Source: Labia minor
Lineage: Eukaryota; Arthropoda; Insecta; Dermaptera; Spongiphoridae
Direction: 5' to 3'
Length of the DNA stretch: 64,000 nt
NCBI GenBank assembly: GCA_963082975.1
Contig: OY720345.1
Span: 4,167,001-4,231,000 of the forward strand
The translations under genes and the position numbers were made by a program. Below, piece by piece: positions 1 through 64,000 of this stretch (the first letter of the stretch is position 1; each line of letters begins with the position of its first letter). The notes under the pieces are model-generated. The model was not told the DNA's origin. It saw only the letters and a program-made list of their open reading frames with translations, and did no database searches.

Positions 1-3000
1 CATATATTGAGTTTGAAAATTGTCCTATCACATGAAATGGACCCATTCGTATTTGATCCAACTTTCTTCTGTTTATCTTATTTCCTGTTTCAATGTACAC
101 TAAATCACCTTTTTTAAATTTTAATTCCTTTCTCCTCTTGTCAATATTAATTTTATTTTTTTGAAAACTAACTAAAGAGTTTTTAATAGCTTCTTCTCTA
201 TCTTCTTTTACACTACTTACTCTCGCTAAACTATCTGGTGTTATTTCTGATTTTATTCCATATAATAGATATTTTGGAGCAAAACCTGTCACTGTATGAA
301 TTGTTTTGTTATATTCCTCAATGCACTCATTTAATACAATCACCCAAGATCTTTTATTTCCTTCATTTATTTTACATCTTATTCTATTCACAATCGTCTG
401 ATTTACACGTTCAACCATTCCATTTGATTCCGGGCAATCTACATCCGTAAAAACTATATTTATGTCTTCGATTTTTACAAAGTTTCTAAATTCTCTAGAA
501 TTTATTGCACTATATTGATCGCATAATAATAATTTTATTTTGTTAGGCTTTTCTATTTTTTTAATTAATCTTATATAATCCCGTGCTGATTGTGTCTCCG
601 ATGGTACTGCATAAATATATCTGGTTAAATGATCAATCAATAAGTGGAGATATTTTTTTTTAGATCCATTTCCGGCAAATCCTCCTATTGTGTCCATTGA
701 AACTATTTCATATGGTTCTTTAGCTGGGCCTAGTTGTGACAATAAACCAATAACTCTGCCCTTTCTTGACTTATTTAAAATGCAAATTTCACAATTTTTA
801 CATATATTATTAATCATTTTATCCATTTTTTTAAAATAATATTGTGGTCTTATTATCTTTATCATTTGTTTTACTCCAATATGTCCATAAATTTTGTGAA
901 CTTTCTTGCACAATTCCAAACCTAATCTCTCTGATATATATATTCTAAGATTTGCCTTTGTACATTTAAAGTAAATATTACCTTTATAATTTATGTCAAT
1001 TGACTTTTTTATTTCATGCTCATTTAATTTCTGATCATCTATAATCTCATTCATTGTCACTAAATTCACTACTTCTAAGACATCCTCTTCATTCTCAAAA
1101 CTTTCTAACACTGGATTTCGAGACAAAGAGTCTGCTTCCACATTTGAGGATCCTGGTGCATACATGATTTTGAAATCATACTGAGACAAATAATGCATAA
1201 GATCCCCAAGAGGTTCATCTGTTCTAGCTTTCACACGCAAAGTCTCCAAAGGTTTATGATCTGAGATTATATTAAATTTTCTTCCTATTAACCAGTGTTG
1301 CCAGTAAACAATTGCTTCCTTAATAGCCAAACACTCTAGATAAATAGCTTTTCTTTTCTTTTGGCCATTACTCAACTTTTTAGAGAAATATGCAACTGGA
1401 TGTAGAAAACCATCATCATCAGGCTGTTTAAAGACGGCGCCTAAACCTTCTCCACTTGCATCCGTGTATATGAACACCTCTTTTTTTTCATCATATATTT
1501 TTAATATGGGACTCGAACATAAATACTCTTTTATTAATTTAAAAGATTCCTCACATTTACAATCCCATTTGAAATTAACATTTTTTCTTAGTAGATTATG
1601 TAATGGTTCCAGGAGTTTCACAGCATTTTCAATGTATTTATAATAAAAATTTACCTTTCCTAAAAATTGTCTTATGTTTTTCTTACTTTTAGGTGTTTCA
1701 AATTTTTGTATTGCTATGAGATTGTCCTTGTAAGGCATTATTCTCCCTTTTTCTATAATATGTCCTAAATATTTAACAGCATTCTTTGCAAATATGCATT
1801 TTATTAATTTTAATTTGAATCCTTCTCTTTTAATCATATCCAATACTAACTCAATATGTTTCATGTGTTCCTCAAATGTATTTGAAAAGATTAATATATC
1901 GTCAATGTAGTTAACACAAAAACTGTCTAATTTATTTCTTCTTAATAAGTTTGAGAGTATCCTTTGAAACACACTACTTGAGATTCTTAATCCGAAAGGT
2001 AAAACATTCCACTGCCAATGGCCCTTTTGTGTGACAAACCCTAATTTTTCTCTATCCTTATTTCTTACAGGAATTGACCAGAAAGCCGAGTTTATGTCCA
2101 ACGCAGAAAACCATGAACAATCGCCTGCTTTTACCATTATATCTTCTATTCTTAAAAACGGTTGACTCTCTGGTACAACTAACTTATTCAATTCCCTGAA
2201 ATCGCAACACAACCTTTTTCTTCCAGCTTCATCCTTCTTGTATGCCATTGTTACAGGAGCAGCAAAAGGGGAAGATGATTCTTCTATAAGACCTGCCTCC
2301 TGTAACCTCTCTACTTGTTTTTCAATTTCCTTCTGATCAGGCAAAGAACTTCTATATGGTTTCTTTGATATATATTTATATTCTCTCAATTTGACCACAG
2401 CTTCATAATTTTTTACTTTCCCTGTATCATATTTATCTTTAGCAAATATGTTTTTTTTATTAATTAATAATTTTTTTAATTCATTTCTATTATCCTTATT
2501 TAAATGATTTAAATGGGATTCATATTCATCCAAGTCGATGTATTCATTCAAGTTTATTTCTTTATAATCTTTTCTTTTGTATTCAATATTTTTATTTTTA
2601 TATCTGTCTCTATTATTTTGACTATTTATATTATTATCAATTTCAATATCTTTTATTTCTTTTGTAACATTTCCAATTTTTTGAAATATTTTTAATTCCT
2701 CATTTTGTATTAATTTAAATTTTTTTATTGCGTCAAGTCCAAGTAACATGTCATATGAAAAATTATTATTTTTAATTATATAAACATTCAATGTATCCGA
2801 AATTTCATTTATCTTCAATTGTAAGTGGGCCCGGCCTTCAACAAAACTTATCCCGTTAATCGTCTTAAATATAATATTTTCCCTTTTTATTTTTTTTTTT
2901 ATTTCTTTCATAATTACTTTATAATTAATAAGAGATACATTTGAACCCGTATCATATACTGCTTTGATATTTTTATTTTTGTTAATTACTACATTTAATT

Positions 3001-3039
3001 TTATTAACGGTATTGTTCTGCCGGGGCTTATACGTTTTT
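1..3039 (-). CDS. pol: Gypsy pol: protease, RT, RNase H, integrase (runs off edge)
   Basis: The retroelement polyprotein. Seen in order on the minus strand: an aspartic protease with DTGSNVSLI near 2925-2953; a reverse transcriptase with the YIDDILI active site near 1890-1910; an RNase H region with DHKPLETL and VEADSLSRN near 1110-1260; an integrase zinc finger with HKIYGHIG and CKNCEIC near 780-905; and integrase core aspartates in SMDTIGG (about 694) and DQYSAI (about 510), with the glutamate in NGMVERVN (about 410). The window ends in the integrase C-terminal part. The sampled motifs share one frame, which is the -1 frame relative to gag. The open frame runs to position 1, so the C-terminus is not visible. 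Confidence 0.9.
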
Positions 3040-4077
3040 TTCATTCGAAACCATCTCTTCCAAACAGTTTATACTAATTTTTTTATCATATATTTTTTTA
3101 TTAAAACACTTCTCAACTGGATGATATCGGTCTCCTTTTTCCAATCCTTTACATATATAACAAGGAACCTTCTTGACATTTATATCTGTTTTTATTTCAT
3201 TATTTTTCTTTTTTATTATAGCCCAATCATATTTTCTTAGCATATTAATTAATTTGTTGGTATTTGTCACCTCATCTTTATCTACTATATTCTGAATATG
3301 AATGGGTAAACCTACCATAATATGATTTACTTTTGAGGTTTCTGAAATGGAAGGCTCAGCTTCTACTAATAATCTTTCTTTTTTCAGACAGTAATCGATG
3401 ACCGATTCTCCCATATATCTATATTTATATGCATATCTCACATCCGACCACCCTTTACTCGCATAAACTAATAAGAAGGATTCTCTCCATTCACTCCAAT
3501 TACTATCAATAATTTTTTTACTGTTAATCCTGTACCAGTCATTGGCATTTCCTTCTAAAAATAATCGCAATGTTTGTATTTTCATGGAATCTATTATTAT
3601 TTGATGCCTATGACATTCACTTTCAAATGTTTTTATCCATTCTTTAGCATTTTGTTGAATGCCTATGAATTTCTCAATATTAAATTTTTTTTCAATCTCT
3701 AATAAATTTATTTTATTCACATAATCATAATCCAGTTTCATCTCTAATGGATTAGATTTTTCTATATTTTCAACAAAAACTTCTTCCAGCATATATCCAT
3801 CAAATATAAAATTATCTTTTTCATCTAAATATCTTTTTTTTAATTTTTCTGACAATGCAATATTTATGTTTCTGAAATTTCCCTGTTTTAACATACTCTT
3901 ACATCCTAATTTCACTGTACTTAGCTGAAAGAGGTCCTGATGTTCACTTTCATGCTGGCTCTCCGTTGGGAATGCATATATTTCATCACTGCCCAGAAAT
4001 TTTATGGTCTTGATTTTATTCACCAATTTTCCTTCTTCAAATTCCTTAACGATGTGAATCTTTATATCAGAAGGCAT
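3028..4077 (-). CDS. gag: Gypsy gag-like protein
   Basis: Open frame of 349 residues directly upstream of pol. The middle part (FLEGNANDWYRI, SEWRESFLLVY, and a cluster of basic and aromatic residues) resembles the capsid region of Ty3/gypsy Gag proteins. Near the C-terminus the cysteines and histidine in CYICKGLEKGDRYHPVEKC form a zinc-knuckle-like group, with wider spacing than the usual CX2CX4HX4C. The first ATG of the frame is taken as the start. The role is to form the particle that packages element RNA. Identification rests mainly on position and the knuckle-like motif, because Gag proteins diverge quickly. Confidence 0.8.
   Translation of the reverse strand: MPSDIKIHIVKEFEEGKLVNKIKTIKFLGSDEIYAFPTESQHESEHQDLFQLSTVKLGCKSMLKQGNFRNINIALSEKLKKRYLDEKDNFIFDGYMLEEVFVENIEKSNPLEMKLDYDYVNKINLLEIEKKFNIEKFIGIQQNAKEWIKTFESECHRHQIIIDSMKIQTLRLFLEGNANDWYRINSKKIIDSNWSEWRESFLLVYASKGWSDVRYAYKYRYMGESVIDYCLKKERLLVEAEPSISETSKVNHIMVGLPIHIQNIVDKDEVTNTNKLINMLRKYDWAIIKKKNNEIKTDINVKKVPCYICKGLEKGDRYHPVEKCFNKKIYDKKISINCLEEMVSNEKNV
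3034..3040 (-). other. Slippery heptamer AAAAAAC at the gag-pol overlap
   Basis: On the element strand the heptamer A AAA AAC lies in the gag frame just before the end of gag. The pol motifs lie in the -1 frame. A AAA AAC is a classic -1 ribosomal frameshift site, and programmed frameshifting between gag and pol is known for this group. I did not work out a downstream pseudoknot. Confidence 0.6.
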
Positions 4078-4442
4078 GTTTCCAATCTTGAAAAGAATCG
4101 ATTTATAAGTATGTTCAGGGATTCTGGTAACTAAATCGATTTCGTTCTCTGTAAAGATTTTTATTCAATATTAATTTTTTTTTACATTGATTATTTACAA
4201 TATTAGAAATATAAATTACCTGTAAAGAAATCGATTCTAAAGTTGATTCTTCCAGATAATTCTTACAAATGCCAAATATAAATTATTAACTAATAATTCT
4301 AATTAAAAATTATCCTATTACAATTTATATTCGTCTTTAATCCATTCTAAAATTAGTTAGTTGATTCTTATAAATAATACAAACAATATCACTAACAGAT
4401 GGCGGTGACTAAAGGGTACTATATAGCAGTGACTTTGTTACA
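4078..4442 (-). repeat. Probable 5' LTR plus untranslated leader of the gypsy element
   Basis: This is the non-coding stretch between gag and the adjacent SINE. On the element strand it starts TGTAACAAAGTCACTGC, continues through an AT-rich region and ends just before the gag ATG. TGT at the outer edge fits an LTR start. The inner LTR end and primer-binding site are not resolved, and the partner LTR is outside the window, so the boundaries are provisional. Confidence 0.5.
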
Positions 4443-4450
4443 TATATATA

Positions 4451-4711
4451 AAAACTCTGACTTTTGTACGTCCTACGCAAGAACAACGCCTATCAAATCG
4501 GTTATATCAATGAGGTGTCCTATGATCAGTAGGACGTGTCCTCTCAACCTTTACCTTGATTTTCAATTATCAAGTAGCTTTTCCCCAAGGATGGGTTGAC
4601 TCCGTCCCATAGACCTCAGCTGGGGAAATTCCCTTGCCAGGCCCGGGACTTGAACCCGGGACCATGTGAATGTGAGGCAGGTTCGCTACCCACACACCCA
4701 ATGGCGCCTTC
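4451..4711 (-). repeat. tRNA-derived SINE, copy 1
   Basis: On the minus strand it starts GAAGGCGCCATTGGGTGTG. A tRNA-like head follows with a perfect pol III B box (GGTTCAAGTCC) inside a strong stem (CCCGGG/CCCGGG), then a shared body (CTATGGGACGGAGTCAACCC, GATCATAGGACACC) and a 3' end AGTCAGAGTTTTT. Four other loci in the window share this layout. Part of the body is missing compared with the other copies. Both flanks are (AT)n. Confidence 0.85.
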
Positions 4712-6010
4712 TATATATATATCTATATCTATATAGATATATATATATAAAGTATAAAATTAATTTTGATATATATTAGAATATAAAAATTAAATAAACT
4801 TTTTAAGAGAATTGGAAGGACAAAGGCAATCTTCTGAGAGTTTATTTTACGTTTAGTATTTTAGTTGGATATCACGTCACGAATTTTATGAGTGTAAAGT
4901 GAGGATCATAAACGACAAACTTCCAAACAGTAAAAACAAAAGGATGAAATGATTAGAAACTGAACAATTTTTAATTGTATTTCGTTTAATAGATAAAAAC
5001 TATAAGAATTAAATTTTTGTTTGAACTATTAACATAAATTAAATATTTTACGATTTTTGTTCAATTTTTATATTTTTAAATTTAAATTAAATTTTTAAAA
5101 CTCAACTTAACATTCAGTTCATGATTCATATTCTACTAAATTAAACTGTTTACGAAATCATAATAATTGTTTTAAGCTCTGGTACGAATATATTAAAAAA
5201 TAATATAATAAAAATTTTGATATCACTGTGAGTCAAAATTATTATATTTTCTTTTTAAATTAATAATAATCATTTTTTGTTAATTAATAGAGATCATTTT
5301 CGCAATTTATATCAATATATCATTTCATTGACAAAATATTAATAGCTATTAAAAAATAAAATATTTTATAATTTATTTTGTTGAAAAATGATATTCTGAT
5401 ATAAAAATGCAAACCCAATTAAAACGTTGAAATATAACCTCTCTCTCTCTTTCGCATATAATAAATACTCACTGATATTAATTGAATTCAGTATATTACT
5501 AAAATAATTAATAATATAATAATTATAATAAAAAAAAATTTTAAATAAAAAACCTTTTAACTAATATAAAATAGAATTATGTTATTAAAAAAATCCATTC
5601 AACTGAAAATGTTTTTTTTTTAAGGAATCCTACAGAAAGTTATAATTGAGAATAATATAAGCAAATTTATTTAATTATTAATGAAGAATTTCTGTTAAGC
5701 TACAAACGACATGTATTTTCAATTAATTTTATAAATAATATTATTTTTTTTATATACATTACAATCCAGTTAGTACTAATTAATTAGTTATTACAATTAT
5801 CTTATTATTATTATTATTATTTTTACTTTGTCAATCATAAGTCATTATTAGAAAAAAGTAACTTTTGAAAATATATTATTTATTGATTTCATGAAATAGC
5901 AAGAGAAGGTAGAATGTGTAATTAATTTATATACAAATACTATATATTATATTTTATATAATTATTAATATGATTAAGTATATTATAGTAATATTTTTAA
6001 AATAAAAAAA
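4712..6010. other. AT-rich intergenic or intronic DNA, no gene seen
   Basis: Very AT-rich with dense stops in all frames. An interrupted (AT)n tract runs right after the SINE, and a TTA run lies at 5805-5820. Nothing coding or repetitive is recognised. Confidence 0.6.
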
Positions 6011-8357
6011 ATACTATTCGTTTAAAAAATATAATAACAAAATTCCGAAAGTTAATTAACATAATAATTAAAATAATTATTTATTCATCTTAATATAGAA
6101 TCCATAGAACTTAGAAGATATGAGAGTAAAATAAATATTAATTATTTTAAAAATTTTATTTTTAAATAAATATATAATTAAATACATTTACGTTTTTTTA
6201 CAAGTATCATTTGAATAAGTAAAAGAAAAAAATAAATAAAAAAATAAATCAAGATTTTGATGTTTTTATACGTTTTGAAGGTTCCTGAATCATTTTCACT
6301 AAGGTTGAGGAAAAAAAATGAAAAATTAATTTATAATTAATTAAATTAAATTTAAATATAATATATGTTATAATCTATGTTTAATCCAATTCAAATTTGC
6401 GAGATAGTCGAGTGGAGACACTCCAGCTTATTTTTATTTGTATAGAACAATTTTCCTTTCCATAAACGAATAATATCTAAAAAGATTGATGTCGTAAAAA
6501 AAAAAAAAAAAAAAAACTTTTAGATTTATTTGGGGGTACACTCATTCAATCATCAATGTGAAATGAACATTTATTTAATTCGCTTAAATGATAGTTAATT
6601 CATTACGATTGCCATTTTTGGCTGTCATAATAATCATCTATTATTTTACCAACAAACCTACGTTTGTTTTATCTAAAGTTTAATTGAAAATATAAATAAC
6701 AAATATAAAATATGAAAAAAATTAAAATTAATAATTTTAGCAAATTTAATGTTATTATTTATAGGTATTATCTAAAAATTTATTTGGTGATCAGTATAAA
6801 TTGCATTAATGAATAATCAAAAAAAATTGTTTAAAAATAACTTATTATACTTTCATACTCACTTCTCTAATAAAATTTTTATAATTTTTTATGTAATATT
6901 GTTAAATTATCTTTAAATGTTTTCTTTATAAATATATATATATATTTAATTTAATTATTTTTTTTTTTATCTGATATCATAAATGCAAGTGCTTGTAGTA
7001 TGATGAGTACTCGGTCACGTATTTATTTAAGCCTTTTCTAAATGAATTCCAGGGATAATAAAAAAAAGTAAGATTTAATTGACCCTCCAATCACTAAATC
7101 AATATTTCCCTTTAAGTTAAAATTGATAGATTTGTTTGTATAGCAAAAGTCCTATAATGAGTTCATCTTTCCATCCTTTCTAAAATTGAATCGTTTGCCC
7201 TTCCCCACAACGATGGGGGCAAAAGGGATTGTGAAAATGGAAAATTCCTATGGAGATGTGGACTTCTCTCTCCTCATTTAAATTAGATACAATTTTTTTT
7301 TTTCATTCAGCTCAAACTTTTTTAAACGGAATCTTTTTTTAAGCACCTCTGCTCTTTCTCTCTCTTCGAAGAGAATTTTAATTCTTTTTTACCCCTTTAA
7401 TCTACCTGGCCTATCCAATGACTTTTTTTTATATTTATCCATGGACTAATTTTAACCTTGGAACTTTTTTCACAATAAAAATGTGATAATAACGTTCTTC
7501 TTTCTTTCATATTAACATTCTTGAATTAAAAATCAATTTTATCCATTAATTATTATTCATATTAAATATATATATATATATATTATACCAAATATTAATT
7601 TAAATTTAAAAATTAGTGTAATTATGGTATACATTAAATATTATTCATAAATAGAACAATTTTATCAATAGGTGGACATTTTGATAAGTCAGTTCTTTAA
7701 AGAACAATTTTGTATAGATTATACTTAAACTTTAGATAAAACAAATGTAGGTTATGTTGAAAAAATAATAGATAGGCAAAAAAAATGGCAATCTTAATGA
7801 ATTAACTATCATTTAAGCGAATAAAACAAATGTTCATTTCACATTGATGATTGAATGAGTCTACCCCCAAATAAATCTAACTTTTTTAGTTATTTTTTCT
7901 TTCTACGACATCAATCTTTTTAGATATTATTCGTTTATAGAAAGGAAATTGCTCTATACAAATAAAAAAATAATAATAAAGAATAAATATAGAGCCGTAA
8001 TCAATTAATGAGAATGAATTAATCAATCTATAATATTTATCATTATAATTTATTAATAGAATTCCAATAAATTCCATTTAATATCAGATTTTTAAGATTT
8101 AATGTAATCTTATACAAGATTTTGTTTTCTTTTTTTCTTTTTTTTTCTTTTACTTATTCAAATGATACTTGTAAAAAAATGTAAATGCATTTAAGTATAT
8201 ATTTAAAAATAAAATTTTTAAAATTATTAATATTTATTTTACTTTCATATCTTCTAAGTTGTATGGATTCTGTATTATGATGAGTAAATAATTATTTTAA
8301 TTATTATATTAATTAACTTTCGGAATTTTGTTATTATATTTTTTACACGAATAGTAT
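6011..8357. mobile_element. Foldback-type element with long inverted arms
   Basis: The left arm (about 6011-6685) and right arm (about 7720-8357) are inverted copies. Outer ends are ATACTATTCG and CGAATAGTAT. Further matching pairs are CCGAAAGTTAATTAAC with its complement near 8310, the TTACAAGTATCATTTGAATAAG stretch near 6195 with its complement near 8155, and the ATTTGGGGGTA region near 6530 with its complement near 7865. A TA dinucleotide at each outer edge is compatible with Tc1/mariner-style TA insertion. The roughly 1 kb between the arms shows no transposase. The left arm contains a family A insertion that the right arm lacks. Confidence 0.65.
6252..6431 (+). repeat. Family A HINE-like element, internally deleted copy
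   Basis: Contains the family A 5' subregion (GATTTTGATGTTTTTATACG through CACTAAGGTTGAG) fused directly to the AT-rich 3' part and the terminal GCGAGATAGTCGAGTGGAGA, CACTCCAGCTTATT. The extreme 5' end and most of the core are missing. It sits in the left arm of the foldback element, so it arrived after the arms formed, or its counterpart was lost from the other arm. Confidence 0.8.
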
Positions 8358-9291
8358 AGATTGCTTCAATTCGATACACTTGTATAATTTTTATCTTTAC
8401 CTTTAATTTATTTTTTTATTTTAACGTATGCCACTACTAAACTCGAAAGTTGGTCCCTCTAGCAACCACACCTAATTATTCTATCTACTTTTTATATCAT
8501 ACTATATTTTATTCTATTTATTTATTTATTTATTTGTGTTAATATATTTCTTATTTTGCTAAATACTGAATTTTTTAAATCTAATAAAATTCAAATTCTT
8601 AGCCCAAATTTTTATCCAATATTTGTAAACTTTAAATATGCAAATATTTAATGAATTCTATTTTTATTTTCTATTTTATTCCTATCCCAATGGATTAATT
8701 ACACTTGATAATGTTTTAATTAAAATAACTTTGTTTCCAAACCGATGTCAGTTGAAGTTGAAATTTCTTTGAAGTTGACCAAATGTGATTCTATTTCAGT
8801 GTATTTTCTGACGTGTGAAAATCTCGTTTTTAAGCTGACTTAATTCAAGAGAGAAGGCGTTTCCGATTTCTACTCTTCGTTCGGGAACAACGAGACCTCT
8901 CAGCATGAGGATACCTTTAGGGCCTCGCTCCCAACACCCCCCCCCCCCTCAATCTCTCCTGGACTTGTCTGACCACTTTCGATGATCATTAAGTCAAAGG
9001 ACTGGCCCGAACATAAACACTTTCTTCCATGTGATCTAACCTTGCTTCAAGTTTCTTGATCCTATTCACAAAGAACAACCAAAAGACATTCCATCGATTA
9101 ATCGTAATCCTTCATCAGAAAATAAAAGCCTTTCTTAAATAAAACGTTAATTATTTAAATAAATAAATAAATCAACTTCGCCGTTAGCAAAATTGGAATC
9201 AATCAATAAAGATCGAGATTAAATCATTTAATGATTTTCTATTCTCTTGTCGACGTTATGTAAGTAGATCTGGGATGCTCTTTACGTAAGT
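8358..9291. other. No gene recognised; a less AT-rich patch at 8850-9000
   Basis: Mostly AT-rich. A patch around 8855-8990 has higher GC and a C-run (8938-8949) but no convincing reading frame. (TTTA)n-like tracts lie at 8515-8535. Confidence 0.5.
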
Positions 9292-9376
9292 GGGAAAGTG
9301 CTCGGGGTACGAACCCGGACCCTCAGCAGCCTCCCTGGGTCAAACCGTGCTCCATGTGCCATGTGCCAACTTTCCC
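9292..9376 (-). repeat. tRNA-like sequence, possible SINE head or tRNA pseudogene
   Basis: On the minus strand GGGAAAG and CTTTCCC bracket 85 bases and can pair as an acceptor-like stem. An A-box-like TGGCACATGG and a B-box-like GGTTCGTACCC are in the right order. The T-arm and acceptor spacing is not that of a functional tRNA. The 3' part (GGGTTCG..CCCGA..CACTT..CCC..TTAC) is also seen at 63016-63120, which suggests a second tRNA-derived SINE family. Confidence 0.35.
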
Positions 9377-10518
9377 AAACCAAATGGAAGAATAAATGGG
9401 CATTCGTACACCGACAGTTTTTTTTTTTCAATTAAACTTGCGATTTTATATTAAATCGAGTGACATACATTTCTTAAGCAATTTAATCAAAGTGCGTATC
9501 GAAAAGGTCAAAAAAGTTAATTGATTTTTTTAAAACCATATTTGATTGAAGAAGAAAAAAAAATTAAAACCCGGTTATGCTATATTATATTAAATTTAAG
9601 GAAAAAAAATATTACATAATTTCTTGATAATTTGTTTTCTTATCTATTTATAAATTTCTAAATCATTAATTATCAAGTGTATCAATGAATAATTTAATAT
9701 AGAATTAACATAAACATAAATCTTGAAATCTTTTCTGTCTTTTTCTAAACAAACAAATATTTTTGTTCAGAAATTTTTAATTCGGATTAATTTTAAACAT
9801 AACATTTTTAAAATTCTTTGTCTAATTTATTATTTCTTGATTCAAGGTGATTAAATTCCATTTCTTTTTTTTTTTAGAGATTTTTATCAAATTTAATATG
9901 ATTCAGTTATTATAACCTTGAATTTTGTCATTTTCGTTAATTTTATATATATACTGAACTAAAATTGAACTGAACAAAATTGTGTTGTTCATTTACCTAA
10001 ATACATTTTCTAATAAAGGATCAATGTATATGTATAATTATTTTTGAATAAATGATGAAGTTTTTTTTTTTTTTTTAATTTCCATATCCATATTTTATGT
10101 ATCTAATTAATCTACATAGTTAAAATATTTTCTGAATTTTTAATTTAGCATTTATAAAGGAACCGCTTGGAACATTTAAATGTTTATTTAATTTTATTTA
10201 ATTTAATTTTACAATTATATATTATAATAATTTTGCCAAAGCTAGATACCTTTGTAGTAATAGTATTAATAATATAATAATAATAATAATAATAATAATA
10301 TCTATTTATCTAACAGATATACGTAGCTTTGATCTGAATATTATTAATATATATTTTCAATTTCAGTTACGAACTACTGAACCACTTGAATTATACAAAT
10401 GTCTCGATATTAATACTCATTAATTAATATATATATACATATATTGACACCTAATGATTTTTTAACAAATTAAGAAATAAATAATTCTTTTTATTTTTCC
10501 AAAATGAGATATAAATTA
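9377..10518. other. AT-rich DNA with microsatellites, no gene seen
   Basis: Poly-T runs (9419-9428, 10062-10076), a TAA-type run (10270-10301) and short (AT)n. No ORF of note. Confidence 0.6.
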
Positions 10519-11298
10519 TAGCTGGAGTGTCTCCACTCGACTATCTCGCAATTTGAATTGGAATAAATAACATAATATATTATATTTAAATTCAATTTAA
10601 TTAATTATAAATTATAAATTAAAATTAATAAATAATATTTATTAAACCAGCACATGTTTGGCTCTTGGTTGATGGCACCACGTCACGTGTTGGCGCGTAA
10701 GATTTGCAATGTTGAAAAATTTATTATGGTACTTTCAGAGCGATTCATTCAAGCTGAAATTCTATATATAACAGTTTTATACAATTTTTAATCATGTGAA
10801 AAATTATCAAACATATTGCTTTATTTTTACGGTCACTTTAGAGGAAATGTAGATAATGACCCTCTTCCCGTTGAGCTACATTTCTCAAAAGTTGATAAAA
10901 AACTACGAATTTTGAATAATGCCCATGTACCAAATTTCATGATTCTAGCTCAAACCGTTTTTGCGTAATCTTGTCTACATACACACACATACACACAGAG
11001 AGACATTTTTCTCAACCACAATCAAAACGTTGTAGGTAATGACTCTCTTCCGGTTGAGCTACATTTCTCAAAAGTTAATAGAAAACTACGAATTTTGAAT
11101 AATTCCCGTATACCAAATTTCATTATTCTAGCTCAAACCGTTTTTGCGTAATCTTGGTTACATACATTCACACATACACACACAGAGAGACAGACATTTT
11201 TCTCAACCTTAGTGAAAGTGATTCAGGAACCTTCAAAACGTATAAAAACATCAAAATCTTCCTGATCGCAATACTATACTCAGTTGAGATAGTAAAAA
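10519..11298 (-). repeat. Family A HINE-like element, with internal tandem duplication
   Basis: On the minus strand it starts TTTTTACTATCTCAA and ends ACTCCAGCT at 10521. The core segment holding AATGTAGCTCAACGGG, the AAATTTGGTA motif and a CA/TG microsatellite is present twice (about 10850-11020 and 11027-11206), which makes this copy longer than the usual 610-640 bp. The two units differ at several sites, so the duplication is not very recent. Confidence 0.9.
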
Positions 11299-13326
11299 GT
11301 GATTTTTTTAACTAAAAAATAGTCAAAAATCGTTTAATCAGTAAAATAAATAAATAAATTATATGTAAAATATAGATATATACAAAAGACAAAGGTTTTT
11401 ATTTTTATGTAATTTTTCTATAATTTTTGTTCATATAAATAAGTAGGATAGATAGATTGACACATTTTCTTGTATTTATTGGTCGATGTATAAACATTTA
11501 TTATCTGATTTGATATCAAAGGATTATTAAAACAAGAGGGAAATCATTTTTTTTCTAAAATTATAAAATTTCAATGTTTATTTTTTTTATGGTTTACTTT
11601 CAAATTTACTTTTTCTGGAAATGTTTTTTGGATTGTTTATTAAAACAACTCAATTGAAACGAAACTTTTTTATTGTGAATCGATATAATGTTGACAATTG
11701 TGTAATTTTAATCACTAAAGGAGCAAATTGGATTTCCTTTGTTTTCATTGAACTTTTTTTTTTATCTCGTAAAAAAGAAGGAGTTGATATTGTGAGCGTG
11801 GGTGGGTGTCGACGGGGTGAGTAGATGGCCGTCTGTTTCACATTGGCTGATTACAATTGAATAATTTCTTATCCTAATATTGACTAAATGAAAAGAGATC
11901 TAATCCGGTAAATGGATGAGTCGCTCGCTCTTGACAACACAAAGCCTGTTCCGGTGACACAGGAGTCGGCTTCATCGTGCAACACCCATCATTAAGCTTT
12001 CTGGGATGAAAAAGGGAAGGAGGTCTCCACCAACAATCAAAAATGTTGCACCTCACTTAACTAAGCTATTCTCACCTGAATCCTATTGAGAAATTGAACG
12101 AGATCAATTCTTTTTTCTTATTTTGTTTCTCTTCTATGTAAAAAAAATGTCTTTCGTGCTGAAGAAATATCGTCTACCACGCGAGAGATTTTCATTTGAA
12201 ATTTAATTCATATTTTAATTTATATATAAAATTTAATTATATTTTAAAACTTTCATTTTATATTCCTAAAAGGTTGTTATTTTAAACATGAAATATTTAT
12301 TTATTCTTAGATTAGGCATTAATGAATTTTGTAACTAAATGGTTTATTTTTAAATGTGGGCAATTCATATTAATAAAACAAATTCAAAGTCAACATTGTC
12401 ATTTTTATTAAAAAAAAAATATCTATCACACAGGACATTAAACTTTATTTTAATCTTATAATACGCTTTGAATGTATATACAACATTAATATAAGAGATA
12501 GAATATATAAACAGTGAATAAAATAAGTGAGGGGAGTTATTTATAAATTTATATTATATTATATTATCAAAAAGACAAACAGAAAAATTGTAAACATATA
12601 TTTTCATTAATGATTTATTTCAATTTTAGGATTTTTTTCTCATGGAGGGGGAAATCCATTATATCCATCTATCCATACATTCACTGAATACATGTAATTC
12701 TTTTGAATGTAAAAAGTCTTTAAAATCTTTCTATAATTTTAATTTATAATTGATTTCCATTTGTCGTTTAAATCACTCATTTTTGTTTTAATTATTATTT
12801 AGGTCAACTCTCATGTTCATACATCAATCAACTACATTCATAAATCTATATACCTACTATAATATTTATAGTATATTATTTATTATTTATTTAGTAAAAA
12901 GTAAGTATTTTAAAGTAATTAACCTAATGTTATAATGTTTATATATAATACTAGTATTACTATAAAAAATTATATAATACTTAAAAATTTATATTATAAT
13001 TATTTTATTATTATATAATTATGATATTTTTCTAATCTTCCAATGCCAATAACCTTTGTTCACTTTTGCTTTGACTGAACAAGAATGAATTGAAATGTTG
13101 AATATTGACACAATTTCTCTTTATTTATTATTTCAAATCTTTTCCTATTTTACTATTATTTTTATCAACCATCCTAAATTCTATAAATTACTATTACTAC
13201 ATTAACTTAATAAATAAATGAAAGTTTTAAAAATTCATTGAAAATAAAATTATTTCTATAAAAATGTTTTTTTTAATATCAGAAATTTAGAAAGGGCATA
13301 AAAGCACACTCTTTTTCCAACTTAAC
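11299..13326. other. No gene recognised
   Basis: AT-rich. A patch with more balanced composition lies at 11780-12070 and gives small overlapping ORFs on both strands (63-67 residues). These have no recognisable domain and look like by-products of composition. Confidence 0.5.
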
Positions 13327-13488
13327 ATGGGTACACCACCCGTGGTGGCCGCACAAGTTGTTGCGTTAATTCAAAGCGGACTATCATAGCGTATTGTGGC
13401 ACAAGAATTAAATTTAACTCGTTCATCGGTCCAAAGAATTTACCCACGATATAATGAGACTGGATCTCATCACCGTCTAGAAGAATGT
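13327..13488 (+). pseudogene. Tc1-like transposase N-terminal fragment
   Basis: From the ATG at 13327 the translation reads QVVALIQSGLS, a TAG stop, then RIVAQELNLTRSSVQRIYPR and YNETGSHHR. This is the paired-type helix-turn-helix that Tc1 transposases use to bind their inverted repeats. The stop sits where a residue of the helical domain should be, and the sequence dissolves into AT-rich DNA after residue 50, so the DDE catalytic domain is absent. No terminal repeats were found. It is a dead fragment. Confidence 0.8.
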
Positions 13489-16313
13489 AACAATTTTTAT
13501 TTATTCATATTTTTCTTTCTGAGATCATAGATTTTTATTTCATTCAAATAATAGAATATAATTAATTATTCATTCATCATGACTATGACACCATCAAATG
13601 GGTTATTATGTCTTGTAGATAATAGTTTTCATTAATTTAAAATAATAATAATAATAAATAGCCAATTTTGATATTGATTTTTATTCCCTATGAAGAATTA
13701 CCATTTCCGTTAACTATTTAAATAATATTCTTATTTTTATATTCATGTAAATATTAGATGTAATAATAATTATCATTAGCACAATAAATAAATAAATAAA
13801 TATATATATATATATATTTACATTTTTTTTTAAATATATGAATTAAATATGAACAAAAAATAATTTTAAATAAGTAGTTATTTAAAAATAAAAAAATAAA
13901 ATAAAATTAACATTTTTGTGTGTATTTAATTCTCATTTTAAAAAAATTAACATATTTTAAATATGAAAAATAATGTTCATTTTGAATATCATGGTATTTA
14001 TAGCTAAGTATGTCTTATTTAGAGCAATCTCAATAAAATTCTAATAAATAAATTAAAATCTTGTTTTAGTAGATTAAATATTAAATTTAATCCTGAGTTT
14101 CGTTCACAACTACTTTTTTTTCTTATTAAATTTAAATAAATAAATATCACTTAAATATGTTTGTTCACTTCAAAATGGATAATATATACTAGATAAATAA
14201 ATCATTTAATAAAATTATTTAAATAATGTAAAGTTCAAGTATTTTATTCATATATTTATTCATACAAATTAATTTTTCAATCTCTCGTATTATAAATCAT
14301 TGAAAATCTCTTTTCAGTCTCTTTTTCAACTTACACGAAGTTCATCATGGGAATTCCCTCTTATAGACTATTATATAACAACCTTTAGAATCATTATTAT
14401 ATTTAACAACCCTCTCTACATACTAAAGTTCAAGTCAAATGGTTATACCTAAATATGCGAGTATAATTCCTCCTCTTCAAGCTCATCCCCCGAAAAGTAG
14501 GCAACCAATCATCTTTCTACTTGAAACTTAACATTAGTCTTGCTACATGATATGACGATCCTAATAAGGATTATTAAAAGAGCAATCTGTTCTTTATTTA
14601 ATTTAATTAATTAATTATTATTTTAAAATACTATTCACTATGAATATAACAATATCTCTCTCTCTCTCTCTCTCTTACGTATAGATAAAATAATATTATA
14701 ATTCTGTGATTTCAAATATTAAAAATAATTATTGGAATTAGAAATCATAATAAAAATGTATTTATTTGTATTATTTTATATATTTTTTATATATAGTAGG
14801 TATATTAAATTTAATTTGATAAATTTTAATTTAAATATTTACATATATTTCCGATAATGTAGAATTAATAATATTTATCTTTATTTTTTATTACATTCAC
14901 TTATCTTGTATATATTATAGAATTATATATATAATTTCTCATATGTGCTTCATATATTGATGTATTAATTATTAATTAATATTATCATTTTCAGATATTT
15001 AACTTTAATTCGTTTTGGGATCAGAGAGAGTATTCTCATCATATATTATTATTATTATATAACCACAATTTATATATTTTTATAAGTATTAAATCATAAT
15101 TTAAGTGAAAAAAAACAACTTTATAATATTTATTTATTACATTTTTTTAATAATTAGTTAAATTTATAATAGAAAAATATGAAAAATATTTATTTTTTAT
15201 TTTAAATAATCCTTGACGTAATAATAGAACGGATTATTCTATTTATTTAAAGATTTTAAGCGTATAAAAAATTTCATTTGACTTTATTATTCGAGTAAAT
15301 ATGAATGGGTTTCAATTTTATTCTTTTCGTCAAAACAAACAGCAGTGTCAAACTTCTACATCATCATTCGAAACCAATTGACTAAGTAAATAATTATTAC
15401 ATTTAGATTTAATTATTACATTTAAATTCAGGAATAATTGATTTATTAGTATATTAAGTCATATTTAATTCCATTTTTTTTTTGTCAGGGTTAATTTCAT
15501 TTACCTGCTGATAATTAAATGAATTTATCTAAATTTAATGAATTGCTCTTCTTTTCATAATATATATATTTACGAATTTTTCAATTAATTTATTGATCAA
15601 TAATAAATTTATTCATTTGGTTAATGTTAACTTGATGAATTTATATGGCCATGAGTATTAAAGATCTATCATTTTACATATTTAAAAATTTTTTTAAAAA
15701 TTTGGAATTATAATATATATCCATGATACAATTAACATTTCATTTGAATTGAAATAATTTTATTGATATATTTATTGATTTTTCTCTAATAATGTATAAT
15801 GATTTAATTGAATTAATTTACATATAATTTAATAATATAATATTGTAATTTACTATAATTTAAATAAATCCAGGTAGTATTTAAATTATTAAAATTATAT
15901 AATATATTGTTAAAGTATTGTTAAATGTGTTTATAAAGTAAGTCCTATCATGGACTCGTCAAATTTATTATTAAGCAAAAGGCTTAAATACCCTACTTGC
16001 TTATACTATTTTATAATTAAAATGAGACTGGTAATTCACGGTCGTCAATAATCTTTTTAATGGAGATTTACTTAACATTCAACAATATTCAAACAAATTC
16101 AACAAGATTTACCAACTATTTAGGGATCCATTATTTTCAGTTTACTGATTAAACTCAAATACCTCTCAATAATATAAAGGATATCTTAATCGTCGCCAAG
16201 TGACCTGTCGAAGGCACACACGACGAGGTTTTTATTCCTACTTTAAAGAAACAAATAAAAACACTGGAAGTTTTCCGTGCCATAATTAATTCAACTCACC
16301 TGAACAAATATAT

Positions 16314-16367
<54 letters not shown>

Positions 16368-18512
16368 ATTGATGTGTGTTAATCAACCCTTGGTCCATAA
16401 AATTTTAACTTTTTTTTATGAATTATGCATAATTCTAAAAATATTCATATATTAACAATATTTATTACAATTTCAATTCTTCTATTTCATTTAATATCTA
16501 TAGATTTAATATCTTTAAAAAAAGTTGTTTTTTTGATAGAATATAAAATTTTGAGGAAAAAATATGGCATTCAAGACTATAGTTATAGTTATAAAAATGA
16601 AATATGGCCCAGAGACCCCAAAAGAATTGAAAATCTATTTTAGAACAATCGATTTGATTTTCTTTTTATTTTCGAGTATTTAAATTTATTAAATTTGAAT
16701 AATTTATTTTAATTTTTTAGATAATTTTTTTAAAAATTAAATTATATATATATAAAATATACTTATTAGAAGTATTTTTGATTAAACCAAGTTAAATCTT
16801 AATATATATTTGTCACATTTAACGTCTCGAATTGTAATTGTGATTCATACAATTTGTGAAGGTTCGTCAGGAATTTTAATAGAATTCCCTTCCACCTCTC
16901 ATTTACCTATAAATGTACTCCTTAACGTCCGTATGGCATTAGAATTTAAAAGATTCAAAAGCAACAAATTACTTTTGTATATAAATAATTTTAAAATATT
17001 ATTTATTTCTTTTTTATGTTAAAAAAGGTTTATTAAAAAAACAAACTAGAAAATAGATCTTAGATTGTAAGTCTCTGCTTATTATCCAAACTCTAAACTA
17101 AATCTAATCATTATATAAATTTTTATTATAATAGTGAGTATATCAAATGAAAATTTAACATTTACATCATCAATCTGATAGCTATTTATCTTTTATACTT
17201 TTTCTTGTTATTATATTATTGTTTTTTTTTTTCATTTTCTGACAGATGATCTAACATCGTCGTATTGATTATCAGAGATTACAAAAAAAAAAAAAATCTT
17301 TTAAATAAATAGTTTCAATTGTATTTATTGATCGATGTTCACATATCTTTTGTTGCTTTTTAGATAGTAATTCGATTTCAATTGTATCCATCTAAGTTTT
17401 GAGCAACTGGAGAAAGGGAAGAGGAGAGAGGAGTAGAATGAGGCAAGGGATTTGCTGGCTTCCATTGGTGAGTAGGATGGATAATTGAAGAGAGTCAGTT
17501 CTCTCCCTTTGCCAAAATTGCAATTCATTTGAGTTAATCACACTCAAGAATGATAATTGAAGTAATCGGATAGAGTTGAACTACCGGGTAACAATTCGAT
17601 CCTGTCGACAGGAGGAAATGTTCCTTTCATCCTTATTCATCATTTTATAATTCAATTTTTCAACCTCATCAATACACAATTACGAAATTTTTTTTTAACT
17701 TGGAGCACTTTTGATGATTCAATATAAAATTATAAATTTTTTTTATTTTTTTATCGGATCTTCAAATACAAACAAAAGAAAAAAAAAGAAATAAAAATAA
17801 AATGATAAATGAAAATAAAACTTATAAAATTAAGATTAACTTGTGGTTAAAAAATTATAAAGAGTTTAAGAGCAATCTCTTTGGATTTTTTTGTGATGTA
17901 CACTTCAATTTTTTTTTTCTTTTTTTTCAAATATAAATTTATTATATTTTAGTTTAACTGTAAATGAAATTCTGTTGGATGATATAATATTTCATTATTA
18001 AATTTACTTGTAGTCAAATTAACATAAGATTTTAATCTCTTTAAGTTAGTGTTATATTAAATATATGTATTATAACGTTTTTTGGTTTAAATTTTACATA
18101 ATGGTATAATTGAGCTGCCTGGTTTATTATATTCTTTGTTGCCCTACGATTGAAATTAATGACGGTAGGTATATGTAGTTACCAGGCCTCTTAACTCCAA
18201 TATTTTATTCTAATCTTTGGCTTTTTATCTTAATTTTATTATAAAATAATTATTCGTAAATGAAATTTGGTTTTATATTGCATATTTTATCTTACTTTTT
18301 AACTCATAATACGAATTTTTAATGACACAATATACCAAAGAGAAGAATATTAAATTGAAAATATGTACAAGTAGTTAATTAATTTTTATCTTTCAAATGA
18401 ATTCATAGTAATTTTTTTTTTCATTCATTTTTTTAATTATAGTTTTTACAAATTTAAATTTTCATTATTTAATTTAATTCTTATTATCTAATGGTTGTTA
18501 ATTAGCATGTCA
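13489..18512. other. Five kilobases of AT-rich DNA, no gene seen
   Basis: Microsatellites: (CT)n at about 14651-14675 and (AT)n at 16321-16365. Short ORFs at 16425-16643 and 16810-17022 have AT-driven residue content and no domain. A small hairpin with GCCTGGT and ACCAGGC ends lies at about 18117-18193. A CAG/GTGAGT splice-like motif lies on the minus strand at 16294-16302 with a poor pyrimidine tract. Confidence 0.5.
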
Positions 18513-18829
18513 TTTTTACCGACCGACGATAGTAAGAGAGGTATTGTTTTCACACCAAATTTAACGTGTGGAGATTTTTACATATCTTCACGAATTATGC
18601 ATTTTCTTAACAGAAAAAAGTATTTTTTGCATCATGTCTGTCCGTCTGTCCGTCTGTCCGTATCTATGTGTACAGCTTGAACGGCTCAACGGATTTTGAT
18701 GAAATTTGATATATTTACTTAATGCATCACTATGATGAATTGATCAACTTTTGGTGCAAATCCGGAAACCGGAAGTGGTAGTATTTCCGATCGACGATAG
18801 GAAGAGTGGTATTGTTTTCACACCAAATT
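18513..18829 (+). repeat. Family B HINE-like element, 3'-truncated
   Basis: Starts TTTTTACCGACCGACGATAG, continues through CACACCAAATTT and the GTCTGTCCGTCTGTCC microsatellite (from about 18634), the GATGAAATTTGATATATTTA core and ATCCGGAAACCGGAAGTGG, then stops inside the second subunit. The 3' CGTCGGTCGGT motif and hairpin are missing. Confidence 0.9.
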
Positions 18830-20172
18830 CTGATTATATGAACTAGTCGAATGACTACGAAGTATGAAGAGATCGGTTTAAATAACCATTTTGCTTATTC
18901 CAAATAATAAATAATCAAAAATTTATTTTTTATTTTGAAATAAATTAAACATAATTCTTGTAATGAAATTATCTTAGAGCTTAGCAAATTCGAATTCAAC
19001 ATTATTATTAGCCTAAAATTTTATATTATATTTAACTAGTACCGACAAATCTTTAATATTATATATTTATTTATTTAAGTTAGATATATGAATATAATTA
19101 CCTACTTTTATTCTATTAATAAATAATAAATCGATTATATAATTTTTGTTGTACATTGCTTATCTAAAATGATGAATAGACAATCGTTTCCTGGTTTTAA
19201 TTTTTGCAAAATGGAAAATGCCTTGAAGGATCTCATAAAACGGAAGTTGACTTAATCTTAATAAAGTAGTACCAGGACTGTTTAAACCAATTTGCCAGGC
19301 AAAATATCCAGCCGCTGTCCCTATCCGTCTTATCTTTCCCAATTGGCATCGATCTTTCTCGTATAATACATACAAATAAATTACCAGAGCCGAGCAGGGG
19401 ACACATGAAGACTTGCTGCGGCTTATATTAGCTAAGATATGATAATAAATAATCGTCTCCAGTCGCCATAGATCATTAGCTTTCACTATCCAGCGTTATT
19501 ATCATTGGCAAATGGGCCAGGAACTGTTGGTTGTTGGTATAGCAACCCCCTCTTTCCCTTCTTTCCCTTCTTTCCTCCTTTCTCACAACAACCCCACCCC
19601 ACCCCCACCCCCACCCCCTGTCACCATTGCAACTTTATAAACTATTAACAATAAGATAAGAACTTACAGCTGGTTAAATTTTAATACGATAATTCAAGTT
19701 GCACACATTAATCATTGAAATGAAGTTATTTAAAAAGTTTTCATTTCGAAATTCGATTTATGGCCAATAGAATAGACAAATATAGATTTTTTTTAAAAAT
19801 ATATTCTAATTACAAATCAAGTCTAATAGTAACTCGAAAACTTGGATTCTTTCTTATTGTATATAAAAACTAAATCATTGATTATATTTAGTTTAGTACG
19901 TATGGTTCTTTTATGTTTGATTTAAATGTAATTTAAATTAATTTATATATTCATATATTAAATATAAATATTTATAATATGAATATATATTTATCATTTA
20001 TCATATTTACTATTTATCCGATTAAATAAAAATATATCTATTATTATTTATTGTTCAAATTACGGAATAAAATTGTAAATACTTATTTAAAAACAAACAA
20101 ATATTAAAAATATTTAAAATAATATGAATTACTAAAACACAATAAAAAAGATCAAGTTTATCTTCAACCGTC
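18830..20172. other. No gene recognised; balanced-composition patch at 19160-19620
   Basis: The patch carries a 108-residue minus-strand ORF (19160-19486) with no recognisable motif, followed by a pyrimidine-rich tract of CTTTCCC and CCCCA units (19545-19620). I would not call a gene here. Confidence 0.45.
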
Positions 20173-20526
20173 TTTTACCGACCGACGATAGTAAGGGAGG
20201 TATTGTTTTCACACCAAATTTCACATGAGGAGATTTTTTACATATCTGCACGAATCATACACTTTGCATTAGTTTTATCCTAGGAAAAAATCATCTTCAT
20301 TAGTTTTTTCTTAATTTAAAATTATATAACGTAACCCAGACCTTCATGACGTCACAGCCATGGCCTCCTTATATATTATAAATAAAATTATAAATATTTC
20401 TGTTATATGCCTATCTGTTTTTTATTACATTAATAGATACATTAAAATTATTTGAATTTGTTTGCTGGAAATTAATTTATTTCAAACCGTCGGTCGGTTC
20501 TGCGCCTGGCCACATGTCAACTTATT
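20173..20526 (+). repeat. Family B HINE-like element, short complete copy
   Basis: Both ends are present: TTTTACCGACCGACG at the left and its inverse CGTCGGTCGGT near 20490, followed by a decayed hairpin (GCCTGGCCACATGTC) and AACTTATT. The microsatellite core is deleted, so the copy is about 350 bp. It keeps a TCATGACGTCACAGCC segment shared with the other complete B copies. Confidence 0.9.
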
Positions 20527-20791
20527 TAAATTATTCTACATATATATATATATATATATAGAATTATCAACTTCGTATAAACTGAAATCATTCTTAATGC
20601 TAAACAAGCTCTATCATTTAATGAACAGATATCGATGAAGAGTAAATATTTTTGGTTGTTAGTGCTTTTTTTTTACTGAATATTAATAATCTTGAAGTAC
20701 CTTTTCAGTCAAAAAAGTGTACCATATTTTTATTTCACAAATTAATCATGTTTAAATCTTATTATTTATTTTTTAAAATACTTATTATATA

Positions 20792-20825
20792 TTTTTACTA
20801 ACCGACGATAGTAAGGGAGGTATGG
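20792..20825 (+). repeat. Family B 5'-end fragment
   Basis: Only TTTTTACTAACCGACGATAG and AAGGGAGGTATGG are left. The following sequence is unrelated. Confidence 0.7.
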
Positions 20826-21449
20826 TTATATTTATGTTCTTTTTGAAATGATGAAACGAGTAGTTATAATACCACCATTTATAGACCTATTTTACTCAAG
20901 AGGTCTACATATACTTATATTTATTATATTTTATTATTTTTCAAGTCATGATTAATAATAACAAAATTTTTCTATTATACTGCTATGATAAAATAAACTG
21001 ATATAATAATAATAATAAATAATTGATGATAATTAAATTTTTCTTTTATATATCTGAAAATAGTTGAAAATATGTATATATTTGGGACAGATAAAACAAA
21101 AGTCGTCCATTTAGCTTTTTAGGTAAAAAGTTTTCTATATAGATAATTTAATAATAGCAAATCTCTAGGCAATTTACAAGTTTTATGACCTTCTCTTAGA
21201 CAAAATATTCTGCATATTGTTTACCTTTTTATTTAATATATTCAAATATATACGAAAATCCTGCCAATCCATTTTAAACTTAACTATGAATAATCTAAAT
21301 ATATTCTATTTCCTTAAACAAACAATCGATATATTGTATAAAATGATTCTGAATAAAAATAATATGAATATCTTTTTAATTGCATCACCATGATAATTTA
21401 TCCTTTTAAAAAGTTTCTTCCCTGCGGAAACTTTAAATTGTTTTGTTCT

Positions 21450-21485
<36 letters not shown>

Positions 21486-21679
21486 GCTTAGTATTCATCT
21501 CGTAAATTTTACAATGAGAAATTTATCTAGATGTACATGGACATATATATTAGTCGAAATTTTTTGTATTGTCAGTCAATAAATAATAAATTCTTATTAT
21601 TTTCCTCACAATTTGTAAGATAATTGAATATTGCATATTTTGTTTTACTACTATTTGTAAACCAAAAATGAATATGAAA
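20826..21679. other. AT-rich DNA, no gene seen
   Basis: (CT)n tract at about 21452-21481. No ORF or repeat match recognised. Confidence 0.55.
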
Positions 21680-21860
21680 TACGATGGTCATTCAACAAGT
21701 ACTTAGCCTCACCGCCCGATGGCGCTGCTATCACAAAGGTGTTTTACCATCATGTAGTACATTCGTTTACTAGCCTACTGTCAAAGTTTCAGTCAATTCC
21801 CTTCACTAGTTTTGTTTTGACAGCCTTTGGAAGCGAGCGAACTTGTTGAATGACCCTCTA
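21680..21860. mobile_element. Mariner-type MITE
   Basis: About 177 bp with inverted ends GGTCATTCAACAAGT at the left and ACTTGTTGAATGACC at the right. A TA target duplication flanks it at 21680-21681 and 21859-21860. The interior (GCCCGATGGCGCTGCTATC and a GTTTTGACAGCC stretch) resembles the untranslated end of a mariner element, with no transposase frame. It depends on a transposase supplied from elsewhere. Confidence 0.85.
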
Positions 21861-22825
21861 ACTTAAGTATAAATAATATTTTATTTTTATTCTTAAAAAA
21901 AAATTATTTTATTTTATTTTAACACATTTCCAAATAAACTTAAATGATTACTTAAATTATTTTTAAATTGTATTTCTTAATAGAGAATTTAATTTATAAA
22001 TTAAAAAGAAAAAATCGTACTAGCTTTTTATAACGAAATAGAAATTTATTTGAAAATTCTACATTGATCAATTAGTCGAAATGATAAAATGTATAAATTT
22101 AACTTTTTATTTTCGTAATTATAAAATCAACATTATTAAGATCTTCTTGAATTGTGATCATTTAATTATGCATTGCAAAAGTTCAAATTAAATTAAAATT
22201 TGATCTCACATGTCATTAATTGAAATTAATTATTATTATTATTTTCTACTTTTGCAATAGTAATAAATTTCTTCAGATCTGGTAAATGACATTTCGCTTA
22301 GCGTAGGTTTGTCATTGGAATGGTCTCTTATCTTCATCTTCATTTCTATAGTGGCATGAGACTAAATAAAGAAAAGGGCTCTATAAAAAAGACAAATTTC
22401 TAGCTATTCGCTCTAATCGACCACTTACTACTTGATAACAGTCGCGAAAATTCGCGAAAAATTATTATCGAATGATTGTTCTTTAACCAACCAACTTCAT
22501 TTCCAAATATTTATCAACCATAAATTTTTTAATTTAATTTTCTCTTCCTTCTCTTTATTAATTAAATTAAATTAATTATTAAATCAACAAAATTTTATTT
22601 TCAATTCTCGTTGTTGTTTATTTTTTGGAGAATTATTTTACATACCAATCCCAAATTTTTTTTTATAATTTTTTGTAAATAAAGTTAATATAAATTCGTT
22701 GTTTGTTAGAACATATTACAAAAAAATTGTTTGTCACAAGATTACAAATCACTTTATTATAAGGTGATAATTTTTCGATTACTGGAATAAAATAAAAATA
22801 AATTCTCAAAGATTCATTTTTTTCC
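21861..22825. other. No gene recognised
   Basis: AT-rich apart from a mixed patch at 22280-22460 without a supported reading frame. Confidence 0.5.
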
Positions 22826-22858
22826 TTTTTACCGCACGACGATAGTAAGGGAAGTATA
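22826..22858 (+). repeat. Family B 5'-end fragment next to an A copy
   Basis: TTTTTACCGCACGACGATAG plus AAGGGAAGTAT, then a break about ten bases before a family A element begins. Either A inserted close to a pre-existing B fragment or B was truncated by it. Confidence 0.7.
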
Positions 22859-22867
22859 TGGGACTCT

Positions 22868-24526
22868 TTTTTTACTATCTCACACGAGATAGTATTGCGA
22901 TCACGAAAATTTTCGATGTCGCAATTTTGATGTTTTTATACGTTTTGAAGGTGCCTGAATCATTTTCACTAAGGTTGAGAAAAATATCTGTGTATGTAGA
23001 CAAAATTACATAAAAACGGTTTGAACTAGAATAATGAAATTTGGTAATACCTACGGGCATTATTCAAAATTCGTAGTTTTCTATCAACTTTTGAGAAATG
23101 GAGCTCATCCGGAAGAGAGTCATTACCTACCACGTTTTGATTTTTTTCCTCTAAACTAAAAGATATATATTTGATAATTTTTCAAATGACTAAAAATTGT
23201 ATAAAACTGCTATATATAGAAAATCAGCTTGATTCAATCGCTGAAAGTACCGGAATTAATTTTTTAACACTTTTTTAACGCGCCAGCACGTGACGTCAAC
23301 TAAGAGTCAAATACGCGCTGGTTTAATAAATATTATTTATTGATTTTAATTTATAATTTAATTTAAATATAATATATATATATATATATATATTACCGAC
23401 CGACGATAGTAAGGGAGGTATTGTTTTCACACCAAATTTCACATGTGGAGATTTTTACATATCTCCACGAATCATGCATTTTCTTAACAGAAAAAAGTAT
23501 TTTTAGCATGATGTCTGTCCGTCCGTCCGTCCGTCCGTATAGATGTGTACAGCCTGAACGGCTAAACCGATTTTGATGAAATTTGGTATATTTACTTAAT
23601 GCATCAGTGGGATGAATTGATCAACTTTTGGTGCAAATCCGGAAACCGGAAGTGATCCGTCCGTCCGTCCGTCCGTCCGTATAGATGTGTACAGCCTGAA
23701 CGGCTCAACCGATTTTGATGAAATTTGGTATATTTACTTAATGCATCAGTGGGATGAATTGATCAACTTTTGGTGCAAATCCGGAAACCGGAAGTGGTAG
23801 TATTAGCGATCGACGATAGGAAGGGAAGGGTTATTTTCACACCAAATTTCACATAAGGAGATTTTTTTACATATCACCACGAAACATGCATTTTCTTAAC
23901 AGAAAAAAGTATTTTTAGCATGATGCCTGTCCGTGCGTCCGTCCGTCCTTCCGTCTGTCCGTATAAATGTGTACAGCCTGAACGGCTCAACCGATTTTGA
24001 TGAAATTTGGTATCTTTACTTAATGCATCAGTGGGATGAATGGATCAACTTTTGGTACAAATCCGGAAACCGGAAGTGGTAGTATTAGCGATCGACGATA
24101 AGAAGGGAAGGGTTATTTTCGCACCAAATTTCACATAAGGAGATTTTTTTACATATCACCACGAATGTATTGGTTTTATCCTCGGGAAAAATCATCTTCA
24201 TTATGTTTTTCTTAATTTAAAATTATATGACGTCACCCAGCCCTTCATGACGTCACAGCCTCGGGTAACGCCGGCTACTTCAGCTATATATTATAAATAA
24301 AATAAAATTAAAAATATTTATGTTTTATCCATATCTGTTTTTTATTACATTAATAGATATATTAAAATTATTTGAAATTGTTTCTGTAGCTGGAAATTAA
24401 TTTACTTCAAACCGTCGGTCGGTTCGGACCTGGCCACAGGTCAACTTATTTCTTTATTTATATTTATGTGTTAATTAATCCAATTCAAATTTGCGAGATA
24501 GTCGAATGGAGACACTCCAGCTTATT
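22868..24526 (+). repeat. Family A HINE-like element carrying a nested B element
   Basis: Starts TTTTTTTACTATCTC with the 5' hairpin around 22873-22895, runs through the A core to the AT-rich 3' region (about 23392), is interrupted by a complete family B element, and resumes at about 24451 to end GCGAGATAGTCGAATGGAGA, CACTCCAGCTTATT. The nesting shows that this B copy is younger than this A copy. Confidence 0.9.
23393..24450 (+). repeat. Family B HINE-like element, longest copy, with internal repeat units
   Basis: Complete ends: ACCGACCGACGATAG at 23394 and CGTCGGTCGGTTCGGACC, TGGCCACAGGTCAACTTATT at the right. The 3' hairpin GACCTG-GCCA-CAGGTC is perfect. Internally the (GTCC)n, AAATTTGG, ACCGGAAGTG block of about 140 bp is tandemly repeated (about 23516-23655 and 23656-23795) and recurs near 23929-24080. 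The GATCGACGATA motif appears at about 23808 and 24090. Confidence 0.92.
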
Positions 24527-25612
24527 ATTTTTTTTTTTAATTCTTTACTCCAAAATGTAATGCTCATGGTTTATTAAAATTTACGATTAGTTTTCTTTTA
24601 TTTATTTATATTTATATATTTATAATTTTCGATCTATAATCTATTTAATTTATTTTCAAATGGAGAATTATGATAACTTTGTTTATTTTAATCTCATTAA
24701 ATCAAAATACGCTCTAATTTGTTTAAATTCATTCAAATGTTCAAACTTTTAAAAAACTTAAAAAATGATCCCTTTAATCTTCTCAGTTTAAGAAGTTTAA
24801 ATTTTAAGTTTAACAAGTTTAATGTGCAACTTGTAAATTATTAATTTAATTTAATAAAATATAATTCTTTTATTTTTTTTTTTAATTTAAAATTAAATCT
24901 ATTCTTAATTCAATTAATAAAACTTATATATTACTTCCTCTATATAACTTACTCTTAGTAAACTCTAGTATGGTAATTGAAATGGAAATTATAATTAATT
25001 GCTCGTCCTCATAAGACATTTAATTATAATTTATGTTTGCAATGGATCGTATATACATTGTATACTATCGAGATATTGACTTGATAGCTTCCTTCAACTT
25101 CCCTTCCACCATTCCCTTCAAGATATCACTTACTATTTTGGAATTGGTTGTTGGCTCATTCAAACAGAACGAAATTCTATCCCTTCCTCTTGCTCTATTT
25201 ACCATCTAAGCGTGCTGCCTTATTATTTGTTTTAACACATAGTTACACTACACACTTTTTTGGTGATTGATTTTCCACCTCAATTACCATGGATTATTTA
25301 TATTAGAGCTCTTTTATTATAAAAAAATAAAAAACAACAACAAACAACTTTAAACTTTTATCATATTTTATTATATCAATCTTCATAGGGCACAATTAAA
25401 TATTATTTAATCTGAATGATATACTAATAAATAAATAAATAAATGTCAATTCATCATTAATATAAAGAAATCAATGATTTATTTTTTTTTTTTTCGGATT
25501 TGCAAATCATATTGTTCTACTTTAATAGGATGCCGAACTCTTTTTTCATGAATAAGTGAAAGGAATTAAAGATTAATAGACGTTTTTTTTTCTCTTGCAA
25601 TCGCTTTAGTCA
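24527..25612. other. AT-rich DNA, no gene seen
   Basis: No supported frame or recognised repeat. A mixed patch around 25060-25220 has no ORF of note. Confidence 0.55.
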
Positions 25613-25822
25613 TCCTTGAATAAAAAAAAATACTTTACTAAATAATTATTTATTAATCGGATGATCATTCAATTGTAACTTTTTTTTATAAATTAAATTT
25701 TAGCAAAGATTTGATATCATATTTCTTTCTTATATTTTTATATTAATTCCTATTTTTACTCTTGTGAAATACTAGTATAATATAATTATATATTAGATTA
25801 TTTATCAGTATAATAAATTTTA
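25613..25822 (+). repeat. Source flank of the duplication found at 30836
   Basis: This AT-rich segment just upstream of SINE copy 2 matches 30836-31027 closely along its length (CTTGAATAAA at one end, TATTAGATTATTTA at the other), with a few substitutions and small indels. It is otherwise unremarkable. Confidence 0.9.
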
Positions 25823-26089
25823 GAAGGCTCCATTGGGTGTGTGGGTAGCGAACCTGCCTCACATTTACATGGTCCTGGGTTCAAATCCCAGGCCTGGCAA
25901 GGGAATTTCCCTAGCTGGGGTCTATGGGACGGAGTCAATCCAGCCTCCGGGAACAACATTGAGGAAAAGCTACTTGATAGCGCCTCTGGTCAAGAAAAGG
26001 TAAAGGTTGAGAGGACCCGTTCTATTGATCATTGAACACCTCATTGATAGGCGTTGTCCTTGCGAAGGACGTACAAAAGTCAGAGGTTT
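25823..26089 (+). repeat. tRNA-derived SINE, copy 2, nearly complete
   Basis: From GAAGGCTCCATTGGGTGTG to GTACAAAAGTCAGAGG. The B-box region reads GGGTTCAAATCCC. The body contains CTATGGGACGGAGTCAA and TTGATAGGCGTTGTCC. The normal poly-T 3' tail is absent. The SINE abuts a mariner fragment, so I see no target duplication. Confidence 0.88.
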
Positions 26090-26106
26090 GGAGTTGATCC
26101 GATTCT

Positions 26107-26260
26107 GTGTCAAACCTTAAGAAAACAGAACGACCGCGTCCTACTCGAAAAGAAGAAAACATTGTTTCCGTGCATGACAATGTGATCGTAAGTCCATCAT
26201 CACCAAGTTCACTGCATATCATCCTTTCAAAAGATCTGAAAATACTTCTTTCAAAAAACA
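26107..26260 (+). pseudogene. Mariner-like transposase N-terminal fragment
   Basis: The plus-strand frame reads RPRPTRKEENIVSVHDNVIV, then a serine/proline stretch, then SLHIILSKDLKI. This matches the end of the second helix-turn-helix region of arthropod mariner-type transposases (pattern R-P-R-T-x-R-T-x-E-N-I-x-x-V, then S-L-x-R-I-L-x-K-D-L). About ten residues of the recognition helix seem to be missing and no catalytic domain follows. The frame continues into a poly-A and AT tract. Dead fragment. Confidence 0.6.
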
Positions 26261-26689
26261 AAAAAAAAAAAAATTTGATAAAAAATACAATTAAGTAAAT
26301 CTTTTGAAAAAACAATGTGATTAAACAACTCTTATTATATTTTAACTTGAACTTGATCTCTAATTTTATTTCAATTTCTATTTATCTACCTGTAGCGTCG
26401 CATTCGTAAATAATCTCTGATTAAAAAAGTCCTGATCCTTTCTTAAGATGCTGCATTTAAAGAAAAAGTTTCTCTTAAATCTTTTATTCTTTTTTTCTGT
26501 CTCACTCTATCTATATATTATTACTTACTTTCGATATATTCTTAAAAATTGTAATCACTTTTTTTTTGATTTTTACTCAAATTCACTCTTCTCTTCTTAT
26601 CAATGATGGTTTATGATATAATATTTACCTATAAATTATTGATTTCTAATGTATTTATTTCTTTTTTCTCTTTGAATTATATATATATA
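26261..26689. other. AT-rich DNA, no gene seen
   Basis: Ends in a short (AT)n tract that forms the insertion site of the next A copy. Confidence 0.55.
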
Positions 26690-27304
26690 TAGCTGGAGTG
26701 TCTCCACTCGACTATCTCACAATTTGAATTGGATTAAATAACATAATATATTATATTTAAATTAAATTTAATTAATTATAAATTATAAATTGAAATTAAT
26801 AAATAATATTTATTAAACTAGCGCATGTTTGGCTCTTGGTTGATGGCACCACGTCACGTGTTGGCGCGTGAGATTTGAAGTGTTAAAAAATTAATTATGG
26901 TACTTTCAGAGATTCAATCAAGCTGAAATTTTATACCAATAGCAGTTTTATATAATTTTTAATCATGTGAAAAATTATCAAACCTATATCTTTATTTTTA
27001 GGGTCACTTTAGAGGAAAAAAAATCAAAACGTTGTAGGTAATGACTCTCTTCCGGTTGAGCTACATTTCTCAAAAGTTAATAGAAAACTACGAATTTTGA
27101 ATAATTCCCGTATACCAAATTTCATTATTCTAGCTCAAACTGTTTTTGCGTAATCTTGGTTACATACATACACACAGAGAGACAGACATTTTTCTCAACC
27201 GTAGTGAAAATGATTCAGGCACCTTCAAAACGTATAAAAACATCAAAATCTCAACATCGAAAATTTTCGTGATCGCAATACTATCTCTGGCGAGATGGTA
27301 AAAA
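26690..27304 (-). repeat. Family A HINE-like element, complete
   Basis: On the minus strand it starts TTTTTACCATCTCGCCAGAG and ends ACTCCAGCT at 26691. The core carries the TG/CA microsatellite, the AAATTTGGTA motif and GCGCCAACACGTGACGTGG. The 3' GCGAGATAGT motif is mutated (tgtgagatagt) but the GAGTG-GAGA-CACTC hairpin is intact. Confidence 0.92.
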
Positions 27305-28594
27305 TGACTCCGTATAAACACAAAGAAACAATACTGCCTATTTTTACGCAGGAAATCCTCACAGTTTTCTTCCTGAGAGAATCCTAACAGTATTTTATTT
27401 TGTTTGCAATTCCCGCGATGTAGCTATTATTATTTGCCAGGTATAATAATCTACTATAATTTTTTTTTTGTTACAAGTGCTTCCTCCCCTCATCACTTTT
27501 CCTAAACAAGTTCTTATCTTCTGCCTCAAGTGTCATCTAATGTTAATTTCTTTTTGAACCAGCAAGGAAATTCATTTTCATTTACATAAATTTAAATAAA
27601 TATGATTAAAAGAGGAATGCAGTTGGTGATTAAGTTGGAAATGAATGGTTAACAGCACAAGATGGGATGATGTGCCATTTGGAAATTAGGTCACCCAGAG
27701 ATCAACGAGGTGGGCATTTCGCTTGGCGATACCCCCCCTTTTTGTTCACCCTAAAATATCTCCCAACGATATCGATCCACCCCTGAAATAGCATCCAATT
27801 GCATGTTTTCAAAGATATACATACATACACTTGAATCGGATAAACTTCAAGGAGTTATGCTTTTTATTTATTTATTTATTTTGTAAAACTTTGTTATAAA
27901 TTATCTCATATAATATTATTCCACTGACCTAGATCTTAAGAATATTACTTTTTTAATATAACACATACATTTCTTCATTTATTTAATTGATTTTCTTAAA
28001 GTTCATCATTCTTCTTCATTAAATACTGAACTGTTTTTTTTTTTTGTTTTTTGTAAATACAAATTACAATCAATTAATATTGATTCATGATTTATGTTAT
28101 AATCATATATATATATTGTGATGATTTTTTTGTATATGGGTGAATATCGAAGGGGAAAATCTAAGAAAAAGAAGGGTTGGTCTCATACGTGTGTAATGGA
28201 AAAGGGTGGACTTTGAATCGGCGTGAACTGATCTGGAGATCTACAAAAAAGAAAAAAAATATTAAATTTATCATTAAGAATTAAATTTATAATAAGATTT
28301 ATTATATTTAATGTTTAAATATAAATTTTTAAAACCTTTAAAGATTTAAATGTAAAGATTTTAAATTATAAAATTATATACAGAAATTTTTTTTTTTTAT
28401 TTTTTATAAAATAAAAATAGGAAGACGTTTTATAAAAGTTATAACTAAACCAATATTTGTGTGTAAACAATTTTTTAATTTTTGAATTATAAAATAAAAA
28501 AACAATCCTTCTCGGAAAACAATATTTTTTGTTAATAATGTAGCCGGACCTTTCGTAGGAGATAGTCCGTGGACGACCGAGTGTAATGGTGGTC
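27305..28594. other. No gene recognised
   Basis: A mixed-composition patch at 27640-27800 and another at 28140-28250 lack a supported frame. The rest is AT-rich with short (AT)n near 28105. Confidence 0.5.
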
Positions 28595-28768
28595 CTTTTT
28601 TACTTTCCCGCATACTTCGTATAAGGGAAGTATTGGAATCGTCAAAAATTTCGACTTCGAGATTTCGATAGATCTTGACGTTTTAGACCTCCCTGAGTCG
28701 AAAAATACCATTTTTCGAATTATGTCTGTGTGTGTGTATGTATGTATGTATGTATGTATGTATGTATG

Positions 28769-28799
<31 letters not shown>

Positions 28800-29250
28800 T
28801 GTCTGTAAGCAAATTTACTCAAAAACTAATCAAGCTAGGACTTCTAAATTTGGTACACCGATATTATTCACAATTTGTAGATTTCTATCAAAATTTCGTC
28901 AAAATCGGTTAACCGGAAGTGGTACTTTACCTACACTGGTTGCGTTTACCTTTCAAGTAAAGTACCAGTTTGCTTCGAGATATTTGCTTCCTATTTTGTA
29001 TATAGATTTAAAAATATGAAAAAAATTGAGATACCAAATTTCATCATGATCTGACTACCGGAAGTGACATTTTACCTATACAAGTAGCGTTTCTTTTTTA
29101 CCGACCGACGATAGTAATGGAGGTATTGTTTTCACACCAAATTTCACCTATGGATATTTTTAGATACCAAGTTTACACATTCTAAATATTCATTCACAAC
29201 TCTTTATACCTATTTATATGCGGGAAAGTCTAGGGGAGGACACTCCCGCT
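28595..29250 (+). repeat. Family C HINE-like element, only copy seen, with a B fragment inside
   Basis: Starts TTTTTTACTTTCCCGCATAC and ends with the 13-bp inverse TATGCGGGAAAGT, a hairpin GGGAG-GACA-CTCCC and GCTTATT. The 5' end can fold (ACTTTCCC with GGGAAGT). A seed ATGTCTGT starts a (TATG)n array at about 28722-28798, which explains the repetitive tyrosine/methionine and histidine/threonine ORFs there. The core after the array (AAATTTGGTACACCGATATT and ACCGGAAGTGG) is clearly related to family A. No protein is encoded. Confidence 0.88.
29094..29165 (+). repeat. Family B 5'-end fragment inside family C
   Basis: TTTTTTACCGACCGACGATA through CACACCAAATTTCACC, then a break. Only the first 70 or so bases of B remain. 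Confidence 0.8.
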
Positions 29251-30001
29251 TATTTCTTCTAATACAGTCCGTCTGCTCTCGACGGTAGCCCATGAACGAA
29301 TGCCCTTGTCTCTTTTCAACAAACGTATTACAATAATAATCCTTTCCAAAAATAAATTTATTTTTAAATAATATTTTTTTTTTTTTTATTATTAATGATA
29401 TTTTTAAAATATCATACACTATATATGTATATAGTTTATTTTTTATAAATTTCTATTTAATTTAATTTTAATAAATTTAGAAAATAATTATATGTATATT
29501 TATTTATTGATATTTAAATCGCCTTTTATTTTAAAAATATTTCGAAACATAAATCAACGAGATGCAAAAATTGACCTTTAATTTCGATTCATCTTTAATT
29601 AATTATAGTTTAAAAAAATATCTATCTATCGTTTGTATTTTTAATTAATACTTATTACAAACTTAGATAAAATATCAAAATTTAATATTTTTTTCAAAAA
29701 GAAGTTTTCTTTATCCATTTCTTTTTTTTTTTTTCTTATCCCTCTCTTGGAAATAAAGATTTAGGATTTAGTTGGATGCATAAATTGTCTAGGTGAAAAA
29801 TTTACTAATTCATTAAAACTTTGAGGATATGATTTATTTTGGTATGCTTTTTATCACAAAAAAAAAAAAAAAAAAAAAATCGATAATTGGATGAAAAAAA
29901 ACTTTTAAAAAGTACCCTTCTTCCATTAATCAAAAATTCAACCCGAGAGTACAGCGTTTTTTATTTTTATTTTTCTCTAATAATTTAGAAGATAATTATT
30001 C
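29251..30001. other. AT-rich DNA, no gene seen
   Basis: Poly-A run at about 29860-29879. The short ORFs here are AT-driven. Confidence 0.55.
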
Positions 30002-30642
30002 TTTTTACTATCTCGCCAGAGATAGTATTGCGATCACGAAAATTTTCGATGTTGAGATTTTGATGTTTTTATACGTTTTGAAGGTTCCTGAATCATTTTC
30101 ACTAAGGTTGAGAAAAATGTCTGTGTGTGTGTGTGTATGTGTGTGTGTATGTGTGTATGTGTGTGTGTATGTATGTAGGCAAGATTACGCAAAAACGGTT
30201 TGAGCTAGAATGATGAAATTTGGTACATGGACATTATTCAAAATTCATAGTTTTCTATCAACTTTTGAGAAATGTAGCTCAACCGGAAGAGGGTCATTAC
30301 CTACAACGTTTTGATTTTTTTTCCTCTAAAGTGACCGTAAAAATAAAGATATATGTTTGATAATTTTTCACATGATTAATAATTGTATAAAACTGCTATA
30401 TATAGAATTTCAGCTTGATTGATTCGCTGAAATTACCAGAATTAATTTTTTAACACTGCAAATCTCACGCGCCAACACGTGACGTGGTGCCATCAACAAA
30501 AAGCCAAACATGCGCTGGTTTAATATTTATTATTTATTATTTATAATTTATAATTAATTAAATTTAATTTAAATATAATATATTATGTTATTTAATCCAA
30601 TTCAAATTGCGAGATAGTCGAGTGGAGACACTCCAGCTAATT
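30002..30642 (+). repeat. Family A HINE-like element, complete reference copy
   Basis: The best copy for defining A. It has TTTTTACTATCTCGCCAGAG with a perfect 8-bp 5' hairpin (ACTATCTC/GAGATAGT), the ATGTCTGT seed and (TG)n/(TATG) array at 30117-30176, AAATTTGGTACATGG, CAACCGGAAGAGGGTCATTA, an AT-rich 3' part, the inverse subterminal motif GCGAGATAGT, the hairpin GAGTG-GAGA-CACTC and a CAGCTAATT end. It is about 640 bp with no coding capacity. Confidence 0.95.
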
Positions 30643-30760
30643 TTAATTTTAGTTTATTTAACTATTAAAACAAATCATAGATATAAATAAATTATAACAA
30701 TTTTCTAAATTATTTATTCTATTCATATTTATTTAAATATAGAAGTTATTTTTGGATACG

Positions 30761-31308
30761 TTAAAACCAATCAAAAAGGCGCCATTGGATGTGTGAGTAG
30801 CTAACCTGCCTCACATTCACATGGTCCCGGGTTCATGCTTGAATAAAAAAAATACTTTACTAAATAATTATTTATTAATCGAATGATCATTCAATTGTAA
30901 CTTTTTTTTTAAAAATTAAATTTTAGCAAAAATTTTTTATCATATTTCTTTCTTATATTTTTATATTAATTTCTATTTTTACTCTTGTGAAATACTAGTA
31001 TAATATAATTATATATTAGATTATTTATGTGGGTAGCGAACCTGCCTCACATTCACATGGTCCTGGATTCAAGTCCCAGGCCTGGCAAGGGAATTTCCCT
31101 AGCTGGGGTCTATGGGACGGAGTCAACCCAGCCTCCGGGAACAACATTGGGAAAAAGCTACTTGATAGCGCCTCCGATCAAGAAAATCAAGATAAAGGTT
31201 GAGAGGACCCGTTCTACTGATCATAGGACACCTCATTGATAAAACAGGCTTGATAGGCGTTGTTCTTGCGTAGGACGTACAAAGTCAGAGGTTTTTTAAA
31301 ACCAATCA
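30761..31308 (+). repeat. Chimeric SINE with 13-bp target duplication, copy 3
   Basis: The target duplication TTAAAACCAATCA occurs at 30761-30773 and again at 31296-31308. Between them lie a SINE head (30776-30835, ending at GGTTCA of the B box), a 192-bp AT-rich insert, then a SINE restarting near its base 20 (TGTGGGTAGCG) and running to the normal 3' end AAAGTCAGAGGTTTTTT. The insert matches the upstream flank of SINE copy 2, so one integration delivered a composite. Confidence 0.9.
30836..31027 (+). repeat. Duplicated flank inside the chimeric SINE
   Basis: Closely matches 25613-25810. Compared with the source, about 35 bases between the flank and the SINE A-box region (including the first bases of the SINE) are missing, and the two sides join directly with at most 1-2 bases of shared sequence. 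Confidence 0.9.
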
Positions 31309-31455
31309 TTTTTCTATCATTACAGAGTTCGTTCATCATAATTAATGTGTAAACATTAAGAAAAACAGTATAATGAAAGAAACACAATTATATTGCATCA
31401 ACAAAATTAGCCCCCGTTTAAAAATGATAAATGAGTACTATTACAACTTTTAACG

Positions 31456-31485
31456 TTTCTTTTCTTATTTTTGTTTCAGGTGAGT
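31456..31485 (+). promoter_or_regulatory. Candidate recursive-splicing (ratchet) site
   Basis: A pyrimidine-rich tract (TTTCTTTTCTTATTTTTG) runs straight into TTTCAG followed by GTGAGTAA. A strong 3' splice site is thus fused to a strong 5' splice site at 31479/31480 with no exon between. This is the form of ratchet points used in stepwise removal of long introns in Drosophila. It lies in sequence with no recognised repeat. The function is inferred from the motif alone. Confidence 0.5.
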
Positions 31486-31493
31486 AAATTGAG

Positions 31494-34411
31494 CGATTCA
31501 TCGTGGCTGTTGGCTTTCTTGCATATCTTCATCCCAACGATATGGTAGTATTTTATTCTTTTCTTACACAAATGATTAATTTTCAACCTGGAAACGACTG
31601 TTTAATTTCACTTCCTCTTTGATTACATGCAGAAAGGTTTTATTAAATTCACTTAAGTAAACATTTCATTTGAATTTTATCTTTCAAAATTGATTCTAAA
31701 CAATAATATAGATTTGTTATTTTGAATTAATAAAATATTTATGAACTTTGGTGAATATGAATTAGTGACCATTAATTTATTAAGTGCTTATTTTCTAATA
31801 AACTTTGTAAATTTAATTTTAAAATGCATTTTCTCGTCTCTGGATTTTTATTTTAATATTTTTTCAATATTACTCTCTTGATTATTTTTTTAAGTACATA
31901 TTTTTATGTTTAATTTAAACTTTTATTAAATATAAAAATTATTTATTTATTTTTTATTTTAAAAAACAAAAAAAAAGTATTTTTCTAAGATTTAAGTTAT
32001 TTTAATTGAATATATATATACACATTTATAATATTTTGAATTTAACATATAGAAAATAATTTAATAAATTTAAAAAAATCCTCTTAAATTGTTTCACTAG
32101 TTTATTCTTGTTATTATAATCTAAATTTGTTTAGCTAATAAAAATAAATATTACAATCATTAAATTAAATTAAAATTTTTATTTTGTAAAAATTTTTGGA
32201 TATTTCAATCTGATCTTTAAATAAATTCTTCTTTTTTTTGGATTAGACAAGTTAGAAAATCTATCAATTGTTTTGACCTCTTGTCTAAATTTTCCTTGTG
32301 ACGGTGATTTGGCCCTCCCTCCGGGGACCAATCCACGGAGACTTGGAAGACAGGCAAGAGGGCCAACCCGGGGGGCACAATTCGCTTTGTCCTTTGAGAG
32401 CAGAGAGAGGATCCCAATGTGAGAAATAAAGCTTCTCGGACTCGAAGAGACTCCTGTCAACTAAACAAGTTTCAGCACTTGATCTGTTTAGATCCAGAAC
32501 AGACAATTCCACTTCGTTATTTTGGAGCATCTTCCATTCCTGGCTTAAAAAGGGAAAGAAAAAACAAAATTGACGCGCTGACATTTCCTTCCATTCACAT
32601 ATCAAAACAATTTATTTTCTATATTATTCTTTTCATCTAAAATTCTCTATTTTCAAAACAAGTCATTTTATATACAAACTCTAGAAAAGTTATTTCTCTT
32701 TAATATATGCTTCATTTATAGTGATTTTATTTAAAATTATATTTATTTAATAAATCTTTTAGAATTAATTTAATAGTTAATAATTTTAATATAAGATGAT
32801 TTTTTGTTTCATTCAAATATTAATTTATATTTATTTTCTATTATAAAAACTATTTAAATCAATTCGTGATAAATAAACGTTTTGAATACGAAAATAAATC
32901 ATCTCAACATTAAAAAAAAAAAATTGATTCCGTCTGACACGAAAGATCTATGAGATGTCATTAAAAAGCTTTGCTTAACTGCTTTCAAATTCTTTTATAT
33001 TATTAAAAAAAAATCACTTTACTTCCATACATAAAGAAAATCTTATTGAAAATTATAATTTAATCTAAATTGAACTAAAAAAAAAAATTTTTATTTAACT
33101 ATATATATGTAGAGATTTCGGAAGGGGTTGGATCGTTGTCTAGGGGTAAATTATCTCGATAGAGCAACAACACTTCTTGTTTGGGTTTTTCTATAAAATG
33201 GTTTATTTATAATAAATATACATAGGCAAATACACACACACACACTCTCTCGTCATCATAGCCAAGCAATCGAACAATCAAGCATCTAACTAGCATCCAA
33301 AACGAATCGAGTTCCTTGAGGGAGTTCCCGTTCCAATTAATATCTAAATCCCGCCCCTACCTATCGGTTGTGGAGGGGGGAGAAGGGGGGAGACTTTCTC
33401 CTGGACGTCACCACAGGCCCGTCTCAAGCATGATGAGGGGATCGGGCATTTGCAACCAGGGACAAGGAAGTGGAGTGAGTTTTCAAAATTCTTTAAACGG
33501 TCGACGGGTAACTAAAGGACATTCATTAGTTACTGTATCAAAATTTTTGCTAAAATTATAAAAAATAAAACTTTTTAATTGTAATTATTTTATTTAAAAT
33601 TTAGATTTCCTTTGGTTGGTTTATTAATTTTCCGCGTATAAATATTTCATGATTAAAATAAAATTAATTCTATAATTAATATAGTTTTTACGAAATACAC
33701 ATTAAGTTCGATATAATATATAAATATATTAAAATAGTTAAAATTAAAAAAAAATTAATTATTAGAGTTATATATTAGTATAGATTATAAGTAGAATAAT
33801 AATATCTGAATAAATTTTGATAAGTTTTGTATTTATTTAATTCAAGATGATAATGCCTTTTTATAAGGTTTATTGCGATCCAAGTGAGTCTATTTATTAA
33901 AATCGTGCAAAGGCAATCATTGTAAAATAAATAATCTAGTAGAAATGCAAATCCATTTTCCAACGACAAAGACAAAAGAGATGGAAAGAGAGATGAGAGG
34001 GAATCGAGTGAATTTCCATTTCAGTTTGTTTCCAACCTTCAATGTCGGGTTTCTCTTTCACTATCAGTTAATTTTGCATTCAGTATCATCTTCACATTAT
34101 CTAAAAATGAAATCATGCTATTTTAAACGGAAAAACTGTAAAATATTTATATTCTTTTATAACAATTATAATATAAGAACAAATATAGATACGTAGCTAT
34201 AGATTGATGATACATTCTAATATCTACAAGACCATGTAAATAAAATTTTTGTTTGCCTAATACTAGTTGCACTTTTATTGATTGTATGTGTGAGCATAGG
34301 TTTCTATTCCCTCCAGTCCTCGGAATGAAAATTGAGGTTTTTGAAATAAAAAGTAGTTCTACCGATCTAGAATATGGAGGAATTGAAGGAAGAATTGACT
34401 ATTTAAAATAA
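31494..34411. other. No gene recognised; two mixed-composition islands
   Basis: Island one (32280-32620) and island two (33120-33560) are much less AT-rich than their surroundings. Both give overlapping ORFs in several frames on one or both strands (up to 106 and 81 residues). This is typical of non-coding DNA with few stops rather than of a gene. Island two contains a CA microsatellite (33232-33245). Neither matches a family I know. Confidence 0.45.
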
Positions 34412-34666
34412 TATAAATATAAAATTTTTTTATAAAATAACGTTTATCTCATGAATTAAAAAGAATAAAATAATTTTTCTATAAGCCTGACAAAGTTTAT
34501 GGATTAATTGCTTCATATTCAACGAAAAACGTTGGGGGCATTTAGTTTTATTTATTCATATGAAAAATCATGTATATCTCAATAAAAAGTCGATGAAAAA
34601 TCGATTTCAATTTGTCAAAAGAGCGAACAGACACCGGGACACACGCCAAGTTGAGAAAAACGTTAT
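34412..34666 (+). repeat. Family E repeat with inverted subterminal motifs, short copy
   Basis: Shares with 46693-47590 an ATAACGTTTWTCTCA motif at the left, the segment CTATAAGCCTGACAAAGTTT, AACGTTGGG, the segment GTCGATGAAAAATCGATTTC, and TTGAGAAAAACGTTAT at the right. The left and right motifs are inverse to each other. The match continues about 28 bases outside the left motif, so the true end lies further out. Confidence 0.7.
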
Positions 34667-34861
34667 AATAATAATAATAATAATAATTAAAAAAAAATGA
34701 TTATTAAATTGGAATTATTTTTCACACACACAATTTAATAATACCAATATTTTATTTTTTATTAATTTTGTTTATCGCATATTGCAAAAAAAAGAAGAAT
34801 GTTTTTTGGTTTATTAATCTTGTTGAATTGTATATACATATTCAATATATATGTATATATA

Positions 34862-34902
<41 letters not shown>

Positions 34903-35442
34903 GTATGTATACCTTTAGGGATATTAACTCGTGGATGTTAAGCAGGCTAAATATCATTTGAAATTGCTTTAATTTATATTCTCAATCCTATAATCCGGAT
35001 AATGCGAACGATATATTTTTTCGACAGAATAGCCAACGTTCTGTATTAAAACAAGTGAACAAATGAAAATTTATGAAACCCATTATTCAATCGGTTTTCT
35101 ATGTGCCCAAATAACACACCACTACTCTCACAATATCACCAACTGTGATTAGATTTGTTAAGGCTTCTTTTTATCTATCTAATATCTGTAAAATTATCAA
35201 ATATCCTTAAATAATTATGTCATTCATAGAATCCATTGAAATAATTTGGAACTTTTTATTTTATTCAATGTATTTATTTTTTTTTCCGTGACATATAATG
35301 TATTAACTTAAGCCCGAGAAATTGAACCTCACCAGCTAATTCTAAAATTAAGATTAAATAAATAAATAAATAAATTTGAATAAATGTTAAGAATGGCATA
35401 AAAATGAGCATAGATCTTAAAATCAATGAAATTAATAAAAAA
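34667..35442. other. AT-rich DNA with TG-rich microsatellite
   Basis: (TAA)n at about 34667-34686 and a (TG/TATG)n array at 34845-34912. No gene seen. Confidence 0.55.
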
Positions 35443-35796
35443 ATAAGCTGGAGTATCTCGCAATTTGAATTGGATTAAATAACATAATATATTATATTTA
35501 AATTAAATTTAATTAATTATAAATTATAAATTAATAAATAATAAATAATATTTATTAAACCAGCGCATGTTTGACTCTTTGTTGATGACACCACGTCAGG
35601 TGTTGGCGCGTGAGATTTGAGATTTGTGTTAAAAAATTAATTCTGATACTTTCAGCTATTCAAGAGCACTTTTATATAATTTTTAATCATGTGAAAAACT
35701 ATCAAACCTATATCTTTATTTTTACGGTCACTTTAGAAGAAAAAAAATCAAAACGTTGTAGGTAATGACCCTCTTCAGGTTGAGCTACATTTCTCC
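35443..35796 (-). repeat. Family A HINE-like element, 5'-truncated, head-to-head partner
   Basis: Minus-strand copy whose 3' end (ACTCCAGCTTATT on its own strand) is at 35443. The hairpin and subterminal motif are partly deleted (only CTGGAGTATCTCGCAATTTG is left). It stops in the middle of the core at GAGCTACATTTCTCC, where a poly-A run begins. Confidence 0.85.
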
Positions 35797-35841
35797 AAAA
35801 AAAAAAAAAAAAATTCAATTTGGTTTTCGTTAATCAGAGAC

Positions 35842-36435
35842 TTTTTACTATCTCGCCAGAGATAGTATTGCGATCACGAAAATTTCCGATGTTGAGATTT
35901 TGATGTTTTTTTACGTTTTGAGGGTTCCTGAATCATTTTCACTAAGGTTGAGAAAAAATGTCTATGTGGGTATGTGTGTATGAATGTAACCAAGATTACG
36001 CAAAGCTAGAATGAAATTTGGTACATGGGCATTATTCAAAATTCATAGTTTTCTATCAACTTTTGAGAAATGTAGCTCAACAGGAACAGTGTCATTACCT
36101 ACAACGTTTTGATGTTTTTTCTTCTAAAGTGATCGTAAAAATAAAGATATAAGTTTGATAGTTTTTCACATGATTAATAATTGTATAAAACTTGTATATT
36201 TAGAATTTCAGCTTGAAGTACCAGAATTAATTTTTTAACACTGCAATTCTCACGCGCCAACATGTGACGTGGTGCCATCAACAAAGAGCCACACCTGCGC
36301 TGGTTTAATAAATATTATTTATTATTTTAATTTATAATTTACAATTTATAAAATTGAATTTAAATATATAATATATTATGTTATTTAATTCAATTCAATT
36401 TGCGAGATAGTAGAGTGGAGACACTCCAGCTTATT
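35842..36435 (+). repeat. Family A HINE-like element, complete, head-to-head partner
   Basis: TTTTTACTATCTCGCCAGAG at the left and a GAGTGGAGACACTCCAGCTT end at the right. It lies 45 bp from an inverted A copy, so together they form a large imperfect inverted repeat. The TG microsatellite is short. The 3' subterminal motif reads GCGAGATAGTAGAG. Confidence 0.92.
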
Positions 36436-37388
36436 TTCTAATAAATAAATATCGTAGTTTTGTGTTTATTTTCCTTATAAGCATAGATGAAAAATAATAT
36501 AAATATTTGAATTCTTATATTCTAATTATATTATTTACAATAAAATTATAATTCATGTCGAAAGTATCTAAAATTTTTGATGGAGGATAGCTTTATGCTG
36601 GATTATTTTACTTAATTCAAATAACAAGTCACATCTTCCCCAATATGTCGCCATCTCTTTTATGATTTAAAGCTATTTTTAATTCGTTCCAATAGAGAAA
36701 AAATAAAAATAAATAAATAAATAAAAATTGAAGCTGTGACCACCACTCTCGTTTGCGATGATCGATTGACAACATTCATTAACGAAAACTGTCATTCGCG
36801 GCCTGTGCTCCCGGATTCATTTATTTCCTGTTTAAATTTGCTTCCTATTATATGCAAAATATCATTGAACCATTTATATTTATTTATTTATTTTTTATTT
36901 TTTTTTTTTTATTTTATATGAAAATAATTGCAATTTCTTTTTACCATCCTCTCTCTTCTCTTGTCATGATTCTATTCGATTACAAATAAATATAATATGT
37001 ACTTGTATATACACTTAAATTCCCAAGTTAAAGCAAAAAAAAAAAAAAAACAAAACAAAACAAAAAACAGAAATGTTTCATATTTTGTTTTGTTATTCAT
37101 AGATTCATAGTCAGTTTAGACACAAGCGAGGTTTTTCTTTCTCAATGTCTCGTTTCCTTCTCCCGCCACTGTAATTTTTTCTTTCCTTAAAGAAGAATGT
37201 TTCTTAAAAATATCAACCATGATAGATCTATCCATTTCATAAAAAATATATATAGATAATTTATCTTAAAAAAACAAAACAAAATCAACTATTTTCTTTG
37301 TCATTTGTGTGTATTGTTAATCTTAGAAAAATTTTAACTAATCTTTAATAGAGATAATATTTTAGTTTAATCTAAATTTATTTTTTTT
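36436..37388. other. AT-rich DNA, no gene seen
   Basis: A poly-A and CAAAA tract near 37037-37070. No supported frame. Confidence 0.55.
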
Positions 37389-37474
37389 TAACTTATAGTA
37401 ATTTTGAATTATTTCTATTCTATTTCATATTTGATCGATTGACTTTACAATATTGTTCAATCAGATCGATTTTT
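37389..37474 (+). repeat. 86-bp direct repeat, left copy
   Basis: TAACTTATAGTAATTTTGAA through CAGATCGATTTT recurs at 39241-39327 with only two or three differences, bracketing the interrupted A copy. Confidence 0.9.
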
Positions 37475-39243
37475 CATTTTCTCCCCAGAGATAGTATTGC
37501 GATCACGAAAATTTTCGATGCTGAGATTTTGGTGTTTTTATACGTTTTGAAGGTTCCTGAATCATTTTCACTACGGTTGAGAAAAATGTCTCTCTGTGTG
37601 TGTGTATGTATATGGACAAGATTACGCAAAAAAACGGTTTGAACTTGAATCATGAAATTTGGTACATGGGCATTATTCAAAATTCGTAGTTTTCTATCCA
37701 CTTTTGAGAAAGGTAGCTCAACCGGAAGAAAGTCATTACCTACAACGTTTTGATTTTTTTTCCTCTAAAGTGACCGTAAAAATAAAGATATATGTTTGAT
37801 AATTTTTCACTTGATTAAAAATTGTATAAAACTGCTATATATAGAATTTCAGCTTGATGGAATTGCTGAAAGTACCAAAATTAATTTTTTAACACTGCAA
37901 ATCTCACGCGCCAACACGTGACGTAGTGCCATCAACAAAGAGCCAAACATGCGCTGGTTTAATAAATATTATTATGAATTTTATAAGTCGTTTTAGGTAT
38001 ATTATTCATAAGGAATAAGAACCTAGACCCAGACAGATAATTGATTTTGGTATATATAGTATGATTAGTATTAAATGAATTATTTATTATATATTTACTA
38101 CCCTCCCCTTTTTTATTATGATTAATTATTAACATTGATTAATTTATTTATTGTTACGCGATGAAAATATTATGTAATTGTTCTGTCTATTATAATGAAG
38201 AGTAAGTGCTTCTGTTCTGTGCTTATCACAACCTCTTAAACATCAATTATAATCCATGAACGGATGAAATAAAAAATTGATATGGAATCTACAGTTTGCG
38301 TATATCATTCATGTTTTCTTTACATTTCTATTTTTGTGATATTATCATTAGAAATATATATAAGTATATATATTTAGATATTTAGATTCTTCAATAATAA
38401 AATTTTATTTATTAAATTATTTATTTAATAATTTATTAATATATATTATAAATATAATATATTTTATAATTTATTTATTTTATTTAATAAATATTTGATT
38501 CTTAGTAAATGATTATCAGTCAATATTCTTTTTTAAATTATTTTTTTAATAATTACAATAAATTATTATTATAATATAGATAATATTATTTTTTTTTAGA
38601 TAAAAAGTAAAATAGGACCTCACCAGCACAATTCCACTAATGATTTTTTTTTTCTAATTGTTTGATAAGCAACTCGGCTAAATTTCATGGAAAAACAGAA
38701 TATAAATAAAAATACGATTAAAATTTCTTTATTTTAATATTTATTTTAATAAAATCTTTTAGTTTGCATTGTAAAGTGAATATGAACGGTTGGGCTGTCT
38801 GTCCGTCCACCTTGCCAGGTAATTAATCCATTAATAAGTATTTTATTCATTCTCTTTAATTAGAAAGATTATATATTTATTGTTTGTTTTCTATCCACAC
38901 TTTCTATTAAAATGAACATTTTAATTAATTATTCGTTTTTTTTGGTTTTTTTTTGGATTACATTATTTGATTTTTACGACTAAATTTTATCTACTTTTTG
39001 GTCATTTATTCCATTTTGCATTTTTCATGCTCTCATCATCAACTTTTGAATATATTAATTAATTCATTACAAATATCCATCAAAAAAGATTTGGCCAAAC
39101 ATGCGCTGGTTTAATAAATATTATTTATTAATTTTGATTTATAATTTATAATTAAGTAAATTTAATTTAAATATAATATATTATGTTATTTAATCCAATT
39201 CAACTTGCGAGATAGTCAAGTGGAGACACTCCAGCTTATTTAA
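37475..39243 (+). repeat. Family A HINE-like element split by a 1.1-kb segment
   Basis: The left part (to 37974) has a decayed 5' end (TCTCCCCAGAGATAG), the TG array and the core down to GCGCTGGTTTAATAAATATT. The right part (39092-39243) restarts at GCCAAACATGCGCTGG and ends CAAGTGGAGACACTCCAGCT. About 32 bases are therefore present on both sides of the intervening segment. Confidence 0.88.
37975..39091. other. 1.1-kb segment inside an A element, origin unknown
   Basis: AT-rich, no ORF or terminal repeats recognised. It is flanked by a duplication of about 32 bases of A. It is too long and unstructured to call a transposon. Confidence 0.5.
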
Positions 39244-39327
39244 CTTATAGTAATTTTGAATTATTTCTATTCTATTTCATATTTGATCAATTGACTTTAC
39301 AATATTGTTCAAGCAGATCGATTTTTT
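39241..39327 (+). repeat. 86-bp direct repeat, right copy
   Basis: Second copy of 37389-37474, placed immediately after the A element's CTTATT end. Confidence 0.9.
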
Positions 39328-40106
39328 TTTAAATGATACAAATTAAAAATGGTAAAGTAGAGATGAATTGAATGTTTTATTTTTTTTTTTTTTTTTTTTT
39401 TTTTGTAATTAATTAAATATTTATAATGAAAAATTTAATTTAAAACTTTTCATAAAATTGATTCAATTGTTTTTTTACTTTCTTCCTGACAAATATTTAT
39501 GATCCTTTCAATGGTTTTCATTAAAATTCATATTTTTTTAAATTTTTTTTTTAATAAAACATTTTTTTATTCCAACATCATGATTGATTTACAGTTTATT
39601 CCCGCATTTCTACTTATTTACATTTTTTTTTATCATTGACACCTTACTAATTTCTTCAATTTTCGTCTCTCATTTCACATACAAAATTCATATTATTTTA
39701 TTCTTGTACAGATTTTTTTTAACTATTTAGAGTAAAACTTTTGCTTTAAGAATTTTATTATTATTTGTCATTTAAATAAACTCTCTCTATTCAACTATAA
39801 AAAAACAAATGTCCTTTGGTGCACAATATGCGATATGAGAGTCACACATCTGTTTTTGTCGAATGCCTATTATATACATCGACAAGGATATCTTGTAAAA
39901 TTACAAATATAAATATCAGGGATCTATTAAGAAAGAATTTTGAAAATTTGTTTAACTTCCTTTATAGCATTAGTTTATTAAACATAATTTAATTTATATT
40001 GTTTAGTTAGATTCATTGTTATTATTTATTTATTGAAATTCTAGTATGGGGTCCCTTTACAGTCCCTAATTTGAGCTGTGATATTTCATTTGTTTATTTG
40101 TTTATT
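39328..40106. other. AT-rich DNA, no gene seen
   Basis: Poly-T run at 39380-39404. Nothing else recognised. Confidence 0.55.
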
Positions 40107-40228
40107 TATTAGATATCTATCTATCTATCTCTGTGGCTCTACTGAACTCGAAAGTTCTTGACCGCAGCCAGCCCACTTCTCCAAGCATCCTTATTCTGAG
40201 CCACAACCCTCCAATCCCACTGGGAATT
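40107..40228 (-). pseudogene. LINE C-terminal tail with (GATA)n 3' end
   Basis: The minus-strand translation reads WRVVAQNKDAWRSGLAAVKN then FRVQ and a stop, followed by GTAGAGCCACAGAGATAGAT and GATA units. This is the end of ORF2 of the same non-LTR family seen at 53570, 56010 and 63356. Only the last 30 or so codons are left. A reverse-transcriptase piece in the same orientation lies upstream on its strand (40775-40905), with an A element between them. Confidence 0.8.
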
Positions 40229-40282
40229 GCCGAATCTCCTATTATATTTAACGTAACCGTTTAGCGTAACCTAATACTTCAA

Positions 40283-40760
40283 TTTTTACTATCACGCCAG
40301 AGATAGTATTGCGATCACGAAAATTTTCGATATTGAGACTTTGATTTTTTTATACATTTTGAAGGTTCCTGAATCATTTTCACTAAGGTTTAGAAAATTG
40401 TCTGTGTGTGTGTGAATGGGTATGTGTAGACAAGATTACACAAAAACTGTTTGATTGATTCATGAAATTTGGTGAACGGGCATTATTCAAAATTCGTAGT
40501 TTTCTATCCACTTTTGAGAAATGTAGCTCAACCGGAAGAAGGTCATTACCTACAACGTTTTGATTTTTTGTCCTCTAAAGTGACCGTAAAAATAAAGATA
40601 TAGGTTTGATAATTTTTCACATGATTAAAAATTGTATAAAACTGCTATATATAGAATTTCAGCTTAATAGAATCGCTGAAACTACCAGGATTAATTTTTT
40701 AACACTGCAAATCTCACGCGCTAACACGTGACGTGGTCCACGTGGACACTCCAGCTAATT
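40283..40760 (+). repeat. Family A HINE-like element, 3'-deleted copy
   Basis: TTTTTACTATCACGCCAGAG at the left. The core runs to ACACGTGACGTGG and then jumps directly to the last bases, GTGGACACTCCAGCTAATT. About 130 bp of the AT-rich 3' part, the subterminal motif and half of the hairpin are gone. Confidence 0.9.
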
Positions 40761-40774
40761 TTGTTTAATTGAAT

Positions 40775-40905
40775 TCCGTTTGATTTTCCCCCAATTTGTC
40801 TAATTACATATTCTAGAACTAAATTAAATAAAATTGGTGATAATGCTTCTCCTTGTTTTAACTCATTCCGAATTTTGTAAGTTTCTTGACAATTGATTCC
40901 CGCTT
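40775..40905 (-). pseudogene. LINE reverse-transcriptase fragment
   Basis: The minus-strand frame reads ELKQGEALSPILFNLVLEYV then IRQIGGKSNGIQLN. This is the conserved RT block that normally reads LKQGDALSPLLFNLALE followed by G-I-x-L. The region normally carrying the catalytic YADD is absent. The orientation matches the LINE tail at 40107, so both probably come from one degraded copy that was later split by deletion and the A insertion. Confidence 0.8.
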
Positions 40906-42110
40906 CCTATTTATTAGATATTGGTTGATCAATTAGAGAAAGATTTTTGGTTGGAGACAAATATTATCTTTTCTAAGTGATTTATCTACACGGGCACAAA
41001 AAAAGTCAGTCAGGATTCACTAGTTTCTGTTAACCTGGCTGTGCCCCGGCAAAGAATACTAAATTCTCTCTGAAAGATAAGAAGTGAAAAACTAATCTTG
41101 TTTAGAAATAATATCGACTATCAGACATTGTTTTTTTTTTGATTCATATATTTATATTATTAATATATAAATCAATATTTATACCAATCTCTAATAATAA
41201 TGATATTTTTATAATATATATTTTAATGAATTTTAATTAATCATTGGTTACATAATTCATTTCTATAATAAACAACAAAACAACTCCATCAGTATGATAA
41301 TAAATAAATAAATAATAATAATAAAAAAAAAAAACAAAACAAATTTAGGCAGGCTTTCAATAGCTTTGCCATTTATTAATTAAGAACTCCATTTTGAGTG
41401 GCAGGCTCCGCTTGTATTTTTTTCAAGTTTAATTCTGTCTGTTAGTATATATCGACGTTTATTGTTCCAACTGATAGCTGTCTGCGAATAGGACATCCAA
41501 ATGCTGGCCAACAGACTTAATTGGAAAAATGCAATCGAGCGAAGTGGAAAGTACATGTCAGCCAGTCTGTATGTATGAACAATTTCTCCCCCTCCCCTCT
41601 CTCCCCCCTCTCACTTTATACGATACAACATTGGTGTATTTGCCTTCATCTGCATTCGAGACCACCTTGGCTCGCAGACACTAACAAGTTCGTCGAGACA
41701 TGCACCTCGCACTCGAAACTGATTCCACGACATCGATTTTTATAGCTATCCAAGTTCAATTTTATTCTCAAAAGCGCGATTCTTTATTAGAAACCTTCCA
41801 TCTTTCCTACACAATTGACATTGGTTTTAAAAAAATAGCATATTCATGTTTTGGAATCTTAATTTTAGTCCTTGATTTACAATCAAATCTCATAAATTCT
41901 ACTAACAATCTTGCTCATCGAGTTGGTTCCTTATTCATTCCACCTTTCAAGGCTCCTTAAATGCATTCGTGGCTAATTTATGAAAACATAATTGGAAACT
42001 ATTAAACAAATTTGATTTGTTTTCGTTGTCTGTCATTTAACTGAGTAATAACCATATTCATTTAATGAATATCATCGTATATAATCTCCTAAAAAATATC
42101 TTTATATTTA
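40906..42110. other. No gene recognised
   Basis: A mixed patch at 41390-41740 carries two overlapping short ORFs (74 and 86 residues) without domains. CT-rich tract at 41587-41612. Confidence 0.45.
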
Positions 42111-42595
42111 AAAGACAGTTCTATCACATACTCCTCCAAAACGACTTATGCGATTTGGGCCATTCCAATGCCATTGGATAGCCCTCCGGCTAATCTATTA
42201 ATAGCGTGAAATTCATTGGAAAACAAGAAATACTTTTTGAGAAAAGTGAAAAAATAATTTTTTTTCTTACTTTTTATTATTTTTGACGTCATTTGTGACG
42301 TCACATCCATTGCCTCTTAGATCTTATAATATTTTTCAATCTTTTGCGTTTCAATTTCTTTGCGTGTGAGGGCTCTCACACTGGTCCGCTAATCTATAAT
42401 TAATTTACTGATTAAATTAAAATATATTTTAAGTAAGAACACAAAAAGAAAGGAATGTTTTATGTAATATACGAATTGAAACAAAATGGATGAAAACCTT
42501 TTACTACTTTCAACCAAATACTATGTACCAATCGGGGGTACAGGGGGCGGAGCCCCTTCTAGGTGTGAAGAGCGCCAAAGGCATGTAATTTATTT
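42111..42595. repeat. Unclassified repeat-like patch with two hairpins
   Basis: A perfect hairpin GTGTGAG-GGCT-CTCACAC (about 42364-42381) is followed within ten bases by GCTAATC, and a second, GGGGC-GGA-GCCCC (about 42546-42558), lies in a GC-rich island. The stretch TGACGTCATTTGTGACGTCA (about 42283-42302) echoes the paired TGACGTCA motifs of family B. It may be a remnant of another HINE-like family, but no left end was identified. Confidence 0.3.
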
Positions 42596-42958
42596 TTCTA
42601 TTTAAACCAAATTATACCTTTATTGATTATTAATTCCAAATATTTTTAATGTTCATTTCTCATTGGTGTGTGAGGGTGATATATTATTTTTTTCTCGTTT
42701 TCATTTCCTCCCATTTTCCTACATTCACATTCACTACATTCAACCTTTCTTTTCTCTCTGGATTTCATTTGGTCTGAGGAAAAGACTTACACTTTTCTAC
42801 CCAAGACAATTGTCGTCCTTGACTCTCTATTTCACGGAAATTGGACTTTTTTCTAACTCTGACATCTTTAATCCTTTAAATATTTTAGCGCAACGTTTGT
42901 CTTTTTTGTTCAAATCTTTTCTTTTTTTTCCGGTTGTTCTGTAACAAATTAATTCATA

Positions 42959-42996
<38 letters not shown>

Positions 42997-44351
42997 CCTT
43001 TTTCTAAATACAAATTAAATTAAAACCTTCATCTGAAATTAATACAATTAATGATTTAAAAATAGTACAAGCCTTTTACTTTTCAATCGGAAAAATTTCT
43101 CAATTTTTCGATAATAAAATATCTATGATATATATATATACATGATCCATTTTTCATTTTTCACGTTATTCTGATTCCAAAAAAGTGGTTTTCTCATTGA
43201 TTTATTTTGCCTCCCCCCCTCCTCATCCTCCCGAAACTTTAAATTTACAAGCTCACGTTGCTTTTTTCATCTTTTTAATTATTTTATACTATAATAATTC
43301 TATTATTCATTTTCAAAGTGTGTTATGTACTTTACATTTAAATGGACATACTTATATCTCTTTACTATATCATATTACTATATTTATGTTTACTATATCA
43401 TCACATATCTCTTTACTTACTTATTATATAATACTTTAAAAATCTTATAAGTATCTTCAATCAAAGAAACTTTTTGGAAAACAAACTATATGACTTTATT
43501 TATATTTATTTAAACATAGAATCCATCTGACAAATTAATTCTCCAGTCAAAAAAGCTTTTTTCTATATATTTAATTCATTCATGACATTAGAAATAAATA
43601 CTACGCACATTTTTAAATAAATCTAACAAGTTTTAATTATCTCAGAGGGCATTAGTATGACGTGTTTTTAATAAAGAATATTTAACGTGTAGTACCAATG
43701 GTTTTATTTTGTTCCGTATGAGCTATATTTCATATTTCAATGTTATTAAATGCTTTGCGCCTTGGAATTACTTCCATCAAGTATATAATTTTTTTTACTC
43801 GCTCGCTGAACGTGTAAAATCGATTTATCTATAAATTTTCTTTACTAGCAAAAAAATAGTAAAAAGATTTTGATAGTAAATGTATTTTTCACTTCTCTTT
43901 AAAAACAAAATTTTCATTAAGAAAAACATAACAAACAAACAAAATTGATTTTTTATTTTTATTTTAATCTTATTCAATTATTTTTCTTATTACTCTTTAT
44001 AATAATGGTTAATTTTTTTTTATCTTATTCAATATGCAAATCTTTCTCTTATATGTACTTAAAATATATAATACAATAACTTTAAGATGAAATATTTATT
44101 TAGATAAATAAATATCTTTTTAAATATATAATTATAATAATTTTATTAATAAGATAAATATAATTGAATTACAGTTAGTATCTTTATTGTATAAAGCAGA
44201 TAGATTAAATAAATTAAAATGGATTATTATGATTAATTTCACTTTATTATATATAATCTTTTAATCCTAAGAACTTTTTCAATATTTATAATTTTATTTT
44301 AATCTATTTTCATTTGAATAGAAAACCTCCGTCTCTTAAATGAAGTGAATT
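42596..44351. other. No gene recognised
   Basis: (AT)n at 42962-42994. ORFs of 84-93 residues at 42663-42944 and 43185-43439 are phenylalanine- and isoleucine-rich with no domain. Confidence 0.5.
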
Positions 44352-44550
44352 TCCATGAAAATCCATGAATTGAGATACGAATTGTTCCCACATCCGCCCT
44401 ATTCACCGGATTTAGTCCCTAGTAACTATTTCTTATTTCCAAACCTGATGAAACGGCTCTGAGATTGGACTCCAATGATGAAATCATCTCCTAAACAAAT
44501 AACTATTTTGATGTCCTCGACAAATCTTATTTTTTGAAAGGAATAACAAA
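44352..44550 (+). pseudogene. Mariner transposase C-terminal fragment
   Basis: The plus-strand frame reads HELRYELFPHPPYSPDLVPS then NYFLFPNLMKRL and a stop. A second frame continues NDEIIS and, after another stop, NNYFDVLDKSYFLKGI. This is the catalytic end of a mariner transposase (usual text PHPPYSPDLAPSDYFLFPNL), including the third acid of the DD34D triad. That aspartate is asparagine here. With a frame change and stops the fragment is dead. It ends exactly where a family B element begins. Confidence 0.88.
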
Positions 44551-45170
44551 TAAGTTGACCTGTGGTCAGGTCCGAACCGACCGACGTTTTGAAATAAATT
44601 AATTTCCAGCTACAGAAACAATTTCAAATAATTTTAATATATCTATTAATCTAATAAAAAACAGATAGGCATATAACATAAATATTTTTAATTTTATTTT
44701 ATTTTTAATATATATGTAAGACCAGGCTGTGACGCCATGAATGGCTGGATGACGTCATATAATTTTAAATTAAGAAAAAAACTAATAAAAATGATTTTCC
44801 CGAGGATAAAACCAATACAAAGTGCATGATTCGTGGTGATATGTAAAAAATCTCCTTATGTGAAATTTGGTGTGCAAATAACCCTTCCCTTCCTATCGTC
44901 GATCGCTAATACTACCACTTCCGGTTTCCGGATTTGCACCAAAAGTTGATCAATTCATCCCACTGATGCATTAAGTAAATATACCAAATTTCATCAAAAT
45001 CCGTTGAGCCGTTCAGGTTGTACAAATCTATACGGACGGACAGACATGATGCTAAAAATACTTTTTTTCTGTTAAGAAAATGCATGATTCGTGGAGATAT
45101 GTAAAAATCTCCACAAGTGAAATTTGGTGTGAAAACAATACCTCCCTTACTATCGTCGGTCGGTAAAAAA
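44551..45170 (-). repeat. Family B HINE-like element, complete
   Basis: Minus-strand copy. Its 3' end (AACTTATT preceded by a hairpin, here GACCTG-ACCA-CAGGTC) is at 44551 and its 5' ACCGACCGACGATAG end at about 45168. It has one microsatellite block, two TGACGTCA-like motifs (one mutated) and the CCGGAAACCGGAAGTGG core. About 620 bp. Confidence 0.93.
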
Positions 45171-45320
45171 GGTTGCTCACCGGTGCTGTTAAAAATAAAA
45201 TACTCACTCAGTTACAAATTAGTCTAGAGTGGTCTAAAGATATACATATATACTATGAAATGATTATTTTAAACCAATAAGTTTTGCGATATCATTTGAC
45301 ACTTTTACTATTAAAAAAGA

Positions 45321-45702
45321 AATAAGTTGACCTGTGTCCAGGTCCGAACCGACCGACGGTTTGAAATAAATTAATTTTCAGCTACAGAAACAATTTCAAA
45401 TAATTTTAATATATCTATTAATGTAATAAAAACAGATATGGATAGAACATAAATATTTTTAATTTTATTTTATTTATAATATATAGCTGAAGTAGCCGGC
45501 GTTGCCCGTGATCATAATAAGAAGGCTGTGACGTCATGAAGGGCTGGGTGACGTCATATAATTTTAAATTAAGAAAAACATAATGAAGATGATTTTTCCC
45601 GAGGATAAAACCAATACATTCGTGGTGATATGTAAAAAATCTCCTTATGTGAAATTTGGTGCGAAAACAATACCTCCCTTACTATCGTCGGTCGGTAAAA
45701 AC
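45321..45702 (-). repeat. Family B HINE-like element, short complete copy
   Basis: Same orientation as the previous copy and 150 bp away. Both ends are intact (ATAAGTTGACCTG at 45322 and CGTCGGTCGGTAAAAA at the right) but the microsatellite/AAATTTGG core is deleted, as in the 20173 copy. It keeps GGCTGTGACGTCATGAAGGG. Confidence 0.92.
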
Positions 45703-46692
45703 AAAAATCATCTGAAGTTGTCAACATCTTTTTTGATAAACAAATATAAATATATAACAATTATTAAAGATATTAAAGATAATTAAAAACAAAAAAACAA
45801 AAAACAAATCTATAAGAAAATTTTTAATCATATTTAAATTTAAAATATTTTTTTACGTAATTAATTTGAAAGATTTATGTAAAAATTTTAATATTTAAAA
45901 ATTTAATTTTATAATTTGTATTTTTTCTTAATATAAAAATCCATGCATTTCAGCTCAACTATTTTTATTATTAAATTCTTTTTTATAATTTCTTTATTTA
46001 AAAAAATAAAATTCACAAGGCAATCTGGAATTTATTGTTTCTTGATGAAGATTTTCATTGCATAATACTTAAATCCTCGACATCTTCATTCCTTAGTGAA
46101 TTTCTTCTCAAACGATTGCATCAAACTTTTTTTTTTTTTTAATTTATAACCTTGACTCGGTTATTTATTTATTTTTTTATATGAAACTTCTTCCATCTTT
46201 GTTTTGAAAATATTTTTCAGAAATTCTTCAATTACTATGCTTATACTTTTTCCTACCTACATAAGTTCTTTCAATTTTTGTTTGTTTGTCAAGTACAGGC
46301 TTTCATTGTCTTGTTTTTTTTTTAGGAAAGCACATAACATGTGAATTGTTGAATTGATTATGTCAAGGTAGTTTGTCGCGTGGATGTCAGGTTACATCAT
46401 TTGTAATTGCGATGTAGAAAGGCCGAGGACAATGGTTCCTCCCTATTTGCAATGGTTCGCCCGGAAAAGACTAATATTCCAACCAGGATGGACATGATAG
46501 AACATATTTAATTGAATGTCACTGCCGCCAATTACTCATTTCGAAAACAGATTAATTTTTTTTTTTTTTTTTATATTAAATAACATTTCATTTTGTCAAT
46601 AACAAAATTAACATTTTCTCATACAACCAAAATATATATTTTTTTATTTATAATTGATTGATATTTATCAAATTTATCTCATTTTTGTTTTT
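45703..46692. other. AT-rich DNA, no gene seen
   Basis: Poly-T tracts near 46128 and 46557. A mixed patch at 46370-46500 has no supported frame. Confidence 0.5.
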
Positions 46693-47590
46693 ATAACGTT
46701 TTTCTCAACTTCACTTGGCGTCTGTCTGAATGTCTGTTCCGGTATCTGTTCGCTTTTTTGACAAAGTGAAATCGATTTTTCATCGACTTTAACTTCTTAT
46801 ATATTGCTCCGATTAATTTTTTTTTTCCAACGGATTCTGAAGCATAAATATTGATTTCAGGATAGATTTTCATTTTCAATGTAATGAAGAATATTTTATA
46901 GCTTTAAAATTAATGATGAATTCTTATTAATAAGTTGTAGCTCCAATGAAGTTGGGGGACTTTCCCCTCAAATGGCATAAAGAAAATATCCTTTTTTATT
47001 TATATATGTCCCCGAGAGAAATGAAACAAAGAAAACCTTAGACAATATGAGTACAATATCCTATACACATTTACACATTTATAAAATCTCATATTAATAA
47101 AAAATATTTATTTATAAATATAATATATTAATTATCATTCAATCATAACATTTACTTAACATAAATAAATAAAATCAATTTTAGATGATTAATATTTTTT
47201 TTTTGTTTTATTCAATTTGCAAATTTTCGTATAACTTCATCTTTCCTATTTCTCTTGTTATATTAAATAAATTTATCAAATCAAAATTGCACTAAAAAAA
47301 ACGTTGGGCGCTTTTAGTTTTTATTTGATTTCTATGCAATTAACTTCCTTTATTGAGCTATAATTCATACAATTAATTTCTTAGCTCTTAATCTATCAAT
47401 TTTATTGCATGTTAAAAAAAATTTGACTTGATTTTTCATATGAAAAAAATAAAACTAAAAGCGCCCAACGCTTTTCGTTGAATATGAAATCCATAAACTT
47501 TGTCAGGCTTATAGAAAAAATATTTTATTCTTTTTAGTATATGAGAAAAACGTTATTTTATAAAAAAATTTTATATTTATATTTTTGTCA
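46693..47590 (-). repeat. Family E repeat, longer copy
   Basis: Begins ATAACGTTTTTCTCA (46693) and carries the inverse TGAGAAAAACGTTAT at 47542-47556. Both end regions match the short copy at 34412, in reverse. The middle contains an inner inverted pair, AACGTTGGGCGCTTTTAGTTTT-type sequence at about 47301 and its complement at about 47450-47472. No transposase frame was found. Confidence 0.65.
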
Positions 47591-48572
47591 CTATTATTAA
47601 TTTATAACATGAATCTATGTGTGTAAAGTAAAAAGTTGTACAGGGATAGATAGATTGATAAATTTAGTTAATAGATAAAATGAAATTTAATATTTTCATC
47701 TGAATTAATCAATCCATTAATTAATGAAAATAATATACAGATTTATAAAAAAAATAAAACTCGCTAACTACGTCACATGACTATTCGATTTCCTAATTAT
47801 ACACCCGTTCTCTTTGTCTAATGTAATCTTTTTTTATTGTCTAATATAATGCATATTGATTTCATATTTTTTTTTATGTTTTATTTTATTTCATATATTT
47901 CACAGATATGTTCACACAATTAAATCCATATATAGGTATATATTCTCGAACATTTCCTAATAAATGATTCTTACGATCATGCCTATAAAATTTATATTAC
48001 ATTTTCCCTGTGTGAAATTAATTAAATGATAAGAGAGAAATAAACATATTTCACTGACTCTTCAATATTGATTTTTTTACATATCGAAATTAAATTTACT
48101 TTATAATTTAATAAATAAATTATTAAAAAAATAATACATAATTATATAATTCTGTATTTTTACTTGTGAAATAATTAATCTTTCCTTGAATCTCTCAAGA
48201 TCAAGGTTGAAAAATATCTTGCGAATGATCGAGTTACATAAGTAATAATTAGTCATATAGAGAAATATATATAATAAGATTGACTATTAAATATTATACT
48301 AAATATAGTATAATTAAAATTATATATTATATTAAAAATATAAAAGTTTGAATAATCAAGTTCATTGCCCGACGACTTAAAGATTTAGTTTTTAATGTAC
48401 TAATAATAATAACTTAAGTACTTAATAATAAATAAATAAAATTATATTAAAAAAATATAGATATAATTATAAAATTTTAAAATATTAAAAATATAATAAT
48501 TGAATTTTTTTCGTATAAAGTGTATTTATATACTTATATACAATTTATTATTATTAATTAAAGTATATTTTT
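47591..48572. other. AT-rich DNA, no gene seen
   Basis: Extremely AT-rich. No repeat or frame recognised. Confidence 0.55.
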
Positions 48573-49096
48573 TTTTACTATCTCGCCAGAAATAGTATTT
48601 TTGCGATGACGAAAATTTTCGATGTTGAGAGTTTGATGTTTTTATACGTTTTGAAGGTTCCTGAAATATTTTCACTAAGATTGAGAAAAATGTCTGTGTG
48701 TATGTGGACAAGATTATGCAAAAATGGTTTGAGCTAGAATCATGAAATTTGGTACATGGGCACTATTCAAAATTCGTAGTTTTCTATCAACTTTTGAGAA
48801 ATGTAGCTCAACCGGAGAGGGTCATTACCTACAACGTTTTGATTTTTTTTCCTCTAAAGTGACCGTAAAAATAAAGATATAGGTTTGATAGTTTTTCACA
48901 TGATTAAAAATTGTATACAACTGCTATATATAGAATTTCAGCTTGAAGTACCAGAATTAATGACGTAGTGCCATCAATAAAGAGCTAAACATGCGCTGAT
49001 TTAATAAATATTATTTATTAATTTTAATTTAATTTTCTATTTAATTAAATTAAATTTAAATATAATATATTATGTTATTTAATCCAATTCAAATTG
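48573..49096 (+). repeat. Family A HINE-like element, 3' end missing
   Basis: TTTTTTACTATCTCGCCAGA at the left with the core and TG array. A small deletion joins CCAGAATTAA to TGACGTAGTGCC. The copy stops at AATCCAATTCAAATTG, just before the subterminal motif and hairpin. Confidence 0.9.
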
Positions 49097-49400
49097 TTTT
49101 AGTATTGTTTTAATTATTTATTTAGTAAGATTCCTCTTTGTGTGATTTAGACACTATATTTTACTATTACAATAAACAATAATTTTATAAAAATTGATTT
49201 CTAAACAACAATACCAAGATTTAAGAGTATAGTGATTAAATTTAAATATATAATAACATGAAAGATAAATATATATTAATTTTTAGCATTGATTTTTTGC
49301 ATAATGGAAGGGAATAAATTTGATTCTAGTGTATTTATTTAATTAAAATATTTTTTTCTCGAATGGATCATATTTATGCTTTTATGCGAAAGCAAATTTC

Positions 49401-49439
<39 letters not shown>

Positions 49440-49944
49440 GGAAAAAATGATGAAGATCTGTGACCGATATACGCCCTATTTGTCTTGCAAAGTTACATCA
49501 TGGTAATAAAAGTGAGGAGATATGAAATCATATTTAGAAACCCACCACCATCACTAACAACAACAACAACAACAACACAAGAAACTCAGAAAAATAGGAC
49601 AATAATGTTAATCATAAAAATAGAAAAAATAGAAATAAATTTTATTCTCATTCAACGTCGTCGAATGAGTCGTTCTTCGTTTGCCTTTTAATTTGATTTC
49701 ATCATCACCATTGAACTAAACACACTACTACTGTATAAAGTTAATATTTAAGATTTTATTTTCATATTATGCTAAATTATTTATAATATTTTTAATCTCC
49801 CTTCTCTGCCCTCCACAAACACACACACATTTATTTATACGCGACTAGAATAAATATAAAATTGAACTATTATATTTTAGGGCTGAATTTTCCTAAATAT
49901 ATTCATAGTATCTAATTTAAATCCATCTCGTACGTATATGTAGT
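49097..49944. other. AT-rich DNA with (AT)n and CAA runs
   Basis: (AT)n at 49405-49436 and a CAA run at 49557-49576, which creates a threonine-rich ORF. No gene seen. Confidence 0.55.
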
Positions 49945-50363
49945 AGGCAAATGACAATTTTAGGAAAATATCATTTGCCTAGACAAAAGGTATTTGGCTA
50001 AATTTTTATTGGGCAAATAGCTTTAACTATTACAGTAGCCAATTACGAAATTATTCAAATTTTTTTTTTATCTCTATTGTATATTTATCTACCTTCAGTG
50101 CAGTTTTGAGTTCTTAATTAATGGAAATGTCAAAATAAAAATCCATTTGGTATAAATAAAATAAATAAATTATAAAAATTTAATATTAGACAGTAAGGCG
50201 ATTTTACAAGTAAGAAAATATTTCATTATTTACTTAAATGATATTTTCGTATTTTAATTATAAAATTTTATATTGCTTAAATATCAGATTTTAAATTATT
50301 TTCCTAGTCAAATTGAAATAAAATAATAGTGGAAACTATTTGACCAGGCAAATGCTATTTTCT
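49945..50363. mobile_element. Possible MITE with inverted TTTGCC-type ends
   Basis: TAGGAAAATATCATTTGCCT at 49961 pairs, in reverse, with a matching stretch ending TAGCATTTTCT-type sequence at 50363 (about 20 of 26 positions). A 10-bp hairpin AGGCAAATGA/TCATTTGCCT sits at 49945-49980. Several other TTTGCC/GGCAAA copies occur inside. Target duplication and superfamily are not clear. Confidence 0.45.
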
Positions 50364-51100
50364 AAAAAAACGCCAATAATATACAATACATTAATAAAGT
50401 AGAATGTTTTCTATAAGAAATTATTTTATATATTCTATTGTATATGTATATTATAAAAATAAAAATTATACAATTTTTAATTAATAATATTGAATTTTAC
50501 ATTTTACTTTATACTGCCTAGAATGATTGGGCAGTATTTGCTGTCGAGTAGAGCAGATGTTATTGCACAGGTTTACATGGAAACCATTCCATTGCAAATA
50601 TCATGATCCTGTTAGTTGATGAACAACCAGATAGAATATTAATATTTAGATCCAATTCAGAATTCCTCTACTTAGGATTTAAATTATTTATTAATATTTA
50701 CTATAAATTGAAAATTTAATACATAAAATTCAAATAAGTAACTGGTTTGGGAAAATAATTAAATGAAAAAGGACATTATGGAATAGTAGGGATTCATTAA
50801 TTACATTCAAATATTTATAACAATTTTCCATTTATCTATTTTGAAAATAGTCAATTCTTCCTTTAATTCCTCCATATTCTTTTATTTCTCATTTATTCTT
50901 GAATCCACAAGGCATTTCCCAATTGGTTTTTCATAAATAACTTTTTTACTAAATATTTCTTTTTTTTTTTATCTACCCCCCCCCCCATTTTTACCTTCTC
51001 CATCTTTTAATTCTAATCATATTAATATTTTTAAATAATTATTTCTATATAATTATTTATTTATTATTATAAAAGTCAGCAAACAATGTCTAGGGCAGGC
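50364..51100. other. AT-rich DNA, no gene seen
   Basis: C-run at 50982-50992. A mixed patch at 50515-50630 lacks a frame. Confidence 0.5.
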
Positions 51101-51695
51101 AGGCCTGGCCAACCCGCGGCCCCCCAGTTAACTTTATATTTCTTTTGTAACTTTCATTTCATTTCTCGTCTGTGTATTCAAAAACAGAGAATATATTTGA
51201 AATAATTATAATTAATTTATTTTTTTTATTTAAAATATGTCCTACAAATTTTCAACTACATATTTGATTCCATAAAAAAGGAAGAAAAAAAGTTAGAAAT
51301 AATAGTAATTAATAGAGAATATATTGAATTCGAAGTGAGAAAATATGATAAATTATATTATTTGAAATATTTTCATGTCCATTTCTTGTTGAAGTGGAAA
51401 GTGTTCACGAAAATTTGCAAATGGAACTAATTGAGTTGCAAAGCAACAACGGATTAGAGCGAATTTTTGAATCCACTACAAAAATTAATTTTTATAATAA
51501 ATATGTCACATCTGTAAAATATCCCAACTTAAGAAATTTCTAAGTGTTGCAATTTTTGCAATTTAATTTACAAATGTAATTACCATTTGTTGAAAAATTC
51601 TGCTACTTTTATGGATTTCTATATCTTTATGAATTATTATTTTCAAACATGAAATACATAAAATTACTAATATTAATTTGTGTAAAATGTAATAA
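51101..51695 (+). pseudogene. Degraded hAT transposon: one end plus transposase C-terminus
   Basis: GGCCTGGCCAACCCGCGGCC (about 51108) looks like a Charlie-type hAT terminal repeat. Downstream, one frame from 51391 reads EVESVHENLQMELIELQSNN, then GLERIF and KYPNLRNF and a stop. A second frame near 51601-51660 reads CYFYGFLYLYELLFSNMKYI. This is the C-terminal dimerisation region of ZBED/Charlie-like hAT transposases (usual text LQMELIDLQ, YPNLR, YxCEQLFSxMK). The N-terminal two thirds and the right end are missing. Dead. Confidence 0.75.
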
Positions 51696-53569
51696 GAATT
51701 GAGAATTTTACTTAACTATTTGCCAAATTATAATAATAGTCAAAATTCGCATTAAATTTAAATTTAATTGTTTTATTTATTGTTAATATTTTATATATAT
51801 ATACATATAAGTTTTTTTATCTCCGAAATTTTATATTTTTACCTTATGTGCTCTTCTCTAATATAATAATAACAGTCATAACTCTATATCTAATGAAAGA
51901 ATCATTGTTCTTATAAGAAAAAAGCTAAAATAATACAATAGTAAGATTAAATCTTTTATTGGAAATTGTTAATGGATTGATGATATTTTTCACCAATGAT
52001 ATGCATCCCCTGGGTATGTGAGCGTATGTCTGACTTCTTCATTCATTCATTCAATAACTACGTTAATACAAGCAGAATTGAAATAATTCCAAATGGGATT
52101 ATAAGAATTTTATTATATCATAAATATGCTTGGTATTAAATATTATTCTACGATTTACACACTATGCCCGCTTTGATTTTTCATTTTTATGTGTCATCTA
52201 ATAAAATTATTTCTTTTAATTCCCCAAAATAATCTCTTTTCATCTCATAAACCAATTTTTCTCTCATTTTAACTTAATTATAATTTCCTATATTTTATTT
52301 CCATTTTAAACAACTCTTCATTATTTTATATAAGAGTATTCAGTTTTTTTTCTTAATTAAACCCTTAGAATTTATTTATTTTTTTTTTTTTTTAGAAATG
52401 GATAAGGGCTGACTAAATAAAATTGATAACAAAATCTTTCTTCAGAAACGATATCTTCTTTAAAAAAAAAAAAAAAAATCAATCACACATTGATTCTATA
52501 ATATTTTTAGTTGAGGATACTTTCTAATCTCGAATCCTGGTCCTTTTTTACTGATCAAAATCAACAATTGAGCTCCAAAATGCATTTTTCCAAAAAAAAT
52601 CTCTCTTCTTTAAGAATTCGTATAATCAGACTTTATCTAAAATTGAAAAGTTGCTGAAATGTCACGAGCGATGACGTCCACACATTTTAAGGGGAACATC
52701 GACTTATTTTACAGCCCTTTGATGTCATTTTCTCACTACGTTGGAACATCTGTCCACATGATAAAGCTACTAAATCATCCATAATCCCTTTTCCCCTTGA
52801 CAATGTTAAATTTTCTTCCTATTAAATGGATTCTCGTCAGGTACTTAACATAAAATAATTAAATCTTCGTCTTATACCATTATTAATTTAAACAATGCTT
52901 TAGCCATTTAAACGACTAATTTATAGTTAAATTTCCCATTTACGTTAACTTAATTATAGCTCATTGTTTTTTGTTTTTTGTTTTTTGTTTTACTTTTCCC
53001 ATGAAATCGTTTATGAAATTTTATTTAATCAGCATTCAAAACTCAAGTAGTGCCATTTTATTTCCTACTTCATCATTCTTATTAATTTAATATAGAAACT
53101 TATTTTTAGGTAAAAGTATTCAAAGTCACTACTATTTAGATATAGTGAACTTATTCATATTATAATAGTTCTTTATCAATTTTTCTTTAAATGAAAACAT
53201 ATTTTTTCTTAAAACGCGTATTTATTGACAATTACGTACTTATCTGTAAGTAAATATAAATTCAGACTTACAAACGCAGTGAAAGTTACTCACTCTTAAG
53301 TGAACCTCGTGTTTAAAAATATTCCCATACTATTTTAGACAATCTTTATCCGAATTTTCTGACTTCCAAAATACATAAATAATCAAACTCACAGTAGACA
53401 CTTGACAGTTTCAAAGACATGGTACTCAATAACTGATTAAAATTTATAATTTATTATTTCAAAATAAGCATTTCTTTACCTTTTCTCATTACTAACAAAA
53501 AAGTATTTCTTAATAAAATTTCTATAACAGGAATAACAGGCATTATAAATTATTTTATGGATAATATTA
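51696..53569. other. No gene recognised
   Basis: A mixed patch at 52640-52800 has no supported frame. Poly-A/T runs near 52380 and 52460. TTTTTTG units at 52966-52992. Confidence 0.5.
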
Positions 53570-53977
53570 TATATATATATATCTATCTCTTTGGCTCTAC
53601 GAAAGTTGAAAGTTTTTGGCCTCAGCAACTACATTTCTCCAAGTATCCCTATTCTGAGCCACAACCCTCCAAACCCTGCCCTCTCCCATCTCTCTCATGT
53701 CCCTTCCCACATTATCCACCCACCGCATCCTTAATCTTCCAAGCGGACGTTTTCCACTCGGTCTCCCCATCAATATATTTTTCGCCATTCTTTCCTCTCC
53801 CATTCTAGCCACGTACCCTGCCCATCGCAGCCTTCTCGATTTTATAATTCTAACTAAATCTGGAGATGTATAGAGATCATGCAATTCCTCCTTATGCGGT
53901 CTCCGCCATTCCCCGGTGACCTCATCTTTCTTTGGAAAATAAATGCTTCGCAGAATCCTATTCACGTTGGCTGGCAA
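53570..53977 (-). pseudogene. LINE ORF2 C-terminal tail, 5'-truncated
   Basis: A continuous minus-strand frame of about 126 residues: KDEVTGEWRRPHKEELHDLY, SRRLRWAGYVARMGEER, GRPSGKRPLGRLRMRW, WRVVAQNRDTWRNVV, AKNF. It is the conserved tail downstream of RT in arthropod non-LTR elements (often labelled endonuclease-reverse transcriptase). The 3' end runs into GAGATAGATATATAT. The 5' truncation point abuts a family A fragment. Too short to act alone. The open frame suggests a relatively young insertion. Confidence 0.85.
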
Positions 53978-54100
53978 TCACGCGCCAGCACGTGACGTGG
54001 TGTCATCAACAAAGAGCCAAAGTCGCGCTGGTTTAATATATGTGTTAATTAATCCAATTCAAATTTGCGAGATAGTCGAGTGGAGACACTCCAGCTTATT
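53974..54100 (+). repeat. Family A 3'-end fragment
   Basis: Starts at GCAATCACGCGCCAGCACGT and ends GCGAGATAGTCGAGTGGAGA, CACTCCAGCTTATT. The intact 3' terminus is kept while the 5' three quarters are missing, with the LINE tail joined at the break. Confidence 0.88.
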
Positions 54101-55769
54101 TCTTATGCAACGTTGAAAATTAATTATTATTTTTTCTACGAATATAAATATTTCGAGGATAATAGATAGATATAAAAAAAAAATGAGACAAAGAATTCTT
54201 ATTGATATTGTCAAAAGTAATTGTAAAACCACGAAATTGGAAGTACAATGTCTAAATATATGTTTAATTTGGTGAACAACGACCTCTTGAATGGCCATCA
54301 TTTGCTCCTCCCTTTTATATAAAAGAGCAACGTACTCTACTTAACATTTTGACCGGGTCAGGCTAATCCGTTTTAGATTGCCCTAGGATCCGGGATAAGC
54401 TTTAGCTTTAGCTTCGCTCGTCTCCCATATCGAAGTTGGCTTGGGGTTTGCTGATTTATGCGCTTCCCTTGACTTCTTGAGCCCTCAACGCATCACATTA
54501 CCTTCGGCTTAATTATCTAGAAAGAAAATATAGCGCCGATAAAAACAATTTCTTAATTAAAGTTTAAATGTCCAAGCGCCATTGGGAAACCAATTTCCTT
54601 AAATCTTGTTTTCGAGATAATAAATTCCTGATTGTTATTGAAATTGGTGTATGAGGTGGGGGGGGGGGGCTTTAATGAAATGACATTCTAAATGATCTGT
54701 ATACTGTATACATACGTCTTTTCTCCTTGGCCAGTCATTCATTGAAATCCCGAACAAGATTCGTTATCGAAATCAACATGGTTCATTAGCCATTTCATTA
54801 CCTGTTCCACATGGATCCATTATTTTAACCAATTCAATCTAATTTCACCGTCAAAATGTCACCTCCACTTTTCCTTTCACTTTCCAATTACTTTAGATTT
54901 GCTTGTTTAATAATCTCAAACACAATTTTAATTAACTTTATTTTGAATGAAAAAATAATATTTATAATGTATATACAATCAAAATCCCTATCAACACTTT
55001 TGGTTTTGCTTTTTTTCTTATTTTTTTTAATATAAAGTTTTGTTTATAATTCATAAAGAAAAAAATTATTTTGTTTTATTTTTATATTTTTATTTAAATA
55101 TTAATGAATAATAATAAATAAAATTTAATTTATTACTAAATTAAATATTATTTTTTTTATATTAATTATTTTCAAGTATTATTTTCAATATTTTTAATGT
55201 GAAATTTAATCATATATTTTTTATAAAATTAATTACATTTTATTTCTATTTTATTAAAATATAAATATAATTAATCTATATTATAATATATAATTTATAA
55301 TCATTTTAATTAATCTTACTATAAAGCATATCTTATTTATATTATAATATTATTAAAAAAAAAATAAAATAATAATAATAAAAATAATATATAATATATA
55401 ATTTCAATTCTTAAAATAACAACTTTTAGAATAGATTATTATAAATTAAAAGAAAAAAAAAATTCTATTTAATCATTCTGTGTGTGAATTAATATTTTTT
55501 ATATTCATTGACAAATATGTTTGAAGAGGTTCTTCTTCTTCTTCTCCTCGATATAAAGTTTGGATCATCATCTCTAAGCTTTACATATACATACATGATC
55601 CTCTACTTTTCATCGTATACATTCTTATACAATAAAAATAAATAAAGTTTTGTGTTTATAAGTCAAGTTTATTTTCAAGTATAAATTATAAACTATATTA
55701 TATAAGAGCTGTTTTCTAATGTTATTTTATTTATTTATTTATAAGAGAAGAGGAGTCACAGGGTAGGAG
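54101..55769. other. No gene recognised
   Basis: A mixed-composition stretch at 54290-54560 and a G-run (54658-54669) have no supported frame. 54940-55500 is extremely AT-rich. Confidence 0.5.
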
Positions 55770-55998
55770 GTAGCGTAGCACCGGGTTCAAGTCCCGGGCT
55801 TGGCAAAAAGATTTTCACTATGGGACGGAGTCAACCCAGCTCCCGGGATAAAAAGTAGCGCCTCCGATCAAGAAAATCAATGTAAAGTTTGATTGGAACC
55901 GTTCTACTGATCATAGGACACCTCATTGATATAACCAACTTGATAGGCGTTGTCCTTGCGTAGATCGTACAATAGTTTTTTTTTTTTTTTTTTTTTAT
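55770..55998 (+). repeat. tRNA-derived SINE, copy 4, degraded
   Basis: The head is eroded (GTAGCGTAGCACCGGGTTCA with the B box intact). The body reads CTATGGGACGGAGTCAACCC and CTGATCATAGGACACCTC, and it ends in a long T-run. Several small deletions relative to copies 2 and 5. Confidence 0.85.
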
Positions 55999-56009
55999 AA
56001 GATAAAGAG

Positions 56010-56091
56010 TAACTGAGAATAATAGGGACGTTTGGAGAAATGTGATTTCTGCAGCCAAGAATTTTTGAGTTCCTTATAGACACTGATTGTG

Positions 56092-56123
<32 letters not shown>
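56010..56123 (+). pseudogene. LINE 3' end fragment with (GATA)n tail
   Basis: The plus-strand translation NRDVWRNVISAAKNF, a stop and VP matches the last residues of the LINE tail. It is followed by TAGACACTGATTGTGAGATA and a GATA run of eight or so units. It lies just after the T-run of SINE copy 4. Confidence 0.75.
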
Positions 56124-56124
<1 letters not shown>

Positions 56125-56830
56125 TATTAGATTAACTCTTTCTTAAATTAATATTATTAATCAAAAAAACGATAAATTTAATTTTGATTTCAGTAATAAG
56201 CAAAACAAACTTTCTCTCGACTTATATGGCTGGCGATTGGTGGTGGACTATTAATCCGACTTTACTTAACTTTTCATTTGAACATTTCTTTCTTCTTTAA
56301 TTTCTTTTTTCTCTCTCTCTCTCTCTTATCTATTTTAATATTTCTGATTAAAAAAAAATGTTATTCGTTGATACTTTAGAGCCTAAATCTCAATGGATTA
56401 AAAAATCTTTTTCTTTTTTTTTTTTTTTTTTTTTTTATTATTTTATTCACCTTGTCAGCCAGAAGAGAGAACTGCTTTGTGGACAAAACGAGATTCTCAA
56501 TCTTAACGTAATTTTTTTTTTTTGCAAGAAGTTTCTATATCAATTTCCATTTTAGTTTCTATGCATAAATTATCATCCACAGTCAAATATTGATTATCTC
56601 CCAATTCGTTTCAAATATTTTATAGTCAAAAAGATTTATCCCTTTTCATTGTTTCCATTCATTCAAGCATAAAATCCACCTTCTTCTCTCTCTTTCCCTC
56701 TCTTGCAACCAATATAATATGTTGCTCATCGTTTCAACCATAACTCATTCATCTTAGTTTCTTCTTTCAATTTCTTTTTACAAAAAGGAAGTATGACCTT
56801 CTTTTCTAAGTCAGTAATATTTATTTTTTT
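56124..56830. other. AT- and pyrimidine-rich DNA, no gene seen
   Basis: (CT)n at 56311-56325 and T-runs at 56415-56434. A short frame at 56358-56555 is composition-driven. Confidence 0.5.
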
Positions 56831-56834
56831 TAAT

Positions 56835-56866
56835 AATTTTTTTTTTTATTTGTTTCAGGTGAGTTT
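56835..56866 (+). promoter_or_regulatory. Candidate recursive-splicing (ratchet) site
   Basis: A T-rich tract leads into ATTTGTTTCAG followed directly by GTGAGTTTGG, a fused acceptor and donor at 56859/56860. The ten bases before the junction (TTTGTTTCAG) and six after (GTGAGT) are identical to the 31479 site, but the surrounding sequences differ, so this is not a shared repeat. A second donor-like GTAAGG starts at 56925 and would define a 65-nt recursive-splice exon. Confidence 0.5.
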
Positions 56867-57477
56867 GGTGTTTGTTTGCTGAAGTTTCGTCTGAAAGTTT
56901 TTCCTCATTTTTCATACGAGTTGGTAAGGTACACAAATTCCCGAGCCATGCAGATTACATTCCCTCTTATGGCAGCATTAATGAATTATATGAAGTGTAA
57001 CTCAGTTGCAGACGTTGAGGGGAGGGGGAAGTAAGAGGCGATTTCCAGTTTAAATTCTCTTCCCAGATGCTTACATAAGCTCTCAACTAAGCCTCCCACA
57101 AGTCACCACGTTGCCATTATAAAGTCTTTCTCACCGATTTAAATTACCCTAGAAGAGAGAATTTTTTTTTATTATTATAAAATATATATATATAATCATA
57201 CTTCAATGTTGCTTATAAACTTCTAAGAATGTTTTTCTTTCAAAATTCACAAATTATCGATAATTTTAATTAATTATTAATTATTTCTTAATCTTTTTTT
57301 CAATTTAGTGGGATTTTTCTTTGACATTAAAATTCTCTGAAATATATAAATTATATACATAAGCAAATAATTGAAGGATTTTTCACATTAATGAAAGTTT
57401 TTAACGATAAATTGATGGTAGGGAAAAAGTATCATAAACACCTTGAATAATTTATTTGAATTCATTTATATATTAAA
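56867..57477. other. Less AT-rich stretch after the splice-like site
   Basis: 56880-57130 has balanced composition, includes GAGGGGAGGGGGAAG (about 57018) and shows no long frame or known repeat. It is a candidate for conserved non-coding sequence. The rest is AT-rich. Confidence 0.4.
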
Positions 57478-58168
57478 AATAAGCTGGAGTGTTTCCACTC
57501 GACTATCTCGCAAATTTGAATTGGATTAAATAACATAATATATTATATTTAAATTTAATTTAATTAAATATAAGTTATAAATTAAAAGTAATAAATAATA
57601 TTTATTAAACCAGCGCGTGTTTGGCACTTTGTTGATGGAACCACGTCACGTGATGGCGCATGATATGCAGTGTTAAAAAATTAATTTCGGTACTTTCAGC
57701 GATTCAATCAAGCTGAAATTATATATATATATATATATAGCAGTTTTATACAATTTTTAATCATGTGAAAGACTATCAAACATATATCTATCACTTTAGA
57801 GCAGGAGTGGGCAAATACTTTAAATTAAATTTTCAAAATGTCTCCCGGGCCGCAGGACCATATTTCGAAAACATCAAACCGGGACATTTGTAAAAAAAAT
57901 TTACCTTTTATTTTTTTTTAGAGCCATATTGAATGAAAGATCGAACTAAGAGCCTAATAACATAAGAATAAGGGCCGGATCCGGCCCGCGGGCTGACTTT
58001 TGCCCACCCCTGCTTTAGAGGAAAAAGAATCAAAACGTTGTAGGTAATGACCTTCTTCCGGTTGAGCTATATTTCTCAAAAGTTGATAGAAAACTACGAA
58101 TTTTGAATAATTCTCTTATACCAAATTTCATGTTTCTAGCTCAAACCGTTTCTGACGAGATAGTAAAA
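57478..58168 (-). repeat. Family A HINE-like element with nested hAT MITE
   Basis: The minus-strand copy has its 3' end (CACTCCAGCTTATT) at 57478 and 5' TTTTACTATCTCG at about 58166. The 5' part is shortened: the sequence jumps from AACGGTTTGAGC to the end, which removes the TG array. The core is split by a 211-bp hAT MITE and an (AT)n expansion at 57721-57739. Confidence 0.9.
57794..58020. mobile_element. hAT-type MITE with 8-bp target duplication
   Basis: The element itself is 57802-58012 (211 bp). Inverted ends are CAGGAGTGGGCAAA and TTTGCCCACCCCTG, with GGGCCGGATCCGGCCCGCGG next to the right end. The 8-bp target CTTTAGAG is duplicated exactly at 57794-57801 and 58013-58020. This end sequence and target length are diagnostic of the hAT superfamily. 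No transposase is encoded. It lies inside a family A core, so it is younger than that copy. Confidence 0.95.
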
Positions 58169-58481
58169 GACAAACAATTTCGTTTAACATAATAATAAAT
58201 AAACTAACTTATATATTTATAACAACTTGCCCTCCTACTGTCTTAACCCGAACATTTTTAACCATCTCACCAGGGTGTGCGAATAATTAAGTCGTTCATG
58301 ATGAAAATACTATTTTTAAAACGTTAGTTTTTAGTTTATCAGTTTCATTAATATAATAAAAAAAAACAAGCATACTAATTTTCATTAACATATCATATTT
58401 TTTAATAAATGTCAGTTATTTAGATTTCTGTTTCTTTTTTAAGGGTTGAATTGTAAACCTTTAATAACAAAAAAAAAACCT

Positions 58482-58571
58482 TTAAACCATTTCTCCTTCC
58501 ATTATCAGCTTGAAAAGTGCTTTGGCATCCATAGCCGGATCATCTGGATCAACTTCACGAATCGCTTCCAT
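58482..58571 (-). CDS. Short coding-like ORF or exon remnant, unknown
   Basis: A 29-codon minus-strand frame starting MEAIREVDPDDPAMDAKALF and ending MEGEMV before a stop. Its composition is far less AT-rich than the DNA around it, and the acidic, balanced residue usage looks like real protein. The frame also extends nine codons upstream of the ATG. It could be a small exon (the stop overlaps a weak GTTTAA donor), a fragment of a processed gene copy, or chance. I do not recognise the protein. Confidence 0.25.
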   Translation of the reverse strand: MEAIREVDPDDPAMDAKALFKLIMEGEMV

Positions 58572-60608
58572 CTTTCCAATAAGTTTTTTTATCACTTAAA
58601 ATATTGTAGCAAAGGGATGATTTTTTATTATTTTTTTTTAGAGAATTAACTAAAATATTTCTGAAGATATACGAGTAATACATTTTAACTATCGATGAAA
58701 TTCAATTGTAACGTCAATAGATTTCTTCTTTTTTTAATTCAGAGATCTAACGTTCCCACATAGATTATATGTAGTATTAAATGATGAGTAAATATATATA
58801 AAATGTGAATGATATTAACAATTACTTTAGGTAACAAATTGAGTCAAGTAAAGTGATGTGCACCCTTTTTTGTATAAATAATTAAATTAAATTAAATTAA
58901 TAAAAAAAAATATAGAATTAGAGAGATATAATATTTCTATTCAGTTATTAATCTGACTCAAAGCTTATAGAGACATTTTTAAATATTTAATAATTTATTT
59001 ATAAAAATTTAATTTAATATTTTTTTTAACGAGTTATTTATTTTAAAATAATAATATAATTTTAATATGAAATTAAATAATGTATATATATTTAAACTAA
59101 ATACATATATAGAGCTATTTAAATTAAACGAATTCACATTTGAATTTTTTTTTTTTTAAATAAAGTTTATAAATTTTTTTTACTATTTATTTATTTATTT
59201 ATTTGATATTAAATATATAAATAATGAAAGTTTTATTTTGTGAAAAACATTATGATATATTAAATTCGAGTGAATTGTATTTTAATAAAATTTATAGTTC
59301 TTTTTAATATATTATGATTAGAAAGTTAACAAACTCTCAATGATTATAATAATTTCCACTTTTTGGGTGACAAGTCGAATCATTGACCTAAACTTAAAAG
59401 TTTAATGCTTTCAAAATCGGATGAACTTGCAATGAACCTGAAAAAAATCCATCTCTATAATATTATATGATTTTATAATTTGTATATAGAATAAAATATC
59501 TTAATGATTATTATTTTACATTAATAAAATAATTCAAATTATTTTTAAGAAACTCAATTGGAACAACTCTCATGAATATGAAAAAACAAAATTGATTTTT
59601 ATCTAAACTTTCATAAAATTATTTTAATTTTTGTCGTTAGTTTTTATCTTAATAATAAATTATTAATATAATAATATAAGTAAACATCCAGGAATATAAT
59701 TTATGCATAAATTGTATCATTTTAATTAAATATTAATTTTATTTTTACAAATATACTTACTGTTAGTTCATTTTTATAACAAATGTAATGATAATGACTT
59801 GTTAACTGCTTCTTATATAAATTAAATTCGTTTCTTGATATTGATGTGTTTATTTATTAAATAAATAAATAAATAAAATTTGTACTGATTATCTATTAAT
59901 TTCAAATTATTTAATTAAATATTTTATCGTGTTTGCAATATGACATGGTAATATTAGCAATATACCTACTCGTAGTTATGTACATATAAATATTATTAAA
60001 CTATTTAGATGTTTCTCTACATGCAATTGATAATTAATTGATTTTGGTACTTGGAAATGAATGTACAAATTCAAAATGATCATCAAATTCTTATAATATC
60101 TCAAACTAAATTTTTTATGACTATGTATTATGAAATAGAAACAGAATAGATTAATTTTCACCCTAAAAAAAAGAAAAAAAAAAGAAAATTTTTATTATAC
60201 TTTATTTCTTATGTTATCTATTATGTTCTTTTGATAAGTTTCTTTTAACTTATAGATATTCAAGATAGCATAAATTAGCTTAAAGTTTGAAATGAACTCG
60301 AGTGGCATATGTTTACATGAATTATGACTTTGAATAGAGTTGAGGCTGAGAGAGAGACAAAAGAGACGAGCATCTAAGCGATTGAAACTAGCAGCCCGTG
60401 ACGTCACATGATCCACGTTTTAATAAAGTCCCAAATTGAAGGCAAAAGTCCAGCTTGCTTTTACTAAGTCTTTTGTTAACTTCAAAGAGTCTTCGAAATG
60501 TTTTCAATTTGTTCTCCCTTCTTATGGCTAGGTAATCTAAGAATTTTTCTTATTTCTTTTTCAAATAAAATTCTATTCCAAATTTATATATATATATATA
60601 TATATATG
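58572..60608. other. AT-rich DNA, no gene seen
   Basis: Long AT stretch with (TTTA)-like runs (59190-59205, 59855-59880). A mixed patch at 60280-60420 gives a 73-residue minus-strand frame without a domain. (AT)n at 60585-60608. Confidence 0.5.
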
Positions 60609-60888
60609 TAAAAAAAAACCTCTGACATTGTACGTCCTACGCAAGGACAACGCCTATCAATGAGGGTGTCCTATGATCAGTAGAACGGGTCCTCTTAACC
60701 TTTACCTTGATTTTCTTGATCGGAGGCGCTATCTAGTAGCTTTTCTTCAATGTTGTTCCCGGAGGCTGGGTTGACTCCGTCCCATAGACACCAGCTAGGG
60801 AAATTCCCTTATCAGAACCCCGGGACTTGAACCCGGGACCATGTGAATGTGAGGCAGGATCGCTACCCACACACCCAATGGCGCCTTC
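60609..60888 (-). repeat. tRNA-derived SINE, copy 5, full length
   Basis: Most complete copy, minus strand: GAAGGCGCCATTGGGTGTG head, perfect B-box stem (CCCGGGTTCAAGTCCCGGG), full body and TCAGAGGTTTTTTTT tail. Both flanks are (AT)n, as in copy 1. Confidence 0.92.
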
Positions 60889-61915
60889 ATATATATATAT
60901 GCGTTAATTTAATATTTTCAATCAAAATACTGGAGATCAATCATTATATAAGTAATTAAAATAACCATTTTACTATATAAAAATTAATTTAAAAAAATAT
61001 ATATATTTTAACACTATGAATGAATGACATTATATTCAATCTATTTTTGCCCTCTTTTTTTACCTATAAGATATTTTTTTTTTTCATTTTTATAACAAAA
61101 TTAAAATAAAAAAAAATTATTAATTGATAATAAAAATAAATATACTTATTGTAAATTTATATTCTTATTTTAATAATTTAATATTTAAATATTACAAGTA
61201 TATTAAATTATTGACTTTTTCTTACTTTATAAAATAATAATTAATTCAATATTTAAATGTCATTGTTCTTTTTCTAATCTATTAATAAGAGCCAAGTATT
61301 GGAATGTATTAGTCAGACAAGTTTATTATTCCGACTTGCATTACTGATGTCATTATATTTATAATTCCTTCAGCCTTCATTACATCAACTACATTCATGT
61401 TCTTTGATGAAGGTTGCACGAATCATAATCCCTTCATAGTCTGTCCAATCTGGATTTTCTCTATTCATGATTCATCATAGTACATCTTATCTCTTCGTAG
61501 TTGAAAATATTAATTTATTTCATTTTAGTTGATAGTTTATTTTTTTTTATTTATCTTCTCTCAACCTGCTTTTTTTTTGGTAAGAATTTCTGTTAAACTC
61601 GTCCTTGCTTTCTGACGGTGTCGTAGGTTTCCTGCTGACAGCTTGGCGGAAATTACATGCAAAGCAAATCGATGCGTTTAATGCCGACACGTGATTGGTT
61701 ACTTGGCAAATGGCTTTCAGGTTGATGACCGGGACCAACACCTTCTCTATCAGTGGGCCGGTCGGCTTGAAATCAATCAAATAGGAATCGGAGAAAATAT
61801 CATCCACAATTATAGATGTGAAAAAAAAAGAAGTCAGATGAGAAGAAAGAGAGAGATGAAAGAATAGGGGTGAGGGGGAATGGAAAGAAGAATCCATGAT
61901 CACAAGCAAATGGGA
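60889..61915. other. No gene recognised; mixed patch at 61550-61910
   Basis: The patch holds a 120-residue minus-strand ORF (61547-61909) with a serine- and phenylalanine-rich start and no domain I know. It may be chance in a less AT-rich stretch. It is joined directly to a 5'-truncated A copy. Confidence 0.4.
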
Positions 61916-62385
61916 TGTGTGTGTGTGTGGACAAGATTACGCAAAAACGGTTTGAGCTAGAATCATGAAATTTGGTACATGGGCATTATTCAAAAATCGT
62001 AGTTTTCTATCAACTTTTGAGAAACGTCATTACCTACAACGCGTTTTGATTTTTTTCCTCTAAACTGACCGTAAAAATAAAGATATATGTTTGATAATTT
62101 TTCCACATAATTAAAAATTTTATAAAACTGCTAGATATAGAATTTCAGTTTGATTAAATCGCTGAAAGTACCAGAATTAATTTTTTAACACTGCAAATCT
62201 CACGCGCCAACACGTGACGTGGTGCCATCAACAAAGAACCAAACATGCGCTGGTTTAATAAATATTATTTATTAATTTCAATGTATAATTTATAATTAAT
62301 TAAATTTAATTTAAATATAATATATTATGTTATTTAATCCAATTCAAATTTGCGAGATAGTCGAGTGGAGACACTCCAGCTAATT
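61916..62385 (+). repeat. Family A HINE-like element, 5'-truncated
   Basis: Begins inside the TG array (about 61916). The core is complete, with GCGCCAACACGTGACGTGG, and the 3' end is perfect: GCGAGATAGTCGAGTGGAGA, CACTCCAGCTAATT. Confidence 0.92.
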
Positions 62386-63015
62386 TTTCTTTAATAAAAT
62401 CCGAAAAAGATAGTAAGAATTTAGCAATGCCACAAACGAAAAATTAACTATTGCGCAAAATTTATTTGCTTGAAAATTCCATTAAAATCAAAAAATAATA
62501 ATAATAATAAAAACTTAATTAACATTTTTAGTATTTTCGATAAAGATTTAAAAAAGAATTAATGATAATAGATGAAATTTTATATAAAGTTTATTCTTTT
62601 AAATTGAATTTAAATCATTAATTTTTTTATTAATTATTGCATATAATATTTTTAAACTTTTATTGATAGGTAAATCTCATTCAAAGAATATAAAAAAAAA
62701 TATATTAACTTTAATATGTATATTAATAACAAATATCATATACAAATGAAAAAAATAAAAAAAAAAAAAAATATCTCTGAGAGAAAAATTTTAATATTTT
62801 TGTTCATGATAGGTATACTATACATAATAATTTTAACAATTGAAAAAAGTCCAAAGTAAATCTCTTTTACTTTTGAGATTTTGTCATTGATACATTTTCG
62901 ATGTCATTGATCAGAGGGATTGGATCCAATTTTTACTTCAAGATTCGTTGAATAAAAAAAAAAGTCTTCCCTTTTTATCGGAAAGATCAAAAATCCATCG
63001 TTGATGTTGATGCAT
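62386..63015. other. AT-rich DNA, no gene seen
   Basis: Poly-A near 62757-62770. Nothing recognised. Confidence 0.55.
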
Positions 63016-63120
63016 TGAAGGGGAGGCAGGGGAAGAAAGGTAAGGGAAGTGTCGGGCATCGAACCCCTCTCTCCTCGATTGATAAAATGATGACCAGAGA
63101 ACTAAAAACCCACGGAGCCA
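63016..63120 (-). repeat. tRNA-like sequence, possible SINE head
   Basis: On the minus strand a consensus B box GGTTCGATGCC is followed by CGACACTTCCCTTACC, similar to the 9292-9376 locus. Upstream GGCTCCGTGGGTTTTTAGTT could hold a decayed A box. No body or tail shared between the two loci was found. Confidence 0.35.
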
Positions 63121-63355
63121 ATTCTTCGACCTTGATGGGCGTGCCAAGGACCCGCGTGGGCTCCTCGTAATTTAGTACTGTCCCTCCAAAAAGGACTTCT
63201 TCCTCGAAGAGAACTCAACTAATAAATAAAGGTAGTTCGTTTAACATATTCAGAAAATATCAAAGTTTCAAGGAAATTGATACTATAATTTATATATTCA
63301 TAAATCCTATTAGATTAATAGATATGTTAATAAATCAGTGGGTGTCATAATATAT

Positions 63356-63770
63356 ATATATATATAATATCTATCTCTGCAGCAACTACATTTCTCCAAG
63401 TATCCCTATTCTGAGCCACAACCCTCCAATCCCTACCCTCTCCCATCTCTCTCATGTCTCTTCCCACATTATCCACCCACCGCGTCCGTTTCCCACTCGG
63501 TCTTCCCATCATTATATTTTTCGCCATTCTTTCTTCTCCCATTCTAGCCACGTACCCTGCCCATCGCAATCTTCTCGATTTTATAATTCTAACTATATCA
63601 GGAGATGCATAGAGGTCATGCAAGTCTCTGCCATTCCCCGGTGATCTCATCTTTCTAAAGCCCATAAATGCTGCGAAGAGTCCTATTCTCAAATACTCTA
63701 AATCTACTCTCGTCGCCTAAGATCATAGACCATGCCTCACACCCATATAATCACAACCGGAAAAATATTT
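63356..63770 (-). pseudogene. LINE ORF2 C-terminal tail, frameshifted
   Basis: Minus strand. Upstream part YGCEAWSMILGDESRFRVFE then NRTLRSIYGL, a stop and KDEITGEWQRL, then a frame change into DLHDLYASPDIVRIIKSRRL, RWAGYVARMGEERMAKN and WRVVAQNRDTWRNVVA. Seven or so residues of the GKRPLGR segment are deleted. It reaches further upstream than the 53570 copy and has one internal stop and at least one frameshift. The 3' end runs into AGAGATAGATATTATATA. Confidence 0.85.
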
Positions 63771-64000
63771 GTTTAATATATTTTAATTTTTATACACTTT
63801 GATAATAATTTATATATTTGTTTGTAAGATTTAATGAATAATTATAATTAAAAATACCATAAAGATATATATATATTTTATTTTATAATACTCATTTCAT
63901 TTTTACCTACTACTTACGTTGATGCTTTTTGTTGGGCATATATAAATGATAATATTCAAGGTTTAATTAATATTTTATTTTCTATTTTTTATGGGCATTT

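Follow-up and report, generated by a model that had tools for sequence, protein, structure and literature searches.

The closest described systems are the HINEs and Helentrons of the mite Metaseiulus and DINE-1 of Drosophila, and the repeat families A, B and C analyzed here resemble the elements described in the cited sections of that work in their subterminal inverted repeats with a partly palindromic 5' repeat and a 3' palindrome, and in their T-rich targets without duplication, their microsatellites and a Rep/PIF1 partner (PMC4067079). The same sections require 11 or more identical bp for membership of one family, whereas the A repeat is 10 bp, and the HINEs described there are unlike C in that C contains a truncated B; those sections make no mention of 31-base copies of a 5' module, which are present here (PMC4067079). 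Family B is very like Helitron2_Cv of Calliphora vicina, sharing 11-bp subterminal repeats, a partial inverted repeat beside the 5' one, a GTCY-rich stretch and a 3' hairpin with a 9-bp stem, although the annotated Helitron2_Cv copies in the part of the account cited are 136 to 767 bp long and, unlike B, include no 31-base form (PMC3630058). The Helitron2-type FoHeli elements of Fusarium, which form joined-end circles, are similar in having asymmetric inverted repeats, hairpins at both ends and a T-rich target, but their terminal sequences differ and no minis of this kind are described in the cited portion of that study (PMC5148889).

Exact 5' motifs were observed 14,973 (A), 24,943 (B) and 1,221 (C) times in the 604-Mb host genome, with no genome-wide match to reversed-pattern controls of any of the three, and A, B and C are genuine, abundant families of this genome. 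In the 64-kb window, the whole stretch of DNA analyzed, the 5' motifs and coordinates of the original prediction were correct, with 10 (A), 8 (B) and 1 (C) matches at no more than two mismatches against chance expectations of 0.25, 0.00 and 0.01, and the 3' subterminal repeats, hairpins and CTWATT termini were all as claimed. Subterminal inverted repeats of 10 bp (A), 11 bp (B) and 13 bp (C) are present at both ends, and all three families have a palindrome near the 3' end. The copies located in the window are as follows.

10516..11293, minus strand: A HINE beyond the range first noted; 5' motif with 2 mismatches
20177..20526, plus strand: B HINE, short form, 3' hairpin decayed; 5' motif, 3' end by reading the sequence
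20797..20827, plus strand: mini-B, decayed, 5' module of 31 bases only; first 29 bases with 3 mismatches, non-B DNA behind
22831..22859, plus strand: doubtful mini-B; 5 mismatches, terminus not ATTGTT
22874..24526, plus strand: complete A HINE with a B copy nested inside; both ends located
23395..24450, plus strand: B HINE, long form, within the preceding A copy; motif matches
26687..27299, minus strand: complete A HINE; both ends located
28602..29254, plus strand: complete C HINE, composite, B 5' fragment starting at ~29100; motif matches
30007..30642, plus strand: complete A HINE; both ends located
35847..36435, plus strand: complete A HINE; both ends located
44549..45164, minus strand: complete B HINE; motif matches
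45321..45696, minus strand: B HINE, short form, complete; motif matches
57478..58164, minus strand: A HINE beyond the range first noted; 5' motif with 2 mismatches

At 29095 the B 5' end belongs to the C copy, and a B 5' end occupies the same inner position in 8 of 13 C 5'-end loci. Among the ten A 5'-motif matches, that at 28597 is the C copy and that at 43792 appears to be a chance match. A motif-blind scan for TTTAC plus a k-mer, its reverse complement downstream, a hairpin and [AC]T[TA]ATT gave 46, 44 and 42 hits at k = 8, 9 and 10 in the window plus 89 loci (overlapping loci enter these counts more than once), all attributable to A, B or C; the window by itself gave 10, 8 and 7 hits. Reversed sequence gave no hits in either set. 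The scan detected no fourth family in the window and the 89 loci, most of which were chosen by A, B or C motifs or as Rep neighbourhoods, the window alone being the unbiased sample.

An exact A 3' end closes an intact Rep/PIF1 Helentron (e1) with an ORF of 2,181 aa and without an A body. Two e1-type copies part in homology precisely at this end, and the junction of ORF and A 3' end is found at 2 places genome-wide, each behind this Rep/PIF1 ORF. The Rep ORF contains the GSPH signature, a sign of Helentrons (PMC4067079). Further matches, to Exo_endo_phos_2 behind the helicase (6.9e-5; 23.1 bits where the cut-off is 27.4) and to Ulp1, both fell short of the Pfam cut-offs. The Helentron bearing the exact A 3' end probably serves A, and we infer that it carries the A 5' end as well, which would be expected upstream of contig 1:47.87 Mb. 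Other Helentron-like ORFs lie at contig 2:66.56, 2:16.28, 2:78.29 and 1:66.92 Mb and on contig 48. No A 5' end was present in the ~3 kb upstream of the ORF, where the 5' part of a B copy was observed; because this B 5' end, ~2.5 kb before the ORF, is followed by a normal B body, a nested B HINE is likelier than a hybrid e1 that begins as B and ends as A. No A end was found in 2,001 bases at a third Helentron copy on contig 10, nor an A 5' end at the copy on contig 60, which has a retrotransposon immediately upstream. A, B and C ends were absent from 2,601 bases of a subfamily at contig 1:55.8 Mb and from GC-rich contig 63; a further copy (L087) begins within the ORF. An e2-type GSPH ORF (L071/L072) was rejected as A partner, the nearby A copy being an ordinary HINE in opposite orientation. 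The idea that L076 begins its C copies with the end of an autonomous element was likewise dropped, as the e1 helicase protein matched nothing in the 1.6 kb tested around the first C copy there. Of the two kinds of partner contemplated, Rep/helicase or DDE transposase, it is thus a Rep/helicase that is encoded by the element ending in the A 3' motif set. The proposal that each family has a different autonomous partner holds for A, at its 3' end only; no B or C partner was found among the loci examined, and A and C are sister families rather than unrelated ones.

The three sets of ends had been described as unrelated, which is borne out for the B 3' end only. Alignment of the 3' ends of A and C scores 56, against a mean of 20.6 and a maximum of 33 for 500 mononucleotide shuffles, and over the first ~80 bases all three family pairs score above 500 of 500 shuffles. 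The alignment of the A and B 3' ends is marginal (reached by 3/500 shuffles) and that of B and C chance-like (92/500). These alignments indicate that A and C are sisters whose subterminal repeats have undergone compensated changes, and a single ancestor would have given rise to both through matched changes in the two repeats.

Four of 30 sampled B 5' ends were 31-base insertions of the B 5' module alone (mini-B), consisting of ACC...GGTATTG plus TT and lacking both the 3' subterminal repeat and the 3' hairpin. Empty sites for two of these (L066 and L050) showed that only ~31-34 bases had been added, and B therefore also inserts as a 31-base unit. The mini-B pattern occurs at no fewer than 1,702 places genome-wide, the equivalent A and C patterns at 1 and 2, and mini-B insertions made by the 5' end alone probably number thousands. 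Mini-B and full B form two separate score groups. Of the three 5' palindromes that of B is weakest (-1.4 kcal/mol; the other two families have -5.9 and -4.2), and the restriction of minis to B is therefore not accounted for by hairpin strength. The likeliest route appears to be one-ended rolling-circle insertion that stops right after the 5' palindrome. As in Helraiser, and in one-ended IS91 transposition as cited in the consulted part of that study, the 5' end would be essential and the 3' end dispensable; two new Helraiser 3' ends share two nucleotides with the target, and the TT of mini-B may be a comparable overlap, but Helraiser targets AT and its new 3' ends vary in position whereas the mini-B stop is fixed (PMC4778049). 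Tentatively, the 31-bp module may be a complete transposable unit, with start and stop signal in one palindrome and thousands of copies.

Mini-B could instead be a self-propagating 31-bp lineage derived from one B copy with an internal deletion, rather than the product of repeated abortive copying of full B, an account to which we give somewhat less than an even chance. The minis have a single fixed break point without intermediates and are confined to B, as such a lineage would predict, but no mini-specific variant is known and the fully read minis equal the B consensus over 29 bases, all minis having been selected by exact motifs. It is unlikely that minis are scars, in which a B 5' end joined to a T-run had the remainder cut at the palindrome base by host repair or lost by later internal deletion: identical sequence and identical empty sites are predicted by this account too, yet the stronger A and C palindromes have so few pattern places, and later deletion would not be expected to break always at one base. 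Helentrons are long elements and just 1.5 kb was examined behind each of the four minis, so that the non-B DNA behind the 1,702 5' ends might be the interior of longer elements with B ends, either partners or captured DNA, and with 3' ends farther away; the size of the L066 and L050 insertions and the divergence behind ATTGTT at all nine pattern places with letters shown make this improbable.

Among 44 A, B and C copies tested, paralogous empty sites were identified for 9 insertions (6 B and 3 C), with T-run targets and none of the target duplications for which the check was proposed; no convincing empty site was found for A. These and uninterrupted host sites indicate that the leading T-run, originally counted as part of the element, is target DNA. 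Together with the Rep/helicase partner of A, the absence of duplication at B and C insertions supports the identification of A, B and C as non-coding HINEs, the non-autonomous partners of Helentrons. Canonical Helitrons were rejected, with no 5'-TC, CTRR-3' or AT insertion observed and ends of the form AC...CTWA(TT) in T-runs. An identity as canonical Helitrons or as MITEs of a DDE transposon is scarcely credible, for although the elements are short and non-coding with inverted repeats near their termini, the ends are asymmetric with a 3' hairpin and differ from the canonical ones, A has its Rep/helicase partner, and for B and C the empty sites already contradict such an identity.

The explanation we favor, with a probability of roughly 0.75, is that Helentron-type machinery moves all three families, A having the partner described, A and C a common ancestor and mini-B a one-ended origin. 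Rep would nick at the junction of T-run and AC, the helicase would displace a strand in the 5'-to-3' direction until displacement stops with the help of the 3' hairpin, and the displaced strand would enter a new T-run, leaving the target unduplicated. The paired subterminal repeats may anneal to each other or be bound by the same protein domain, and mini-B would arise by transposition from one end, halted directly behind the 5' palindrome.

This one genome bears on the question of how Helentrons choose their two ends: it supplies a Rep/helicase gene tied to the 3' end of one family, a natural covariation test in the two subterminal repeats of A and C with their matched changes, and, probably in the thousands, natural 5'-end-only insertions in which the capabilities of the 5' module stand isolated. 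Insertions of 31 bases would readily go unnoticed in repeat annotation. If true, the 31-bp unit of B would rank with the smallest mobile elements and would prove by natural example that the second end of a Helentron-type element is dispensable.

The three repeat families A, B and C, read as HINEs (non-autonomous partners of Helentrons), were present in the window as originally described, their motifs occurring far above chance in DNA of 26% GC. The window spans contig 2:4,167,001-4,231,000. In the host genome (604 Mb in 71 contigs) exact 5' motifs numbered 14,973 for A, 24,943 for B and 1,221 for C, whilst the same motifs read backwards gave no match genome-wide. Copies were compared in fetched DNA comprising the window and 89 genome loci (L-numbers), a non-random sample in which most loci were picked for these motifs or for proximity to a Rep gene. 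Median lengths of distinct complete copies, with nested outer copies and pieces <100 bp left out, were 633 (16 A), 627 (19 B) and 1,183 bp (10 C). Mean pairwise identity within the main length classes was 91.8% (11 A), 94.8% (15 B) and 97.6% (7 C), and by this highest value C looks the youngest family.

In a motif-blind scan, TTTAC and an adjoining k-mer had to be followed by that k-mer's reverse complement, a hairpin and a terminal [AC]T[TA]ATT. At k = 8, 9 and 10 the window and the 89 loci together yielded 46, 44 and 42 matches (overlapping loci being counted repeatedly), and the window by itself 10, 8 and 7. Every match belonged to A, B or C, with no fourth family in this DNA, and reversed sequence gave none in either set, indicating that the common plan proposed for the three families is real. 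Families with features of this type are already known, among them the HINE families of PMC4067079 and Helitron2_Cv of PMC3630058. The accompanying claim that the ends are unrelated stood for the 3' ends of B and C, whose alignment score of 24 was reached by 92 of 500 shuffles and is chance-like. It failed for the 3' ends of A and C (score 56; 500 shuffles, mean 20.6, maximum 33) and for the first ~80 bases, where A-B, A-C and B-C alignments all exceeded 500 of 500 shuffles; the A and B 3' ends scored 32, matched by 3 of 500. Two positions distinguish the subterminal repeats of A (ACTATCTCGC / GCGAGATAGT) from those of C (ACTTTCCCGC / GCGGGAAAGT), each change being compensated on the opposite arm, which points to A and C as sister families with arms kept complementary. 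Such matched changes would fit either ends that anneal to each other or a single protein domain that recognises both arms. The previously noted RGTATTG lies directly 3' of a 5' palindrome with a predicted energy of -5.9 kcal/mol in A, -4.2 in C and -1.4 in B, where the stem is interrupted. Some copies, in L080, L069 and L048 (A) and L084 (C), finish with the hairpin plus ATTTTT rather than the hairpin plus CTWATT, and the signal for stopping at the 3' end may accordingly be a loose one.

Joined flanks of 44 distinct complete copies were searched for empty sites. Those of 17 matched across the junction in some way and nine were convincing, the remaining eight being AT-rich, partial or self matches excluded from the count.

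Convincing empty sites among the 44 complete copies
Family B: L040, L044, L051, L056, L063 (+), L063 (-)
Family C: L049, L053, L080

No convincing site was found for the A copies among the 44. At all nine B and C insertions the target T-run was retained with no duplication, in agreement with the original prediction. Three of the nine lie in a B-internal site found uninterrupted 40 times in fetched DNA and two in an A-internal site found 16 times, always with six T, both counts including overlapping loci. In L049 the element finishes CTTA, followed by TC, and its empty site is TTTTTTCTTAATTT, suggesting that in most copies the final TT belongs to the target, not the element; [TTAC...CTTA] or [TAC...CTTAT] is the best notation. 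PMC4067079 describes a comparable ambiguity of 1-2 bases at HINE ends.

A Helitron_like_N search gave 104 matches, and both GLPH (Helitron) and GSPH (Helentron) Rep types are present in the genome. The Helentron e1 (contig 1:47.86 Mb) carries an intact ORF of 2,181 aa with Helitron_like_N (2.8e-23), DUF6570 and PIF1 (3e-24) domains; endonuclease (Exo_endo_phos_2, 6.9e-5) and Ulp1 protease (Peptidase_C48, 8.5e-4) matches are weak and below cut-off, and the best solved structure for the ORF tail is SENP8 (0.0045). An A 3' end lies ~1.25 kb downstream in the same orientation, identical over 47 bp to that of an A HINE, including a few bases of T-rich flank, and no A body precedes it. In a second copy (contig 1:44.69 Mb), 143 bp at the ORF's end are 98.6% identical to e1 and the final 249 bp, which run to the A end, are 99.2% identical; ~1 kb between them is missing, and the two copies diverge immediately after AGCTAATTTTA. 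A 45-base junction pattern (<=3 mismatches) had two genomic occurrences, each downstream of one of these ORFs. Loss of homology at the A end and a junction confined to these ORFs are direct sequence evidence for A's 3' end being that of a Helentron. No A 5' end was found in the ~3 kb before the e1 ORF, a stretch containing the 5' portion of a B copy; the second copy begins inside the ORF, and a third, on contig 10, has no A end within 2,001 bases. In the loci read, no partner for B or C turned up; the 30 Rep loci from the Helitron_like_N search had flanks of just 1.5 kb, and the one B 3' end among these 30 (L033) is a candidate association with a Rep gene only. The predicted Rep/helicase element bearing each family's ends was thus recovered for the 3' end of A but, in the loci read, not for its 5' end or for B and C. 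Seven GLPH-type Helitron loci (L015-L021) score equally and have ORFs 1,537-1,652 aa long; they are probably a recently active canonical Helitron. GC-rich contig 63 (L088, L089; 25.6 kb), unlike the rest of the genome in appearance, carries a Rep/helicase-bearing stretch twice, ~17.7 kb apart, and no A, B or C ends.

A B 5' end occupies an identical inner place, AGTAGCGTTT, in 8 of 13 C 5'-end loci in fetched DNA.

C loci with the inner B 5' end
Window, L049, L053, L055, L076, L078, L079, L080

In L079 the B body is followed by resumed C without B's 3' end, and L076 holds an earlier C copy without B; together with the common position, this points to an old, 3'-truncated B amplified inside C. 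On the minus strand of L076 (~1468-1507) two C copies lie head to tail, the second starting within the first's 3' end (CTCCCGCTTTTTTAC). A diverged second copy of B's own 5' region inside B (e.g. window 18786, L059 1782) makes B in part an inner duplication. Two long minus-strand ORFs at window 2-4077, pol-like and gag-like, look by eye like a Gypsy-type retrotransposon.

Of 30 loci retrieved with the exact B 5' motif, four (L039, L050, L066, L068) carry just B's first 29-31 bases, to GGTATTG plus TT, followed by non-B DNA for the 1.5 kb read. A paralogous empty site for L066 in L043 has T9 where the filled site has T7-[29 bases]-T4, a gain of 31 bases (mini-B); for L050, a repeat in L084 shows a 34-base gap in the T-run, the length of which also differs, and searches for L039 and L068 found no empty site. 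Across 48 distinct B 5' rows, the next 40 bases were scored against the B body: 41 scored at least 57, one inner pseudo-end 33, and six, including window 20797-20827 and doubtful window 22831, 12-23; random AT-rich sequence reached a maximum of 32 in 300 tries. Genome-wide, the exact 22-mer GACGATAGTAAGGGAGGTATTG plus non-B-body bases occurred at 1,702 places (847 + 855; reversed control 0), and the nine with printed letters (including L050 and L068) all read ATTGTT and then diverge. Assuming ~13% C in the DNA behind, a true mini is estimated to pass this pattern ~57% of the time, making ~3,000 a fair guess for the genome total; the mini share among B 5' ends is taken from the 4 of 30 loci. 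Corresponding patterns, by the same reasoning catching an estimated ~22% of true minis in A and ~30% in C, occurred at 1 and 2 places; B's rate would give, by estimate, hundreds for A and tens for C. For comparison, the pattern for a break deeper within B occurred at 533 places, an upper limit since B variants are counted too, with 68 of the first 100 listed in one satellite array. That array (contig 1:37.78-38.12 Mb) has a tandem ~4.6-kb unit with part of a B element, the 68 matches being evenly spaced. Within contig 1, the initial ~34.7 Mb had 100 listed mini places versus 30 further-in breaks, a few-fold excess over ordinary breakage by this yardstick; the fixed break point is the sharper evidence.

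Among the open-access papers listed by term searches, no description of 31-base 5'-module insertions was recognised, subscription journals being mostly outside the search. By analogy with Helitron work, transposition would proceed by a nick at the 5' end and strand displacement, followed by hairpin-aided termination and insertion of the displaced strand. For Helraiser, PMC4778049 describes an essential 5' end and a dispensable 3' end; in two cases a new 3' end shared a two-base overlap with the target, as in one-ended IS91 transposition. Mini-B would most likely reflect one-ended transposition halting just 3' of the 5' palindrome, its TT then overlapping the target's T-run. Such minis may be produced repeatedly from full-length B, or may be self-copying.
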